Source: Bradyrhizobium lupini
GTDB taxonomy: Bacteria; Pseudomonadota; Alphaproteobacteria; Rhizobiales; Xanthobacteraceae
DNA length: 64,000 nt
Reading direction: 5' to 3'
Assembly: GCF_040939785.1 (NCBI RefSeq)
Contig: NZ_CP162553.1
Coordinates: 5,165,001-5,229,000 of the forward strand
Both the position numbers and the translations under genes were made by a program. The notes beneath the pieces are model-generated. The model did not search any database. It worked only from the letters and a program-made list of their open reading frames with translations, and was not told the DNA's origin. Shown one piece after another: positions 1 through 64,000 of this stretch; positions within the stretch are counted from its first letter, which is position 1; each line of letters opens with the position of its first letter.

Positions 1-1
1 G

Positions 2-337
2 CTGGCCAAAATGGAGCCGGTGCTGGAGGAGGCCGCCTCCGATCTCGGCGCGCCGCGCTGGCAGGTGTTCTGGCTCGTCACCTTCCCGCTGTCGCTGCCC
101 GGCGTCGGCGCCGGCGTGCTGCTGTGCTTCATCCCCATCGTCGGCGAGTTCGTCATTCCGGATCTCCTGGCCGGCTCCAATGCGCTGATGATCGGCCAGA
201 CCTTGTGGCTCGAATTCTTCACTAACAAGGACTGGCCGGTCGCCTCCGCCGCGGCCATCGTGTTGTTGGTGGTGCTGCTGGTCCCGCTGCTGCTGTACGA
301 ACGGCTGCAGAAGCGGCAGCTGGAACAGGGGCGGTGA
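2..337 (+). CDS. Polyamine-type ABC transporter permease (PotB/PotH-like), 3' part
   Basis: This is the last 111 codons of an inner-membrane permease whose start lies before the window. The reading frame is open from base 2, ahead of the first ATG at 11, so that ATG is internal. The cytoplasmic coupling loop that contacts the ATPase is visible ('LEEAASDLGA', about residues 7-16 of the fragment), followed by two membrane segments. The segment with 'GEFVIPDLLAG' is typical of the spermidine/putrescine permease group. The next permease begins four bases after the stop, so the two form a heterodimeric channel encoded in one operon. The exact substrate cannot be read from this fragment. Confidence 0.85.
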   Translation: MAKMEPVLEEAASDLGAPRWQVFWLVTFPLSLPGVGAGVLLCFIPIVGEFVIPDLLAGSNALMIGQTLWLEFFTNKDWPVASAAAIVLLVVLLVPLLLYERLQKRQLEQGR

Positions 338-341
338 GGCG

Positions 342-1154
342 ATGCGCAAGGTCTCCCGTCTGTCCCGCTTCAACGTCGCCTCGCTTTCGCTGGGTCTGGC
401 CTTCCTCTATCTGCCGATCCTGATCCTCGTGATCTATTCCTTCAATGCCTCGCGGCTGGTGACGGTGTGGGGTGGCTGGTCGCTGCGCTGGTATCACGAG
501 TTCTTCAATGACCGCGCCATGATCGAGGCGGCCTGGATGAGCCTGCGCGTCGCGGTTTCGTCGGCAACCATTGCGACCCTGATCGGCACGCTCGCCGCCG
601 TGGCGCTGTCGCGCGGCGAGCGGTTTCGCGGCCGCACCCTGTTCTCCGGCATGCTCTATGCGCCGCTGGTGATGCCGGAGGTGATCACCGGACTGTCGCT
701 GCTGCTGCTGTTCGTGGCGCTAAACGCGGAGCGCGGCTTCTGGACGGTGACGATCGCCCATACCACGCTGACGATGTGCTTCGTCGCCGTCGTCGTGCAG
801 TCCCGCCTCGGCTCGCTCGACCGCTCCTTGGAAGAGGCCGCGATGGATCTCGGCTACGACCCCCTGCGCGCGTTCGTGGCCGTAACGCTGCCGCTGATCG
901 CGCCTGCGATCGTCGCGGGCTGGATGCTCGCCTTCACGCTGTCGCTGGACGATCTCGTGATCGCGAGCTTCACCACCGGCCCCGGCTCGGCGACGCTGCC
1001 GATCCGGATCTATTCGGAAGTGCGGCTCGGAGTGAAGCCCGAGATCAACGCGATCTGCACGCTGGTGATCGCCTTGATTGCTGTTGTCATCGTCATCGCC
1101 TCGCTCGCCTCGAAACTGTCGAGCTCGCAGGGCGAGAGCGCGGCGCCGCTATAA
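342..1154 (+). CDS. Polyamine-type ABC transporter permease (PotC/PotI-like)
   Basis: A 270-residue inner-membrane permease of the binding-protein-dependent family, with about six hydrophobic segments. The coupling loop 'LEEAAMDLGYDPLRAF' sits near residue 165 and is followed by 'TLPLIAPAIVAGWMLAF', as in PotC/PotI proteins. A further motif, 'LDDLVIASFTTGPGSATLP', is typical of this subfamily. It follows the preceding permease by four bases and would pair with it. The ATPase and binding protein would lie upstream, outside the window. Putrescine or spermidine is the likely class of substrate, from family resemblance only. Confidence 0.88.
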   Translation: MRKVSRLSRFNVASLSLGLAFLYLPILILVIYSFNASRLVTVWGGWSLRWYHEFFNDRAMIEAAWMSLRVAVSSATIATLIGTLAAVALSRGERFRGRTLFSGMLYAPLVMPEVITGLSLLLLFVALNAERGFWTVTIAHTTLTMCFVAVVVQSRLGSLDRSLEEAAMDLGYDPLRAFVAVTLPLIAPAIVAGWMLAFTLSLDDLVIASFTTGPGSATLPIRIYSEVRLGVKPEINAICTLVIALIAVVIVIASLASKLSSSQGESAAPL

Positions 1155-1166
1155 CGGGAGGCGATG

Positions 1167-1688
1167 ATGACGTTTGCCTATCAGGTCCTGGTGCATACGC
1201 CGCTCTGGGTCTGGACCTTGCTCGCCTATCTGGTCTGGCAGGGCATCAAGGCGATGCAGCCGCGCAAGACGCCGATCTGGCGTGCGCTGATCGTTCCGAT
1301 CGTATTCATCGTCTGGGGCATTTCGCGGATTGGCTTCGGACATCAGGATAGCGCGTGGCCGCTGGTTGCCTGGGGCGGGGCCGCATTGGTGTTGTTGCCG
1401 ATCGGCGTATTAACGTCGCGTCCGTTCGACGTCGATCACAAGACAGGCGAGATCATCCGCGCGGGTGGCGCCTTTGCGCTGATCCGCAACCTCGTCATAT
1501 TCTCTCTGCAGTATGCGGTCGGCGTGATCTCGACGGTCGATGCGAGCGACCGTGCACTCGCACTCGTCGTCGGCGGCGCGATTTCGGGCGCGACCGCGGG
1601 CTATTTCATCGGCTCGACGATCGCGCTGCTGGTTGCCTACCAAAGAAAGCGCGCCGTGGATCTCAGGACTTCACCGCACCGGCCGTGA
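1167..1688 (+). CDS. Small multi-pass membrane protein of unknown function
   Basis: About 173 residues with four to five hydrophobic segments: near residues 8-25, 38-52, 65-80, 100-118 and 125-150. There are no catalytic motifs. It begins 12 bases after the polyamine permease and probably belongs to the same transcript. A GGAGG lies two bases before the ATG at 1164 and five bases before the ATG at 1167, so 1167 is preferred. Its last 26 bases overlap the end of the convergent permease gene. It resembles conserved rhizobial membrane proteins known only as domains of unknown function (possibly DUF6622). I cannot assign a role. Confidence 0.7.
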   Translation: MTFAYQVLVHTPLWVWTLLAYLVWQGIKAMQPRKTPIWRALIVPIVFIVWGISRIGFGHQDSAWPLVAWGGAALVLLPIGVLTSRPFDVDHKTGEIIRAGGAFALIRNLVIFSLQYAVGVISTVDASDRALALVVGGAISGATAGYFIGSTIALLVAYQRKRAVDLRTSPHRP

Positions 1689-2514
1689 GCCCGCCCACCA
1701 TGTAGCGCTTGAAGGCGTAATAGACCGCGGCCGGCGGCAGCGCGTAGATGAAGCCGGTGGTCATCAACAGCTCCCACGGCGAGTCGTCGGCGGCGAGGAA
1801 GTTGCCGAGCGCGACCGGCAGCGTGATATCGGTGTCCTTGGACAAGAGCAGGAACGCGTAGAGATATTCGTTCCAGGCCAGCAGCACGGCATAGGTGCCG
1901 ATCGCGACCAGCGAGGGCATCATCAGCGGCACATAGACCAGGCGGAACAGCTGCAGCGTGGTCGCGCCGTCCATCACGGCGGCCTCGTCGAGCTCGACCG
2001 GCAGCTTGTCGGACGCCTGCTTCAGCACCCAGATCGCGTAAGGCGAAGCGATCGTCACCATCGCCAGGATCAGCGACCAGTGATTGTTGAGCAGGCCGTA
2101 GTTGCCCATGGTGCGGTACATCGGCACGGCGAGGAACGCCGCCGGGATGAAGTAGGTGAACAGCGCGAGATTCATCACCCAGCGGCCGCCCGGCGCCTTA
2201 AGCCGCGAGATCGAGAATGCGGCGGCGGTCGCGACGAACAAGGTCAGCGCGCCTGCGGCCAGCGCGATCACCGTCGAGTTCCAGAACTGGATCCAGAAGT
2301 CTCGCAGGAAATAGTGCTCCTGGTAGAACACGATGTGGAAGTTGTGCAGCGTCGGATGATCCGGCCACAGCTTGCCCGAGAACGCGTCCTCCTTGGGCGA
2401 AATCGCGAACAGGAACATGTGGTAGATCGGAATCATGGTCCAGATGAAGACCGGGATGCCGATCAGCAGGAGCTTGGCTTCGGTGCCAACTTCGCGGAGG
2501 GTGGGAAGCTTCAT
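1663..2514 (-). CDS. Carbohydrate ABC transporter permease (MalG-like)
   Basis: A 283-residue inner-membrane permease of the sugar (CUT1) type. After a membrane segment near residues 12-32 it has the family's periplasmic region and then the coupling loop 'LDEAAVMDGATTLQLFRLV' near residue 185. It ends in 'GLTAGAVKS', the usual end of MalG-type proteins. The start ATG at 2514 overlaps the stop of the preceding permease as ATGA, which fixes it. It is the last gene of a binding protein-permease-permease operon with no ATPase, so it probably uses an ATPase encoded elsewhere. Confidence 0.9.
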   Translation of the reverse strand: MKLPTLREVGTEAKLLLIGIPVFIWTMIPIYHMFLFAISPKEDAFSGKLWPDHPTLHNFHIVFYQEHYFLRDFWIQFWNSTVIALAAGALTLFVATAAAFSISRLKAPGGRWVMNLALFTYFIPAAFLAVPMYRTMGNYGLLNNHWSLILAMVTIASPYAIWVLKQASDKLPVELDEAAVMDGATTLQLFRLVYVPLMMPSLVAIGTYAVLLAWNEYLYAFLLLSKDTDITLPVALGNFLAADDSPWELLMTTGFIYALPPAAVYYAFKRYMVGGLTAGAVKS

Positions 2515-3383
2515 CGCGACAACCGTTTCATCATGAAGTATATCAGCGGCAGCACGAGCGGTATCGCGCAGACGATAGAGGCCATCGCAAGCGAGAGCTG
2601 GTCGAGCCGGAGATAGCGGATGCCGAGTGTCGACAGCACATGAGTGAGGTCGGCCGGCCCGCCGCCAGTGAGCAGATAGACGCTGTTGAAGTCGCCGAGC
2701 GTCCAGATCATCGAGAGCAGCGTGCAGGTGACGTAGAGCATCTGCATCGACGGCCAGGTGATGAAGCGAAATTTCTGCCACGGACTGGCGCCGTCGACCT
2801 CGGACGCCTCGTACAGATCCTGCGGGATCGCGAGCCGCCCGGTCAGCAGGATCAGCGTCCAGAACGGCAGCGACTTCCAGATATGCACGGCGATCGCCAT
2901 GGTCAGCGCGACCGTCGGATCGTTCAGCCAGTTCGGCCCGTCATCGCCGGTGAGAGAGAAGATGAAATGGTTGACCATGCCCCATTCGGGATTGAGCATG
3001 AAGCGGACCGACAGGATAGTCGGGATCGAGGGCACCGCCCAAGGCAGGATGAAGATCACCGACAGCCATTTGATCCAGGGGCGCTGCTGGGCGAAGAAGC
3101 CGGACAGGAACAGCGCGATCAGCATCTTCACGTTGATGCCGATGACCAGGAAGATCAGCGTGTTGACCGCGGCGCGCGCGAAGATCGGGTCGTTGTACAG
3201 CGCGACATAGTTCGCCGGACTGCGCGCCAGCCACAGGCCGTAGCCGACGGGATAGACGACGAAGGCCAGGAAGACGAGTAGATAGGGCACAAGCAGCAAG
3301 ATGCCCCAGACCTGCTGCGTGGTCAGGCGCGCCGACAGGGGAGGGGCCGGAATTGTGTCTGAGCCGGAAAGTGTGATCGCCAT
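2511..3383 (-). CDS. Carbohydrate ABC transporter permease (MalF/UgpA-like)
   Basis: A 290-residue sugar-type permease with six hydrophobic segments. The coupling loop 'LYEASEVDGASPWQKFRFI' lies near residue 200 and is followed by a 'GGGPADLTHVLSTLG' segment characteristic of MalF partners. I place the start at the ATG at 3383 ('MAITLSG'), because the 18 codons upstream of it are not family-like. It lies 75 bases after the solute-binding protein and overlaps the next permease by four bases. Together they would form the channel for the sugar bound by the upstream protein. Confidence 0.9.
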   Translation of the reverse strand: MAITLSGSDTIPAPPLSARLTTQQVWGILLLVPYLLVFLAFVVYPVGYGLWLARSPANYVALYNDPIFARAAVNTLIFLVIGINVKMLIALFLSGFFAQQRPWIKWLSVIFILPWAVPSIPTILSVRFMLNPEWGMVNHFIFSLTGDDGPNWLNDPTVALTMAIAVHIWKSLPFWTLILLTGRLAIPQDLYEASEVDGASPWQKFRFITWPSMQMLYVTCTLLSMIWTLGDFNSVYLLTGGGPADLTHVLSTLGIRYLRLDQLSLAMASIVCAIPLVLPLIYFMMKRLSR

Positions 3384-3458
3384 ATCGCATACCCACCGAA
3401 GCAACCGGTCGCGGAGAGCCGCGACCGGTATTAGCATATACCTTATTGCAGTCCGAGA

Positions 3459-4844
3459 TCAGCCCGCGACCGCCTTGATGCGGGCGATCAGCTCGTCGAC
3501 CGCCTTGTCCACCGGCACCTTCTCGCTGACCACGCGGTTCATCGCCTTGGCCCAGACGTTCTCGTTGTTCAGGATGGTGAACTTCCAGTTCTTGGTGAAG
3601 TCGAACGCGGCGGTGCCGCCCTTAAACTGCGAGTAGACCGCCTTGCGATGCCGGTCAGCCTGCCAGAACGGGCTCTCTTGGCTTTCCTTCGTCACCGGGA
3701 ACCAGCGGCCGAGCGCACCCTCGATATAGGGGCGGACGTTCTCCTCCTGGAGCAGGAAGGCGATGAACTGCTTGGCCTCGGCCTTGTTCTTGGCCACGGA
3801 GAAGACCAGCCCGGTCTTAACGTCCGAGCGGTAGCGGATCGTCGAACCGTCCGGAGCCTTCGGGAAGGACGCGGTGATGATGTCCTCGCCATAGGCCTTC
3901 TTGCCGGCTTCGCGCTGCTCGGGCGTGAGCGTCTGGTTCTGGGAATCCTCGAACCACTTCGCCGCGATCGAGATCGTGAAGTTGTGGGTCATCACGATGG
4001 TCTTGTTGTGGAACGCGACGTTGTTGTCGGGATCCTTCCAGGTCGTCGAGGACGGCGGGGTGCAGCCCTTGATGTAGGTGTCGGTGTAGTCCTTCATCGC
4101 CTTGATCAGGTTCTCGCGGACCTTGGGATCGTCGACCGTGAGCTTGCCGTCGTCGTCGACCAGCTTGACGTGATAGGCATCCATGAAGGTGTAGAACGAC
4201 TGGAAGGCGTCGGTGGATTCCACGCCCATCGGCTGGCCGACGCCGTAGACGCGCTGGCCGGTGGCTTTGCGGATCCCCGGTTGCACCTTGTCGCACCAGA
4301 ACGTCCAGTAGCCTTCCCAGTCGGTCGGGATGTCGGCGAGCTTGAAGCCGGCCTTCTCAAGCATGTCGTTCCAGATCTCGACATGCATGCTCTGCTGCTT
4401 CAGCGGGAAGCCGTAATAGGCCTTCTTCTTGGTGACGTCGTTATAGAGGATCGACGCATCCAGCGTGTTCTGCACGAACCGATCCTTGATCGGCTCCATG
4501 ATGTCGGAGAGGTCCTCGAGCCTGCCTTCGTAGGCCCACTTGCCCTGGACCTGCACGTCGTAGGTGTCGGAATAGGCAACATCGGGCACGGTGCCTGAAT
4601 CGAGTGCGGCGACCGTCTTCGGAATCATGTCCTGGATCGCGTACTGCGACAATTCGACCTTGATGCCGGTCTTGGCTTCGAACTTCTTGATCGTCTCGAG
4701 CAGCGCGTCGTCTTCGGAGCGGTAGAAGCCCTTGCCCCACCAGACCGTAATCGTCTTCTGCTGCGCAAATGCGGGTGCAGCGGCTGCAAACAGCCCGGCC
4801 GCAGCGACCGCCAGTGATACTGCGCCAATAACCTTGGATTTCAC
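3459..4844 (-). CDS. Sugar-type ABC transporter solute-binding protein
   Basis: A 461-residue periplasmic binding protein of the family-1 extracellular solute-binding class. A classical signal peptide occupies about residues 1-28 and ends in 'APAFAQQ'. Mature-domain features include the hinge-type start 'TITVWWGKGFYRSEDD' and an aromatic-rich region, consistent with a carbohydrate ligand. The preferred start is the GTG at 4844, with GGGAG eight bases upstream; the in-frame TTG at 4859 lies inside that ribosome-binding region. It is the first gene of the operon with the two permeases. The actual sugar is not predictable from sequence alone. Confidence 0.88.
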   Translation of the reverse strand: MKSKVIGAVSLAVAAAGLFAAAAPAFAQQKTITVWWGKGFYRSEDDALLETIKKFEAKTGIKVELSQYAIQDMIPKTVAALDSGTVPDVAYSDTYDVQVQGKWAYEGRLEDLSDIMEPIKDRFVQNTLDASILYNDVTKKKAYYGFPLKQQSMHVEIWNDMLEKAGFKLADIPTDWEGYWTFWCDKVQPGIRKATGQRVYGVGQPMGVESTDAFQSFYTFMDAYHVKLVDDDGKLTVDDPKVRENLIKAMKDYTDTYIKGCTPPSSTTWKDPDNNVAFHNKTIVMTHNFTISIAAKWFEDSQNQTLTPEQREAGKKAYGEDIITASFPKAPDGSTIRYRSDVKTGLVFSVAKNKAEAKQFIAFLLQEENVRPYIEGALGRWFPVTKESQESPFWQADRHRKAVYSQFKGGTAAFDFTKNWKFTILNNENVWAKAMNRVVSEKVPVDKAVDELIARIKAVAG

Positions 4845-4863
4845 GTTTTTCTCCCTCAAACGG

Positions 4864-4880
4864 CCGGTGTTTTTAACCGG
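4864..4880. promoter_or_regulatory. Inverted repeat upstream of the sugar importer operon
   Basis: A 17-base dyad, CCGGT-GTTTTTA-ACCGG, lies 20 bases before the GTG start of the binding-protein gene, just upstream of its ribosome-binding site. Position and symmetry fit an operator, but no regulator gene is adjacent and I cannot tie it to a protein family. The rest of the 4845-5053 gap shows nothing else distinct. Confidence 0.3.
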
Positions 4881-5053
4881 TCGTATAAAACACTAGCGCA
4901 TGGCCGTGATACGATCTAGCGGCTTGTTGTCAGACATAGGTCGTGGGGGTGTCGGGCGAGAGGAGATGCTTAACGTGCGCATCGATCCAATCGCTGCATC
5001 AATGCGCCCTGATCAATTCGCGCCGATCTGCTGGCGCCGCTTGATCGCCGTCC

Positions 5054-6995
5054 TTAATTCGACTTCGCGCCTTCCTTGGCGTTCTCCGCCGTCGGCGCTT
5101 CGGCCGGTGCGGGACGTTTTCCGGTGCCGGTGATGCGCTCGATCGCGGAGCGCACCGCGTCGCCCGGCTTGCGGTCTTTCAGCATGTCGAGCAAGGGCGC
5201 AGAGGCCGGCGAGCGGCGGATCAGGCTTTCCGGATCGGGAAACACCAGGGGGTCGTCCCAGGGGCCCTGCACCACGAAGGGCAATTCGAACCCCGACGCG
5301 CTGTTGAGGCTGGCCACGCCCTTCATGTCGTATTCGCGCGTCGGCACCGAGGCGGTGCCGGTCATCGTGATCTTCGCCGCAGGTCCTTCGACGCGGATGT
5401 CCTCGGCGGTGGCGACGCCGTCGGAGAACTTCACCGCGATGGTGAGATTGTCGTAAGGGGTAGAGCCGTTGCGAAAATTGCCGCCGCCGGACAGCGGCCG
5501 CCGCTCGAGCCGCTTCAGGAGCTGCTCGGCATTGAAGCCCGCGATCGCGCCGTCATGCCCGGTCACGTTGGCGCTGCCGTCGAGCGACTGCACGAGGCCG
5601 AACGGGCTCGAGCCGGACGCGAGGAGCGAGACGTTGATGTTGCCGCGCCCGGACAGCTTGTTGATGCCGAACAGCTCGGAGGCGCAGGCCTGAAGGTCGA
5701 CGTCGGTGAACTGGAATTGCGCCTTGATGTCGGCGACGGTGTCGGAGCGCGCGATGCCGAACGAGCCCTTGGCGATGCCGCCATAAACCTGGGCCTCGCC
5801 GACCGAGAGCGCCAGCGTGCCGTTGCGCAGATCTCGCGCCGATCGCGGTGCGGCCAAGTTTCGATGCCCCGACCGTCAGCTTGGCGGCCGACAGGCGCAT
5901 GTCGAGGTCGGTGGTCGACAAGGCGTTGAGATCGAACAGCTGCCTGTTCCAGTCGCGCGCGCCGCTCGCGAGCAGGCGGAAAGTCGAGATATAGGGGGTG
6001 AAGTCGAGCGCGTCGGCTGCGAGCGTCGCCTGCAGCGTCTGCCGGCCGTTATTGGCGTAGGTCATCACGCCCTCGGCGGTGTTGCCGTCGAGCTCGACAT
6101 TGACGTTGGTGAGCGCGATCGACGCGCCGACGACATTGGCCCGCGCCTTCAGCGCGAAGCGGCCGAAGCCGCCGCTGGCGGGCTGCGGCTGGCCGGTCCA
6201 GCGTAGCGCGTTGCGCAGGGACGGGCTGTCGATGGTGAGCGTGCCCTCCATCATCGGGCTGGTGCGGTTGGCGACGCTGCCGTCGAAGGCGAGCTTGAGC
6301 GGTGCGCTCGCGATCCGCGCCTTCAACCCCGAGCGCTCGCCGGAGAGGGCGGCGACGAAATCGGAAAAGCTGATCGAGCCGTCGACCCGTTCGCCCCGCC
6401 AGTCGAATTGTCCGGTCGCGGCGAAGGAGCGCGAGATCGAGGGCCAGGCCAGCGACAGGTCGATGTCCTCGAGCTTCTCGGTGCCGTGCGTGGCAGCGTC
6501 CTCGTAATTGAGCACGCCGTCCTGGATCCGGATCTCGGAGAACGACACTTGATTCTCGGCGCCAGGCTTCATGGTGCGCGCGATGGTCTGGATGAACGGT
6601 GTCCAGTTGCTTTCACCGTCCGGCTTCAGGCTGACATGGATGCGCGGCCGCAGCAGCGTCAGGTCGGCGATCTCGAACCGTTGCAGCAGCAGCGGCAGCA
6701 GCCGCAGGTTCGCGGTGAGCACGTCGACATGGAGCGCCGGATCACTGGTGCCGCCGCCCTTCAGGCCGACGTCATGGAAGGAGATGTAGCTTGCCGGCAG
6801 CACCGAAATGTCGATCGCGCCTGCGACGTTGACCTCGAGCCCGGTGACGTCGCGGATCTGCGTTTCCACGGCCTTGCGCAGTGCGTCGCGGTTGATGAGC
6901 CATGAGGTCGCGATCAGGGCGATCAGCGCCACGCCGAGCAGCGCCGCGATCGGCGTCCCGAGGCGCTTCATTCCTTGGGCCATGGTCAATGGCAT
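5054..6995 (-). pseudogene. AsmA family protein, interrupted by a +1 frameshift
   Basis: The intact product would be about 646 residues: an N-terminal membrane anchor (about residues 9-30), an AsmA N-terminal domain ('ALRKAVETQIRDVTGLEVNVAG'-like start), and a C-terminal AsmA-like domain. AsmA proteins act in the envelope and are linked to lipid transport and outer-membrane assembly. The frame is lost near 5830-5836. Upstream reads '...SKLGRTAIGA' and the homologous continuation 'DLRNGTLALSVGEAQVYGG' lies in another frame. Removing one A from GCGAGATCTG restores a continuous 'AIGADLRNGT'. Both halves are otherwise well preserved, so this may be a sequencing error rather than a dead gene. The start could also be the ATG at 6983. 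Confidence 0.8.
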
Positions 6996-7272
6996 GTCCT
7001 GATCGAGTTGGTCGCTGGAGCCAGAAGGCGGGCCGGGAAACCTGCGCGCCCCACGCCCAAGACCTATTGTGTTAAGTGCCGCAACTTGATGGGTTTTCTT
7101 GTCGCTTTCAAGGCCGCGGGAACGGTTGCGCCCACGGCTTGGGCAGCTTCTATCACCCAGGGGCGGAGCGGAGAACCCCGTATCATTGACGGCTTCGGAC
7201 GATTTCGCCTAATAATCGCCGCCACTAAGGCGCGACGCCTGCAAGCCGAAGGTTCACTCGAAGGTAATTTGC

Positions 7273-7980
7273 ATGAACAAGGTCTATCCCGACGCCAAGT
7301 CGGCTCTCGAGGGCGTTCTGAAAGACGGCATGATGATCATGTCGGGCGGCTTCGGCCTCTGCGGCATCGCCGAGACGCTGTCGGACGCGATCCGCGACTC
7401 CGGCGTCAAGGACCTGACGGTGGTCTCAAACAATGCCGGCGTCGACGGCATTGGCCTCAGCCGCCTGCTCGAAACCCGCCAGATCAAGAAGATGATCTCG
7501 TCCTATGTCGGGGAGAACAAGCTGTTCGCCCAGCAATTCCTCGCCGGCGAGCTGGAACTCGAATTCAATCCGCAGGGCACGCTGGCCGAGCGCATCCGCG
7601 CGGGCGGCGCCGGCATTCCGGCCTTCTACACCAAGACCGGCGTCGGCACGCTGATCGCCGAAGGCAAGGAAGTGAAAGAATTCGACGGACAGAAATACCT
7701 GATGGAGCGCGGCCTGTTCGCCGACCTCGCCATCGTCCACGCCTGGAAGGGCGACACCGCAGGTAACCTCATCTATCGCAAGACCGCGCGCAACTTTAAC
7801 CCGATGATGGCGACCGCCGCCAAGGTCACGGTGGCCGAGGTCGAGCATCTGGTTCCGGCCGGCGAACTCAATCCCGACCACATCCACACGCCCGGTCTTT
7901 TCGTCAAGCGCATCGTCGAGGTCGGAACGGCCAAGAAGCGCATCGAATTCCGCAACACCCGCCCGCGCACGGCAGCTTGA
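7273..7980 (+). CDS. scoA: 3-oxoacid (succinyl-CoA-type) CoA-transferase, subunit A
   Basis: A 235-residue alpha subunit of a family I CoA-transferase, which moves CoA from succinyl-CoA to acetoacetate or a related 3-oxoacid. The subunit A signature 'GGFGLCG' is at residues 25-31. Other conserved stretches are 'VVSNNAGVDG' and 'RIRAGGAGIPAFYTKTG'. The partner subunit follows after 15 bases, as expected for the two-gene form. The likely role is ketone-body or polyhydroxybutyrate-derived acetoacetate use; a role in beta-ketoadipate degradation (PcaIJ) is less likely without pca neighbours. The 277-base gap upstream (6996-7272) is a divergent intergenic region with no gene visible. Confidence 0.92.
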   Translation: MNKVYPDAKSALEGVLKDGMMIMSGGFGLCGIAETLSDAIRDSGVKDLTVVSNNAGVDGIGLSRLLETRQIKKMISSYVGENKLFAQQFLAGELELEFNPQGTLAERIRAGGAGIPAFYTKTGVGTLIAEGKEVKEFDGQKYLMERGLFADLAIVHAWKGDTAGNLIYRKTARNFNPMMATAAKVTVAEVEHLVPAGELNPDHIHTPGLFVKRIVEVGTAKKRIEFRNTRPRTAA

Positions 7981-7995
7981 GATCAGGAGACTAAG

Positions 7996-8646
7996 ATGGC
8001 CTGGACCCGTGAACAGATGGCTGCGCGCGCCGCGAAGGAACTGCGTGACGGCTATTACGTCAATCTCGGCATCGGCATCCCGACGCTGGTCTCGAACTAC
8101 ATCCCGGACGGCATGGACGTCAGCCTTCAGAGCGAGAACGGCATGCTCGGCATGGGCCCGTTCCCGTACGAGGGCGAAGAGGACGCCGATCTCATCAACG
8201 CCGGCAAGCAGACCGTGAGCGAACTGCCGTCGACCTCGTATTTCTCGAGCGCGGATTCCTTCGGCATGATCCGTGGCGGCCACATGGATCTGTCGATCCT
8301 CGGCGCCATGCAGGTGGCCCAGAACGGCGATCTCGCCAACTGGATGATCCCCGGCAAGATGGTCAAGGGCATGGGCGGCGCGATGGATCTCGTCGCCGGC
8401 GTCAAGCGCGTGGTCGTGGTGATGGAGCATTCGGCCAAGGACGGTCCAAAGCTCCTGAAGCAGTGCAATTTGCCGCTGACCGGCGAGCGCGTGGTCGACA
8501 TGGTCGTGACTGACCTGGCCGTCTTCACCATCGACAAGCACGGCAGCGGCGGCATGGCGCTGATCGAGCTCGCCGACGGCGTCTCGCTCGACGAGGTCAA
8601 GGCCAAGACCGAGGCCGAATTTCGCGTCGCACTGAAGAACACGTAA
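7996..8646 (+). CDS. scoB: 3-oxoacid (succinyl-CoA-type) CoA-transferase, subunit B
   Basis: A 216-residue beta subunit of the CoA-transferase. The catalytic glutamate is E47 within 'S-E-N-G' (residues 46-49), which forms the covalent glutamyl-CoA intermediate in this family. 'GIGIPTLV' near residue 25 and '[14 protein letters not shown]' near residue 90 are also family-typical. It is preceded by subunit A at 15 bases, with a GGAG-type ribosome site in the gap. The two subunits form the active heterotetramer in the cytoplasm. Confidence 0.93.
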
Positions 8647-8668
8647 AGTTTTCGCGAAGGGGGCGCGC

Positions 8669-9304
8669 ATGACGATACGGTCTGCGCGTCCCGAAGACGC
8701 CGATTTCATCGCACAAACCATCCTTTCATCGCAGCGCGGCTACCGGCCGCGTGGCTGGTTCGACGTTGCGCTCGGTTGGCCTGAAACACAGTGCCGCGAT
8801 TTCATCGCGCACGTCGCAGCCGCTCGCGCGGTGTCGATGTGGCACGTCTCGCAATTTCTGGTCGCCGAGATCGATGGCAAGCCTGCTGCCGCCTTGTGTG
8901 CGCTACCGGCGGCCGGCACGGGACCAGCGGCTTGGCGTGCGATCGAGGAAGTCGCAGCCGCGTCCGGACTCGCCGCGGCAGAGCTGGAGGCCATCCGTCA
9001 ACGCGGCGGCTACACCCGCGCCTGCTGGGTTCAGGGCGGCGAGGGCGATTGGATGATCGAGCATGTCGCGACCGATCCCGCCTATCGCGGCCGCGGCCTG
9101 GTGCAGTCACTGATCGCGCATGCGCTGGAGAAGGGGCGAGCGGCTGGATGTGCACGGGCGACAATATCGTTCCTGATCGGCAACGAGCCCGCCGAGCGCG
9201 CTTATACCAAGGCCGGCTTTGTCCTTGCCGAGGAGAAGCGCGATCCTGCCTTCGAGGCGATCATCGGTGCGCCGGGCTTTCGCATGTTTGCGCGGGTGAT
9301 GTGA
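8669..9304 (+). CDS. GNAT family N-acetyltransferase
   Basis: A 211-residue protein with a C-terminal GNAT acetyl-CoA-binding core. Motif A is seen as 'VATDPAYRGRGLVQSLIAHA' near residues 130-150, with the R-G-R-G pyrophosphate loop, followed by 'NEPAERAYTKAGF' (motif B). The N-terminal half is less conserved and probably sets the acceptor specificity, which cannot be inferred. It starts 22 bases after scoB and could be read from the same transcript. It ends 13 bases before the convergent AraC gene. Confidence 0.82.
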   Translation: MTIRSARPEDADFIAQTILSSQRGYRPRGWFDVALGWPETQCRDFIAHVAAARAVSMWHVSQFLVAEIDGKPAAALCALPAAGTGPAAWRAIEEVAAASGLAAAELEAIRQRGGYTRACWVQGGEGDWMIEHVATDPAYRGRGLVQSLIAHALEKGRAAGCARATISFLIGNEPAERAYTKAGFVLAEEKRDPAFEAIIGAPGFRMFARVM

Positions 9305-9317
9305 TCGGTCTTGAAAA

Positions 9318-10334
9318 TCAAGCCGCGGTTGCCGCCAATGGCCGGGCGCCTTTGCGCCATGCGGTGATGGTGCAGCCGAAATGGCCGCGAAACCAGCGGG
9401 CCATGGCGCTCTGTGCGGAGAAGCCGAGCTGCACGGCGATGTCGGCCAGCGGCCGGCCGGGGTCGTCGATGAGCTGGACCACGAGATCGGCGCGCTGCGC
9501 GTCGAGAATGGCCGAGAAGCTGGTGCCGGCTTCGGCGAGGTGGCGGTGGATGGTGCGCCGGGTGCAGGCGAGGTGTTCGGCGACGCGCTCGACCGTGCAG
9601 CCGCCGCCGGCGAGCAGGAGACGCACGACCTCGTCGACCTTCTCCTCCCAGCTTGCCGGCCGCGTCTCGATCGCCTCGATCCGCTTGCGCAGATAGCTCG
9701 CGATCAGCGGATGCGCGCTCGGGATCCGGCGCTCCATGTCGTGTGCCGACAACAGGATCGAATCGGCCTCCGCATTGAAGGTCACACGGCAGCCGTAGAA
9801 CTCGCGGTAGCGCTTGCGGTCGTGCGGCGGCGGGTAATGCAGGTGCACTTCCTGCGGCCGCCAATCGCTGCCGAACAGCGACTGGATGATGCGGTGGACG
9901 CTGCCGAGCGCCATGTCGATCGACTGGCGCGGCGCGGCCGGCTGCCGGCCGCGCAGGTGCAGCGTGACGCTGACGGTCTGCTTGTCGCGGGTGACGTCCA
10001 GCTTCATGCCGTCGTGATGGATCGGGATGAAGCGCGAGAAGGCTTCGATGGCTTCACCAACGGTCGCCTGTTCGCGCACGATCAGGCCGACCGCGCCGAA
10101 ATTGGTCAGCCCGCCGCGTTCAGCAAGCCGCAACCCGAAATCTTCGGCTCCGGACGCCTCGGCCGACAATTCGAGCAGACGTCGCAGGCTTGTGACGGCA
10201 ATGGGTGTATCGGGCTTGTCGAGGCAGGCCAGCGGCAGCCTGACCTTGCGCATCATGTGTTTGGGGTCGAGCCCGACCGACCGGGCGACCTCCAGGTAAT
10301 AGCTCAAGCCCGCGCTACGAATGAGGTCGGTCAT
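9318..10334 (-). CDS. AraC family transcriptional regulator
   Basis: A 338-residue regulator. The C-terminal 100 residues form the double helix-turn-helix of the AraC/XylS family. The first helix pair is near 'TVERVAEHLACTRRTIHRHL' and the second near 'PLADIAVQLGFSAQSAMARWF', where the usual S-x-F-x-R-x-F pattern is partly kept as 'SAMARWFRGHFG'. The N-terminal 200 residues match the arabinose-binding-like domain of the OruR/ArgR-type subgroup. The target genes are not clear: it is divergent from the response-regulator gene and convergent with the acetyltransferase. Confidence 0.85.
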   Translation of the reverse strand: MTDLIRSAGLSYYLEVARSVGLDPKHMMRKVRLPLACLDKPDTPIAVTSLRRLLELSAEASGAEDFGLRLAERGGLTNFGAVGLIVREQATVGEAIEAFSRFIPIHHDGMKLDVTRDKQTVSVTLHLRGRQPAAPRQSIDMALGSVHRIIQSLFGSDWRPQEVHLHYPPPHDRKRYREFYGCRVTFNAEADSILLSAHDMERRIPSAHPLIASYLRKRIEAIETRPASWEEKVDEVVRLLLAGGGCTVERVAEHLACTRRTIHRHLAEAGTSFSAILDAQRADLVVQLIDDPGRPLADIAVQLGFSAQSAMARWFRGHFGCTITAWRKGARPLAATAA

Positions 10335-10536
10335 GCGCCCCGTTCCTGCCAGCCGTCCCGCCGATGTCCCGAAATGTAAAGTTTCTGTCCCGATCGGTCA
10401 AATCCGGGAACAGGGTGGAACATACATAAGTGAAACCGAAGCACGGGCGTGAGTGCTGTGCAAATGACGGCGCGGCGCGACGAGGCCCCGCTGCCGTCTC
10501 GGACCATTTGACCCAAGACATTGCTGGATCGGAATT

Positions 10537-11157
10537 ATGCCGGGGGACATGCTTTCCAAGGGTGAGGTATTCGTCATCGACACCGATGCCGCCTCCCGCG
10601 AACAACTTTCCACCGCGCTTCAACAAAGCGCATACAACGTGATCTGCTTCGCCGACGGCGCGTCTCTGCTCTCGGAGGCCAAGGCGCGGATGCCGGCCTG
10701 CGTGCTGCTGGAGATGCCGGCCGATCGCTCCGGTCTCGACGTGCTCAAGCGCCTGCGCGAGGAAAACTGCATGGCGCCGGTGCTGGTGACCGCGACAAAC
10801 GGCAGCATCGCCATGGCGGTGGATGCCATCAGGAGCGGTGCGGCCGACTTCATCGAGAAGCCGTTCCGCACCCGCGACATCATCGACCGGATCGATGCCG
10901 CCATCGACGAGTTCGCACAGCCCGGCTCCAGCCGGCAGCGCTGGCTGCCCGGCTGCGAACCCCTGACCACGCGAGAGGGCGACGTGCTCGAGCATCTCGC
11001 CGCCGGCCTGACCAACAAGGAGGTCGCCCGGCGCATGCATCTGAGCGCACGCACGGTCGAGGGCTATCGCGCCGGTATTCTGAGGAAGGCCGGTGCGAAG
11101 AACGTGACGGACCTGCTTCGCCGCATCTTCGGGCAGGGTTCGACTCCTCAGGATTAA
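10537..11157 (+). CDS. FixJ/NarL-type response regulator with an atypical receiver
   Basis: A 206-residue cytoplasmic protein: a receiver domain (about residues 10-120) and a LuxR-type helix-turn-helix (about 140-200, 'LTTREGDVLEHLAAGLTNKE' then 'SARTVEGYRAGIL'). The lysine of 'FIEKPF' and the T of 'LVTATNG' are kept. The segment that should carry the phosphoacceptor Asp reads 'CVLLEMPADRSG', so Glu (E59) stands where D is expected and the acidic pair near residue 15 is D-T-D. It may therefore act without phosphorylation. An alternative start is the ATG at 10549. No histidine kinase is adjacent. Confidence 0.85.
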   Translation: MPGDMLSKGEVFVIDTDAASREQLSTALQQSAYNVICFADGASLLSEAKARMPACVLLEMPADRSGLDVLKRLREENCMAPVLVTATNGSIAMAVDAIRSGAADFIEKPFRTRDIIDRIDAAIDEFAQPGSSRQRWLPGCEPLTTREGDVLEHLAAGLTNKEVARRMHLSARTVEGYRAGILRKAGAKNVTDLLRRIFGQGSTPQD

Positions 11158-11307
11158 GCGCTCCGTCGCGGGCCTTGCTGCCGCCGCGGCGGCGCCCCAC
11201 GGAAACCCCAATCGAACCAGTTCCTTCCCTGCCGCGTCCAACCATGTTGGCGAGGCATTGGATCGCGCGTCCGGCTGGCGGCGGCGATGACTTGGAGGAG
11301 GGACTTG

Positions 11308-12984
11308 ATGCGCATCACCGCAAGATGTTTGGCGACGACGAGCCTGGTTCTGGTGAGCACGGCATTCGCGTCGTCGTCATGGGCCGCCGAATTGGACGCC
11401 ACGTCGGCCATCGATACCGTCACCGTTTACCCGGATGGCGCGACCGTAACCCGCGTCATCGCAGTGGACCTGCCGTCTGGTGACTCGACGCTCGTTGCCA
11501 AGGACTTCCCGCTTGGTCTCGACACCTCCTCGATCCGGGTGGAGGGTGAGGGGGGAGCGAAGCTCACCATCGGCACGATCGATGCGCGAACGCCACGTGC
11601 GGCGCCGGTCAATTTGCCGGAGCTGGACAAGCGCATCGAGGCGCTGAACGACCAACGCGCCGACCTGCAAGGCGCGATCGACTCGGCCAATGCGCGGCGC
11701 AAATTCGCGGAGCACTTTGCGGAAGCGTCGCCTGCGGGCATCGGCGACAAGGGCGAGGCGCGGCCGATTGCCGAATGGCGCACGGCCTTTGCCACCGTCG
11801 GCGAGGAAATTGCAAGCGCCGATACCGCCGTCCGCGACGCCACGCGCAAGATGCGCGAGATCGATCGGCAGATCGCCCAGCTCGAAGTCGAGCGGAAGGC
11901 CAAGCCGCCGAGCAAGCTCGAAGTCCGCATGGACATCGCCGCGCCGGTGGCTACCAAGGCGACGTTGAGGGTCACCTACAATGTGCGCAATGCGCGCTGG
12001 CTGCCGCTCTACGACGCCCGGCTCGACACCGGCGCGAAGGATCGCAAACCACAGCTCGAGCTTGTCCGCCGTGCCGAAGTCACGCAATCGACCGGCGAGG
12101 ACTGGTCCAATGTCACGCTCGGCGTCTCCACGGTCCGCATCGGCCGCGGCGGCAGCGCGCCGGAGCTGAATTCGCTGGTCGCACAATATCCGCAGGTACC
12201 GAGGCCGCGGGCGCTGGGCTCAGTTTCGGATTCGGCAATGCCTGCGGCGGCGCCCATGCAGCAGCGCAAGATGGAAACTTCCGCGGCCAAGGCGGCGGAC
12301 GATATCCGCGAACGCGCCGAAGAGCAGCAGGCGGTCGCCGAGATCGGTGACTTCCAGGCCACCTACAAAATTCCCGGCCGCGTCAGCCTCGGGGCCGCCG
12401 AGGGCGCCAAGAGCCTGCGCATCGCCTCGATGACCGTGCCCGCCGATCTCATGGTGCGCGCGGCACCGGTGATGGACCCCACCGCCTTCCTCGAAGCGAG
12501 CTTCAAGCAGACCGACGACACGAGCCTGTTGCCGGGCAAGGTCGCAATCTATCGCGACGGGACTTTCGTCGGCCGCGGCAAACTCTCGGCTTCGGCCAAG
12601 GACGATATCGTGCGGCTCGGCTTCGGCGCCGACGACAAGGTCAGGATCGAGCGCGCGGTGCTCAAGCGCAACGAAGGTTCGGCCGGTCTCCTGGTCACGA
12701 CGTCGAAGACCGACGAGCGATCGTTCAAGACGACGATCCGCAACGGTCACGACTTCCCGATCAAGGTCGCGATTGAGGATCAATTGCCGGTCAGCGAGAA
12801 CGAGGACATCCTCGTCGAGATGCTGCCTGCGACCACGCCGCCGACCGCAAGCAACATTCGCGACCGGCGCGGCGTGCTGGAATGGTCGTTCGACGCCAAG
12901 CCCGGTGAGGTCCGCGACATCAATTTCGCCTGGCGCGTTCGCTGGCCGAAGGACAAGAGCATGGTGATCGTGCCGGCGGGTTGA
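11308..12984 (+). CDS. DUF4139 domain protein (mucoidy inhibitor MuiA family)
   Basis: A 558-residue exported protein. A signal peptide covers about residues 1-27, ending 'SSWAAELD'. Next comes the DUF4140-type N-terminal domain with 'VTVYPDGATVTR' near residue 38, a charged coiled-coil-like stretch at about 100-200, and the C-terminal DUF4139 beta-rich domain. The start is set at the ATG at 11308, which has GGAGGAGGGA four bases upstream; the ATG at 11287 has no such site. Members of this family are widespread but have no settled biochemical role. No operon partner is evident. Confidence 0.85.
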   Translation: MRITARCLATTSLVLVSTAFASSSWAAELDATSAIDTVTVYPDGATVTRVIAVDLPSGDSTLVAKDFPLGLDTSSIRVEGEGGAKLTIGTIDARTPRAAPVNLPELDKRIEALNDQRADLQGAIDSANARRKFAEHFAEASPAGIGDKGEARPIAEWRTAFATVGEEIASADTAVRDATRKMREIDRQIAQLEVERKAKPPSKLEVRMDIAAPVATKATLRVTYNVRNARWLPLYDARLDTGAKDRKPQLELVRRAEVTQSTGEDWSNVTLGVSTVRIGRGGSAPELNSLVAQYPQVPRPRALGSVSDSAMPAAAPMQQRKMETSAAKAADDIRERAEEQQAVAEIGDFQATYKIPGRVSLGAAEGAKSLRIASMTVPADLMVRAAPVMDPTAFLEASFKQTDDTSLLPGKVAIYRDGTFVGRGKLSASAKDDIVRLGFGADDKVRIERAVLKRNEGSAGLLVTTSKTDERSFKTTIRNGHDFPIKVAIEDQLPVSENEDILVEMLPATTPPTASNIRDRRGVLEWSFDAKPGEVRDINFAWRVRWPKDKSMVIVPAG

Positions 12985-13034
12985 TGTGCGGCGCCGAGGT
13001 GCGAGTTGTCTTTACCTCGTGCTCGCTCACTGTC

Positions 13035-13156
13035 CGTCATGTCCCGCCTAGTGCGCAGTTACGCACGAGGGCGGGGCATCTAGTACGCCGCGGCCTCACG
13101 ATTTGATCGCTGGCGCCGCGGCGTACTGGATCGCCCGGTCGAGCCGGGCGATGACC
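13035..13156. repeat. Dispersed palindromic intergenic repeat
   Basis: The intergenic stretch between two convergent genes holds two strong dyads: AGTACGCCGCGGC pairs with GCCGCGGCGTACT (13082-13094 and 13115-13127), and CGCCCGG pairs with CCGGGCG around 13132-13150. A CGTCATG-like edge lies at about 13037. The structure fits the palindromic repeat elements common between rhizobial genes. It may also end transcription from both sides. Confidence 0.55.
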
Positions 13157-13176
13157 CGCGTTGAGAGAGCGCTGGC

Positions 13177-14532
13177 TTACTTCGCCTTCAGGAAGTCCGC
13201 GACATCGAGCAGCATGAACTCGTCGTCGTCGGCCTTGTTGGGATCGCGGCTGGACGAGAACGGCAGATTGTTGTCATTGCCGACGATGATGTGGGTTTCG
13301 TCGACACGATCGACGTTCTCGATGGTGAAGAACGGGAACGTGTAGACGCCGTCATTGAGCGGCTTCTTCGCCTTCTTGTCGGGATCCCTGATCTTCAGGA
13401 GGTCGATGTAGCCGATCTTGCGCACGGGCTTGCCGACATTGGCGTCGGTGAGCTCGATCTTGTAGACGCGCTTGAACTTGGCCACGTCGGGGAAGCAGTT
13501 CTCGCCGCGGGTGCCTTGCGGGCAGGCCTTTTCGGGCGTGCCTTCGCCGTTGTCGCGCTCGATGATCAGGCCGGCGCTCGGGTCGATCATGTTGAAGTCG
13601 CCGATGGCATTGCCGTTCTGCTCGAACACATACTGCCAGTAGCGGCCAGTGAATTTTTCCGCGGCGACGTCGAATTCGAGGATGCGCGAGGCTTCCTTGC
13701 CGTCGACCTTCTCCCAGTCCTTTTTCTCGGCATCCCAGAGCGGCCCCTCGAGCAGGCCGTAGAGAAACTTGCCGTCTTTCGAGGCGGCGAAGCCCTCGTA
13801 ACCCTTGGAGCGTCGGAGGTTGACGTTGGTGTAGGTCGCACCCGGCGCGCCCGGGGTCGCCACCGCCCAATGATCCGGCGATCGCACGGGCTTACCGTCG
13901 GCGACCGTCTCGAATACGGCCAGAATCTTGCCGGTCTTGTCGGCCTTCAGGATGTAGGGGCCGAACTCGTCGCCGATCCAGAAGGTGTCGCCGATAATCT
14001 GGAAACCTTCGGTGTCGAAGTCGGAGCCGGTGAGGTAACGCCTCTCGGTGTCTTCATGCACGATGCGGAACGGCACGCGTCTGTCGGGATCGTGCAGGAA
14101 CACGGTCTCCAGCCGCTCGATCTTGCCGCCGGCCCAATCCATCCTGTAGCGGTTGAGGTACAGCATCGAATCTGGCGAATTGGCGCGCGCGCCCATGCCG
14201 TTGTCGGTGATGACCCAGAAAGTGCCGTCCCCCATCGACTTGATACCGGAATGGCCCTGCAGCGGCTGGCCCTTGAACGGCAGCGACACGCCGGTGGCCC
14301 GCTCATAGGACTTGCCCATCACCGTGCCGAGCGCGTCGACCCGCTTCCCGGTGGTGTATTTACCGGATGTCTTGAGATCGGCGGGAGCATCAGCCGGCGC
14401 GTCGATGAACGTGGCGGCCGGCATCACGACGTGGCCGGCGAGCTTGGCGGGGAATTCGCCTTCGCTCTGCGCCTGCGCGGAGCTCGCGGTCAGAATGATC
14501 GTTGCGACGGTACTAAGCAAAGTCGCGCGCAT
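13177..14532 (-). CDS. Secreted esterase-like phytase family protein
   Basis: A 451-residue exported protein. The signal peptide is residues 1-22, ending 'SSAQAQS'. The mature part has the beta-propeller pattern of the phytase-like/esterase-like group: 'GHSGIKSMGDGTFWVITDNG' around residue 95, 'YRMDWAGGKIERLETVFLHD', 'DFDTEGFQIIGDTFWIGDEF' and 'YEGFAASKDGKFLYGLLEG' are propeller blades. An AGGAGACGCAC stretch precedes the ATG. These proteins are periplasmic and often appear near phosphate or envelope genes; the true substrate is unknown. It is followed on the same strand by nothing closer than 640 bases. Confidence 0.82.
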   Translation of the reverse strand: MRATLLSTVATIILTASSAQAQSEGEFPAKLAGHVVMPAATFIDAPADAPADLKTSGKYTTGKRVDALGTVMGKSYERATGVSLPFKGQPLQGHSGIKSMGDGTFWVITDNGMGARANSPDSMLYLNRYRMDWAGGKIERLETVFLHDPDRRVPFRIVHEDTERRYLTGSDFDTEGFQIIGDTFWIGDEFGPYILKADKTGKILAVFETVADGKPVRSPDHWAVATPGAPGATYTNVNLRRSKGYEGFAASKDGKFLYGLLEGPLWDAEKKDWEKVDGKEASRILEFDVAAEKFTGRYWQYVFEQNGNAIGDFNMIDPSAGLIIERDNGEGTPEKACPQGTRGENCFPDVAKFKRVYKIELTDANVGKPVRKIGYIDLLKIRDPDKKAKKPLNDGVYTFPFFTIENVDRVDETHIIVGNDNNLPFSSSRDPNKADDDEFMLLDVADFLKAK

Positions 14533-14616
14533 GTGCGTCTCCTGTTAACGGAGGCCGTCTTATGCGGACCGCGCATTGCAGTTTTGTGAAACCGGGCCAA
14601 ACGCCGCAGCCGACAG

Positions 14617-15513
14617 CTACTCCTTGACCGCGCCCGTCAGCGACGACACGTAGTAATCGACGAACAGCGAGTAGAAGATCGCAACCGGCAGCGAGCCGAG
14701 CAGCGAGCCCGCCATCAGCGCGCCCCACTGATAGACGTCGCCGGTGACGAGCTCGGTCAGGATCGCGACCGGCACCGTCTTGTTGGCGCCGCTCTGGATA
14801 AAGGCGAGCGCGTAGATGAACTCGTTCCAGGACAGCGTGAAGGAGAAGATGCCGGCCGAGATCAGGCCGGGCACCGCCAGCGGCAGCGTGATCCGTCGCA
14901 GGATCTGGAGCCTGGTGGCGCCGTCCACCAGCGCGCATTCCTCGAGCTCGTAGGGGATCGACTTGAAATAGCCGATCAGGAGCCAGGTGCAGAACGGCAC
15001 CAGGAAGGTCGGGTAGACCAGGATCAACGCAAGCGGGCTGTCGAACAGGCCGAACTGCACGACCACGGTCGCGAGCGGAATGAACAGGATCGACGGCGGC
15101 ACGAGATAGGCCATGTAAATGCCGAGGCCGACATAGGGACTGCCGCGGAAGCGCAGGCGCTCGATCGCATAGGCGGCCAGCGTGCTCGCGATCAGCGACA
15201 GCGTAGTCGCCCCGACCGCGACCAGCATCGTCGTCCACAGCCAGCGCGGATAGGCGGTGTCGAACAACAGGTGCTTGATGTGGGCCAGCGTCGGCGAGGA
15301 GATCCAGAACGGGTTGTGCTCCTTGTAGTTCATCAGCTCTGCGTTCGGCTTGAACGACGTGATCGTCATCCAGTAGAACGGAAATAGGAGGATCAGCACG
15401 AAGCAGCCGAGCGGCAGATAGATCATCATCAGCCGCCGCAGCCCGGAATCCCAGGCCATGGTGTCCGGCGGCGTGGTGGCGACGGCGGCCGGCTCGGCGG
15501 CGGTATCAGTCAT
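14617..15513 (-). CDS. Carbohydrate ABC transporter permease (MalG-like), second importer
   Basis: A 298-residue permease with six membrane segments. The coupling loop 'LEECALVDGATRLQILRRI' is near residue 195 and the protein ends in 'VSSLTGAVKE', as in MalG-type proteins. The ATG at 15513 overlaps the end of the upstream permease by eight bases and has GGGAGAGAG in front. It is the last gene of the dehydrogenase-binding protein-permease-permease cluster. As in the first importer, no ATPase is encoded nearby. Confidence 0.9.
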   Translation of the reverse strand: MTDTAAEPAAVATTPPDTMAWDSGLRRLMMIYLPLGCFVLILLFPFYWMTITSFKPNAELMNYKEHNPFWISSPTLAHIKHLLFDTAYPRWLWTTMLVAVGATTLSLIASTLAAYAIERLRFRGSPYVGLGIYMAYLVPPSILFIPLATVVVQFGLFDSPLALILVYPTFLVPFCTWLLIGYFKSIPYELEECALVDGATRLQILRRITLPLAVPGLISAGIFSFTLSWNEFIYALAFIQSGANKTVPVAILTELVTGDVYQWGALMAGSLLGSLPVAIFYSLFVDYYVSSLTGAVKE

Positions 15514-16461
15514 TGCTCTCTCCCTGCTGCCATTTGCGGCGCGCCAGGCCGAAATAAGAGAACAGCGTTGCGAACACGAGGAACGGGATCATCGACACCG
15601 CAATCGCCGCGCCCTCGCCGAGCTCGCCGCCCGCAATGCCGCGCTGGAAGGCCAGCGTTGCCAGCAAATGGGTTGAGTTGCCGGGGCCGCCCCGGGTGAT
15701 GGCGTAGACCAGCTGGAAATCGGTGAAGGTGAAGATGATCGAGAAGGTCATGACGATCGCGAGGATCGGCATCATCATCGGGAAGGTGATGTAGCGGAAC
15801 CGCTGCCAGGCGCTGGCGCCATCGAGCATCGCGGCTTCGTAGAGCGAGGGCGAAATGGTCTGCAGGCCCGCCAGCAGCGAGATCGCGACGAAGGGAATGC
15901 CGCGCCAGATATTGGCGGCGATCAGCGAGAAGCGCGCCGGCCAGGGCGAGCCGAGGAAGTCGATATTGGTGGTGCGCCAGTGCAGCACGTCGACCAGAAG
16001 GTAGGAGATGATCGAGAACTGCGGATCGTAGATCCACCAGAACGCCAGCGCCGAGAGCACCGTCGGCACGATCCAAGGCATCAGGATGATCGCACGCAAC
16101 AGGCTCTTGAACGGAAAATGGTTGTTGAGCAGCAGTGCGAGCCAGAAGCCGAGCGCGAACTTTCCAAAGGTCGCGATCCCCGTGTAGACCACGCTGTAGA
16201 ACACCGCGTTCCACCACAGGAATCGGTGAGCAGATACTGGAAATTCTCGAAGCCGACGAAGACGCCTTTTCTGCCGATTGTCGTGTCGGTGAAGGCGAGC
16301 CAGATGCCGAGGCCGAGCGGATAGGTCAGGAACACCGTGAGCAGCCCGATCGCAGGTGCGAGGCACATCACGATCAGGAACGGCTTGTAGTCGAACAGGC
16401 GCACCAGCCAGGAGGGTTGCCGGTGCACGAGGGCTGGAGAAGAGAGTGTGGTCACGGACAT
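15506..16461 (-). pseudogene. Carbohydrate ABC transporter permease (MalF-like), interrupted by a -1 frameshift
   Basis: A continuous reading would give about 318 residues beginning 'MSVTTLSSPALVHRQ' at the ATG at 16461. The first frame covers the N-terminal membrane segment and 'VGFENFQYLLTDS', then leaves the family. The rest, from 'LWWNAVFYSVVYTGIATFGK', including the coupling loop 'LYEAAMLDGASAWQRF', is in another frame. The break lies in GATTCCTG (complement of 16217-16224). One missing C would give 'T-D-S-L-W-W-N'. All other parts look functional and the downstream partner is intact, so a consensus error is likely. If real, the importer would be dead. Confidence 0.85.
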
Positions 16462-16496
16462 CGGTTTGTTGTCCCGTCTCTGAAAGTCACCAAGCC

Positions 16497-16613
16497 CGTC
16501 ATTGCGAGGAGCCCGTGACAAAATTGCGAAGCAATTTTGCACTGGTGCGACGAAGCAATCCAGGCTGTAACTGGGAAGACAGGCTGGATTGCTTCGCTTC
16601 GCTCGCAATGACG
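16497..16613. repeat. Dispersed palindromic repeat (CGTCATTGCGAG type)
   Basis: The left edge CGTCATTGCGAG (16497) is the reverse complement of the right edge CTCGCAATGACG (ending 16613). Between them are the inner dyad AAATTGCGAAGCAATTT and paired GAAGCAATCCAG / CTGGATTGCTTC segments. It fills most of the gap between the binding-protein and permease genes, inside the operon. This is a well-known class of bacterial intergenic repeat. Confidence 0.75.
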
Positions 16614-16627
16614 CGCTTTGTCCAGCG

Positions 16628-17971
16628 CTACTTCTGCCGCCGGAAGTACCGCTTGCAGCGCTGCTCGGCTTCCGCGGCCGCGGCTTCCGGCGTGGCAGCG
16701 CCGGTCGCGACGGATGCGAACATCTGAATCAGCACGTAGTCGGCGCTGACGGCACCGGTCGCGGTCGAGATCGGGCCAGCATAGCCGTCATAGTAGATGG
16801 TGTTCATGGTGTCCTTGAAGATCTTGATCTTGGGATCTTCGCTCCAGACCTTGGCCTCCGCGTAAGCCGCGAGCGGCTGGGCCCAGTAGCCGGAATTGGC
16901 GTTGAGCCACGGCTCGTACTGGTCCTTTTCCAGCATGTATTGCAGGAAGGCCTTTGCGGCGTTGGGGTACTGGCTGTGCTTGAACAGCATGGCGTTCAGC
17001 GTCAGGCCCGCCATCGGCGAGACCTTCGCGACACCCTTCGGCAGCAGTTGATGTTCGCTGTCGTCGGCGATCGCCTTGGTCGCCGGATCGTTCTTCAGTG
17101 AAAAATACAGCGAGACGCCGTTGGCGGTCAGCGAGATCTCCTGCGCGGCGTAGGCGCGGTTGTTGCTGACGTCGTTCCATGACGTCGTGCCGGCGATGAA
17201 GGTCGGATAGAGCTGTTTGACCCAGTTCAGTGCGGCGATCGTCTCCTTGCTGTTGATGACGACGTTCCCCTCTTCGTCGAGCAGCGCCGCGTTGTGCGAC
17301 CACAGCGCCCAGTTCGCAAAACCGTTGCCGTCGCCCTTGGCGTTGCCGAGCGCCAAGCCGGCCGGCTTGCCGGCCTTCTGAAGCTTCTGGCAGAGATCGA
17401 GGATTCCGGCATGGTCTTCCGGCACCTTGTCGAAGCCGACCGATCGCAGGATCGACTTGCGGTAGATCAGCGGACCCGCGGTCGCGCCGAACGGCAGTCC
17501 GATCCAGGCGTCGCTCTTGTTCTTCTTGCCGTAGCGCTGCGCCAGCGGCAGCCAGCCGCCGTACCGCTTGCCGACATAGTCGGCGACGTCGGTCAGCTCG
17601 ATCAGCTTGTCGATATAGATGTGCGGCGCATCGGAGAAGCCGATGATAATATCGGGGCCGGCACCGGAATTCGCGGTCACCGCGGTCTGCTGGTTGATGT
17701 CCTCCCAGCCGACGAAGTCGACCTTGACCTCGACCCCGGTCTCCTTGGTGAATTTGGCCGCATTGGCGCGGAACACGTCCTCGTCGGCCTGGACGAAACG
17801 TACCGGTCGCAGCATGCGCAGGGATGCGCCTTTCTCGATCGGCAGTTTCGGTGTGGGGACGTCCGCGGCCTTGATCGCGGATTGCGCATTTGCCGGAGCA
17901 CCGGTTGCCGCGATTGCCGCAGCGGACAGGCCCAGCGCCAAGGCATCACGACGCGTGATGTCGTTCCTCAT
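16628..17971 (-). CDS. Sugar-type ABC transporter solute-binding protein (Tat-exported)
   Basis: A 447-residue binding protein. The N-terminus 'NDITRRDALALG' with the hydrophobic stretch to 'APANAQS' is a twin-arginine signal peptide of about 30 residues, so it is exported folded. The mature part is the family-1 extracellular solute-binding fold: 'VEVKVDFVGWEDINQQ' near residue 75 and 'WIGLPFGATAGPLIYRKS' near residue 165. It lies between the dehydrogenase gene and the two permeases on the same strand. The substrate may be a sugar or sugar acid, given the neighbouring 2-hydroxyacid dehydrogenase; this is inference. Confidence 0.88.
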   Translation of the reverse strand: MRNDITRRDALALGLSAAAIAATGAPANAQSAIKAADVPTPKLPIEKGASLRMLRPVRFVQADEDVFRANAAKFTKETGVEVKVDFVGWEDINQQTAVTANSGAGPDIIIGFSDAPHIYIDKLIELTDVADYVGKRYGGWLPLAQRYGKKNKSDAWIGLPFGATAGPLIYRKSILRSVGFDKVPEDHAGILDLCQKLQKAGKPAGLALGNAKGDGNGFANWALWSHNAALLDEEGNVVINSKETIAALNWVKQLYPTFIAGTTSWNDVSNNRAYAAQEISLTANGVSLYFSLKNDPATKAIADDSEHQLLPKGVAKVSPMAGLTLNAMLFKHSQYPNAAKAFLQYMLEKDQYEPWLNANSGYWAQPLAAYAEAKVWSEDPKIKIFKDTMNTIYYDGYAGPISTATGAVSADYVLIQMFASVATGAATPEAAAAEAEQRCKRYFRRQK

Positions 17972-18059
17972 CGGTTCCTCCCTATATGTTTCCCTTCCCG
18001 GCGTTGATCGCCGGTGAAGGGTCTTTCCGGTTGCCGGCGCGCCTTCGCGGCCGTCCCGT

Positions 18060-19103
18060 CTAGCTGTTCGGGCCGCGGTCCATGCTGACAGGCTGCCAGC
18101 GGCGGAGCGCGGTGTCTTGCAGCACCGACGGATTGACGCAGCTTACCGGCCACATGCCCTGAAGCACCAGTGACAATTCGTAGCCCACCCGGCGCTTGCG
18201 CGCCTCGTCAAACCGTGCCGAGGCGGAGGCGACGTGGGCGGTCAGGGTGACATTGTCCATGCCGAGCAGCGGATTGTTGTGCGAGGGCGGCTCCTTCTCC
18301 AGCACGTCGAGGGCGGCATGGGCGATCCAGCCCTCCTGAAGCGCCTTGATCAGGCTTTCCTCGTCCACGGTGGCGCCGCGGCCGGTGTTGATGAAGACCG
18401 AGCCCTTCTTCATCTGCCGGAAGTGCTTCTCGGTGAGCATGTGATGCACCTCGGGCCGAGCGGGGGCGTGCATCGAGAGGAAGTCGGATTGCGACAACAC
18501 CTCGTTCAGCGTCGCCGGAATCACCCCGTGGTCGGACATCAGCGTTTCCTGGATGAAGGGATCGTAGGCCATCATCCGCAGACCGAACGGAGCTGCGCGT
18601 TTCGCAACTGCACGCGCGACGCGGCCGAACGAGATGAAGCCGAGCGTCTGGCCCATCAGTCGTGGGATCTTCGACAACGCCGGCCGGCCCTCCGCCCAGC
18701 GGCCGCTGCGCGCCATCCGGTCCTGCTCGACCAGCCGGCGGAAGCCCGCGAGCAGCAGCATCATGGCATGGTCGGCGACCTCCTCGATGAAGGTGTCGGG
18801 GATGTTGGTGACGGGAATGCCGCGCGCAGTTGCCGCCTTGATGTCGACGCTATCGACGCCGACCGAGCCGAGCGTAATGACCTTGCAGCTCTCCAGCGCG
18901 TCGATGATGGTCTTGGTGATCGGGATGCCCTTGGCGTAAATGGCGTCCGCTGTCTTCGCGGCGGCGATGAACCCGGCCTCGTCGGCCGGCGCCTCGACGA
19001 TCTCGGCGTCGATCGGATCGAGCGCCTCGCGCTCGTAGGAATAATCGCTGCTCGCGACCGTGAAGCTCGCGCCCTTCGGCGTCACCACCCTGTATTTCGG
19101 CAT
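18060..19103 (-). CDS. D-isomer-specific 2-hydroxyacid dehydrogenase
   Basis: A 347-residue NAD(P)-dependent oxidoreductase. The cofactor domain has 'LGFISFGRVARAVAKRA' near residue 150, where the loop is G-x-x-x-F-G. The catalytic Arg is in 'NTGRGATVDEESL', the Glu in 'DVLEKEPP' and the His in 'LTAHVASAS'. The last resembles the C-terminal-binding-protein/hydroxyacid subgroup. The start is the ATG at 19103, with GAGCAGGAT just upstream; the 12 codons further upstream are not family-like. It heads the second sugar-importer cluster, so it may oxidise or reduce an acid derived from the imported compound. Confidence 0.87.
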   Translation of the reverse strand: MPKYRVVTPKGASFTVASSDYSYEREALDPIDAEIVEAPADEAGFIAAAKTADAIYAKGIPITKTIIDALESCKVITLGSVGVDSVDIKAATARGIPVTNIPDTFIEEVADHAMMLLLAGFRRLVEQDRMARSGRWAEGRPALSKIPRLMGQTLGFISFGRVARAVAKRAAPFGLRMMAYDPFIQETLMSDHGVIPATLNEVLSQSDFLSMHAPARPEVHHMLTEKHFRQMKKGSVFINTGRGATVDEESLIKALQEGWIAHAALDVLEKEPPSHNNPLLGMDNVTLTAHVASASARFDEARKRRVGYELSLVLQGMWPVSCVNPSVLQDTALRRWQPVSMDRGPNS

Positions 19104-19355
19104 ATCCTGCTCCCGATTTGGTTTCTTGTTGTGACCCATGCTTTGCGCGGGCCTTTGCGTCTTTTACGCGAAATCGAGGAGGTCGCGTACAATTCCCGGT
19201 TGTCATTGAGGCGATTTATACGACTGGTTCGACGTCTTCTCCGGGCTTCTACGGGGCGCTCCGTAACAGCTTGCTAAGGGGTCACCCCCTAAAGGTTAAT
19301 TTGATTTCGATCGATTCACTCGCGCGTCCTTATCCCTGTGTTGCCGGAGCATCCC

Positions 19356-21041
19356 GTGAAATTAAGCAATATGAAGATCGCCCCCAAGCTCGGCATCCTC
19401 GTCGGCGTCACCTTGTTCGGACTGTGCATTTCCGGGATCCTCGCCGGATACCTGATGAAGCAGGAGATGGTGAACGCGCGCATCGATCAGGCCAAGGCGA
19501 TCGTGGAGATGGGGCGCAACTACGCCGCTGCCCTCAAGAAGCGGGTCGACGCCGGCGAGCTGACGAAGGATGCGGCGATGGCCGAGATTCGTCGCTACGG
19601 CAATGCAATGACGTATGACAACGGTGCGGGCTATTTGTTCGGCACGTCCTATGACGGCATCACCCAGCTCGCGCCCGATCCGAAGCAGATCGGCAGCAAC
19701 CGCATGGATGTCGTGACCAACGGCCGCAAGCTGTCTGCCGAGTTGATGGACGGGGTCAAGGCCAATGGTTCGATCCTGCTGTATTATGAATATGTGAAGC
19801 CCGGCCAGGAGAAGCCGATCCGCAAGCTCGGCTACGCGGTCGCGGTCCCCGGCTTCGACATGTATCTCGGCACCGGCGCCTATCTCGATGATATCGATGC
19901 CAAGATGGGTCCGGTCTACTGGCTGCTCGGCTTGGCCATGCTCGGTATCGTCATCGTCGCCGGCAGCGTTGCCTGGCTGATCGGTCGCAGCATCAGCCGC
20001 CCGCTCGCCCTGCTCGGAGCCCGCATGAAGGATCTCGCCGAGGGCAAGCTCGACGGCGACATTCCCGGCGTCGGCCGTGGTGACGAGGTCGGCGCAATGG
20101 CGTCGACCGTCCAGATCTTCAAGGACAACGCTGTCCGCATCCGCGACATCGAGAAGAGCGAAGCCGATGCCAAGGATCGCGCAGCGGCGGAACGTCGCAG
20201 CGTGATGGAGGGCATCGCCAGCGACTTCGAACGCAGCGTCAATGGTATCGTCCGCTCGGTCTCCTCGGCTGCGACGGGCATGCAAGCCACTGCGCAATCG
20301 ATGACCGCGACCGCCGGCGACGCCTCGTCGCGTGCGGCGACGGTCGGCGCGGCCTCGCAGAGAGCGTCGGGCAATGTCGGCACGGTTGCCGCGGCTGCCG
20401 AAGAGCTGTCGAGCTCGGTTGCGGAGATCTCGCGCCAGGTCACCCGCTCGACCGAAGTGGCGAGCCGCGCTGTCAACGACGCCGAGCGTACCAATGCCAC
20501 GGTGCAGGAACTCTCCACCGGCGCCGAGAAGATCGGCGAGGTGGTCAAGCTGATCCACTCGATCGCGGCACAGACCAATCTGCTCGCCCTCAACGCCACC
20601 ATCGAAGCGGCGCGCGCCGGTGAATCCGGCCGCGGCTTCGCCGTCGTCGCTTCCGAAGTCAAGGCGCTCGCCAACCAGACCGCCAAGGCCACCGAGGAAA
20701 TCTCCGCCCAGGTCGCGGCGATGCAGACATCGACCAGCGATGCGGTCGCCGCCATCGGCGGCATCACTCAGACCATCGCCGAGATGAGCGAGATCACCGC
20801 GGGCATTTCCGCGTCGATCGAGCAGCAAGGCGAGGCGACCCGCGAGATCGCCCGCAACATTCAGTCGGTCGCGGCCGGATCGAACGAGATCAACGCCAAT
20901 ATCGGCAGCGTCACCTCGGCCGCGGAAGCGACCGGCACGGCGGCAAGCGACGTGCTCACCAACGCTCGCGAGCTCGACAGCCAGTCCGGCGCGCTGCGCA
21001 GCGCAGTCGACGGCTTCCTCGCCAAGGTGCGCGCGGCGTAG
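19356..21041 (+). CDS. Methyl-accepting chemotaxis protein with a Cache sensor
   Basis: About 561 residues. A membrane segment near residues 12-34 leads to a single-Cache periplasmic domain ('[19 protein letters not shown]' near residue 95). A second membrane segment near 190-212 is followed by a HAMP domain ('[20 protein letters not shown]') and the signalling domain. The signalling hairpin tip reads '[20 protein letters not shown]', the highly conserved chemoreceptor core. The GTG at 19356 has GGAG six bases upstream and is preferred over ATG 19371 and TTG 19338. No CheA/CheW-binding partner genes are adjacent, so it is an orphan receptor. Ligand unknown. Confidence 0.93.
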
Positions 21042-21074
21042 GTCGCCACACCAAAGCGACGCCATCTCCTCTAT

Positions 21075-21165
21075 CGTCATGCCCGGGCTTGTCCCGGGCA
21101 TCCACGTTCTTGGACACCGGACGCTTTGATCGACGTGGATGGCCGGGACAAGCCCGGCCATGACG
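21075..21165. repeat. Dispersed palindromic repeat (CGTCATGCCCGGGC type)
   Basis: The element begins CGTCATGCCCGGGCTTGTCC and ends in its inverted counterpart GGACAAGCCCGGCCATGACG. The inner parts, CATCCACGT and ACGTGGATG, also pair. It lies between two convergent genes (chemoreceptor and Bug protein). Shorter or altered copies occur at 49844-49874 and 63763-63871. Confidence 0.75.
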
Positions 21166-21197
21166 GAGAATGCCGAGCGCGCGGCTTTCGCGAGCCC

Positions 21198-22175
21198 CTA
21201 CTGCTTCTCGATCCCTGCCTCGCGGATCAGCTTCTCCCACAACACCAGCTGTTCGTTCACGAACGTGCCGAGCTGCTCGGGCGTGCCCGAAAACGCGTCC
21301 ATGCCGAGGGTGGCGAGCTGGGCCTTGATCTCCGGCTTCTCGACGATCTTCCGGATCTCGGCGTTGAGTCGCGTCACGATCTCCTTGGGCATGCCGGCGG
21401 GGCCAAAATAGCCCTGCCACGACGAGATGTCGAAGTCCGGCACGCCGGCCTCCTGCATCGAGGGCAGGTTCGGCACCAGCGACGAGCGGTCCTTCGTCGT
21501 GACGGCGAGCGCGCGTAGCGCGTTGCCCTGGACATGCGGCAGGCCGGTCAGGATGTCCACGAACATCATCGAGACGCGGCCGCCCATGACGTCGTTGAGC
21601 GCCGGCGGCGAGCTCTTGTAGGGCACGTGCAGGAGGTCGAGCCCGGCATTGTGTGCAAAGGTCGCCCCCGACACGATCGCCGAGGACGAGCCCGAGGCGT
21701 AGCTCAGCTTGCCCGGATTGGCCTTGCCGTAGGCGATGAGCTCGCCGACGGTCTTGGCCGGCACCTCCGGGTGGATCACCAGCATGAAGGGCAGGTCGCC
21801 GGTGCGCGCGATCGGGGTGAAGTCCTTGACCGGATCGTAGGTCAGGCTTTTGAGCAGATAGGGATTGGCCGAATGCGTGGTGTTGGTGGTCACCAGCAGC
21901 GTGTAGCCGTCGGGCGCGGCGCGCGCGACATAGGTGGCGGCGATCATGCCGTTGGCGCCCGCCTTGTTCTCGATGACGATGCCGACGCCGAGGGCCTGCG
22001 ACAAATGCTGCGAGATCAGCCGCGTCGTGGTGTCGGTGCCGCTGCCGGCGGCGAACGGCAGCACCAGCGTGATGTTGCGGCTCGGATAATTGTCGGCCTG
22101 CGCAGCGGACGCGGCGGCGAGACAAAGGGCGCCCGTGCCGATGGCACGCAGGTTTCGGATCAACGCTGAAAGCAT
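21198..22175 (-). CDS. Bug family (TctC-like) tripartite tricarboxylate transporter binding protein
   Basis: A 325-residue periplasmic binding protein. The signal peptide spans about residues 1-27, ending 'AAQADN'. The mature start 'YPSRNITLVLPFAAGSGTDT' and 'ENKAGANGMIAATYVARA' are hallmark Bug-family segments. 'VPYKSSPPALNDVMGGRVSM' follows near residue 190. The TctA and TctB membrane partners are not present nearby, which is usual for the many orphan Bug proteins. Ligands are typically carboxylates; this one is unassigned. Confidence 0.9.
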   Translation of the reverse strand: MLSALIRNLRAIGTGALCLAAASAAQADNYPSRNITLVLPFAAGSGTDTTTRLISQHLSQALGVGIVIENKAGANGMIAATYVARAAPDGYTLLVTTNTTHSANPYLLKSLTYDPVKDFTPIARTGDLPFMLVIHPEVPAKTVGELIAYGKANPGKLSYASGSSSAIVSGATFAHNAGLDLLHVPYKSSPPALNDVMGGRVSMMFVDILTGLPHVQGNALRALAVTTKDRSSLVPNLPSMQEAGVPDFDISSWQGYFGPAGMPKEIVTRLNAEIRKIVEKPEIKAQLATLGMDAFSGTPEQLGTFVNEQLVLWEKLIREAGIEKQ

Positions 22176-22272
22176 GTCTGGTCGTTCCCTCTTTTTTGGT
22201 TGGCGGGGAACCTAGCGTCTCCTCGTCGAAATCGGAAGGCGCGAGTTTGTCGCCTCGTCTCGCGTCGCGGAA

Positions 22273-23208
22273 TTACTTCACCGCAGAACCCTGGCGCGAG
22301 GCGATCACGACGCCGGCGAGCACCAGCAGGTAGCCGATCAGGTGGAAGGGCTGAATCTTTTCGCCGAGCAGCAGGATCGCCATCGCCGAGCCGAACACCG
22401 GCACCAGATGGAAGAACGGCGCGGCGCGGTTCGGGCCGATCAGCGCCACGCCCCGGTTGAAGAACAGATAGGCCAGCGTCGAGGGAAAGATCAGGATGTA
22501 GCCCAGCGTCGCTAGCGTCACCCCGTCGAGTTGCAGGACGCGACCACTCCAGGCCTCCCAGATCGCGGTCGGCAGCAGCATCGTCGCGCCGCAGCAGGTG
22601 GTGAAGGAGAGAAAGGAGAGCTGGTGGATCTTGGGCCGCCGCGGGATGAAGGCAGAGTAGATCCCGAACGCCACCAGCGAGGAGGCGAACATGATGTCGC
22701 CCCTGTTGAAGCTGATGCTCGCGAGCGCGGCGAGATCGCCGCGCAGGATGATGATCAGCACGCCGAGAAGCGAGATCCCGATGCCGGCGAGCTGCGCACC
22801 GGTCAGCCGCACGCCGAACAGCACCAGCGACCACAGCGCCACGAACAACGGTCCGGCCGACTGGATCAGCAGCGCGTTCAGCGCTTCCGTGTACTGCATC
22901 GCCCAGTACGAGATCGCGTTGTTGAAGGCAAAGCCCACCAGCGACAGGAACAGCATCAGCGGCAGGCTCTTGCGCAGATTCGGCCAGTCGCGCTTCAGAT
23001 GCGGCCAGGCGAAGGGCAGGAGGATCAGGAACACGCCGAACCAGCGGATCGTGGTCACCGTCAGCGGCGGTACATGCGCGCCGACGTGGCGCGCGAGCAC
23101 GATGTTGCCGGCCCAGAACAGCGAGCTCAGGCTGAGCAGCAGATAAGGCTGGTTGTTGAGCCAACTGGCCGGATTGGAGGCCGGTGGCGCGGGCGAAGCG
23201 ATCGTCAT
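22273..23208 (-). CDS. EamA family (DMT superfamily) transporter, copy A
   Basis: About 311 residues with ten predicted membrane segments and two EamA repeats. It starts with '[20 protein letters not shown]' and ends in 'LAGVVIASRQGSAVK'. The ATG at 23208 is chosen; a GTG at 23250 would add 14 residues and cannot be excluded. A clear paralogue lies about 3 kb away (25324-26280) on the same strand, with near-identical segments. Such proteins export amino acids or other metabolites; no substrate can be inferred. Confidence 0.9.
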   Translation of the reverse strand: MTIASPAPPASNPASWLNNQPYLLLSLSSLFWAGNIVLARHVGAHVPPLTVTTIRWFGVFLILLPFAWPHLKRDWPNLRKSLPLMLFLSLVGFAFNNAISYWAMQYTEALNALLIQSAGPLFVALWSLVLFGVRLTGAQLAGIGISLLGVLIIILRGDLAALASISFNRGDIMFASSLVAFGIYSAFIPRRPKIHQLSFLSFTTCCGATMLLPTAIWEAWSGRVLQLDGVTLATLGYILIFPSTLAYLFFNRGVALIGPNRAAPFFHLVPVFGSAMAILLLGEKIQPFHLIGYLLVLAGVVIASRQGSAVK

Positions 23209-23301
23209 TGGCGTTGCATACGAGCTTGCGCCGGATTTGCGTCGTGACACAAGTCATGCGACCGCAATGCTACAATGCAGGCATGACCAGAGGAGGCGGC
23301 A

Positions 23302-23703
23302 TTGGCGGTTAATATGTTGAACATCGATGGCCTTGATCGGCTCGATCGGCATGCACCGGTGGTGATGTTGAACCTGATGCGCTTCCACGCGCACTCCGGC
23401 GACGGCGACGGTTCCGGCTGGGACGCCTATCTGCGCTACAGTGCGGTCACAGTGCCGATGATCAAGGCACGCGGCGGCACGCTGCTCTGGACCGGCGAGG
23501 CCAGGGCCGTCGCGCTCGGCCCGCAGCAGGGCAACGACTGGGATTTCGCGGCGCTGGTCTATTATCCCACCGTCACGGCTTTCATCGACATGATGACCTC
23601 GAAGGCCTACGAGACGGAGGCTGATCCGCACCGCGTCAACGCCTGCGCCGAGCACGTCATCTTTGCGACCAGCGAAGCGTACAGCAAGTTCAAGATGAAG
23701 TAG
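23302..23703 (+). CDS. DUF1330-type small protein
   Basis: A 133-residue soluble protein with a ferredoxin-like dimeric alpha/beta-barrel pattern: 'PVVMLNLMRFH' near residue 19, 'WDFAALVYYPTVTAFIDMM' near 80 and 'NACAEHVIFAT' near 113. This matches the DUF1330 group. The start is a TTG at 23302 with AGGAGG five bases upstream; the ATG at 23314 is an alternative. It is divergent from the EamA transporter and convergent with the TetR gene. Function unknown. Confidence 0.75.
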   Translation: MAVNMLNIDGLDRLDRHAPVVMLNLMRFHAHSGDGDGSGWDAYLRYSAVTVPMIKARGGTLLWTGEARAVALGPQQGNDWDFAALVYYPTVTAFIDMMTSKAYETEADPHRVNACAEHVIFATSEAYSKFKMK

Positions 23704-23720
23704 CGCCGCCTGCTGCCGGC

Positions 23721-24326
23721 TTACTTCAGCCCGTCCACAGCCGCGTGGCACGCCGTCTGCAGCAAGCGACAGACCTCCTCCGTCGACCGCTGCCGGCTCA
23801 GCGCTGCAAACGTCGGATAACTCGTCAGCACGAAGATCAAATCAACCGTGTCCCGCATGGCGCGCTTTGCCGCGTGCTTGCCCACGATCCGCGACAGCAG
23901 CGCGGTCAGCAATTCGCGCCGTCGCTCGTTACGCTCGATCAGCGCCTCGCCGAATTCCGGATCGGTCGCGATGGCCTGGTTGAGCCCACCGATGGCGGGA
24001 TCGCGCCCCCAGAACGTACAGAAGATTTCGATGACGCGGTCGAGCGCGGCGCGCGGATCCGCCATCGTCATCACCTCGGCCAGTTCGAACAGTCCGCCCT
24101 GGTGCGCGATGTCGTCGAACACGGCCTCCAGCAATCCCCGCCGCGATCCGAACTGGTTGTAGACGGTCAATCGCGTGACGCCGGCCGCCTTGGCGACCAC
24201 GTCGAGGGAGAAGTTCGCAATGCTCGCGTCCTCGCGTAGGAGTCGCGCGCCGGCCGCGATGATGCGCTCGCGCGTCGCCGCCGCCGCGGAAGCCCGCGCG
24301 GAGCTCACATAATTGCGCTTCGGCAT
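23721..24326 (-). CDS. TetR family transcriptional regulator
   Basis: A 201-residue repressor-type protein. The N-terminal helix-turn-helix is at about residues 20-65: 'TRERIIAAGARLL' then 'SLDVVAKAAGVTRLTVYNQF'. The C-terminal ligand-binding half is poorly conserved. It is divergent from a small membrane-protein gene (24400), and an 8-base palindrome TACATGTA lies in the 73-base gap. It probably represses itself and that neighbour; the inducer is unknown. Confidence 0.88.
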   Translation of the reverse strand: MPKRNYVSSARASAAAATRERIIAAGARLLREDASIANFSLDVVAKAAGVTRLTVYNQFGSRRGLLEAVFDDIAHQGGLFELAEVMTMADPRAALDRVIEIFCTFWGRDPAIGGLNQAIATDPEFGEALIERNERRRELLTALLSRIVGKHAAKRAMRDTVDLIFVLTSYPTFAALSRQRSTEEVCRLLQTACHAAVDGLK

Positions 24327-24356
24327 CGCCTTGCCATTCTGTTGACGTATTGACTA

Positions 24357-24364
24357 TACATGTA
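24357..24364. promoter_or_regulatory. Palindrome in the TetR/membrane-protein divergent promoter
   Basis: TACATGTA forms a perfect 8-base dyad inside the AT-rich stretch TTGACTATACATGTAGTATA, between the divergent TetR gene and the 24400 gene. TTGACT upstream resembles a -35 element for the rightward gene. TetR regulators usually bind such a site in the shared promoter; assignment here is inference from position. Confidence 0.4.
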
Positions 24365-24399
24365 GTATATCTAATTTAGAAGCCGGTTCGGAGCTTGCC

Positions 24400-24804
24400 A
24401 TGCAAACTGCCCTCGTGATCGCCTTGTCACTTCATGTGTTGTCGTCCGTGTTCTGGGCGGGATCAAGCTTTGCGCTGGCCCGCATCGGCGGAGTTGCCGG
24501 TGAGCAGCTGGTCTTTCCACAACTCGGCGCGGCCACGATTGCCATCCTGACCGGCGGCTATCTCGGCCATCTCGTTCATTCCCACAGCTTCGGCACGACC
24601 GAGCAGGTGCTCGCCGTCGGTGCTGTCTGTGCACTGATCGCGGCCGCTATTCAGGCTGTCATCGGTCCTCGTGCGCTCGCGGCCTTGCGTCGCGGCACCG
24701 GCAAGCCGGAGGACCTCCGTGCACGTATCGCCGCCGCCCAACGTGCGGCGGCCGGCCTGCTGGGCATGGCCGCGCTCTGCATGGGCGCCGCGCGCTACAT
24801 TTGA
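24400..24804 (+). CDS. Small four-segment membrane protein, candidate TetR target
   Basis: A 134-residue protein with four hydrophobic segments, near residues 4-22, 40-58, 68-86 and 118-132, with a charged loop at about 92-112. No family motif is certain; the topology resembles small CopD/DUF2269-like membrane proteins. Its start lies 73 bases from the divergent TetR gene, so it is the best candidate target of that repressor. The glyoxalase-fold gene follows after 86 bases on the same strand and may be co-transcribed. Confidence 0.65.
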   Translation: MQTALVIALSLHVLSSVFWAGSSFALARIGGVAGEQLVFPQLGAATIAILTGGYLGHLVHSHSFGTTEQVLAVGAVCALIAAAIQAVIGPRALAALRRGTGKPEDLRARIAAAQRAAAGLLGMAALCMGAARYI

Positions 24805-24890
24805 ATGCAGTCCAGGGAGGAGTGTTGAGAGCTCTCTGTTCCCAATGTCAGACCATAGCGCGGCTTCCAGCCGCTTTCGAAGGAAAAGCA

Positions 24891-25295
24891 ATGTCCAAGA
24901 TGATTCTGGTCAACCTGCCGGTACGCGATCTCGCCGCATCGACAGCGTTCTACGTAGCCCTGGGTGGCGCGGTGAATCCTCAATTCTCCGGAGCAAATTC
25001 GACGTCGCTCATGTTCACGGACGCGATCGGCGTGATGCTGCTGACCCACGACCGGTATCGTGAATTCACCAGCCGCGAGATCGGCGACGCGCGGCGCCAC
25101 AGCCAGGCTATGTTCGCTCTCACGGTCGACGACCGCGATGCCGTCGATGCAACGCTGGCGCGCGCGGTGGCTGCGGGCGGTCGCGCCGATCCCAATCCGG
25201 CGCAGGATCTCGGCTTCATGTACAACCGACACATTGAAGACCCCGATGGCTATGTTTGGGAGATGGTGTGGATGAACCCGTCGACAAACGCTTGA
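24891..25295 (+). CDS. VOC (glyoxalase/bleomycin-resistance fold) protein
   Basis: A 134-residue protein with the paired beta-alpha-beta-beta-beta units of the vicinal-oxygen-chelate superfamily. It begins 'KMILVNLPVRDLAASTAFY' and ends 'RHIEDPDGYVWEMVWMNP', the usual last strand. The ATG at 24891 has GAAGGA upstream; longer in-frame extensions are not family-like. VOC proteins include glyoxalases, dioxygenases and resistance proteins, and the sequence does not decide between them. It sits downstream of the TetR-linked membrane gene. Confidence 0.85.
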   Translation: MSKMILVNLPVRDLAASTAFYVALGGAVNPQFSGANSTSLMFTDAIGVMLLTHDRYREFTSREIGDARRHSQAMFALTVDDRDAVDATLARAVAAGGRADPNPAQDLGFMYNRHIEDPDGYVWEMVWMNPSTNA

Positions 25296-25323
25296 TCGCA
25301 GCCGATCGAACTGGGCCCCAAGC

Positions 25324-27915
<2,592 letters not shown>

Positions 27916-27952
27916 CGATCTCTTACCGGGACGCGCGTATAATTGAGTAGAA

Positions 27953-29577
27953 ATGGCTGATTACTACCCGCTGATCGCCCGCGCTATTGCCGCCCTGGAC
28001 CCCAACGCTCCCGGCGAGAGCCGTCGCGCGCTCTATGAGCGGGCGCGCACGGCGCTGATCGCGCAGCTCCGCAGCGTGCAGCCGCCGCTCTCGGAATCGA
28101 GATCACCCGCGAGCGCCTCTCGCTGGAAGAGGCCGTCCGCAAGGTCGAATCAGAGGCGGCCCAGCGTGCCCGCGAGGCCTCGCGCCCCGCTGGCGGCGCC
28201 CGCAGCAGCGGCAGCCGCGACGCCTTCCGCCGCGCCAGCACCCGCGCCACCGAGGGCAACTCGCCCGCGCCGCAAACGGCTGCCCCGCCGCGCACCCGTC
28301 CGGCTCCGCCGCCGCCGCGGGCTGACCGGCCCTCCTTCAATGTCGATGACCAGGGCGACGCCCCGCGTGCGCCGCGGGCCCCGCGTTTCGACGCGCCGCG
28401 GCAGCCGGGTCCGCCGGCCCCGTCGTCGATGCCGGAGCCTCCGCCGGTCGGACGTGATCGCGCTGGTGGGCGCCGTCCGCCGGACATGGGACCGCCACCG
28501 CCGCTGCCGCCCGCACCGGGCGTGCGCGGCTTCCGCGACATCACGGCGGACGCCAACGAGCTCGGCGGCGCCGCCGCGCAGGCCAACCGCGCGGCGCGCC
28601 GCACCTACGCCAACGTGCCCTCGCCCTCGCCGGAATTCGACCGGCTCGAGCCGAGCCTGGAGAATCGCGGCGCCGGAGCCGACGCGCCGTATTCCTACGA
28701 CGAATCGATCGAGGAAGCTGAGCGCTACGCGCCGCCGTCGCAGCCGCCGTCGCAACGTCCGCACATCCCCGTTCTCGACCGCGAACCCAAGAAGAAGCGC
28801 GCCCGCACCGGCCGCGCCTTTCCGTTCAAGAGCGCGATCGCCGTCGGCATCGTGCTGATCCTGGTCGGTGCCGGCATCCTGTGGGGCAAGCAGCTGGTCC
28901 AGACCGCGACCAACCTGTTGAAGTCTTCGCCGACGCAGGTGGTGGAGGCGCCCAAGGATTCGTCTCAGCCGCAGAGCAAGCCCAAGATTCCGGATCGCGT
29001 CGGCCAGCCCTCGGCCAGCGACCAGCCGGTCGCGCCGGTGGCGCAGAAAGTCGTGCTCTACGACGAGGATCCATCCGATCCGAAGGGCAAGCAATATGTC
29101 GGCTCGGTGGTGTGGCGGCTCGAGCCGATCAAGGCGTCGGGCAATCAGAAGGCCGACGTCGCCGTGCGCGCCGACATCGAGATTCCCGACCGCAAGTTCA
29201 AGATGACGATGTCGTTCCGCCGCAACACCGACTCCTCGCTGCCGGCGAGCCACACCGCGGAGCTGACCTTCGTCCTGCCGCCGGACTTTCCGGGCGGCGG
29301 CGTTTCCAACGTGCCGGGCATCCTGATGAAGTCGAACGAGCAGGCACGCGGCACGCCGCTCGCAGGCCTCGCGGTCAAGGTCACCGACGGCTTCTTCCTG
29401 GTCGGCCTCTCCAACGTCGATGCCGACCGCAGCCGCAACGTCCAGCTGCTGAAGGAGCGCTCCTGGTTCGACGTGCCCTTGGTCTACGCCAACCAGCGCC
29501 GCGCCATCATCGCCATCGAGAAGGGCGCTCCCGGCGAGCGCGCCTTCAACGACGCCTTCGCGCAGTGGGGCGACTAG
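27953..29577 (+). pseudogene. Conserved single-pass membrane protein, interrupted by a -1 frameshift
   Basis: A continuous reading gives about 541 residues. The parts are: a conserved N-terminus ('ADYYPLIARAIAALDPNAPG'), a long proline/arginine-rich disordered region, a membrane segment near residues 295-315 ('IAVGIVLILVGAGILW'), and a C-terminal beta-rich domain ending 'FNDAFAQWGD'. The frame breaks near 28098-28100: upstream reads '...VQPPLSES', and 'EITRERLSLEEAVRKVE' continues in the +2 frame. One missing base in TCGGAATCGAG explains it. The protein has no characterised homologue known to me. Its place directly after purA suggests co-transcription only. Confidence 0.75.
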
Positions 29578-29602
29578 ATCTCTACTCCGTGAGACCTCGG
29601 CC

Positions 29603-29720
29603 TGCATGGTTCGAGACGCCAGCCTTGGCGGGCTCCTCACCATGAGGGTTTGATATCTCGCCGCGAAACGAGACCTCATCCTGAGGGCCCGCCCCTTGGG
29701 CGGGCCCTCAGGATGGCCGC
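29603..29720. repeat. Dispersed repeat with an 18-base hairpin
   Basis: CATCCTGAGGGCCCGCCC (29677-29694) pairs perfectly with GGGCGGGCCCTCAGGATG (29698-29715) around a 3-base loop. Just before it is a second element beginning CATGGTTCGAGACGCC and ending CTCCTCACCATGAGG, also self-complementary at its edges. Both are typical rhizobial intergenic repeats. The long stem lies between convergent genes and may stop transcription from either side. Confidence 0.65.
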
Positions 29721-29733
29721 AGATACGCTCTCT

Positions 29734-30009
29734 CTATTGCGCGGCTGCTTCCCGCTTGCGCGATCCTGTCGCGGCGGAGTGCTCGCGGTCCATCACGGCG
29801 CGACAGCCCGGGCTGACCTGAGCCTTCTTCTGCACCATGCAGGCCCTGATCCTGGGGATGTCGGGGATCTCACTGGAGCACAGCCGCATCGCATCGCCCG
29901 AGCACATCTGCTGCGCTTCGGACGAGAACGCGAAGCTTGGCGATGTTGGGATTGCGATGGCGGTGGTGGCCAGGGCGAAGAGAGTTGCGATCGTCTGATT
30001 GCGTGTCAT
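29734..30009 (-). CDS. Small secreted cysteine-rich protein
   Basis: A 91-residue protein. The signal peptide is residues 1-24 ('TIATLFALATTAIAI'...), starting at the ATG at 30009. The mature part holds four cysteines in 'CSGDAMRLCSSEIPDI' and 'RACMVQKKAQVSPGC', the spacing of the cysteine-rich repeat seen in the Golgi protein GLG1 and in many small rhizobial exported proteins. A second protein of the same pattern is encoded at 30535-30780. Role unknown; disulfide-bonded periplasmic protein is a fair guess. Confidence 0.75.
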   Translation of the reverse strand: MTRNQTIATLFALATTAIAIPTSPSFAFSSEAQQMCSGDAMRLCSSEIPDIPRIRACMVQKKAQVSPGCRAVMDREHSAATGSRKREAAAQ

Positions 30010-30269
30010 GTAGAATGCGTCCCCGAGTTCCGTGGGCTTGAGCCACTTGGTTTTGGGGCGCCGCACGCGGCTTGACCTGCCGCATGTCTCAGCCATCACG
30101 CCGGGACCTCAATCCCGCATGTGGTTGCTCGATCTCTGGTGATGTTCAGATCGAAAAGTGCTGCGCCGCCCGAGCCAAGTATGCGCCATTGTTGCGCGAC
30201 CGCAATGGCAGGCAAAAAGGAATTCGCAATTGTTGCGCGCACGTCACGCACAACGCGACTCGCGTGCGA

Positions 30270-30497
30270 TCAGATCAACCGATCGGAGGATACGCTCGCT
30301 TGTTCCACATCGCTTGCGCCAAGCGCTGCATGCTCTTCGACCGCCGTAACGCCCTTTGCCGTGAGCTCGAACAGATCTCCGTCCTTCGTCACGTAACCGT
30401 CGGCGATCAGCTCGCCTATCTTGCCGTGCCGGTCGTCGGCAAAGGCGATGGATTGGCTGATGTCCCTGAGGATCGAGAGCTGTTCGTCGCGCAACAT
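30270..30497 (-). CDS. Small protein of unknown function, possible winged-helix fold
   Basis: 75 residues, beginning 'MLRDEQLSILRDISQSIAFA' at the ATG at 30497, which has GGAGAG upstream. Short helices followed by 'GELIADGYVTKDGDLFELTA' look like the recognition helix and wing of a winged-helix domain, but I do not recognise a family. It lies between the two secreted cysteine-rich proteins on the same strand. The gap 30010-30269 next to it shows no gene. Confidence 0.55.
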   Translation of the reverse strand: MLRDEQLSILRDISQSIAFADDRHGKIGELIADGYVTKDGDLFELTAKGVTAVEEHAALGASDVEQASVSSDRLI

Positions 30498-30534
30498 GGC
30501 TTCACTCTCCGTTCGCCGGGGATGGTTCCGGTCC

Positions 30535-30780
30535 TCACATGCCGTGGCTCTGAAAGACCTTGCTGCAAGACCGCGACAGTTTGGCCCGGTTGGCTTGCAG
30601 GCAGGCCTGCACCGCACCGTCATTGCCGAGGTCCTTGCGGCAGAAGCGCGAGGCGTCCCGCGAACAGGCCTGCTGCTCCTGCGGCGAACCCATATGGCCT
30701 TGTGCGAGAGCGGGCGCGTTCGACAGGCCGCTCACGGCCGTCAGTGCGATCGTCGCCAGGAAGAACAGTTTGCGGGACAT
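30535..30780 (-). CDS. Small secreted cysteine-rich protein, second member
   Basis: 81 residues from the ATG at 30780. The signal peptide is about residues 1-27 ('KLFFLATIALTAVSG', ending near 'PALAQG'). The mature part has 'CSRDASRFCRKDLGND' and 'ACLQANRAKLSRSC', matching the four-cysteine pattern of the 29734-30009 protein with little other identity. Family-level resemblance is to the cysteine-rich repeat group. It is 37 bases upstream of the small 30270 gene on the same strand, so they may be co-transcribed. Confidence 0.75.
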   Translation of the reverse strand: MSRKLFFLATIALTAVSGLSNAPALAQGHMGSPQEQQACSRDASRFCRKDLGNDGAVQACLQANRAKLSRSCSKVFQSHGM

Positions 30781-30913
30781 CGGCGGCTCCAAATCTGACA
30801 GGTGAATTTCAAGTCCGTCGCTATGCCGCTTGTTCCCAGCGCAGAGCCCGCACGCCCCGCTATTCAAGGTTCCTGCGGCGCTGCTATAGTAAGGTGAAGG
30901 ATGAGGGTGCCTG

Positions 30914-31339
30914 ATGAAACGCTATCTCGTGTTTGCGCTGGTCGGCCCGTTCGTGGGCGGGTTCCTGCTGCTGCTGACGACGACCTATCAGTCCGGCTAT
31001 TGGACCCAGACCAGTCTCGCTGAGGTCGGCAAGCTGTTCGCGGTGTTCTTCAAATCCTTGCAATACAGTTATCTGTTCGGCTTCCTGCCCTCGCTGATGA
31101 TCGGTGCGGTCGACGATATCCTGGTCCACGTCCGCCGGATCGGCCCGGTGCTGCGGATGCTGCTGGTCGGCGTGTTCGCCTTCATCCTGGCCTCGCTGAC
31201 CTACAGCTCGCGCGGGCCGGACTCGGGCGCGGTGCAGTTCATCCTGTACGGCCTCGTCGGGTTCGTGCCGGCGGTGATTTCATCCTGGCTCGTGCATAAA
31301 TATGTCGCGGAGCCGCAGCCGGCGGCGGCACAGACTTGA
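30914..31339 (+). CDS. Membrane protein of unknown function
   Basis: 141 residues with four hydrophobic segments: near residues 5-24, 45-62, 78-95 and 108-125. It begins 'MKRYLVFALVGPFVGGFLLL' with AGGATGAGGG just upstream of the ATG. It resembles a conserved Bradyrhizobium membrane protein family (I believe DUF5413) without known role. Its end is 61 bases before the DUF4112 gene on the same strand. Confidence 0.7.
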   Translation: MKRYLVFALVGPFVGGFLLLLTTTYQSGYWTQTSLAEVGKLFAVFFKSLQYSYLFGFLPSLMIGAVDDILVHVRRIGPVLRMLLVGVFAFILASLTYSSRGPDSGAVQFILYGLVGFVPAVISSWLVHKYVAEPQPAAAQT

Positions 31340-31400
31340 GGGCGCGACCTTCGATCACGCCGCAGCAACCTCCGCCGCGCTGGCGCGTTCCCTACAGGCC

Positions 31401-31958
31401 ATGACCATGTCCGATGACGATATTCTTGCTCCGCGTCGATCCCGTTCGGGAAGCCGCTCGGGTGCGGCCTCTTCGGGCACCGACGGGCGTGGGCCGATCA
31501 TCGATCAGGACGGTCACGAGATCCGGCCCGAAACGCTGGGGCAGGGCTTTCGCGAATTTCGCTTCGAGTTCGGGAAGGACAGTCCCTTCGCCGGCAACTC
31601 GTTTGGCAATCTAACGCGCGAGCAGCGGATCGCGCGGATCGAGGCGATCGCAAAGCTGCTCGACGTCGCCTTCGTGCTGCCCGGAACCAACATCCGCTAT
31701 GGCATCGATGGGTTGATCGGGTTGATCCCCGTCGTCGGCGACATCATCACCACCGCGATCTCGCTCTGGCTGGTGCAAGAGGCGAGGGCGCTCGGGGCGC
31801 CCTGGTACATCACCGCGCGCATGCTCGGAAATGTCGCCCTCGACGGCGTCGTCGGCATCGTCCCGTTCGCGGGCGACGCATTCGACGTCATGTTCCGTGC
31901 CAACATGCGCAACGTGCGCCTGCTCCGCCGCTGGCTCGACAAGCAGCCTCGCATCTGA
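31401..31958 (+). CDS. DUF4112 domain membrane protein
   Basis: About 185 residues. A disordered, serine/arginine-rich N-terminus (about residues 8-30) precedes the DUF4112 domain: 'RIEAIAKLLDVAFVLPGTNI' near 80, 'GLIGLIPVVGDIITTAISLW' near 108 and 'GIVPFAGDAFDVMFRANMRN' near 155. Two of these are membrane-embedded and contain the repeated P-x-x-G-D motif. ATG 31401 or 31407 could be the start. Function unknown. Confidence 0.82.
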   Translation: MTMSDDDILAPRRSRSGSRSGAASSGTDGRGPIIDQDGHEIRPETLGQGFREFRFEFGKDSPFAGNSFGNLTREQRIARIEAIAKLLDVAFVLPGTNIRYGIDGLIGLIPVVGDIITTAISLWLVQEARALGAPWYITARMLGNVALDGVVGIVPFAGDAFDVMFRANMRNVRLLRRWLDKQPRI

Positions 31959-31973
31959 CACGCCCCAAAACGC

Positions 31974-32009
31974 AAAAAGCGCGACGGCCTTTCGGGCCAT
32001 CGCGCTTTC
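31974..32009. terminator. Bidirectional terminator between convergent genes
   Basis: AAAAAGCGCGACGGCC pairs with GGGCCATCGCGCTTT (one G-A mismatch) around a TTTC loop, between the DUF4112 gene and the convergent 32038 gene. A-run before and T-run after the stem fit intrinsic termination on both strands. Confidence 0.7.
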
Positions 32010-32037
32010 AGCGCACATCGGAGCGCGTGACGAAAAC

Positions 32038-32331
32038 TTACGCCGCGTCGGCAGCGTCGGTGCTGGCTTCGACCGGCTTGCGGTGGCGGGGCAGCGGGAA
32101 GGCTTCGCTCTCATAGAGCGACCGGATGCCGTTCTGGTCGAAGCGCGCTTCCTCGACCTGGAGATAGGCGCCGTTCAGCGAATCCGTCGGCAACTGCTCC
32201 ATCGCGAACTGGACGGCTTCGGCCGCGGTGCCGAACCGGCGATAGGTGAAGCCTGCACGCTTCTTCTTGCGGATCGCAGCGGGGAAGAGTTCGGCGGAAG
32301 TGTTGAAGTTGAACGGACGCAGTGGACGCAT
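32038..32331 (-). CDS. Conserved small protein of unknown function
   Basis: 97 residues starting '[18 protein letters not shown]' at the ATG at 32331. Basic in the first half ('[16 protein letters not shown]'), mixed alpha/beta, no signal peptide or membrane segment. '[20 protein letters not shown]' resembles the helix of a family found throughout Bradyrhizobium but with no role I know. It is flanked by a terminator at its end. Confidence 0.7.
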
Positions 32332-32542
32332 GGTCAAAGACCTCGTGATCTCTCTGGGGCTTTAAGCGCGTGGGGTTGGGACGGGCAGAGGCCACGATTG
32401 AGTGGGCGCCGCACATGTCATTTTCGTCCTCTAATATAGCCCGTTTTGACAAAATTGCGACCCCCGCGATGCGAGATGATGAATCTGCGCATGGCAGCTC
32501 CGCAGCCCGGGAAATTGCAGGAATATCAGCGACTTGAATGGT

Positions 32543-32707
32543 CTACAGCTTGCCAAGGAGCAGCAGCACGAGCAGCACCACCAGGACGAGGCCGCCGATC
32601 CCCATGCCGGAATGACCCATTCCGTAGCCGTAGCCGCCGAAGCGGCCCGACAGGCCGCCGACGAGATAAATGATCACCAGGATGATCAGGATGGTCCCAA
32701 GCGTCAT
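32543..32707 (-). CDS. Small DUF3309-like membrane peptide
   Basis: 54 residues starting 'MTLGTILIILVIIYLVGG' at the ATG at 32707. It has two hydrophobic segments (about residues 4-18 and 36-52) separated by a glycine/tyrosine-rich loop ('GRFGGYGYGMGHSG'). This is the DUF3309 pattern: tiny inner-membrane proteins common in alphaproteobacteria and of unknown function. It sits 108 bases downstream of msrB on the same strand. Confidence 0.75.
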   Translation of the reverse strand: MTLGTILIILVIIYLVGGLSGRFGGYGYGMGHSGMGIGGLVLVVLLVLLLLGKL

Positions 32708-32815
32708 GGCATCCTCCCTGGCGGCCGCCGCCACGCCATGGCCAGCCGCACCACCAGGGAAGAAAAGCACATCGCGGCGCCGGGTTCCATGACGGAACTC
32801 GGCGCCGCGCAAGGT

Positions 32816-33235
32816 TTATTTGGGTTCGAGCTTCAGCGCGGCGGAATTGATGCAGTAACGCAAGCCCGTCGGTCCCGGGCCGTCGGGGAAGACATGGCCG
32901 AGATGACCGCTGCACTTGGCGCACAGCACCTCGGTACGGATCATGCCGTGGCTGACGTCCCGCTCCTCTTCGATATGGCCCTCGACGGCGGGTTGGGTGA
33001 AGCTCGGCCAGCCGCAGCCGGAATCGAACTTCGCGTCGGACTCGAACAGCACGTTGCCGCACCCGGCGCAGGTGTAGGTGCCGGCGCGGTGGTCGTGCTC
33101 ATATTCGCCGGAGAAGGGACGCTCGGTCGCCTTCTCGCGCAGCACCGCGAATTGCATCGGCGACAACTCGCTGCGCCATTGCTCTTCGCTCTTGATGACC
33201 TTGTCATCCGTGGTTTTCGTCTTGGTGTCGGGCAT
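32816..33235 (-). CDS. msrB: Peptide-methionine (R)-S-oxide reductase
   Basis: A 139-residue MsrB, which reduces the R epimer of methionine sulfoxide in oxidised proteins. The zinc cysteines are C56, C59 ('CAGC') and C105, C108 ('CAKC'). The catalytic cysteine is C128 in '[11 protein letters not shown]'. 'GCGWPSF' and '[15 protein letters not shown]' are conserved substrate-binding segments. No signal peptide, so it is cytoplasmic, in contrast to the exported MsrA next to it. It starts 15 bases after msrA. Confidence 0.95.
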
Positions 33236-33250
33236 GGGTCTCCCGTTTTT

Positions 33251-33956
33251 TCAGTTGGTGGCCTTGCTGGCGCTCACCAGCGTCGGCTTCTCGATATAGT
33301 TATCCGCGAACAGCTTTTTTCAGGTTCTCGACCTTCGGAAGGTCGTTGTAGGCGATATAGGGCTGGTTCGGGTGCAGGGTCAGATAATCCTGGTGATAGG
33401 CCTCCGCCGGATAGAATGCCTCCAGCGCGCCGACCTTGGTCGCGATCGGCTTGCTGAAGACCTTGGCGCCGTTGAGCTGGGCGATATAGGCCTCGGCCAC
33501 CTTCTTCTGTTCGTCGGACGTGATGAAGATCGCCGAGCGATATTGCGGACCGGTGTCGGGGCCCTGCCGGTTGAGCTGGGTCGGGTCGTGCGCCACCGAG
33601 AAGTAGATCTGCAGGATCTTGCCGTAGGAGATCTTCTTGGGGTCGTATTTGATCTCGACGGATTCCGCGTGGCCGGTCCGGCCGCTCGAGACGGTCTGGT
33701 AGTCGGCCGTCGCCTTGGTGCCGCCGGCGTAGCCGGAGACCGCGTTGACGACGCCCGCGGTGTGCTGGAACACGCCCTGCACGCCCCAGAAGCAGCCGCC
33801 GGCGATCACGGCGGTCTGGATCCCGCTTGCGGGGGCCACATCAACGGCAGGAGCGGGGATCACGACCGCATCCTCTGCGGCCCGGGTTGGCGCGGCAAAG
33901 GCCAGCGTCAGGGCGGTGGTTGCGGCGAGCAGGGACAGGACGGCAGGTCGGCGCAT
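33251..33956 (-). pseudogene. msrA: Exported peptide-methionine (S)-S-oxide reductase, C-terminus frameshifted
   Basis: The intact protein would be about 234 residues with an N-terminal signal peptide (about 1-27, ending 'APTRAAED'). The catalytic cysteine is C55 in 'GGCFWG', and 'TGHAESVEIKYDP' and 'GPQYRSAIF' are present. Near the end an A6 run (AAAAAA, complement of 33312-33317) shifts the frame: the printed reading stops as 'LKKAVRG', whereas with A5 it continues 'LKKLFADNYIEKPTLVSA' to the TGA at 33251. The active site is upstream, so even the shifted protein might function. A homopolymer miscall is likely. Confidence 0.9.
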
Positions 33957-34202
33957 GGCGATCCTCTTTCGGAAGGTCTGACAGTCTAGGGCGGTTGGGG
34001 CCGGGCGAACAGCCTGCCCGGCATTTTCGGACATTCGAGATACGGGCGGACCGGGCGATTGTTACGGCCGGAGGGACACGAGTCCGTGAAACGCGCCGCC
34101 TCCAGCGGCCCGGCTTGGCGACGACCGGAACTCCGCGCTAGATGAACCGGCGCGATCGGTGATCGACTTAAAGAGAATCGTGGCTGGAGCTGACCTGACA
34201 AC

Positions 34203-35900
34203 ATGCTGCGCGTGGCATCCCTGACCCTCGTCGTCGTGCTCGCCATCCTGGCCGGCTGGAGCTCGCTCGCGGCGGCCGAACCGCAACCCGGCGACGACCT
34301 CGCCATTTGCCGCGACCGCCAGGCGGATGCACAGGCGAGGGCGCAGGCCTGCGACAAGCTGCTCAACGCCGACCGGCTCACCGGCAAGGACAAGGCCATC
34401 GCGCTCTCCGTGCGCGGTAACACACTGCTCAACAAGCGCGACTACGGCCACGCCATCGAGACCTTGTCCATGGCCGTCGACCTCGATCCCGACAACGTCG
34501 TCACGCTCAATTTGCGCGGCCTCGCCTATGAGCGGACGGGCCAGGACGATCATGCGATGGCGGACTACGACCTCGCGCTCCAGAAGCGCCCGACCTACGG
34601 TGTCCCCTACAACAACCGCGGCGTCATCCAGTTGCGCCGGGGTGCGCTGCAAAGCGCGCTCGACGATTTCAACCTGTCGATCAAATACGCGCCCAGGTTC
34701 CTGCTCGGCTACACCAACCGCGCCCGCGTGCGCACGCTGATGCAGGATTTTGACGGCGCGATTGCCGATTTCGCGGAGGCCGAGAAGATCGAACCGGCCG
34801 CGCAGCAGATCACCGGCAACCGCTGCATCACCTACGGCATGATGGGCAAGTTCGACCAGGCCTTCGCCGACTGCAACGGCCTAATCGAGAAGCAGCCGAA
34901 GAACACGTACGCGATCAACAATCGCGCCGACGTCAACATGTTGAAGGGCGATTTCGACGCCGCGCTGAAGGACTACAACACGGCCATCCAGATCAACCCG
35001 AACAACGTCCGGGCACATTCAGGTCGCGGCCAGATCTACGAGCGCAAGAAGGATCTCGCCCAGGCCCGTGCCGACTATCGTGCGGCGGCCTATTCGCTGA
35101 CGAAGTTCGACGAGCTCGACGTCGCGCGCGCCCGCGCGATCGCGCAGGAGCGATTGGCCGCGCTGACCCCGCAGGCACCGGCCGGATCCACGGGGCGCCG
35201 TGTGGCGCTGGTGATCGGGAACGGCGCCTACAAGAACGTCCACGCCTTGCCCAATCCGCCACGCGACTCGAAAATGATCGCAGCCGCGCTGCGCGATGTC
35301 GGCTTCCAGACCGTGATATCCGTCAGCGACCTCACCCGCGACAAGTTCTTCGAAGCGTTGCAGACGTTTGCCGCCGAGGCGGAGAAGGCGGATTGGGCGG
35401 TGGTCTATTATGCCGGCCACGGGTTCGAGATCGGCGGCGTGAATTATCTCGTTCCCGTCGACGCCAAGCTCGCCGCCGACAGGGACGCCGAGACCCAGGC
35501 GGTCGCGCTGGAGCAGGTGATCGCGGCGGTGGGCGCTGCGCGAAAAGTGCGTCTGGTGATGCTGGATGCCTGTCGCGACAATCCGTTCGCGCCGACCATG
35601 CAGCGCACGCTGTCGCTCAAGCTCGTGGACAAGGGCTTTTCCAACATCGAGCCGGGCGCCGGCTTCATGGTGGTCTACGCCGCCAAGCACGGCGAGACCG
35701 CGATGGATGGCGACGGCGGCGCCGACAGCCCGTTCGCCACCGCGCTCGCTCGCGAGATCAAGATGCCGCGCGTCGAGATCCGAAAACTGTTCGACATCGT
35801 TCGCGACGATGTCTGGCTTGTGACCAAGCACGAGCAGCAGCCGTTTTCCTACGGCTCGCCGCCGGGGCGCGAGGATTTTTATTTCGTCGCGGGGAAGTGA
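34203..35900 (+). CDS. TPR-caspase (C14 peptidase-like) protein
   Basis: A 565-residue exported protein. The signal peptide spans about residues 1-24. Six or so tetratricopeptide repeats follow at about 65-300, for example 'NLRGLAYERTGQDDHAMADYD' and 'NRADVNMLKGDFDAALKDYN'. The C-terminal caspase-like domain starts at 'RRVALVIGNGAYKNV' near 332. The catalytic pair is H406 in 'YYAGHGFE' and C457 in 'LDACRDNPF'. This is the bacterial orthocaspase/metacaspase-like architecture. Its targets are unknown; the TPRs suggest partner binding. It is a single gene with no evident operon partner, followed by a dispersed repeat. Confidence 0.9.
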   Translation: MLRVASLTLVVVLAILAGWSSLAAAEPQPGDDLAICRDRQADAQARAQACDKLLNADRLTGKDKAIALSVRGNTLLNKRDYGHAIETLSMAVDLDPDNVVTLNLRGLAYERTGQDDHAMADYDLALQKRPTYGVPYNNRGVIQLRRGALQSALDDFNLSIKYAPRFLLGYTNRARVRTLMQDFDGAIADFAEAEKIEPAAQQITGNRCITYGMMGKFDQAFADCNGLIEKQPKNTYAINNRADVNMLKGDFDAALKDYNTAIQINPNNVRAHSGRGQIYERKKDLAQARADYRAAAYSLTKFDELDVARARAIAQERLAALTPQAPAGSTGRRVALVIGNGAYKNVHALPNPPRDSKMIAAALRDVGFQTVISVSDLTRDKFFEALQTFAAEAEKADWAVVYYAGHGFEIGGVNYLVPVDAKLAADRDAETQAVALEQVIAAVGAARKVRLVMLDACRDNPFAPTMQRTLSLKLVDKGFSNIEPGAGFMVVYAAKHGETAMDGDGGADSPFATALAREIKMPRVEIRKLFDIVRDDVWLVTKHEQQPFSYGSPPGREDFYFVAGK

Positions 35901-35904
35901 CTTC

Positions 35905-35987
35905 GTAGCCCGGGTGGAGCGCAGCGAAATCCGGGAATCACGATCGCGGAGCTAACCCCGGATTACGCTGCGCTCCATCCGGACTAC
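35905..35987. repeat. Dispersed palindromic repeat (GTAGCCCGGGTGGAGCGCAGCG type)
   Basis: GTAGCCCGGGTGGAGCGCAG at the left pairs imperfectly with CTGCGCTCCATCCGGACTAC at the right, with an inner CCCGGATT / AATCCGGG-type dyad. It sits between the convergent TPR-caspase and helicase genes. This is a recognised rhizobial intergenic repeat. Confidence 0.7.
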
Positions 35988-35994
35988 CGCAGTT

Positions 35995-37110
35995 TCAAAC
36001 CACGATGCTCAGCCGCTTCGCCGCCCGCGTGATGCCCGTGTACAGCCACCTCGCCCGGCTCTCCTGAAACGCAAAGCTCTCGTCGAACAGCACGACGTCG
36101 TCCCATTGCGAGCCCTGCGACTTGTGCACGGTCAGCACGTAGCCGTAGTCGAACTCGTCATAGGGCTTGCGCTGCTCCCAGGCGATCGCCTCGACGCCGC
36201 CCTCGAAGCAATCGGCGCGCACCGAGACCTTGGTCACCTTGTGGCCGAGATCCTCGTCCGGCGACAGTCTCATGCTGAGAATCCGGGATTTCGAGCGCGA
36301 GGTGTTGCGCGACTTCACGCGCCACAGCCCGCCGTTGAACAGGCCCTTCTTGCGGTTGTTGCGCAGGCAGACCAGCTTGTCGCCGGCGACGGGGAAGATG
36401 TCCTCGATGTTCTGGCGCTGGCGCACCCGCATGTTGTACGCGCGTCGCGTGTTGTTGCGGCCGACCAGCACCTGGTCGGCGGCCATGACGCGATCAGGGT
36501 CGAGCTCCTTGCGCGACACCACCTCGCTCTCGCCGTAGCGGCCGATGTCGAGCTCGCGGCCCTCGCGGACGTCCATCGACATCCGCACGATCGGATCGTC
36601 CTGGGCCTGGCGGTGCACCTCGGTCAGCATCGCGTCGGGCTCGGTATTGGTGAAGAAGCCGCCGCCCTGGATCGGCGGCAGCTGCGCGGGATCGCCCAGC
36701 ACCAGCAGCGGGCAGTCGAACGACATCAGGTCGCGGCCCAGTTCGGCATCGACCATCGAGCATTCGTCGATCACGATCAGCTTGGCCTTGGAGGCCGGGG
36801 CGTCGTCCCACAGCTCGAAGCTGGGCTGCTCCTCACCGGATTCGCGGGTGCGGTAGATCAGCGAATGGATGGTGGAGGCTTCGTCGCACCCCTTGTTGCG
36901 CATGACCAGCGCCGCCTTGCCGGTGAAGGCGGCGAACTTCACCTCGCCGTCGACGCCGTCGGCGATGTGCCGCGCCAGCGTGGTCTTGCCGGTGCCGGCA
37001 TAGCCGAACAGGCGGAACACCGGCGGCGTGCCGTTGCGGCCGGGTTTGGCCTTGAGCCAGTCGCCAACGGCCTTGAGCGCGGCATCCTGATGCGGGGTGA
37101 ATGTGGCCAT
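35995..37110 (-). CDS. RecD-like superfamily 1 DNA helicase/ATPase
   Basis: 371 residues starting 'MATFTPHQDAALKAVGDW' at the ATG at 37110. Helicase motif I (Walker A) is 'GYAGTGKTTLARH' near residue 35, motif II 'IVIDECSMVD' near 117, motif III 'LLVLGDPAQLPPI' near 140. The C-terminal UvrD-like part reads 'GYVLTVHKSQGSQWDDVVLF' and 'RWLYTGITRAAKRL'. The layout matches the short RecD/Pif1-like AAA_30 enzymes, not full RecD2. It has no RecBC partner nearby. It lies 89 bases beyond napC on the same strand. Confidence 0.9.
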   Translation of the reverse strand: MATFTPHQDAALKAVGDWLKAKPGRNGTPPVFRLFGYAGTGKTTLARHIADGVDGEVKFAAFTGKAALVMRNKGCDEASTIHSLIYRTRESGEEQPSFELWDDAPASKAKLIVIDECSMVDAELGRDLMSFDCPLLVLGDPAQLPPIQGGGFFTNTEPDAMLTEVHRQAQDDPIVRMSMDVREGRELDIGRYGESEVVSRKELDPDRVMAADQVLVGRNNTRRAYNMRVRQRQNIEDIFPVAGDKLVCLRNNRKKGLFNGGLWRVKSRNTSRSKSRILSMRLSPDEDLGHKVTKVSVRADCFEGGVEAIAWEQRKPYDEFDYGYVLTVHKSQGSQWDDVVLFDESFAFQESRARWLYTGITRAAKRLSIVV

Positions 37111-37199
37111 GTCTGTCTTGAGGAGGGGGCGAAAACGGAGCGATTCGCCAGCCCCAAAACTAACCATTCGCACCGCTGGTTCAAGCCGGGCGGGGCGCC

Positions 37200-37853
37200 C
37201 TATTGCCAGCCGGGAACGCCGCGCATGTCGGGCAGATGGTGGGCGATGCCCTTGTGGCAGTCGATGCAGGTCTTTTCCTTGGTGAACAGGAAGCGCTGGT
37301 GCGCGACCGAGGCGCGCGGCGACTGCTTGGTGATGTCCATGGAATCGGCGCTGTGGCAGTTCCGGCATTCCAGCGAATCGTTGGACTTGAAGCGCGCCCA
37401 TTCATGCGCCGCCAGTTCGAGCCGGTGATCCTGGAATTTCTCGCGGGTGTCGATCGTGCCGAAGATCTTGCCCCAGACCTCCTTGGAGGCCTGCATCTTG
37501 CGGGCGATCTTGTCGGTCCAGTTGTGCGGCACGTGGCAATCCGGACAGGTCGCGCGCACGCCGGAGCGGTTGGCGAAATGGATGGTCGACTTCAGCTCGG
37601 CGAAGACGTTGTCCTTCATCTCGTGGCAGCCGGTGCAAAATTTTTCGGTGTTGGTCAATTCCAGCGCGGTGTTGAAGCCGCCCCAGAAGATCACGCCGGC
37701 CATGAAGCCCGCCAGCACCAGCACGCCGAGCCCGAACACCGAGCTCGGACGGATCAGCACCTGCCAGAGCTCGCGCGCGAAGTCCCAGCTTCGCGCGACG
37801 AAGCCGCGTCTGGCCTTCAGTCCCTCGCCGGGTTCATCAGCGGTCGTCGTCAT
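37200..37853 (-). CDS. napC: Tetraheme cytochrome c NapC
   Basis: A 217-residue NapC/NirT-family quinol dehydrogenase. One N-terminal membrane anchor (about residues 35-55, '[19 protein letters not shown]') is followed by four C-x-x-C-H haem motifs: 'CTGCH', 'CPDCH', 'CRNCH' and 'CIDCH'. NapC passes electrons from ubiquinol to the periplasmic nitrate reductase NapAB. The ATG at 37853 overlaps the napB stop as ATGA. The usual upstream genes napE, napD and napA are not present, because the region before napB is replaced at a joint near 38,150. Confidence 0.94.
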
Positions 37854-38191
37854 CGGCGGCCACCGGGGCTTGCGCGCGACAGCAGCGTGTCGATGTCGGT
37901 GAAGTCGTTGCTGACGGGCGGATTGGCGGTGTTCTGCGGCACGTGGCATTCCGTGCAGAAGAAGCGGCGCGGCGAGATCGAAGCCAGAAACTGGCCGTCG
38001 CGGTCCATGAAGTGGGTGATCGAGACCATCGGCGCCTGCGATTCCGCGATGCGCGCCCGCGCATGGCAGGACAGGCACTTGTTGCCGTTGAGGTCGATCT
38101 GATAGCCGTCGATCGTGTGCGGGATCACCGGCGGCTGCTCCGGATAGTTGCGCACGGGTTGGCCGATCCTGTTCACGCCCATGTACTTCAT
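37850..38191 (-). CDS. napB: Diheme cytochrome c NapB, 5'-truncated
   Basis: Encodes the conserved part of NapB, the small electron-transfer subunit of periplasmic nitrate reductase. From '[18 protein letters not shown]' on it matches the family, with both haem motifs 'CLSCH' and 'CTECH' and 'SPRRFFC'. NapB should have about 50-60 more N-terminal residues, including a signal peptide. Here an ATG at 38191 opens the frame, but the codons before 'VRN' ('[12 protein letters not shown]') are not family-like, and their complement reads as an acyltransferase. I infer that the true gene is cut at about 38,150-38,160. Without a signal peptide the product would not be exported. Confidence 0.85.
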
Positions 38192-39072
38192 CGCGATCTG
38201 GGCGTCTCATTTCCCGAACGGCGGCTGGTCCCGCAGCTGGCCACCGGTGCTGCCGAATTTCCCCCCTGACCCATCTCTGGTTCATCTATGTGCTGCTGGA
38301 GCTTTATGTCGTCGTGCTGCTGCTGCGCGGCGCATTTGTCTGGCTAGATGCGTCAGGCAGGTGGCGAGCGGTGATTGACCGCGTCTTCGCCGGGATCATG
38401 AAAAGTCCGCTGGCCCCCCTTGTTCTGGCAATCCCGATCGGCGCCGCCTTCTGCCTCGACCAACGCTGGATCAACGTGACGGGCGTGAGGACGCCGGATC
38501 AATCGCTCGTCACCAACGCGCAGGCCTGGATTGGCTTCGGCACCGCCTTCGCGATCGGCTGGCTGCTGCATCGGCAGATCGATCTGCTGCGACTGATTGA
38601 GCGGCGCTGGCTCCCGCATCTTCTGCTCGCAATCACTCTGATCCTGATCAGTTTCGTGCTGGTTGGGGCGATGACGTCCGCGCCGGGGGCACTGAAACTG
38701 CCTTTCGGCTTCGCCACGCTCCGGCTTGTCTCCGTGATCCTGTATGCGCCGGCGATATGGATTTCGACCTTTGCGGTCATCGGCCTCGCGCTCCGCTTCA
38801 TGTCCGGCTTCAGCCCGACCTGGCGCTATCTCGCCGATGCATCCTACTGGGTCTATCTGATCCACCTGCCGATCGTGATGGCGCTGCAGGTCGCGCTGTC
38901 GCAGCTCGACTGGCCCGGTCTGATCAAGTTCGGTGTTCTTCTCGTCGTCGCGCTTCCTCCGATGCTGGCGAGCTATCATCTGCTGGTGCGCTTCACCTTC
39001 ATCGGCGTGGTCCTGAATGGCCGCCGCGCCGAAAAGCACCTTCTCCCGCAAGGCGGAATTGCGACTGCGTAG
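38150..39072 (+). pseudogene. Acyltransferase family (OpgC/acyltransferase-3-like) membrane protein, 5'-truncated and frameshifted
   Basis: The C-terminal two-thirds of a multi-pass membrane acyltransferase. The frame from about 38,150 reads '[16 protein letters not shown]' and '...PPVLPNFP'. It is then broken in a C6 run at 38263-38268. With C5 it would continue '[14 protein letters not shown]', a family hallmark (H-L-W-F). From the GTG at 38290 a 260-residue remainder stays open, with seven to eight membrane segments and 'ASYWVYLIHLPIVMALQ' near its end. The N-terminal part with the catalytic His is missing. It is fused back to back with truncated napB. Confidence 0.75.
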
Positions 39073-39119
39073 ACAGCGCCGCCCCGCCCATTAAGATGCC
39101 CGCAACAAAAACATAAGCG

Positions 39120-39155
39120 GCAAGAAAATTTGCAAGAAAACTTGCAACAAAACCT
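39120..39155 (+). repeat. Three tandem 12-base units before a luciferase-family gene
   Basis: GCAAGAAAATTT, GCAAGAAAACTT and GCAACAAAACCT follow each other without gaps and end just before the GGGAG ribosome site of the 39171 gene. A related GCAACAAAAACA lies at 39102. The high A content is unlike the surrounding GC-rich sequence. It might be an operator or a leader structure. Confidence 0.6.
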
Positions 39156-39170
39156 GGGAGAGACGGCGTC

Positions 39171-40376
39171 ATGAAGTTCGGCATCTTCTATGAGCTGCAA
39201 CTGCCACGGCCGTGGGTGGCCGGCGACGAGCTCAGCCTCTATCAGAACGCGCTGTCGCAGATGGAACTCGCAGACAGCCTCGGCTACGACCACGCCTGGG
39301 TTGTCGAGCATCACTTCCTCGAAGAATACTCGCATTCGCCCTCGCCGGAATCGTTTCTCGCAGCCGCGAGCCAGCGCACCAAGAACATCCGGCTCGGCCA
39401 CGGCATCCTCCAGCTCACGACCAACCACCCCGCACGTGTCGCCGAGCGCGTCGCGGTGCTCGATCTGCTCTCCAACGGCCGCTGCGAATTCGGCATGGGC
39501 GAGAGCGCCTCCATCACCGAGCTCACGCCGTTCGGCCGCGACATGGAGACCAAGAAAGAGGTGTTCGAGGAGGCCGTCGCCGCGATCTTCCCGATGTTCA
39601 AGGACGCAGGAAGCGAGCACCACGGCAAATATTTCGACATCCCGTTGCGCAACGTCGTGCCAAAACCGGTGCAGAAGCCGCATCCGCCATTGTGGATGGC
39701 CTGCTCGCAGCTGCCGACCATCGAGCGCGCCGGCCGCCAGGGCTTTGGTGCGCTCGGCTTCCAGTTCGTCAGCGCAGACGCCGCGCACGCCTGGGTGCAC
39801 GCCTATTACAACGCCATGACCAAGCGTCTCGCCAAGCTCGCCGACTACGAGATCAACCCGAACATGGCGCTGGTGTCGTTCTTCATGTGCGCAAAGACGG
39901 ACGAGGAGGCGCGTGCGCGCGCCGACGGCGCCACCTTCTTCCAGTTCGCGCTACGCTTCTACGGCGCGTCGCAGAATCGCCAGCGTCCGGCGCCCTATAC
40001 CGTCAACATGTGGGACGAGTACAACAAGTGGAAACGCGACAATCCCGAGGCGCAGGAGGCTGCGCTGCGCGGCGGACTGATCGGCTCGCCCGAGACGATC
40101 CGCAGGAAGCTAAAGCGCTTCCAGGGCTCGCATATCGACCAGGTCATCCTGCTGAACCAGGCGGGCAAGAACAGCCACGAGCACATCTGCGAATCGCTGG
40201 AGCTGTTCGGCCGCGAGGTGATGCCGGAATTCCAGAACGATCCCGCGCAGGCGGCCTGGAAGCAGGGCGTCATGAGCGGCGAGATCAAGCTCGAGGAGAT
40301 CGACACGCAGGCGTTCACCGACCGCTATGGCAAGCTCGCGATCAACGTTCCGCCGGCGAAGGCGGCGGCGGGGTAG
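39171..40376 (+). CDS. Luciferase-like (LLM) flavin-dependent monooxygenase
   Basis: A 401-residue member of the bacterial luciferase-like monooxygenase family, which uses reduced flavin and oxygen. 'KFGIFYELQLPRPW' starts the TIM barrel. 'YDHAWVVEHHFLEEYSHSPS' near residue 40 is the alkanal-monooxygenase-like signature, and 'LSNGRCEFGMGESASITE' near 103 follows. The ATG has GGGAG upstream. The C-terminal tail (about 360-401) is longer than in minimal members. It is not next to a flavin reductase, so FMNH2 would come from elsewhere. Substrate unknown. Confidence 0.9.
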   Translation: MKFGIFYELQLPRPWVAGDELSLYQNALSQMELADSLGYDHAWVVEHHFLEEYSHSPSPESFLAAASQRTKNIRLGHGILQLTTNHPARVAERVAVLDLLSNGRCEFGMGESASITELTPFGRDMETKKEVFEEAVAAIFPMFKDAGSEHHGKYFDIPLRNVVPKPVQKPHPPLWMACSQLPTIERAGRQGFGALGFQFVSADAAHAWVHAYYNAMTKRLAKLADYEINPNMALVSFFMCAKTDEEARARADGATFFQFALRFYGASQNRQRPAPYTVNMWDEYNKWKRDNPEAQEAALRGGLIGSPETIRRKLKRFQGSHIDQVILLNQAGKNSHEHICESLELFGREVMPEFQNDPAQAAWKQGVMSGEIKLEEIDTQAFTDRYGKLAINVPPAKAAAG

Positions 40377-40404
40377 GGTCTTTCGCCGCTGCGGCCGGCT
40401 GAGT

Positions 40405-40986
40405 TTATTTGGATTCGGTTTTCGTCTGGATGTTCTGAACGGCTCCGCCCACCGGAGTCCACTGCACGCGGCCATCCAAAGCGGAGAAGTTTAGACCACC
40501 GCCGGTCCCGAAGAGAACCATGTGACCCGAGCTGACGGAGTCCACAGCGAGCGTCGCACGGGGAAGTTTTGCAGCATTGTACATCGTCAAGGACGCATCC
40601 TGATGATCGTTCAGGGACAGCACTGCCCGCTGACCCTGCTCCGTATCGAGGAGCGACACCGAAGGTACGCCATCCTGGCGAAGCCCGATGCTGAGACGCA
40701 CCTTCTCGCGGCTATCCAAGAGCGAGATGTGCGGCGTTCCGTCGGAAGTGGATGAGATCAAGGCGACGATTTTGCCGGTGCCATTTCGCAAGGCAATTGT
40801 TTCCACAGACAGGGTCTTGGCCTTGACTGTATCGGCATTAGCGGTCGCATGCCATTGCGATGAAATGATCGCCGCAGCCGCCAGGATCGTAGCCCCCAAA
40901 ACGCTCCAACTCATAGCCTTCAGCGACCGGTCCTGCCGCTGGATATGCGATGCGAGATTTTCAAGCGTGGGTTCGACCTTGAACAT
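40405..40986 (-). CDS. Membrane-anchored protein with repeated beta segments
   Basis: 193 residues. A cytoplasmic tail (1-24), one membrane segment (about 25-43, 'SWSVLGATILAAAAIIS'), then an exported domain of repeating strands. Repeats include 'TPHISLLDSREKVRLSIGL', 'VPSVSLLDTEQGQRAVLSL' and 'ASLTMYNAAKLPRATLAV', about 22-24 residues apart. The pattern suggests a small beta-solenoid or stacked-sheet domain. I do not recognise a named family. It is convergent with the monooxygenase gene. Confidence 0.65.
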   Translation of the reverse strand: MFKVEPTLENLASHIQRQDRSLKAMSWSVLGATILAAAAIISSQWHATANADTVKAKTLSVETIALRNGTGKIVALISSTSDGTPHISLLDSREKVRLSIGLRQDGVPSVSLLDTEQGQRAVLSLNDHQDASLTMYNAAKLPRATLAVDSVSSGHMVLFGTGGGLNFSALDGRVQWTPVGGAVQNIQTKTESK

Positions 40987-41307
40987 AGCTGCGCCTTTGC
41001 CTTGGAGTAAGCTTCACATCCGAGCATACCCTGCTGGGTGCGAATTCTGCTAACCTAGCAGGGGATGCCGGCAAAACACTGTCGAGACAGTCACCTCAGC
41101 GGCCGCCCGGAAGGTGATTGCGCTGGCACGATGCAGAGTGCCGCAACTGCCTTGAACGCTCAGTGACCGATATCACGGGCGCTTTGATGGAGCGCATTTG
41201 CCGCCGTATATTGCTTCGCGGGGCTTCTCAGTCAGAACCTCTACAGGCAACTCCATCGATGATATCGTATCGGCCTTCGGCCGCAGCGAGTGATCCATGG
41301 AGTGGTC
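40987..41307. other. Intergenic region with a short hairpin
   Basis: A 321-base gap between two divergent genes. The dyad CTGCTA-ACC-TAGCAG (41047-41061) lies about 60 bases before the start of the 40405 gene on its strand, a suitable place for an operator. No coding frame here shows family resemblance, and no T-run follows the hairpin. Confidence 0.4.
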
Positions 41308-41667
41308 ATGGCGAAACACAGGATCTATACCACCAGCTTCGCAAGCGTTTACCCGTTTTACGTTGCGAAGGCGGAGAAGAAAGGGCGCACCAAAACGGAG
41401 GTTGATCAGGTCATCTCCTGGCTGACAGGCTATGGTCAGAACGAACTGGAAGCTCAACTGGAGCAGGGGACGGACTTTGAAACCTTCTTTGCGAAGGCCC
41501 CCAAGATCAATCCTTCGCGAACCCTGATCACAGGCGTGGTTTGCGGCGTCCGGGTCGAGGACGTCAAAGAACCCACGATGCGAGAGATCCGCTACCTGGA
41601 CAAGCTGATCGATGAGCTGGCGAAGGGAAAAGCAATGGACAGGATTCTGCGCAAAAGTGCTTCCTGA
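41308..41667 (+). CDS. DUF2200 domain protein
   Basis: 119 residues starting '[19 protein letters not shown]' at the ATG at 41308, with GGAG five bases upstream. '[17 protein letters not shown]' near residue 30 and '[15 protein letters not shown]' near 77 are family hallmarks; '[18 protein letters not shown]' ends it. DUF2200 proteins are small and cytoplasmic, with no known reaction. Length fits the family. It is a single gene, followed after 111 bases by a LuxR regulator. Confidence 0.85.
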
Positions 41668-41778
41668 GCCCCTTCGTCCGCCGGCTCGGCGACGTGGCAG
41701 GAGATATCGGGCGACACCCGCCTTCCGCTGCGCGGCCATTGCTGATAAATTTCGTCAAAAGGCGATGGGGAGAAAACG

Positions 41779-42567
41779 ATGCGCCCTCACGGGACGCCCG
41801 CAAAGCCGGCGGCTGGCGATGTCACACCCGCGGTGCTTGCCATCGGTCGTCCGGATTTTCCTGATGTCCTGATCGATACACTGCGTCGGCAGGCCGGGGT
41901 CGGGCATTGCATGGTGTTCGCGCTGAGCCGCGCGGGCGCCGCACACTGCCTGCTCGATGCCGGCAACATCCCGATCGGCGGCGATCTCGGCGCTGCCTAT
42001 GCCGGCCAGTTCCACCAATCCGATCCCAACCGCGATGCGCTGTTCGAAGGTGAGGGCCGCGCCACGCTCGTGCTGCCCGCCTTCGCGCCGCGCATGTACG
42101 GCGCCCGCTACCGAAAAATGTTCTTTGTGGATTCCGGCATCGTCGACAAATGCGCGACCGCGATCTGGGTCGACGACACCTGCTTCTACGTCAATTTCTA
42201 TCGCATCGCTGTCCAGGGCCGCTTCAGCGCCCCCCAGCGTGCGCGGCTTCAGGCCATCGCACCGGCCATCAGTGCGAGCGTGGCACGCCATTTCCAGCAC
42301 GGCTCGGCTGCGACGACCGAGCAGTCTCTCGCCGCGCTCTTCGCGACGCGCGCGCCGCTCGCCAGCCTCACCCCGCGCGAGCAGGACGTTTGCCGGCGCA
42401 TCCTCTCCGGCTTCAGCTCCGAGGCGATCTCGCAGACGCTCGGCATCAGCCTGCATTCGACGCTAACCTATCGCAAGCGCGCCTATGAGCGGCTCGGCAT
42501 CTCGTCACAAAGCGAGCTGTTTGCGATCGTGCTGCGCCTGCTCGCCGGCCCGCGCAGCCTGAACTGA
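41779..42567 (+). CDS. LuxR family transcriptional regulator
   Basis: 262 residues. The C-terminal helix-turn-helix is 'LTPREQDVCRRILSGFSSEA' then 'SLHSTLTYRKRAYERLGI' at about residues 197-250. The N-terminal 190 residues carry no receiver or autoinducer-binding signature I can recognise; 'YRKMFFVDSGIVDKCAT' is typical of an uncharacterised rhizobial LuxR group. The start ATG has GGGGAGAAAACG upstream. A 22-base dyad and then the P450 gene follow on the same strand, so the P450 is a possible target. Confidence 0.85.
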   Translation: MRPHGTPAKPAAGDVTPAVLAIGRPDFPDVLIDTLRRQAGVGHCMVFALSRAGAAHCLLDAGNIPIGGDLGAAYAGQFHQSDPNRDALFEGEGRATLVLPAFAPRMYGARYRKMFFVDSGIVDKCATAIWVDDTCFYVNFYRIAVQGRFSAPQRARLQAIAPAISASVARHFQHGSAATTEQSLAALFATRAPLASLTPREQDVCRRILSGFSSEAISQTLGISLHSTLTYRKRAYERLGISSQSELFAIVLRLLAGPRSLN

Positions 42568-42569
42568 AG

Positions 42570-42591
42570 CTGTCCCAATCGCTGGGGACAG
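42570..42591. promoter_or_regulatory. Dyad between the LuxR and P450 genes
   Basis: CTGTCCC-AATCGCTG-GGGACAG forms a 7-base-arm hairpin or operator three bases after the LuxR stop codon, about 55 bases before the P450 start. No T-run follows, so an operator is at least as likely as a terminator. The bound factor is unknown. Confidence 0.4.
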
Positions 42592-42645
42592 ACGGCGCCT
42601 CGTGAAGCCGCTAGCCTTGGCGGCTAACCAGCAATGGAGCGAAGC

Positions 42646-43812
42646 TTGAGCACCGCGCCGCGCATCGACATCGACCCGGCCGCATTCTGGGCCGATCCCT
42701 ATCCGATGCTCGCCAAGATGCGCAAGGAGGCGCCGATCGCCTTCGTGCCGCAGCTGGGCTCGACGCTGCTGACCAGCCGCGACGACATCTCGATCTCCGA
42801 GAAGCAGATCGACGTGTTCTCCTCGCACCAGCCCGCGGGCCTGATGAACCGGCTGATGGGCCACAACATGATGCGCAAGGACGGCGAGGCGCATCAGGTC
42901 GAGCGCCGCGCGATGTTTCCAACGGTGTCGCCGAAGACGGTGAAGGCGCACTGGACCGCGCTGTTCCAGGCCCATGCGGATCGCATCATCGACGCGATCG
43001 CGCCCGGGCGAATCGATTTCATGCGCGACTTCGCGTTGCCGTTCTCAGGCGAATGCCTGAAGTCGATCACCGGCCTCACCAATATCGGCTTTGCCGACAT
43101 GGACGCCTGGTCACAGGGCATGATCGAGGGCATCGCCAATTACAGCGGCGACGCGGCCGTCGAGGCGCGTTGCCATGCGGCGACGTCGGGCATCGATGCC
43201 GCGATCGACGACATCCTGCCGGTGATGCGCAAGCATCCCGACCAGAGTATCCTCGGCGTGCTCCTCGCGTCCGGCATGGCGATGGAGAGCGTGCGCGCCA
43301 ACGTCAAGCTCGCGATCTCCGGCGGCCAGAACGAGCCGCGCAAGGCGATCGCCGGCACGGTGTGGGCGCTGCTGACCCATCCCGACCAGCTCGATCTCGT
43401 GCGCAAGGGCGAGGTGACGTGGCTCCAGGCCTTCGAGGAATATGCCCGCTGGATCTCGCCGATCGGCATGTCGCCGCGGCGCATCGCAAAGCCGTGGTCG
43501 ATCCGCGACGTCGCCTTCGAAACCGATGAACGCGTATTCCTCATGTTCGGCTCCGCCAATCGCGACGAGAAGCACTTTGAACGCGCCGACCAGTTCGACG
43601 TGCGGCGTGATACGGCCAAGAGCGTCGCGTTCGGCGCCGGTCCGCATTTCTGTGCCGGCGCCTGGGCCTCCCGCGCCATGATTGCCGACGTCGCACTGCC
43701 GATCTTGTTCGCCCGTGCCGGCCGGCTCGAGACCGCCGACGACGAGCCGGTACGGATCGGCGGATGGGCCTTTCGCGGGCTGCAGAATCTACCGGTGAGA
43801 TGGCTGCATTAG
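42646..43812 (+). CDS. Cytochrome P450
   Basis: About 388 residues from the TTG at 42646, which has GGAG six bases upstream; the ATG at 42634 has no such site. The haem-ligand cysteine is C336 in 'FGAGPHFCAGAWASR'. The K-helix E-x-x-R is in 'FEEYARWISP'. The I-helix reads 'AISGGQNEPRKAIAG', where the usual acid-alcohol (D/E)-T pair is replaced by E230-P231. A loss of the standard proton-relay Thr suggests an unusual reaction cycle or a distinct subfamily. No ferredoxin gene is adjacent. Substrate unknown. Confidence 0.92.
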   Translation: MSTAPRIDIDPAAFWADPYPMLAKMRKEAPIAFVPQLGSTLLTSRDDISISEKQIDVFSSHQPAGLMNRLMGHNMMRKDGEAHQVERRAMFPTVSPKTVKAHWTALFQAHADRIIDAIAPGRIDFMRDFALPFSGECLKSITGLTNIGFADMDAWSQGMIEGIANYSGDAAVEARCHAATSGIDAAIDDILPVMRKHPDQSILGVLLASGMAMESVRANVKLAISGGQNEPRKAIAGTVWALLTHPDQLDLVRKGEVTWLQAFEEYARWISPIGMSPRRIAKPWSIRDVAFETDERVFLMFGSANRDEKHFERADQFDVRRDTAKSVAFGAGPHFCAGAWASRAMIADVALPILFARAGRLETADDEPVRIGGWAFRGLQNLPVRWLH

Positions 43813-44172
43813 GCCGGCAGGGACCGGTCCATCCGCAACGCCGCCACGATGCCATCCTGCTCCTGTTTTGCCCGACGAGTCAAGGTCAATTTCGGATAAG
43901 CGTAAGTCATTGTTTTCGCGCGCCCCGGCTACTGTGCATGGGGTTGTTTTCGCGATTTTTAATTTCTCGGCTCGGTTGCGTGCGTTTTTCACATTCGCGT
44001 GCGGAAAAATATCCCCTGCGTTCGCTCCGTGGATCGAAAGATTAATCATGCGCTCCGCCAGGTGCGCAGTGCATGCATCGCTATTTTTCCGCGCGTCTCG
44101 ACACCTCCGATAAGCCGCCCCATCATTCCCGAGCACGAATGAAGGACGGCCGCACGCGGCCGGGAGTGTCGG
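43813..44172. other. Leader/promoter region of the organosulfonate operon
   Basis: A 360-base gap. It is unusually AT-rich for this window, with several T-runs (about 43910-43985) and a perfect CGGCCGC / GCGGCCG hairpin at 44147-44162 just before the first gene. No protein-coding frame looks real. It probably holds the sulfur-controlled promoter for the ssu genes; I cannot identify a CysB-type site with confidence. Confidence 0.45.
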
Positions 44173-45135
44173 ATGCAACGTCGGGATTTTCTCAAACTAT
44201 CCGTTGGAACTGCGGCAGCCGCCGCATTCGTTTCGCACGCCAACGCGCAAGCAACGTCACAAGGCGCGGTGAAGGACGTTCGTGTCGGCTACCAGAAGAC
44301 CGGCGTGCTGGTTATCACGCGTCAGCAGGCCGCCCTGGAAAAGCATTTCGCGCCCCTGGGCATCGACGTGAAATGGGTCGAGTTCTCGTCGGGGCCTCCG
44401 ATGATGGAGGCAATGAATGTCGGTAGCATCGATTTCGGCGCGGTCGGCGACTCCCCGCCGGTGTTCGCCCAGGCCGCGGGCGCGGCGATCGTCTATGCCG
44501 CCGGCCAGCCCATCACCAACGGGCAGGGCATCCTGGTGCCGAAGGATTCGCCGATCCGCGGCATCGCCGACTTGAAAGGCAAGCGCGTCGGCTTCACCAA
44601 GGGCTCCAGCGCCCACAACATCGTGGTGCAGACGCTCGAGAAAGCCGGCCTGACCTATGCCGATATCACGCCGGTCTATCTGACGCCGCCGGATGCCGGG
44701 CCCGCCTTTGCCAATGGCAGCATCGAGGCGTGGGCGATCTGGGATCCGTATTTCGCGATCGGCGAGACCAAGCAGGGCGGCCGCATCCTGATCAATGCGC
44801 GCGAAGTCACCAAGACCAATTCCTTCTTCATCGCCAACCGCGAATTCGCCAGGAATCACGGCGCCATCCTGCAGCAGATCATCGATGTGACGACCGCGGC
44901 TGGTCAATGGGCCGAACAGCACCGCGACGAGGTCGCCAAATCGCTCGCCGCGGTCACCGGCGTTCCACTGGACATCCAGACCGTCGCCGCCAATCGCGCG
45001 AATTTCGTGGTCGGCCCGGTCACCGACGACATCGTCACGACTCAGCAGGGTGTCGCCGACCGCTTCCACAGGCTCGGCCTGATCCCGAAGCCGATCGTGA
45101 TCCGCGACATCGTCTGGCGCAACCCGGCAGCCTGA
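44173..45135 (+). CDS. ssuA: Aliphatic sulfonate ABC transporter binding protein (SsuA-like), first copy
   Basis: 320 residues. The N-terminus 'MQRRDFLKLSVGTAAAAAF' is a twin-arginine signal peptide, cut near residue 25. The mature protein has 'VRVGYQKTGVLVITRQQAAL', 'GIDVKWVEFSSGPPMMEAMN' and 'GDSPPVFAQAAGA', the standard SsuA/TauA sulfonate-binding pattern. It heads the operon, and a second SsuA-like gene follows after 38 bases. Alkanesulfonates are the likely ligands given SsuD downstream. Confidence 0.92.
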   Translation: MQRRDFLKLSVGTAAAAAFVSHANAQATSQGAVKDVRVGYQKTGVLVITRQQAALEKHFAPLGIDVKWVEFSSGPPMMEAMNVGSIDFGAVGDSPPVFAQAAGAAIVYAAGQPITNGQGILVPKDSPIRGIADLKGKRVGFTKGSSAHNIVVQTLEKAGLTYADITPVYLTPPDAGPAFANGSIEAWAIWDPYFAIGETKQGGRILINAREVTKTNSFFIANREFARNHGAILQQIIDVTTAAGQWAEQHRDEVAKSLAAVTGVPLDIQTVAANRANFVVGPVTDDIVTTQQGVADRFHRLGLIPKPIVIRDIVWRNPAA

Positions 45136-45173
45136 TCGTGCCAACCAGCCTTCCCATTCAAAAGGGTTTGAAC

Positions 45174-46127
45174 ATGAGGCGTATCATCCAGCGTCTGATC
45201 GCAGCCATCGTGCTGTCGATCGGCATCGTCGCCGCCGCGGTCGGCACCTCCTACGGTCAGGACAAGGTGGTCCGCATCGGCTATCAGAAATACGGCAAGC
45301 TGGTGCTGCTCAAGAGCAAGGGCACGCTGGAGCCGAAACTCGCGGCCGACGGCTACAAGGTGGTGTGGACCGAATTCCCCTCCGGCCCGCCGCTGCTCGA
45401 AGCGCTCAATGTCGGCGCGATCGATTTCGGCAACACCGGAGAAGCCCCGCCGATCTTCGCGCAGGCCGCCGGCGCACCGATTGAGTACGTCGCCTACGAG
45501 CCGCCGGCGCCGAAAGGCGAGGCGATCCTGGTGCCGAAGGACAGCCCGCTGAAATCCATCGCCGATCTCAAGGGCAAGAAGGTCGCGCTCAACAAGGGCT
45601 CCAATGTCCACTACCTCCTGGTCAAGGCGCTGGAGAAAGCCGGCGTCAAATATTCCGAGATCGAGCCGGTGTTTCTCGCACCAGCCGATGCGCGCGCCGC
45701 CTTCGAGCGCGGCGCAGTCGATGCATGGGTGATCTGGGATCCGTTCCAGGCCGCCGCGGAAGCCGCCACCAGCGCCCGCACGCTTACCGACGGCACCGGC
45801 ATCGTCGCCAACTACCAGTTCTATTTTTCCTCGAAGAAATTCCTCGAAGCCCATCCTGAGATCGTCGACGCCGTGCTGGCCGAGCTGAGCGCAGTCGACG
45901 ATTGGGCCAAGGGCGATATCCACGCGGTTGCCGAGCAGCTGGCGCCCTCGATCGGCCTGTCAGTCCCGGTGGTCGAGGTCGCGCTGAAGCGGCAATCCTA
46001 CGGCATCAAGCCGCTGACCGATGCCGTCATCGCCGATCAGCAGCAGGTTGCGGACGCGTTCTTCGCGCTCAACCTGATCCCCAAATCCATCAAGATTTCC
46101 GACGTGGCGCGGAAGCCAGGATCATGA
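45174..46127 (+). CDS. Aliphatic sulfonate ABC transporter binding protein (SsuA-like), second copy
   Basis: 317 residues. This paralogue has a classical Sec signal peptide (about 1-29, '[17 protein letters not shown]' to 'SYGQ') rather than a Tat one. The mature part has '[20 protein letters not shown]', '[20 protein letters not shown]' and '[20 protein letters not shown]'. It is similar to the first copy throughout but clearly diverged, so the two may bind different sulfonates. Its stop overlaps the ssuD start as ATGA. Confidence 0.92.
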
Positions 46128-47302
46128 GCAAGCAAATGAGCAAGCAAACGAACGCCAACATCCTCTGGTTCCTGCCGACCCACGGCGACGGCCGCTATCT
46201 CGGCACCGGCATCGGCGGCCGCGAGGTCAATTTCAACTATCTACGCCAGATCGCGCAGGCCGCCGACCAGCTCGGCTATTTCGGCGTGCTGCTGCCGACC
46301 GGGCGGTCTTGCGAGGATTCCTGGATCGTCGCCTCCTCGGTCGCGCCGTTCACCGAGCGGCTGCGCTATCTCGTGGCGGTCAGGCCCGGCCTGCAATCGC
46401 CGAGCGTGGCCGCGCGCATGACCGCGACGCTCGACCGCATCACCAACGGCCGGCTTCTGGTCAACGTCGTCACCGGCGGCGATCCCGTCGAGAACAAGGG
46501 CGACGGCATCTTCCTCGCCCATGACGAGCGCTACGAGGTTACCCGCGAGTTCCTCAGCGTCTATAGCGAGCTGCTCGCCGGCAAGACCGTCAATGTCGAG
46601 GGCAAGCACATCCATGTCGAAGGCGGAAAGCTGCTGTTTCCTCCGGTGCAGTCGCCGCGTCCGCCGCTCTATTTCGGCGGCTCGTCGGATGCCGGCATCG
46701 ACGTCGCCGTCGACACCGTCGACAAATATCTGACCTGGGGCGAACCGCCGGCCTTGGTAGCCGAGAAGATCGCGAGGGTGAGGGAGGTCGCAGCAGCTCG
46801 CGGTCGAAAACTATCCTTCGGCATCCGGCTCCACGTGATTGTCCGCGAGACCAATGACGCGGCTTGGCGAGCGGCCAATGAGCTGATCAAACATGTCAGC
46901 GACGAGACCATCGCGACCGCGCAGAAGAACTTTGAGCGGATGGATTCGGTTGGCCAGCAGCGCATGGCGCAGCTTCACGGCGGCAAGCGCGACAAGCTCG
47001 AGATCGCTCCGAACCTATGGGCCGGTGTCGGCCTCGTGCGCGGTGGCGCCGGCACGGCGCTGGTCGGCGACGCCCAGACGGTCGCGGCCCGTATCAAGGA
47101 GTATCAGGACATTGGCATCGATACCTTCATCATGTCGGGCTACCCGCATCTGGAGGAAGCCTATCGTTTCGCCGAGCTGGTGTTCCCGCTGCTCTCGCTG
47201 GAGCAGCCCAGCAACGTGACCAGGCTGCACTTCAACGGTGGTCCTTTTGGTGAAACGGTCGGCAGCGACTTCCGTCCGCAACAGAAGGTGTCGCAGTCAT
47301 GA
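46124..47302 (+). CDS. ssuD: FMNH2-dependent alkanesulfonate monooxygenase
   Basis: 392 residues. It cleaves alkanesulfonates to aldehyde and sulfite with FMNH2 and O2. The luciferase-like barrel reads '[17 protein letters not shown]', '[17 protein letters not shown]', and '[18 protein letters not shown]' near residue 115, all SsuD hallmarks. The C-terminal '[20 protein letters not shown]' also fits. The N-terminus repeats 'MSKQ' twice (ATG 46124 and 46136); either Met may be used. It overlaps ssuC by four bases. Confidence 0.95.
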
Positions 47303-48105
47303 GCCTGATCGACAGCGTTTCACTTCCCCGCAGTTTGCGCCTGCCGCGCGTCGATAGCCTGATCCAGTGGATCGTGCCGCTCGCCATCATCGCGATCTGG
47401 CAGGTCGCAAGCGTCACCGGCTTCGTGCCGACGCGGGTGCTGCCGGCGCCGAGCGACGTCTTGCTTGCGGGCTGGAAGCTGCTGCTCTCCGGCGAGCTCG
47501 TTCGCAACATCTGGGTTTCATTCTGGCGCGCCTCGATCGGCTTCCTGATCGGCGGCAGCATCGGCTTTGCCTTCGGCCTCGCCAATGGCCTGTCGCAGCT
47601 CTCGGCCAAGCTCACGGATACAACGCTGCAGATGGTGCGCAACGTGCCGCATCTGGCGCTGATCCCGCTGGTCATCCTGTGGTTCGGCATCGACGAGAGC
47701 GCGAAGCTGTTCCTGGTGGCGCTCGGCGTGTTCTTCCCGATCTACCTCAATACGCTGCACGGCATCCGCACCGTCGATCCCCAGCTGATCGAGATGGGCC
47801 GCATCTACGGCATGAGCGACGGCGAGCTGTTTCGCCGGGTGATCTTCCCGGGCGCGCTGCCCTCGATCTTCGTCGGCATCCGCTTCGCACTCGGCATCAT
47901 GTGGCTGACCCTGATCGTCGCCGAGACCATCGCGGCGTCTTCGGGCCTCGGCTACATGGCGATGCAGGCGCGCGAGTTCATGCTGATCGACGTCGTGGTG
48001 CTCTCGATCCTGATCTACGCGCTACTCGGCAAGCTCGCCGACAGCGCCTCCCGCGTGCTGGAGCGCCTCACGCTCTCCTGGCACCCCGCTTATTTGAAAC
48101 GTTGA
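47299..48105 (+). CDS. ssuC: Aliphatic sulfonate ABC transporter permease
   Basis: 268 residues with six membrane segments. The first, near residues 24-40 ('[16 protein letters not shown]'), is followed by the BPD-transport domain. The coupling loop '[19 protein letters not shown]' is near residue 160 and '[19 protein letters not shown]' follows, as in SsuC. The start ATG overlaps the ssuD stop. It forms the channel for the sulfonates delivered by the SsuA proteins and is energised by SsuB. Confidence 0.95.
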
Positions 48106-48125
48106 GAAGAAATACTGGGAATCAC

Positions 48126-48962
48126 ATGCAGACAGCCCTTCGTACCTCCCTTCCCGACATCGAGCTCGCCAGCCGGGCCAATTTCGCGCCTCACGCCCGC
48201 GTCGTGCGCGAGGAGCGCCCGGTGCAAGCGAGCGGCCTGCCGCTCAGCATCCGCGGCTTGCGTAAATCCTATGGCGACAACGAGGTGCTGCGCGGCATCG
48301 ACCTACACATCCCCGCCGGCCAGTTCGTTGCCATCGTCGGAAAAAGCGGCTGCGGCAAGAGCACGCTGCTGCGCCTCATCGCCGGCCTGGAGAAGTTCGA
48401 CGCCGGCAGCATCTCGCTCAGTGACGCGGTGAAGCCCGAGGATATCCGCGTGATGTTCCAGGAGCCTCGGCTGCTGCCCTGGGCCCGCGTTCTCTCCAAT
48501 GTCGAGGTCGGTCTCGGCCGCGATCGTTCATCCAGTGATGCGCATACACGCGCCGATAAGGCGTTGACCGAAGTCGGACTGACCGACAAGCGCGACCAGT
48601 GGCCCTCGGTACTGTCGGGCGGCCAGAAGCAGCGCGTAGCTCTTGCCCGCGCGTTGGTCTCGCGTCCCCGTGTGCTCGCCTTCGACGAGCCGCTTGGCGC
48701 GCTGGACGCGTTGACCCGCATCTCGATGCAGCGGTTGTTGGAGCGCGTCTGGCGCGACCAGGGCTTTACCGCGATCCTGGTGACCCACGATGTCGCCGAG
48801 GCGGTCGCGCTGGCCGACCGGGTGCTGGTGATCGAGGAAGGGCGGATCGCCCACGACGTTGTGGTTAACACGGCCCGACCGCGCGAACGCGGCTCGGCCG
48901 AGCTCGCGGGTCTCGAAGGCTCGATCCTGAGCCACCTTTTGTCGGCGGACGATCGTACCTAG
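48126..48962 (+). CDS. ssuB: Aliphatic sulfonate ABC transporter ATPase
   Basis: 278 residues. An unusually long N-terminal extension of about 40 residues precedes the ATPase core. Walker A is '[11 protein letters not shown]' near residue 77, the Q-loop is '[14 protein letters not shown]', the signature '[15 protein letters not shown]' near 165, and Walker B '[16 protein letters not shown]'. '[17 protein letters not shown]' holds the switch His. It starts 20 bases after ssuC and completes the importer. Confidence 0.95.
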
Positions 48963-48994
48963 ATAGACAGGGACCCCCGCTTGGGGACGATGCC

Positions 48995-49576
48995 ATGAAT
49001 GTAGTGCCCCGCGATCTCATGACCGAAAATGCCGTCTCCTCCGCCGATTTCCGCGGCGCCATGCGCCACCTTACCGGCGGCGTCAGCGTCATCACCGCCG
49101 GACGGGGCAAGGACATCACCGGCATGACGGTCACCTCGGTCAGCTCGTTCTCGGTCGATCCGCCGACGCTGATCGTCAGCATCAACCGCGACGCCTCCTC
49201 CTTCCCGCTGATCCGCCGCCACGGCGCTTTCGGCGTGAACATCCTCGCGGCCGATCAGCTCGACATCGCCGAGCGCTTTGCCGGCAAGGGCGGGCTTAAG
49301 GGCGCCGATCGTTTCGCGGGCGCCAGATGGGTGACCGCGGTCTCGGGTGTTCCGCTGCTGGTCGGCGCATTGTCCGCCGTCGACTGCGAGGTCGAGGAGA
49401 TCTTCGAGCGCCATTCGCACGGCATCATCATCGGGCGGGTGCGAGACGTCAGGAATTCGATCCGCAACGCTGCGCTGGCCTATTGGCACGGTCAGTATGT
49501 GACGGTGGATCAGGACGAAGACGCCGTCAGGCTTGCGGACGTCAGCCTTCCCAGCCACGTCCGCCGCGGCATTTGA
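48995..49576 (+). CDS. Flavin reductase (FMN-binding split-barrel), candidate SsuD partner
   Basis: 193 residues. The DIM6/NTAB flavin-reductase fold is shown by 'FRGAMRHLTGGVSVITA' near residue 20, 'GMTVTSVSSFSVDPPTLIVS' near 43 and 'GAFGVNILAADQ' near 77. It is 32 bases after ssuB. It probably supplies FMNH2 to SsuD and replaces the unrelated E. coli-type SsuE. Stop and length are normal for the family. Confidence 0.88.
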   Translation: MNVVPRDLMTENAVSSADFRGAMRHLTGGVSVITAGRGKDITGMTVTSVSSFSVDPPTLIVSINRDASSFPLIRRHGAFGVNILAADQLDIAERFAGKGGLKGADRFAGARWVTAVSGVPLLVGALSAVDCEVEEIFERHSHGIIIGRVRDVRNSIRNAALAYWHGQYVTVDQDEDAVRLADVSLPSHVRRGI

Positions 49577-49671
49577 TCGCCGCCGGCGACGGGCCGTGCA
49601 GGCTGGCCTTTTCCCCGTCATCGCTCTAGAAGCGCTGCCTGAGCCTCCCGCCGGGACAGCAATGGAGCGCA

Positions 49672-49830
49672 ATGATGAAACGCGTCGCGACCTGGGCCTT
49701 CTACGCGGTCGGCGCGCTCGCGATCGCCTATCTCGCGCTCTACGCCTACGCGATGTTCAGCGGCCATCCGATCGTGCCGGGCGACCCCATCCAGATCTTC
49801 CGCAGGCCGGATGCGCCGAGCTATTCGTGA
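49672..49830 (+). CDS. 52-residue single-pass membrane protein
   Basis: A short gene with GGAG five bases before the ATG pair at 49672/49675. The product starts 'MMKRVATWAFYAVGALAIAY' and has one membrane segment (about residues 7-28) and a proline-rich tail 'HPIVPGDPIQIFRRP'. Codon use is normal for the window and the frame is clean. I do not recognise a family; it may be the last gene of the ssu operon or independent. Confidence 0.55.
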   Translation: MMKRVATWAFYAVGALAIAYLALYAYAMFSGHPIVPGDPIQIFRRPDAPSYS

Positions 49831-49843
49831 CGGCTCTTCAATT

Positions 49844-49874
49844 CGTCATGGCCGGGACAAGTCCGGGCATGACG
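49844..49874. repeat. Short copy of the CGTCATG palindromic repeat
   Basis: CGTCATGGCCGGGACAAGTC continues to CCGGGCATGACG, so both edges are complementary. It is a 31-base version of the elements at 21075-21165 and 63763-63871. It lies between convergent genes. Confidence 0.7.
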
Positions 49875-49889
49875 GCGGAGTGCGGGCGA

Positions 49890-51038
49890 CTATCCCCGCA
49901 AGATCGCCAGCGCCAGCGCCTGTGCGCGCGGCACGATGCTGTCGAGCTCGAGATATTCCTCCGGCGTGTGCGCGAGCCCGCCGACCGGGCCGAGCCCGCA
50001 GATGGTCGGCGTCCCGACCGCGGCGGTGAAGCCGGAATCGGCGCAGCCGCCGGAGAACTCGCCCTGGAGCGTGGTGAGGCCGGCCTGCCTTGCGGCGGCC
50101 TGATAGTTCTCGAACAGCGCCCTTGAATCGGCGCTCTGTACCACCGCCACGAACTCGCCTTTGACCGTCAGCGTCGCGCTGGTGCCAGGAACGTAGGACG
50201 TCGCGACGATGGTCTCGATCGCGGCCATCACCCTCGCGCGGTCCGCCGGATCGACGTAGCGCAGGTCGATCTGTCCTTCGGCGTAAGGCGCCGTCGTGTT
50301 GACGGACTGCCCGCCCGAGACGAGGCCGACATTGAGCGTGATGCCCTTGTCGAGATCAGTCAGCGCGTGGATATGGACGATCTTGTGCGCGAGCTCGCCG
50401 ATCGCGCTGACGCCGGCGGCGAAATTGGCGCCGGAATGCGCGGCTTTGCCGGTGATCGCGACATGCATGAAGATGCCGCCCTTGCGTCCCGTGACGATAT
50501 TGCCGGTCGGACGGCCCGGCTCGGAATTGAACACGGCGCGCGCGGTTCGGCCTTCGCGCTCGATCACCGGCCGCGAGGAGGGCGAGCCGATCTCCTCGTC
50601 CGAGGTGATCAGCAGCTTGATCGGGTGCGGGTTGCCGCCGAATTTGTGGAAGGCGGTTGCCACGAATATGTTCATGACGACGCCGGACTTCATGTCGGCA
50701 ACACCGGGACCATAAGCGCGCCTGCCCTGGATCGTGAACGGACGCCGTCCGGCCTCGCCCTTGCCGAACACGGTGTCACGATGCCCCATCAACAGCACCG
50801 GCTTCTCGTTGCTGCCGGGCTTTGCCACTTCGGCGTGGATGGCATCGCCGAATGTGGCGTGGCTTTCGCGCCGGAACGGAATGCCGTGCTCGGCGAAATG
50901 CTGCTCGAACCGCGCCCCGACCGCATCGACGCCTTCCTTGTCATAGGATCCGGAATCGATGTTCACGACATCGCGCAGCAGGTCGATCATCGCCTGCCGT
51001 TGCGTCGCCAGCCAGTCCGTGATTTGAGCTTGAGACAT
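49890..51038 (-). CDS. M20 family metallopeptidase
   Basis: 382 residues. Zinc-site residues of the M20 family are visible: H86 and D88 in 'GHRDTVF', D115 in 'GVADMKSGV', and E148/E149 in 'SDEEIGS'. The dimerisation domain ('AITGKAAHSGANFAAGVSAI') lies at about 190-290. No signal peptide, so it is cytoplasmic. The closest group is the glutamate-carboxypeptidase-like branch (CPG2 type). Substrate not determinable; an N-acyl amino acid or dipeptide is likely. Confidence 0.9.
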   Translation of the reverse strand: MSQAQITDWLATQRQAMIDLLRDVVNIDSGSYDKEGVDAVGARFEQHFAEHGIPFRRESHATFGDAIHAEVAKPGSNEKPVLLMGHRDTVFGKGEAGRRPFTIQGRRAYGPGVADMKSGVVMNIFVATAFHKFGGNPHPIKLLITSDEEIGSPSSRPVIEREGRTARAVFNSEPGRPTGNIVTGRKGGIFMHVAITGKAAHSGANFAAGVSAIGELAHKIVHIHALTDLDKGITLNVGLVSGGQSVNTTAPYAEGQIDLRYVDPADRARVMAAIETIVATSYVPGTSATLTVKGEFVAVVQSADSRALFENYQAAARQAGLTTLQGEFSGGCADSGFTAAVGTPTICGLGPVGGLAHTPEEYLELDSIVPRAQALALAILRG

Positions 51039-51203
51039 GTTGACCCTCGCGTGGTTCTCACGCGGGCTTATAGGGCCTGGCGCCGGTGTGACCTAGTCGG
51101 AGAACGCGGTGCGGCCATGTCGCCGGTCCACGGAATTGGACGCACCGTGCCTTCCACGTCGTCCCGGCTTTCGCCAGAACGAAGTTGAGCGTGTGGCAAC
51201 CGG

Positions 51204-52454
51204 CTAACGCCTCGGCTCCGCCATCGCTTCCACGCCGCGAAGCTGCGTGGCGACGGTCAGCGCGCCGATCTTCCGGCCCATCTCCTTGCCGATCTCGGTC
51301 GAGAACCGATAGTGAAAGCCGGCCCAGATACGGGCGTTGGAGACTTCGTCGCTATAGTCCTGGAGCCGCGTCCATTTGCGGGTGACGCCTGGTGCCGTGG
51401 GGCTGGTCACCGAGAACTCGCCGAAATCTCCAACGATGGTCTGGAGCACGGTCGAAATCGCTGCCGACGTAATGCAGTGAGCACAGGGATATTCCGGATG
51501 CATCGGCGTGTCCCCCAGCGGCAGCCAAGATGCGTCGCGAGGCGTCGCTGCGTTCGATGTCAGGTCGGCGTTGCGTATGGCCGTGATCGGCCGCCAGAAA
51601 TTGTAGTGGTACTTCGCGTCGAAAACGGCGACGAAGGCGTCGTTGCCGGCAATTGAGGTCAGCGCGTACAGCCGGGCGCAGTCGACGAGATCCATGCCCT
51701 TGGCCGTTGCCGCCTGCCTCACGATCGGATTGTAGGTGCGGGCACCGACAAAGAACCAAAATCGACCGACCGTGGTTTGCTCGGGCGTCCGGATCACACT
51801 TGTTCGGCTGCCGACCTCGCGGATTTCGTTGACGTCCCGGGTCCACAGCTCTGAACCGAGCGCCGGCGGCGGGCCGGGGCGATACTGAGATCCGGACGTC
51901 ATGACCCAGGGCGTCGTCGCGCCCGCGATCGAGAACAGCGGGACGGTCGTCGGAACGTAGGCACCCGCCGTTGTCAGGGGCCGGTAAGTTTCAAGGGCGG
52001 CGCTGCCATCGTTCTCACGAAGCGCGATGATCTGCATCGCGGCCTCCTTGCCGAGGCCGATGCCCGCGATCTTGGACTCGCCGTCGGCGATCGGCACCAG
52101 AGAACTCGTCAGCGCCGCATCCAGCTCCGGCTTGAGGTCCGGATAGAGCGACAGCAGCACGTCGTGAGCCGCAACTGCGGCCGCAGCTTCCCGCGACGTC
52201 GAACGATCCGCGGATAGGGCAAGCTTGTAAGGCGCGTACCGGCGATCGATCGCGTTGACCGCCTCGAACATCGCGACGTGCATCATAGACAAGGCACGGC
52301 TGTGGGGCGCTGGAAGGATTTGCTTTTCAGTGGCGATCGCGTCGGCCTTTGCATTCCAATCCATGATCACGTCGGCGCGCGCAAGCGGCGCCGACGCTGC
52401 GAGCAGCGTTACAATCAATGAGAGGCGGAAGATGGTCCACGACGAGTTCTTCAT
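51204..52454 (-). CDS. Exported vanadium-haloperoxidase-related (PAP2-like) protein
   Basis: 416 residues. The signal peptide is about residues 1-28, ending 'APLARADV'. Three vanadate/phosphate-site blocks are recognisable: K and R-P in 'KYHYNFWRPITAIRN', a block at 'HPEYPCAHCITSAA', and 'ARIWAGFHYRFSTEIG' holding the catalytic His. The middle block is normally P-S-G-H and here is P-C-A-H-C. It belongs to a group of bacterial proteins near haloperoxidases whose activity is unproven. Single gene. Confidence 0.83.
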   Translation of the reverse strand: MKNSSWTIFRLSLIVTLLAASAPLARADVIMDWNAKADAIATEKQILPAPHSRALSMMHVAMFEAVNAIDRRYAPYKLALSADRSTSREAAAAVAAHDVLLSLYPDLKPELDAALTSSLVPIADGESKIAGIGLGKEAAMQIIALRENDGSAALETYRPLTTAGAYVPTTVPLFSIAGATTPWVMTSGSQYRPGPPPALGSELWTRDVNEIREVGSRTSVIRTPEQTTVGRFWFFVGARTYNPIVRQAATAKGMDLVDCARLYALTSIAGNDAFVAVFDAKYHYNFWRPITAIRNADLTSNAATPRDASWLPLGDTPMHPEYPCAHCITSAAISTVLQTIVGDFGEFSVTSPTAPGVTRKWTRLQDYSDEVSNARIWAGFHYRFSTEIGKEMGRKIGALTVATQLRGVEAMAEPRR

Positions 52455-52685
52455 GGGATGCCCTTTCGATGTAAAGGACGTTTCGCGAGACCAATGCGGC
52501 TCTGCCCGACATCACGTCGCGCGGCTCGAGGACTTTAACCATCTTGTTGTGGTTTGATTGTGAACTGCTTCACGCGGCGGAAGAGTAGCTCCGAATGGGT
52601 CGGCGTGGCTTACCGTTCGCACTGAGTAATGGATCCTGACTTTCGCCGGAAGCCACGGATTGTGGTGACTGCTTTGCGTTCTTCT

Positions 52686-52718
52686 CAAAGAAAAATGCCC
52701 GGGACCAGCCCGGGCATT
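52686..52718 (-). terminator. Intrinsic terminator after flbD
   Basis: On the minus strand AATGCCCGGG pairs with CCCGGGCATT around a CTGGT loop and is followed by TTTTCTT. It lies 27 bases after the flbD stop and ends the fliF-flbD operon. The remainder of the gap 52455-52744 shows no gene. Confidence 0.85.
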
Positions 52719-52744
52719 CGTTTCTCTCAGTCAGCGTAGAGCGC

Positions 52745-54130
<1,386 letters not shown>

Positions 54131-54174
54131 GTCAGTCTCCTGTCCGTCTGGTCGCGCTGCCGCGCGTCGTCGCT

Positions 54175-54525
54175 TTAGGCGCGTTCAGCCTTGATGATTT
54201 CAGTCATGGTCACGCCGAGCTTGTCCTCCACCAGCACGACTTCGCCGCGGGCGACCAGCTTGTTGTTGACGTAGATGTCGATGGCCTCGCCGACGCGCCG
54301 GTCGAGCTCGAGCACGGTCCCGGGTCCGAGCTTCAACAGCTCGCTGACGTCCATCTTGGAGCGGCCGAGCACGGCCGAGACCTGCACCGGTACATCGAAT
54401 ACGGCCTCGAGGTCGGCGGCGGCGCGCGTCGCGTATTCGTCCTCGTTGTAGCCGACGTCGGTGCCGGCAGGCGGCATCGGGCCGTTGAGATCGGGCAGCG
54501 GGACCTGTCCGTCAGTGTCGCTCAT
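54175..54525 (-). CDS. fliN: Flagellar motor switch protein FliN
   Basis: 116 residues. The SpoA-type C-terminal domain is clear: 'VPVQVSAVLGRSKMDVSELL' and 'GTVLELDRRVGEAIDIYVNN' then 'ARGEVVLVEDKLGVTMTEI'. The N-terminus is short and acidic. FliN builds the C-ring with FliM and FliG at the cytoplasmic face of the motor. It sits between fliH and flbD, as in the Caulobacter fliF operon. Confidence 0.95.
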   Translation of the reverse strand: MSDTDGQVPLPDLNGPMPPAGTDVGYNEDEYATRAAADLEAVFDVPVQVSAVLGRSKMDVSELLKLGPGTVLELDRRVGEAIDIYVNNKLVARGEVVLVEDKLGVTMTEIIKAERA

Positions 54526-54528
54526 GAT

Positions 54529-55149
54529 TTAACTCCCCCTGCGGGACGCAACGTAGCGACCCACCATTTCGTCGATCTTGGCCGCGATGGCGGCGCGCTC
54601 CAGCACGACGCCGCCATCGGCCCATTCGATCCGGCAGTCGCCGGTGGCAATCTCGGGCTCGGCCAGAATCACCAGCCGGCCTTCAAAGCCGTTCTGCCTG
54701 GCCAGCCGCTCGATGTTCTCGCGCGCGGCATCGTAGAGCGCGTCGTTGATGCGGACGACGAGATGCGGCGTCGCGACCAGATGCGAGAAGCAGTCCTTGA
54801 CCAGCGCGACGATCTCGCCGAGCGGCTCGGCGGCGACCAGATCGGCGCACAGCTTGCGCGCCACCGCGACCGCGACGTCGACCGCCTCGGTCTCCATCTT
54901 GGATTCGATGTTGCCGATGCCCGAGGCGATGCCGCGGATCGCGATGTTGATCTCTTCCATGGCGAGCGCGACACGGCGGTCGCTCTCGGCCTTGGCCTCG
55001 CGCTGGCCGGCGGCGAAGCCGTCCTGATAGGCGCGCGCCTCGGCTTCCGCCACCTTCTGGGCGATCTCGGCTGCGGTTGCGGCCTTCTCGCGCGTCCGGT
55101 CGGGCGCGGCGAAGTCGTTGTCGAACAGGAATTTTGCCGGGGCGGCCAT
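54529..55149 (-). CDS. fliH: Flagellar export ATPase regulator FliH (FlbE)
   Basis: 206 residues. An N-terminal alanine/glutamate-rich region (about 20-70, 'AEARAYQDGFAAGQREAKAE') is a predicted coiled coil, and the C-terminal half ('DLVAAEPLGEIVALVKDCF', 'CRIEWADGGVVLERAAIAA') fits FliH/FlbE. It restrains the FliI ATPase and links it to the C-ring. In Caulobacter the homologue in this operon position is FlbE. Its start overlaps the fliG stop. Confidence 0.9.
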   Translation of the reverse strand: MAAPAKFLFDNDFAAPDRTREKAATAAEIAQKVAEAEARAYQDGFAAGQREAKAESDRRVALAMEEINIAIRGIASGIGNIESKMETEAVDVAVAVARKLCADLVAAEPLGEIVALVKDCFSHLVATPHLVVRINDALYDAARENIERLARQNGFEGRLVILAEPEIATGDCRIEWADGGVVLERAAIAAKIDEMVGRYVASRRGS

Positions 55150-56240
55150 CAGTACACCAGCTCGTCGTCGGCGCGGTTCTTGGTCAGCATGATCTCGCCC
55201 TTGGCGGCGAGGTCCTTGGCGAGGTTGACCAGCAACGCCTGGGCCTCGTCGACGTCGCGCAGGCGGACCGGACCCATCGCCGCCATGTCGTCCTGGAGCA
55301 TTTTGGCCGCACGCGAGGACATGTTGCCGAAGAAGAAGTTGCGGACGTCCTCATTGGCGCTCTTGAGCGCGACGCCGAGCTTGTCCTTGTCGACGTTGCG
55401 CATCAGGGTCTGGGCGGAGCCGGGATCCAGCTTCACGAGGTCGTCGAAGGTGAACATCAGCGCCTTGATGCGCTCGGCCGATTCGCGATTGTCCTCTTCC
55501 AGCGAGGTGATGAAGCGGGTTTCGGTCTGGCGGTCGAAATTGTTGAAGATTTCCGCCATCACCTCGTGGGCGTCGCGTCGGCGGGTCTGGGACAAATTGG
55601 ACATGAATTCGGTCCGCAGCGTCTTCTCCACGCTCTCGATCACCTCCTTCTGCACCGCCTCCATCTTCAGCATGCGGTTGACGACGTCGAGCGCCAGATC
55701 CTCGGGGAAGATGCCGAGCACGCGGGCGGCGTGTTCCGGCTTCAGCTTCGACAGCACGACCGCGATGGTCTGCGGATATTCGTTCTTGAGGTAGTTGGCG
55801 AGCACCTCTTCCTGCACGTTGGAGAGCTTCTCCCACATGTTTCGGCCGGCGGGGCCGCGGATTTCGTCCATGATGCCGTTGACGCGCTCGGGCGCCAGAT
55901 ATTGCTGGAGCAGCCGCTCGGTGGCGTCGAAATTGCCCATCAGCGCGCCCGAGGCCGACATCCGCGAGACGAATTCGAGCAGCATGTCCTCCACGGTGTC
56001 GACCTCGACGGTGCCGAGCGTCGACATTTCCAGGGAGAGCTGGCGCACCTCGTCGTCGTCGAGCAGCGACCAGATCTTGCCGCCATATTGCTCGCCGAGC
56101 GCCAGCATCAGGATCGCGGCGCGCTTCGGCCCCGCCACCGCTTCGGTCTTCGCGCCTCCGCGGCTGCCCGCACGCTGACCGAGCGTGGAGATCACGCTGG
56201 TGATGTCGTTGGAATTGGCGTTTTGCAGGGCGGCGGCCAT
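55149..56240 (-). CDS. fliG: Flagellar motor switch protein FliG
   Basis: 363 residues, slightly long for FliG. The N-terminal domain binds FliF; '[19 protein letters not shown]' starts it. The middle has '[20 protein letters not shown]' and '[20 protein letters not shown]'. The C-terminal torque domain contains '[20 protein letters not shown]' and '[20 protein letters not shown]'. It couples the stator to the rotor. It begins 17 bases after the fliF stop. Confidence 0.96.
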
Positions 56241-56257
56241 ATCAGATCACTTCTCGA

Positions 56258-57864
56258 TTATTTCGTGGGTTCGGTCAGCCATTGGCGGATGATGGCGACG
56301 GTCTCGTTGGGATTGCGCTCGGCGAGTTCGCCGACGCGATGGACGGATTGGGCATGGACCTGGCCCTGGACGGTGGCGACGTCGATCGCGCTCGCGGCGC
56401 CGCTCGGCAAGAGCGCCTGGCTGGCAGGCGCGGCCTCGTCGCTCGCCGGACCGGTGAGGGCGCCGGAGATGGCGGCTGCGACTTCGTCGGATGCCAGGAT
56501 GCGCTTGACCAGCGGCCGGACCACCAGGAACAGCACGACCAGGCCGAGCAGCATCATCACGCCGAGCTCGACGAAGTACATGACGTCGTCCTTGGTGAAC
56601 TGGAGCATGCCGAGTAAGCCGCTCGGCTCGGCGATCAGGGGGTGGAGGGGGCATCGGCAAAGCGCAGATTGACCACCTCGACCTGGTCGCCGCGCTTCTG
56701 ATCGAAGCCGATCGCCGAGCGCACCAGCGTGGCGATGCGGTCGAGCTGCTCCTTGGTGCGGTCCTGGTAGGCCAGATCGCCCTTCTCGTTCTTGGAGTAG
56801 ATGCCGTCGACCAGCACCGCGACCGAGATGCGGTTGACCCGGCCGGCCTCGGTCACTTCGGTCTTGGTGGTGCGGGAGATCTCGTAATTGTTGGTCTCTT
56901 CGCTCTTCTTGCTCTGGTCCTTGGCCGCGACGCCGCCGTTCTGCTGGTTGCCCGGCAACTCGTTGTTGACGGTGACCTGGCCGTTGTTGTCGGCGGTCAT
57001 GCTCTGCTCTTCGCGGGTCTGGCTCGAGCGCAGCACGCGGCCTTCGGGATCGTACTTGTCCGAGGTCTGGGTGACCTTGTTGAAGTCGAAATCGGCGGAG
57101 AGCTGGACCCGGGCGCGTCCCGTGCCCACCACGGAGGAGACGATGTCCTCGACCTGCTTGCGCATCCGCTTCTCGAAGGCGGTGCGGCGCTCGTCGCCGA
57201 TCTGCTGGTCCGGATCGGTCTGGGCGCCGTCGGCGAGCAGCTGCCCGGTCTCGTCGACGATCGAGACCCGCTGCGGCTTCAGCCCGTTCACGGCCGAGGC
57301 GACGAGGTGGCGGATGGCGCGGATCTGCTGGGCTTCCAGCGCGCCGCGGACCCGCACCACGATCGAGGCCGACGGCTCCGGCGCCTCGCGCGAGAACAGC
57401 GGGCGCTCGGGCAGCACCAAATGGACGCGGGCGGCCTGGATGCGGTCGATGGCGCGGATGGTGCGGGCGAGCTCGCCTTCCAGCGCGCGGAGATGGTTGA
57501 TGTTCTGGACGAAAGAGGTGGTGCCGAGCGCATCCGACTTGTCGAACACCTCGTAGCCGACGCCGCCGCCCTTGGGCAGGCCGCCCTCGGCGAGCTTCAT
57601 CCGCAGCCGGGTGACCTTGTCCTTGGGCACCATGATGATGGTGCCCTCGTTGCGCAGCTCGAACTGGATGCCCTGGCGCTCCAGGTCCTTGATGATGCCC
57701 GAGGAGTCCTCGACGCTCAGGTCGGTGAACAGCGTCGTCATCTGCGGCGTGGTGACGCGCATGATGACGAACGCGAAAAAGCCGACGAGCGCGGCGGTGA
57801 CCGCGATCATCGCCCCGAACCGGGCGGCTCCGATACCCTTCAGAAAGTCCGCAAGACCTTGCAA
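56258..57864 (-). pseudogene. fliF: Flagellar MS-ring protein FliF, interrupted by a -1 frameshift in a C run
   Basis: Read continuously the product has about 535 residues. A membrane segment lies near residues 18-38, the YscJ-like ring-building domain is residues 45-230, and a periplasmic part follows. A second membrane segment ('VELGVMMLLGLVVLFLVV') and the C-terminal FliG-binding tail ending 'AIIRQWLTEPTK' complete it. At residue ~407 the printed frame stops at 'RFADAPSTP'. With one more C in the run complementary to 56638-56642 it continues 'LIAEPSGLLGMLQFTKDD'. The rest of the operon is intact, so I suspect a miscalled C6 run. The start is a TTG at 57864. Confidence 0.9.
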
Positions 57865-57941
57865 GCAACCGCCCCGACAGATTCGGCTGCTTTCACAGGA
57901 AAGGCCGACTGGGCAATTATTGCCTAGGTGATGGTTTCGAT

Positions 57942-57959
57942 ATGGTTAACGAAGGTTAA
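57942..57959 (-). promoter_or_regulatory. Predicted CtrA binding site upstream of fliF
   Basis: On the minus strand the sequence reads TTAACC-TTCG-TTAACCAT, about 80 bases before the fliF start. TTAACCAT is the conserved CtrA half-site of alphaproteobacteria. The two TTAA cores are six bases apart, one fewer than the classical seven. fliF promoters are CtrA-controlled in Caulobacter, and SciP, which inhibits CtrA activation, is encoded just upstream. Confidence 0.7.
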
Positions 57960-57993
57960 GAGCTGCGACAAAAGTCGCGCCAAAACGAAGCAT

Positions 57994-58030
57994 GAAAAAA
58001 ATCGGCCTCGCAAGACGAGGCCGATTTTCG
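57994..58030. terminator. Intrinsic terminator after sciP
   Basis: AAAATCGGCCTCG pairs perfectly with CGAGGCCGATTTT around a CAAGA loop, 27 bases after the sciP stop. T-runs flank the stem on both strands, so it insulates sciP from fliF transcription. Confidence 0.85.
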
Positions 58031-58056
58031 TCAAAAGCCGCAGATTTCCGGATTGC

Positions 58057-58332
58057 CTACTGGCGATATTGTTGGATACGGGTGGTGCGAAGTCCCGCCA
58101 GACCATGCTGGTCGATCGAAAACTGCCAGGAGAGGAATTCGTCAACCGTCAGCGTGTAACGGCTGCAGGCCTCCTCGAGGGAGAGAAGACCGCCACGAAC
58201 TGCGGCGACGACCTCGGCCTTGCGGCGGATGACCCAGCGTTTGGTGCCGGGTGCAGGCAGATCCGCAATCGTCAACGGACTACCGTCCGGCCCGATGACG
58301 TATTTTACCCTCGGGCGATGGGGTTCTGTCAT
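58057..58332 (-). CDS. sciP: CtrA inhibitor SciP (DUF1153 family)
   Basis: 91 residues from the ATG at 58332; a few upstream codons are not conserved. The sequence is nearly the family consensus: 'RPRVKYVIGPDGSPLTIADL', 'TKRWVIRRKAEVVAAVRGGL' and 'RYTLTVDEFLSWQFSIDQHG'. It holds a helix-turn-helix. In Caulobacter SciP binds CtrA and blocks activation of CtrA-dependent promoters in early cell cycle. It lies upstream of fliF behind a terminator. Confidence 0.93.
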   Translation of the reverse strand: MTEPHRPRVKYVIGPDGSPLTIADLPAPGTKRWVIRRKAEVVAAVRGGLLSLEEACSRYTLTVDEFLSWQFSIDQHGLAGLRTTRIQQYRQ

Positions 58333-58553
58333 GGCGTACTCACAAACTCTCAACCACTGAACTCACTCAGGAACCCTACGCGCGCCGGCTTAAAAATCCG
58401 CTAAGCCTAAGGCTTCAATACAATTCTCGTTGAAAATGGCTGGAACGCAGCCGTCTCGACCGGCGGGACGGTACGTCCAGGCGGGCCGAGGGGGTGTTCG
58501 TAAATACTTTACTAACGAAAGAGGTCCTGCGCGCGGCGCTGCAAGACCCCAAT
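58333..58553. other. Region upstream of sciP without a gene
   Basis: Part of a 362-base stretch between sciP and flgD that also includes the repeat at 58554-58670. It must carry the sciP promoter. AAAAATCC and TTAA-containing stretches occur near 58390, but I cannot pick a clear CtrA or -35/-10 site. No coding frame looks real. Confidence 0.35.
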
Positions 58554-58670
58554 TGTCGTCCTGGCGAAAGCCAGGACCCATTACCCCAGGGAGGAGTCGC
58601 TACGACGACTCGGGGTTATGAACCAGAGCGACTTTCGGTGGCAATGGGTCCTGGCTTCGCCAGGACGACA
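58554..58670. repeat. Dispersed palindromic repeat (TGTCGTCCTGGCGAAAGCCAGG type)
   Basis: TGTCGTCCTGGCGAAAGCCA at the left edge is complementary to CTGGCTTCGCCAGGACGACA at the right edge, with GACCCATT / AATGGGTC next inside. It lies just after the flgD stop on its strand and could act as a terminator. It is a recognised intergenic repeat class. Confidence 0.75.
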
Positions 58671-58694
58671 CCGTTATCCAGTGGCATTCCGCCT

Positions 58695-59402
58695 TTAATT
58701 GCTGGCCGTCGCGATGATGCTCTTGACCTGGCTCAGCGTGTAGCTGGCGCCGTCGATGGTCAGCAGCGGCGGCGACTGGGTCAGGTCGACGGATGACACC
58801 GTGCCCTGCACCTGCGCAGCGATGCCGACATTGTTGTTGGCGACATCCTTGCCCGTGGCCGAGATCGTGTACTTGCCGTCGGGCCATTGCGTGCCGTCAT
58901 TGCCCTGGCCGTTCCAGGTGAACGGAACGTCGGTGCCGGCGCCGGCGGTGTATTTGCCGGTGAACACGGTCTGGCCGCTGGCATTGGCGATGGTGATGTC
59001 GACGGTGGCGTCGCTCGGCACGTTGAGATGCCAGGTCGCCGACGAATTCGTCATGGTCCCGGTGGTGCCGTCGACCAGGGCGGTCTTGCCGACGAAGCCC
59101 AGCGCCTGGGTCGCCTGCGTGGTCTGCTGCAGGGTGACGAGCTGGGACAGCGAGTCGTTGGTCTTGAGCTGCTGCTCGACCCCGGCGAACTGCACCAGCT
59201 GCTGGGTGAACTGGTTGGTGTCGAGCGGATCGAGCGGGTTCTGGTTCTGTAGCTGCGTCGTCAGCAGCGTCAGGAAGGTCTGGAAGTTGCCGGCGAGCGT
59301 CGCGCCGGTGGTCGAGCCCAGGCTTGGGTTCGACGAGGATTTCGGCAGGTCGGTCGTGCCCGAGACGACGGACGGGGCGGTGGCGGCATTCGTGGTGGTC
59401 AT
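58695..59402 (-). CDS. flgD: Flagellar hook-capping protein FlgD
   Basis: 235 residues. The N-terminal export and cap segment reads 'FQTFLTLLTTQLQNQNPLDP' then 'DTNQFTQQLVQFAGVEQQL', the FlgD hallmark. The C-terminal half has the FlgD Ig-like/Tudor domains ('WNGQGNDGTQWPDGKYTISA'). FlgD scaffolds hook polymerisation and is then released. It begins 13 bases after fliK, on the same strand; the two form a hook-building operon. Confidence 0.95.
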   Translation of the reverse strand: MTTTNAATAPSVVSGTTDLPKSSSNPSLGSTTGATLAGNFQTFLTLLTTQLQNQNPLDPLDTNQFTQQLVQFAGVEQQLKTNDSLSQLVTLQQTTQATQALGFVGKTALVDGTTGTMTNSSATWHLNVPSDATVDITIANASGQTVFTGKYTAGAGTDVPFTWNGQGNDGTQWPDGKYTISATGKDVANNNVGIAAQVQGTVSSVDLTQSPPLLTIDGASYTLSQVKSIIATASN

Positions 59403-59415
59403 GATCGAATACTCC

Positions 59416-61137
59416 TCACACTCTGATGTCGACGCCGCTGCTCGATCCGAGCATGCGGCCGTAGCTGCGCCCGACCGGGGCCGCGGGAACTGCGTCCTCG
59501 TCGCTGACGATCAGCCGGCGGGCATTGCCGCCATTGTCGTTGTTCTGGCCGGAGTTCTGGCCCGATGAATTCTGGTCGCGCAGACTGAAGGACAGCCCGT
59601 TGCTGCCGGTCTTCAGGCCGGCATCGTCGAGCGCGCGCTGCAATTGGGGAGCGTCTTGCCGCAGCATCTGCAGCGTCTCCGGCTTCTCGACGGTGAGATG
59701 CGAGGTGACCTGTCCGTTGCGGTCGACATTGATGCGGACGTCGATGCGGCCGAGGTCGAGCGGATCGAGGCTGATGTCGAACCGGGTCTTGCCCGCGCGT
59801 GCGGCGGCGGCAATTTCGATCGGCACGCCGGTGATCGGAATGGCCGTATTGGTGGCTGCGGTCGCCGTGAGCGTCGCGGTCGATGCGGTCGCGGCCGAAG
59901 TCGTATTGGTCAGTGACGCCTGCACGGCCGAGGCCGCCTGCGCGCCGGTGTCGGTGGTGGGGACAGCGGCCTGCGTGCCCGCATGGGGATGCGGTGTCGC
60001 AGTCGCCGGTGCCGCATCGGCGGTGCGGTCGGAAGTCCCAGCCTTGGTGTCGCCCGCGTTCGCGTCGATCGGCGGCTTGTCGGCGTGCGGATGCGCCGCG
60101 GTGGCGGACGCTGCCGTCGCCGAGGTCTGCGCGGCGTTGGCCTTGCCGGTGTCCTGGCCGATATTGGAAACGTCGCTCGCGCCTTGCGCAGTGACTGCGG
60201 CCTTGAACGAGGTTTTTGGCGTGCCCTGGTCGACGGCGGCGATCAGGCCGCCATTGGTCTTGGCATCGGCCGCGGTCGAATCGGTGGTCCCGGTCGCGGC
60301 ATCGGCCAGCACTGCCGAGGTGTCGGCATCGACCTTGGCGCTTGCGGTCTTGGCGGTCTTGTCGCCCGGCGTCGCGGTATCGGTCTTGGTGCCGGCGATC
60401 TGCGCTGCGATAGATGCGCTGGCGGCGATGCCGGCGGCGGCAATCGTCAGCGGCGAGGCGGCGGCGCCGGCCACTTGGTTTGCAGCCGCGTTGGAATCGA
60501 CCGGCACGGCGACCACGAGTGCATTCGGATCGGGTACGGCGGCCTGCGTCGCGTCGACTTGCGCGGCGGCGGCGGTATCGACGGCGGCGGCGAGGCCATC
60601 GATGCCGCCGGCCTTGTCCGCATTGGTCTCGTCGGATTTGTCCGCAGATTTGTCGGCCGATTTGGCGTCGGACGCCTCCGGCTTGTCCTTGGTCTTGCTA
60701 TCAGCCTTGGCCGCATCAGCCGTCGAGTCGTTCTTGGCGTCGCTCTTGGCGTCGTTCTTGATGTCGTTTTTGGCGGGCGCGGAATTGTTGGCGTCGTCGC
60801 TGGCCTTGCTCTGCGAGGACTGGTCGCTCGCTGAGCGATCGCGCGGGCTCTTGTCGGAGGCGGAGGACGAGGAATCGGTGCGGCGCGGGGAGTCCTGCAC
60901 GGAGGACGCCGCGCTGTCGCTGATCGCCTGGGTGTTGCTGTCCACCAGCGAGCCAAAGGAGTCGTTGGACCTGTCTTTCGGCGCTTGCGACCGGGCAGGC
61001 TTTTGCTGCGCGCTTGGGACTTGCACGCTTGCCACGACATCTGACGTTCGACCGACCACAGGCAACCCCTTGGAAACATCTTCGCCATGAGAGGTAGCAA
61101 GGAGCGGGCCACCCTTGTGGGTAGGAATTTTATCCAA
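59416..61137 (-). CDS. fliK: FliK-like flagellar hook-length control protein
   Basis: 573 residues. The conserved C-terminal domain is at about 465-560: 'RFDISLDPLDLGRIDVRINV' and 'QVTSHLTVEKPETLQMLRQD' then 'QLQRALDDAGLKT', the Flg_hook signature. The first 450 residues are low-complexity, rich in A, T, D, K and S. One part (about 110-180) has D-A-K and K-S-D repeats. Such a long flexible ruler is expected for hook-length measurement. The start is a TTG at 61137 with no strong ribosome site, so the N-terminus is uncertain. Confidence 0.87.
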   Translation of the reverse strand: MDKIPTHKGGPLLATSHGEDVSKGLPVVGRTSDVVASVQVPSAQQKPARSQAPKDRSNDSFGSLVDSNTQAISDSAASSVQDSPRRTDSSSSASDKSPRDRSASDQSSQSKASDDANNSAPAKNDIKNDAKSDAKNDSTADAAKADSKTKDKPEASDAKSADKSADKSDETNADKAGGIDGLAAAVDTAAAAQVDATQAAVPDPNALVVAVPVDSNAAANQVAGAAASPLTIAAAGIAASASIAAQIAGTKTDTATPGDKTAKTASAKVDADTSAVLADAATGTTDSTAADAKTNGGLIAAVDQGTPKTSFKAAVTAQGASDVSNIGQDTGKANAAQTSATAASATAAHPHADKPPIDANAGDTKAGTSDRTADAAPATATPHPHAGTQAAVPTTDTGAQAASAVQASLTNTTSAATASTATLTATAATNTAIPITGVPIEIAAAARAGKTRFDISLDPLDLGRIDVRINVDRNGQVTSHLTVEKPETLQMLRQDAPQLQRALDDAGLKTGSNGLSFSLRDQNSSGQNSGQNNDNGGNARRLIVSDEDAVPAAPVGRSYGRMLGSSSGVDIRV

Positions 61138-61204
61138 TCAAATCAATGCGTTGACGAATTCGCGCCCCGCCGCGGAGCCTCCCAAAGCCCCGCCATTTCT
61201 GCCT

Positions 61205-61222
61205 CCCCGGCAAGAATTGCCG
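61205..61222. promoter_or_regulatory. Possible FlbD (ftr-type) site upstream of fliK
   Basis: CCCCGGCAAGAATTGCCG contains a perfect dyad CGGCAA-GAA-TTGCCG, about 70-85 bases before the fliK start. It resembles, as far as I recall it, the Caulobacter ftr element bound by FlbD. FlbD-activated hook genes need such sites. A sigma-54 promoter is not obvious in the intervening sequence, so the call is tentative. The rest of the gap 61138-61407 holds a GAGAGCTCTC palindrome at 61276-61285 and the mnmA promoter. Confidence 0.4.
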
Positions 61223-61407
61223 TAAACCTTGCGGGGTCCGTGATTGCTTCACCGGAAGGCCGCCTATATTAAAGAGAGAGCTCTCAACCGCTTTCGACCG
61301 GGCAGGCCGCGCCCTTCGGGAACTCTCGGTTCCCGGGGATTGCCTTTGTCCCGCCGGAAGCACCCAGCGGATCGCCCAGCGCCGCCGTCCACAACGCTTT
61401 AAGGCCC

Positions 61408-62589
61408 ATGCTCAACAGTCTGGATCTCGAAGGCCGTCCTGAGGATACCAGGGTCGTCGTTGCCATGTCAGGCGGCGTCGATTCATCGACGACGGCTGCG
61501 CTTTTGAAGGCGGAAGGCTACGACGTTGTCGGCATCACGCTGCAGCTCTATGACCATGGTGCGGCGACCCATCGCAAGGGCGCCTGCTGCGCCGGCCAGG
61601 ACATCCACGACGCCCGCGACGTCGCCGCCAAGCTCGGCATTCCCCATTACGTGCTCGACTACGAGGATCGCTTTCGCGAATCCGTCATCGACAATTTCGC
61701 CGACAGCTACGCGCTCGGCGAGACGCCGGTGCCGTGCATCGAGTGCAACCGCTCGGTCAAGTTCCGCGACCTCTTGAAGACCGCGCGCGAGCTCGGCGCC
61801 ACCGCGCTTGCCACCGGCCATTACGTTGCCTCGCGCCGCCGCGACGACGGCTCGCGCGCGCTGGTGTGTGCCGCCGACGCCGATCGCGACCAGAGCTACT
61901 TCCTGTTCGCGACCACGCAGGAGCAGCTCGATTATCTGCGCTTTCCGCTCGGCGACATGACCAAGCCCGAGACGCGCGAGCTGGCGCGGCGCTTCGGTCT
62001 TGCCGTCGCCGACAAGCACGACAGCCAGGACATCTGCTTCGTGCCGACCGGGCGCTACACCGACATCATCACCCGCCTGCGGCCGAACGCGATGGACCCC
62101 GGCGACATCGTCGATCTCGACGGCCGCGTGCTCGGCCGGCACAACGGCATCGCCAATTTCACCATCGGCCAGCGCCGCGGCCTCGGCATCGCAGCCGCCG
62201 CGCCGCTGTTCGTGGTGCGGCTGGAGGCCGCCAACCGCCGCGTCGTCGTCGGCCCGCGCGAGGCGCTGAAGATGCACCGCATCGTGTTGCGCGACGTCAA
62301 CTGGATCGGCGATGGCGACATCGACCGCGCCATCGGCAATGGCCTCGAAATGTTCGTGCGCGTGCGCTCGACCCGCGCGCCCCAGCCGGCGTGGCTGCGC
62401 GGCGCGAACGGCCATTACGAGGTCGAGCTCGTCGCCGGCGAAGAGGGCGTTTCGCCGGGACAGGCCTGCGTGTTCTACGACGCACCTGGCGGCCAGGCCC
62501 GCGTGCTCGGCGGCGGCTTCATTCAAAGCGCCGCCGCGAAGGCCGCAAGCAGCACGACGAGGCCGCTCGCAGAAGCGGTCCGCGGCTAA
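61408..62589 (+). CDS. mnmA: tRNA-specific 2-thiouridylase MnmA
   Basis: 393 residues. It thiolates U34 in tRNA-Lys, -Glu and -Gln using ATP and a persulfide. The PP-loop 'SGGVDSS' is at residues 21-27. Catalytic cysteines are C113 in '[11 protein letters not shown]' and C210 in 'DSQDICFVP'. '[13 protein letters not shown]' near 250 is also conserved. The N-terminal extension of 12 residues before 'RVVVAMSGG' is common in rhizobia. Divergent from fliK. Confidence 0.96.
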
Positions 62590-62641
62590 GCGCATGATCC
62601 GGAAAAGTGTGCAGCGGTTTTCCGAACAGATCATGCGCAAA
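62590..62641. repeat. Dispersed repeat (GCGCATGATCCGGAAAAG type)
   Basis: GCGCATGATC at the left pairs with GATCATGCGC at the right, and CCGGAAAA pairs with TTTTCCG(A) inside. It is a well-known rhizobial intergenic hairpin, here lying directly after the mnmA stop codon and 27 bases before the next gene. Confidence 0.75.
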
Positions 62642-62667
62642 ATAAGAATCTAGGCAGGGCAGGGGGC

Positions 62668-63306
62668 ATGGCAGCAGACATCTCGCGGGCCGGGGTCGAG
62701 AAGGCCTATGGCCGCTGGGCGCCGGTCTATGATCTCGTGTTCGGCAAGGTGTTCGACGCCGGCCGGCAGTCGACCATCGCCGAGGCCGATCGCATCGGCG
62801 GCCGCATCCTCGACGTCGGCGTCGGCACCGGGCTGTCGCTCTCCGACTATGCGCGCACCACGAAGATTTGCGGGGTCGACATCTCCGAGCCGATGCTGCG
62901 CAAGGCGCAATCGCGCGTGCGCGCGATGCGCTTGAGCAATGTCGAGGTGCTCTCGGTGATGGATGCGAAGAACCTCGCCTTCCCCGAAAACTTCTTCGAC
63001 GCGGTGGTGGCGCAATACGTCATCACCGCGGTGCCCGATCCCGAGGGCACGCTCGACGAGTTCGTGCGCGTCTTGAAACCCGGCGGCGAGCTGATCCTCG
63101 TCAACCACATCGGCGCCGAAAAGGGTTTGCGCAAACTCTCCGAGCTGGCGTTTGCGCCGCTTGCTCGCCGCCTTGGCTGGCGCCCGGAATTTCCGTGGCA
63201 GCGCTTGGTCGACTGGGCCGCAAAACACGGCGGCGTTACGCTTGCCGAGCGCCGCCCGATGCCGCCGATGGGCCACTTTTCGCTGATCCGCTACCTCAAA
63301 TCGTGA
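62668..63306 (+). CDS. Class I SAM-dependent methyltransferase, PmtA-like
   Basis: 212 residues. The SAM-binding core has motif I 'ILDVGVGTGLSLSDY' near residue 50, 'GVDISEPMLRKAQ' next, and 'FPENFFDAVVAQYVITAVPD' near 110. The N-terminus 'EKAYGRWAPVYDLVFGKVF' is characteristic of rhizobial phosphatidylethanolamine N-methyltransferases of the Rhodobacter/UbiE-like type, so membrane-lipid methylation is plausible. Other UbiE-like small-molecule methyltransferases cannot be excluded. It lies 78 bases after mnmA. Confidence 0.8.
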   Translation: MAADISRAGVEKAYGRWAPVYDLVFGKVFDAGRQSTIAEADRIGGRILDVGVGTGLSLSDYARTTKICGVDISEPMLRKAQSRVRAMRLSNVEVLSVMDAKNLAFPENFFDAVVAQYVITAVPDPEGTLDEFVRVLKPGGELILVNHIGAEKGLRKLSELAFAPLARRLGWRPEFPWQRLVDWAAKHGGVTLAERRPMPPMGHFSLIRYLKS

Positions 63307-63350
63307 TCGGGGGTGCGGAACACGCGGGCTGACCCGCGCGTTTCCCTCCC

Positions 63351-63707
63351 ATGCGCACGACATCAAACATCATTCTGGCCAGCCTCCTGATCGCCGCCTC
63401 CGGCAGCGCGATCGCGCAGGCTCCGCCCGCCCCGGCGACGCCGCCGCAAGCGACCGCGCCGCCATCCCCGCAGCACGCGACCAATTGCACGCCGCAGGAT
63501 CGCCCGAACCGCTCGGCCGACGGCACCACCACCGGCCAGTCCCGGGAACCGCTCGGCGACAAATTGGCAAAATCGGACGGCGTGCTCTGCCCGCCCTCCG
63601 GCGTAGATCCCGAGATGCACGCCCCGGCGCCCAGCACGAACGGCGCCATGCCCGTCATCCCGCCCCCCGGCAGCCCCGGCGGCGACCCGACGGTGCGGCC
63701 GAAATAG
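63351..63707 (+). CDS. Secreted proline-rich protein of unknown function
   Basis: 118 residues. The signal peptide is about residues 1-23 ('IILASLLIAASGSAIAQAPP'). The mature part is proline/alanine-rich with two cysteines ('TNCTPQDRPNR', 'GVLCPPSGVDPEM'), probably linked. It begins 44 bases after the methyltransferase on the same strand. I do not recognise a domain; similar short exported proteins are common in Bradyrhizobium. Confidence 0.7.
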   Translation: MRTTSNIILASLLIAASGSAIAQAPPAPATPPQATAPPSPQHATNCTPQDRPNRSADGTTTGQSREPLGDKLAKSDGVLCPPSGVDPEMHAPAPSTNGAMPVIPPPGSPGGDPTVRPK

Positions 63708-63762
63708 CTCGTCGCGCCGAAGCCTTGGCGTAGGCGGAGCCTGTTCCGCATCCCAATCTCGT

Positions 63763-63871
63763 CGTCATGCCCGGGCTCGTCCCGGGCATCCACGTTTTTG
63801 TGGCCGCCCGCAAAGGTCGTGGATGGCCGGGAAAAAGGTCGTGGACGGCCGGGACAAGCCCGGCCATGACG
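63763..63871. repeat. Dispersed palindromic repeat (CGTCATGCCCGGGC type), with an internal duplication
   Basis: The edges CGTCATGCCCGGGCTCGTCC and GGACAAGCCCGGCCATGACG match those at 21075-21165. Inside, a GGTCGTGGATGGCCGGGAAA segment is followed by a second, similar GGTCGTGGACGGCCGGGACA, so one arm is duplicated. The bases after it to the window end show no gene on either strand. Confidence 0.65.
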
Positions 63872-64000
63872 AATCTGGCCCGAGATTCGGCCCCAAAACA
63901 CACCCATCCATTCCTGTCCGCGGACTTGTCGCGCCGTCGCCTTGGCGAAGGCGGAAGCTTTAGCCAAAGCGGAAGCAAACTCGGATTGACAGCCCGCCGC

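Follow-up and report, generated by a model that had tools for sequence, protein, structure and literature searches.

Indels left by long-read sequencing are already described in print as a cause of fragmented genes (extracts of PMC12007338 and PMC8011154), and in the extract of the former pseudogene rates fell from 23.3 to 5.6%. GANTC is described as a cell-cycle motif that Alphaproteobacteria methylate, and errors of nanopore assemblies close to it have been published as well (extracts of PMC12710330 and PMC12392509); in the part of PMC12392509 consulted, most methylated motifs cause no error. The chromosome studied here is a single contig of 7,826,318 bases (7.83 Mb), and the window, that is the whole stretch of DNA that was analysed, covers its bases 5165001-5229000 (64 kb). 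Its PurA shares 95% identity with that of Bradyrhizobium sp. CCBAU 43298 and 88-90% with those of several other Bradyrhizobium. Completeness of the studied genome is 96.81, against 100 for both of the relatives G005 and G008. The first genome sample comprised 18 genomes of the same genus, and the main comparisons were made with G011, G005, G008, G002 and G017, whose long aligned stretches with the window are mostly ~78-93% identical.

A first-pass annotation of the window had described six single-base frame breaks in otherwise intact genes and had favored a wrong consensus over independent decay of these genes. The sequence contains all six breaks, each no more than a few bases from the place given there. 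They are listed below together with a neighboring gene fragment; HMM refers to a frame-switch model trained on the genes of G005 and G008.

5054..6995, minus strand: AsmA-family gene, break at ~5832 in a GAGATC context; two open reading frames carry the AsmA halves; HMM call at 5833
15506..16461, minus strand: ABC-type sugar permease, break at ~16220 touching GATTC (GANTC); HMM call
27953..29577, plus strand: gene after purA, neither half with a Pfam match, break at ~28098 touching GAATC (GANTC); HMM call
33251..34034, minus strand: msrA, break at ~33317 in A6, last ~22 residues only
37853..38173, minus strand: napB fragment, residues 49-155, the first 48 residues absent, junction near 38155
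38157..39072, plus strand: acyltransferase fragment, first ~100-120 codons absent, break at ~38265 in C6
56258..57864, minus strand: fliF, break at ~56638 beside C5; no HMM call

Comparison with the same genes in relatives showed that five of these breaks occur in no compared relative covering the site. The AsmA break is absent from all five relatives aligned there as DNA, and the AsmA frame is open over at least 644 codons in 37 of 39 further genomes from this genus, compared with 551 in the studied genome; the two exceptions are G006, which has no ortholog, and G016, whose copy is split over two contigs. Proteins of relatives shift frame at 16220 in the permease (4/4 relatives covering the site), at 33317 in msrA (5/5) and at 56638 in fliF (4/4 covering the site, G005 among them), and the frame of the gene after purA changes at 28098 against five of five relatives, each of which has one frame. 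The 842-codon open reading frame at 25387-27915 was considered as a fusion and rejected, its first 416 codons having no Pfam match and purA being normal. Between msrA and the acyltransferase, a 565-codon gene (34203-35900, plus strand) encodes TPR repeats linked to a peptidase domain of the caspase type (Peptidase_C14).

Runs stand at three of the six sites, as had been noted (A6 in msrA, C6 in the acyltransferase, C5 in fliF). The other three sites contain no run of at least four. GANTC is touched by the break in the permease and by that in the gene after purA, and the AsmA site touches GAGATC, which resembles GANTC but is not GANTC. The run context explains only half of the sites, and the GANTC or GANTC-like context of the others had gone unremarked. 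Five of the six genes (AsmA, the permease, the gene after purA, msrA and fliF) are probably intact in the living bacterium. In msrA no more than the last ~22 residues are affected, and even in the consensus the first frame contains a complete catalytic domain (PMSR 1-151 of 153).

The acyltransferase does not fit the description of an otherwise intact gene. Two frames are present at 38265, but homology to relatives starts only at about codon 104-120, with a sharp junction near window position 38155, and the adjoining block belongs to the nap operon in relatives; in G011, napB and napA occupy the corresponding place. Full-length open reading frames of 407-429 aa are found in four of five relatives, and G018 has only shorter ones. 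No match to NapA above the cut-off was found in the studied genome, and all five relatives searched have one. Partial homology, the nap-operon junction and the absence of napA together indicate that the acyltransferase is a true fragment lacking its 5' part. It borders a deletion, either in the organism or in the assembly, by which napA was lost. The gene is fragmentary whether or not its frame break is a consensus error, and it is the only one of the six in which part of the gene is lost beyond the frame alone, as in a real pseudogene. The expectation that a corrected consensus would make all six genes functional is therefore wrong for this gene.

The breaks of the window are more than chance, and they are not local. 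The HMM, with calls having fewer than 60 bases on either side left out and with L145, which overlaps L154/L155, excluded, found 96 frame switches in 1,320 kb of the studied genome compared with 11 in 1,120 kb of five relatives, a 7.4-fold higher rate; three relatives outside the training set gave 1 switch in 192 kb. At least one call was present in 40 of 59 segments of 20 kb outside the window, versus 9 of 40 control segments. A strict translated comparison of conserved genes served as a second genome-wide test: 22/222 and 15/149 genes (~10%) were broken in the studied genome, against 6/167 and 2/169 (1-4%) between relatives (Fisher P 0.018 and 0.0006), and 5/212 and 3/142 when the studied genome was the query. 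Thus, the breaks are private to the studied assembly and far commoner than in related assemblies, as is expected of consensus errors. A scan for private indels in the DNA of three-way orthologs was noisy, with many calls upstream of true starts, and was superseded by these two tests.

Both tests have limits. The HMM undercounts, because it recovers only four of the six known breaks in the window, and the strict rule is incomplete, the break at 28098 being absent from its list though proteins of relatives show it. Conversely, some HMM calls are not errors: the call at one site recurs in both G005 and G008, and two of the calls in G005 coincide with larger deletions. The shared switch stands at the same sequence in the three genomes (L159:7949, L200:17009, L188:19197); it is probably an ordinary gene overlap and possibly a conserved shift. 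The calls are mildly clumped (variance/mean 1.63 among 20-kb segments). One segment, L134 (980001-1000000 of the studied genome), has 8 calls in 20 kb against a mean of 1.4 and may be poorly covered by reads or genuinely decaying. Estimates of the total number of errors are ~490 when scaled from the HMM less the control rate and ~730 from six per 64 kb; the genome may perhaps contain 500-700 consensus errors.

The sequence context of the calls was tested against random windows drawn from the same coding runs. GANTC had first been suggested by alignments of the breaks and was picked from them beforehand, among 10 sequence patterns tried. In the discovery set (the window, the next 400 kb and the rpo/nuo stretches; 44 calls), 7 calls had GANTC contexts (1.55 expected) and 7 had runs of at least five (0.88 expected). 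Both enrichments were repeated in held-out sequence, the scattered and upstream stretches L132-L151 and L262-L281 (52 calls), with 7 calls at GANTC (1.05 expected) and 9 at such runs (0.71 expected). Pooled, 16 of the 96 calls lie at runs of at least five (~1.6 expected), the homopolymer context typical of consensus errors, and 14 at GANTC (~2.6 expected), the site of the methylase CcrM, which is encoded in this genome (match to CcrMI over residues 22-373 of 376, E 1e-155). The majority of these 96 calls lack both contexts. None of the 8 calls in the four rpo/nuo stretches lies at GANTC, and a narrower signature, GCGAGATC or GCAGAATC, occurred 3 times against 0.15 expected in the discovery set and 0 times in the held-out set. 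Classical undercalling would predict fewer long runs than in relatives, and the homopolymer spectra show no such deficit. CCWGG was also raised at HMM calls (5 against 2.7 expected in the discovery set, 9 against 3.2 in the held-out set); a PF00145 cytosine methylase, a possible source of this signal, has no match in the studied genome, G005 or G008.

We consider it highly probable (about 0.93) that the breaks are errors of the assembled consensus and not mutations of the organism, arising from long reads, probably nanopore, assembled without effective short-read or homology polishing, and that the napA deletion is separate from them. The six breaks in the window are almost certainly, for the most part, such errors. 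Miscounted run lengths would produce the breaks at runs of at least five, and adenine methylation of GANTC by CcrM would disturb the nanopore signal and give rise to the GANTC class. In a separate event, a deletion would have removed napA and left the acyltransferase fragment; this loss may be a real deletion or an assembly fault.

Errors of the consensus might also have come from another platform, such as PacBio CLR or 454, with methylation playing no part. Insertion-like (41) and deletion-like (55) shifts both occur among the 96 calls, and runs are enriched at the breaks, which would suit such a platform. This origin is nevertheless rather unlikely given the GANTC enrichment, repeated in held-out sequence, and the presence of an encoded CcrM; to our knowledge, other sequencing platforms make no errors at m6A sites.

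Much less probable, and in our opinion very improbable, is that the indels are true mutations and the genes real pseudogenes of a decaying or mutator lineage. The window does contain one true lesion, with napA deleted and napB and the acyltransferase truncated, and runs are natural slippage sites; slippage does not, however, predict GANTC. Moreover, the breaks also hit genes that the cell cannot lose, as consensus errors would. rpoC and ftsZ are essential genes. G005 and G008 have rpoC as a single 1416-aa frame; in the studied genome it occupies two frames, with the change after residue 1159. The ftsZ frame is open over 394 codons, versus 625 and 627 in relatives, and the ftsZ of a relative has an alphaproteobacterial C-terminal extension beyond the point where the studied frame ends. 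Two further genes were set aside as evidence: ftsQ shows a second length change beside an apparent 5'-end break (it is still counted among the 22 broken genes), and nuoG has a two-frame match near its end and an HMM call, but the open frames of relatives vary.

Selection also argues against decay. Pooled dN/dS was 0.122 in broken genes (22 genes) and 0.133 in intact genes (205; P 0.89), and 0.103 and 0.115, respectively, with the other relative (P 0.62); dN/dS of the broken genes thus equals that of the intact genes and reveals no relaxed selection. Nor are nonsense mutations raised: among genes intact in the reference and in a third genome, to which the count was limited, they affect 1/110 and 0/122 genes, against 1/103 and 0/111 in controls. 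A first nonsense count (in-frame stops: 20 from G005 to G000 and 2 from G008 to G000, with 12 and 4 in controls) was rejected because doubtful open reading frames had been included. A mutator was likewise rejected, since both mutS and mutL are open, mutS over 916 codons like its counterparts in relatives and mutL over 644 codons (608 and 640 in relatives). The preference of the first-pass annotation for a wrong consensus is therefore strongly supported by the chromosome-wide spread of the breaks, the break in rpoC, the lack of relaxed selection and the lack of a nonsense excess.

Programmed or phase-variable frameshifting, in which slippage of the ribosome or during transcription would bypass real shifts, or a change in run length would switch them, could draw on the three of six window breaks that lie in runs of five or six, but it is scarcely credible: sites and shifts are not common to relatives, the runs are short, half of the six sites in the window lack a run of at least four, and the affected genes are functionally unrelated. 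It is just as implausible that GANTC sites methylated by CcrM are genuine hot spots of indel mutation in this lineage and that frameshift suppression rescues rpoC and other essential genes.

If the breaks are indeed errors of the consensus, several hundred genes are annotated as split or dead though they are whole in the cell, and claims of gene loss and completeness scores drawn from the studied assembly are untrustworthy. Given that the breaks are private and genome-wide, hit rpoC and ftsZ, and occur in genes under normal selection with few nonsense mutations, these genes should therefore not be called dead. The loss of napA, the one lesion of the window that is possibly biological, would otherwise stay masked by artefacts. 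The GANTC class may also serve as a warning, readable from sequence alone, of errors linked to methylation in further assemblies from Alphaproteobacteria.

The artefact is of a known, ordinary kind, here genome-wide and probably in part linked to methylation. As in the long-read indel artefacts presented in the extracts of PMC12007338 and PMC8011154, single-base shifts are scattered across unrelated conserved genes; there they were removed by polishing with reads or homologs, whereas our case is built on relatives, the HMM, selection and essential genes, not on reads. The GANTC class resembles the nanopore errors at methylated motifs treated in the available parts of PMC12710330 and PMC12392509, where errors likewise concentrate at GANTC, the CcrM site, in Alphaproteobacteria. 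In contrast to PMC12710330, where, in the part consulted, the errors are mainly SNPs, the signal here consists of indels and is derived from relatives. In the extract of PMC12392509, no more than two potential errors are linked to GANTC.
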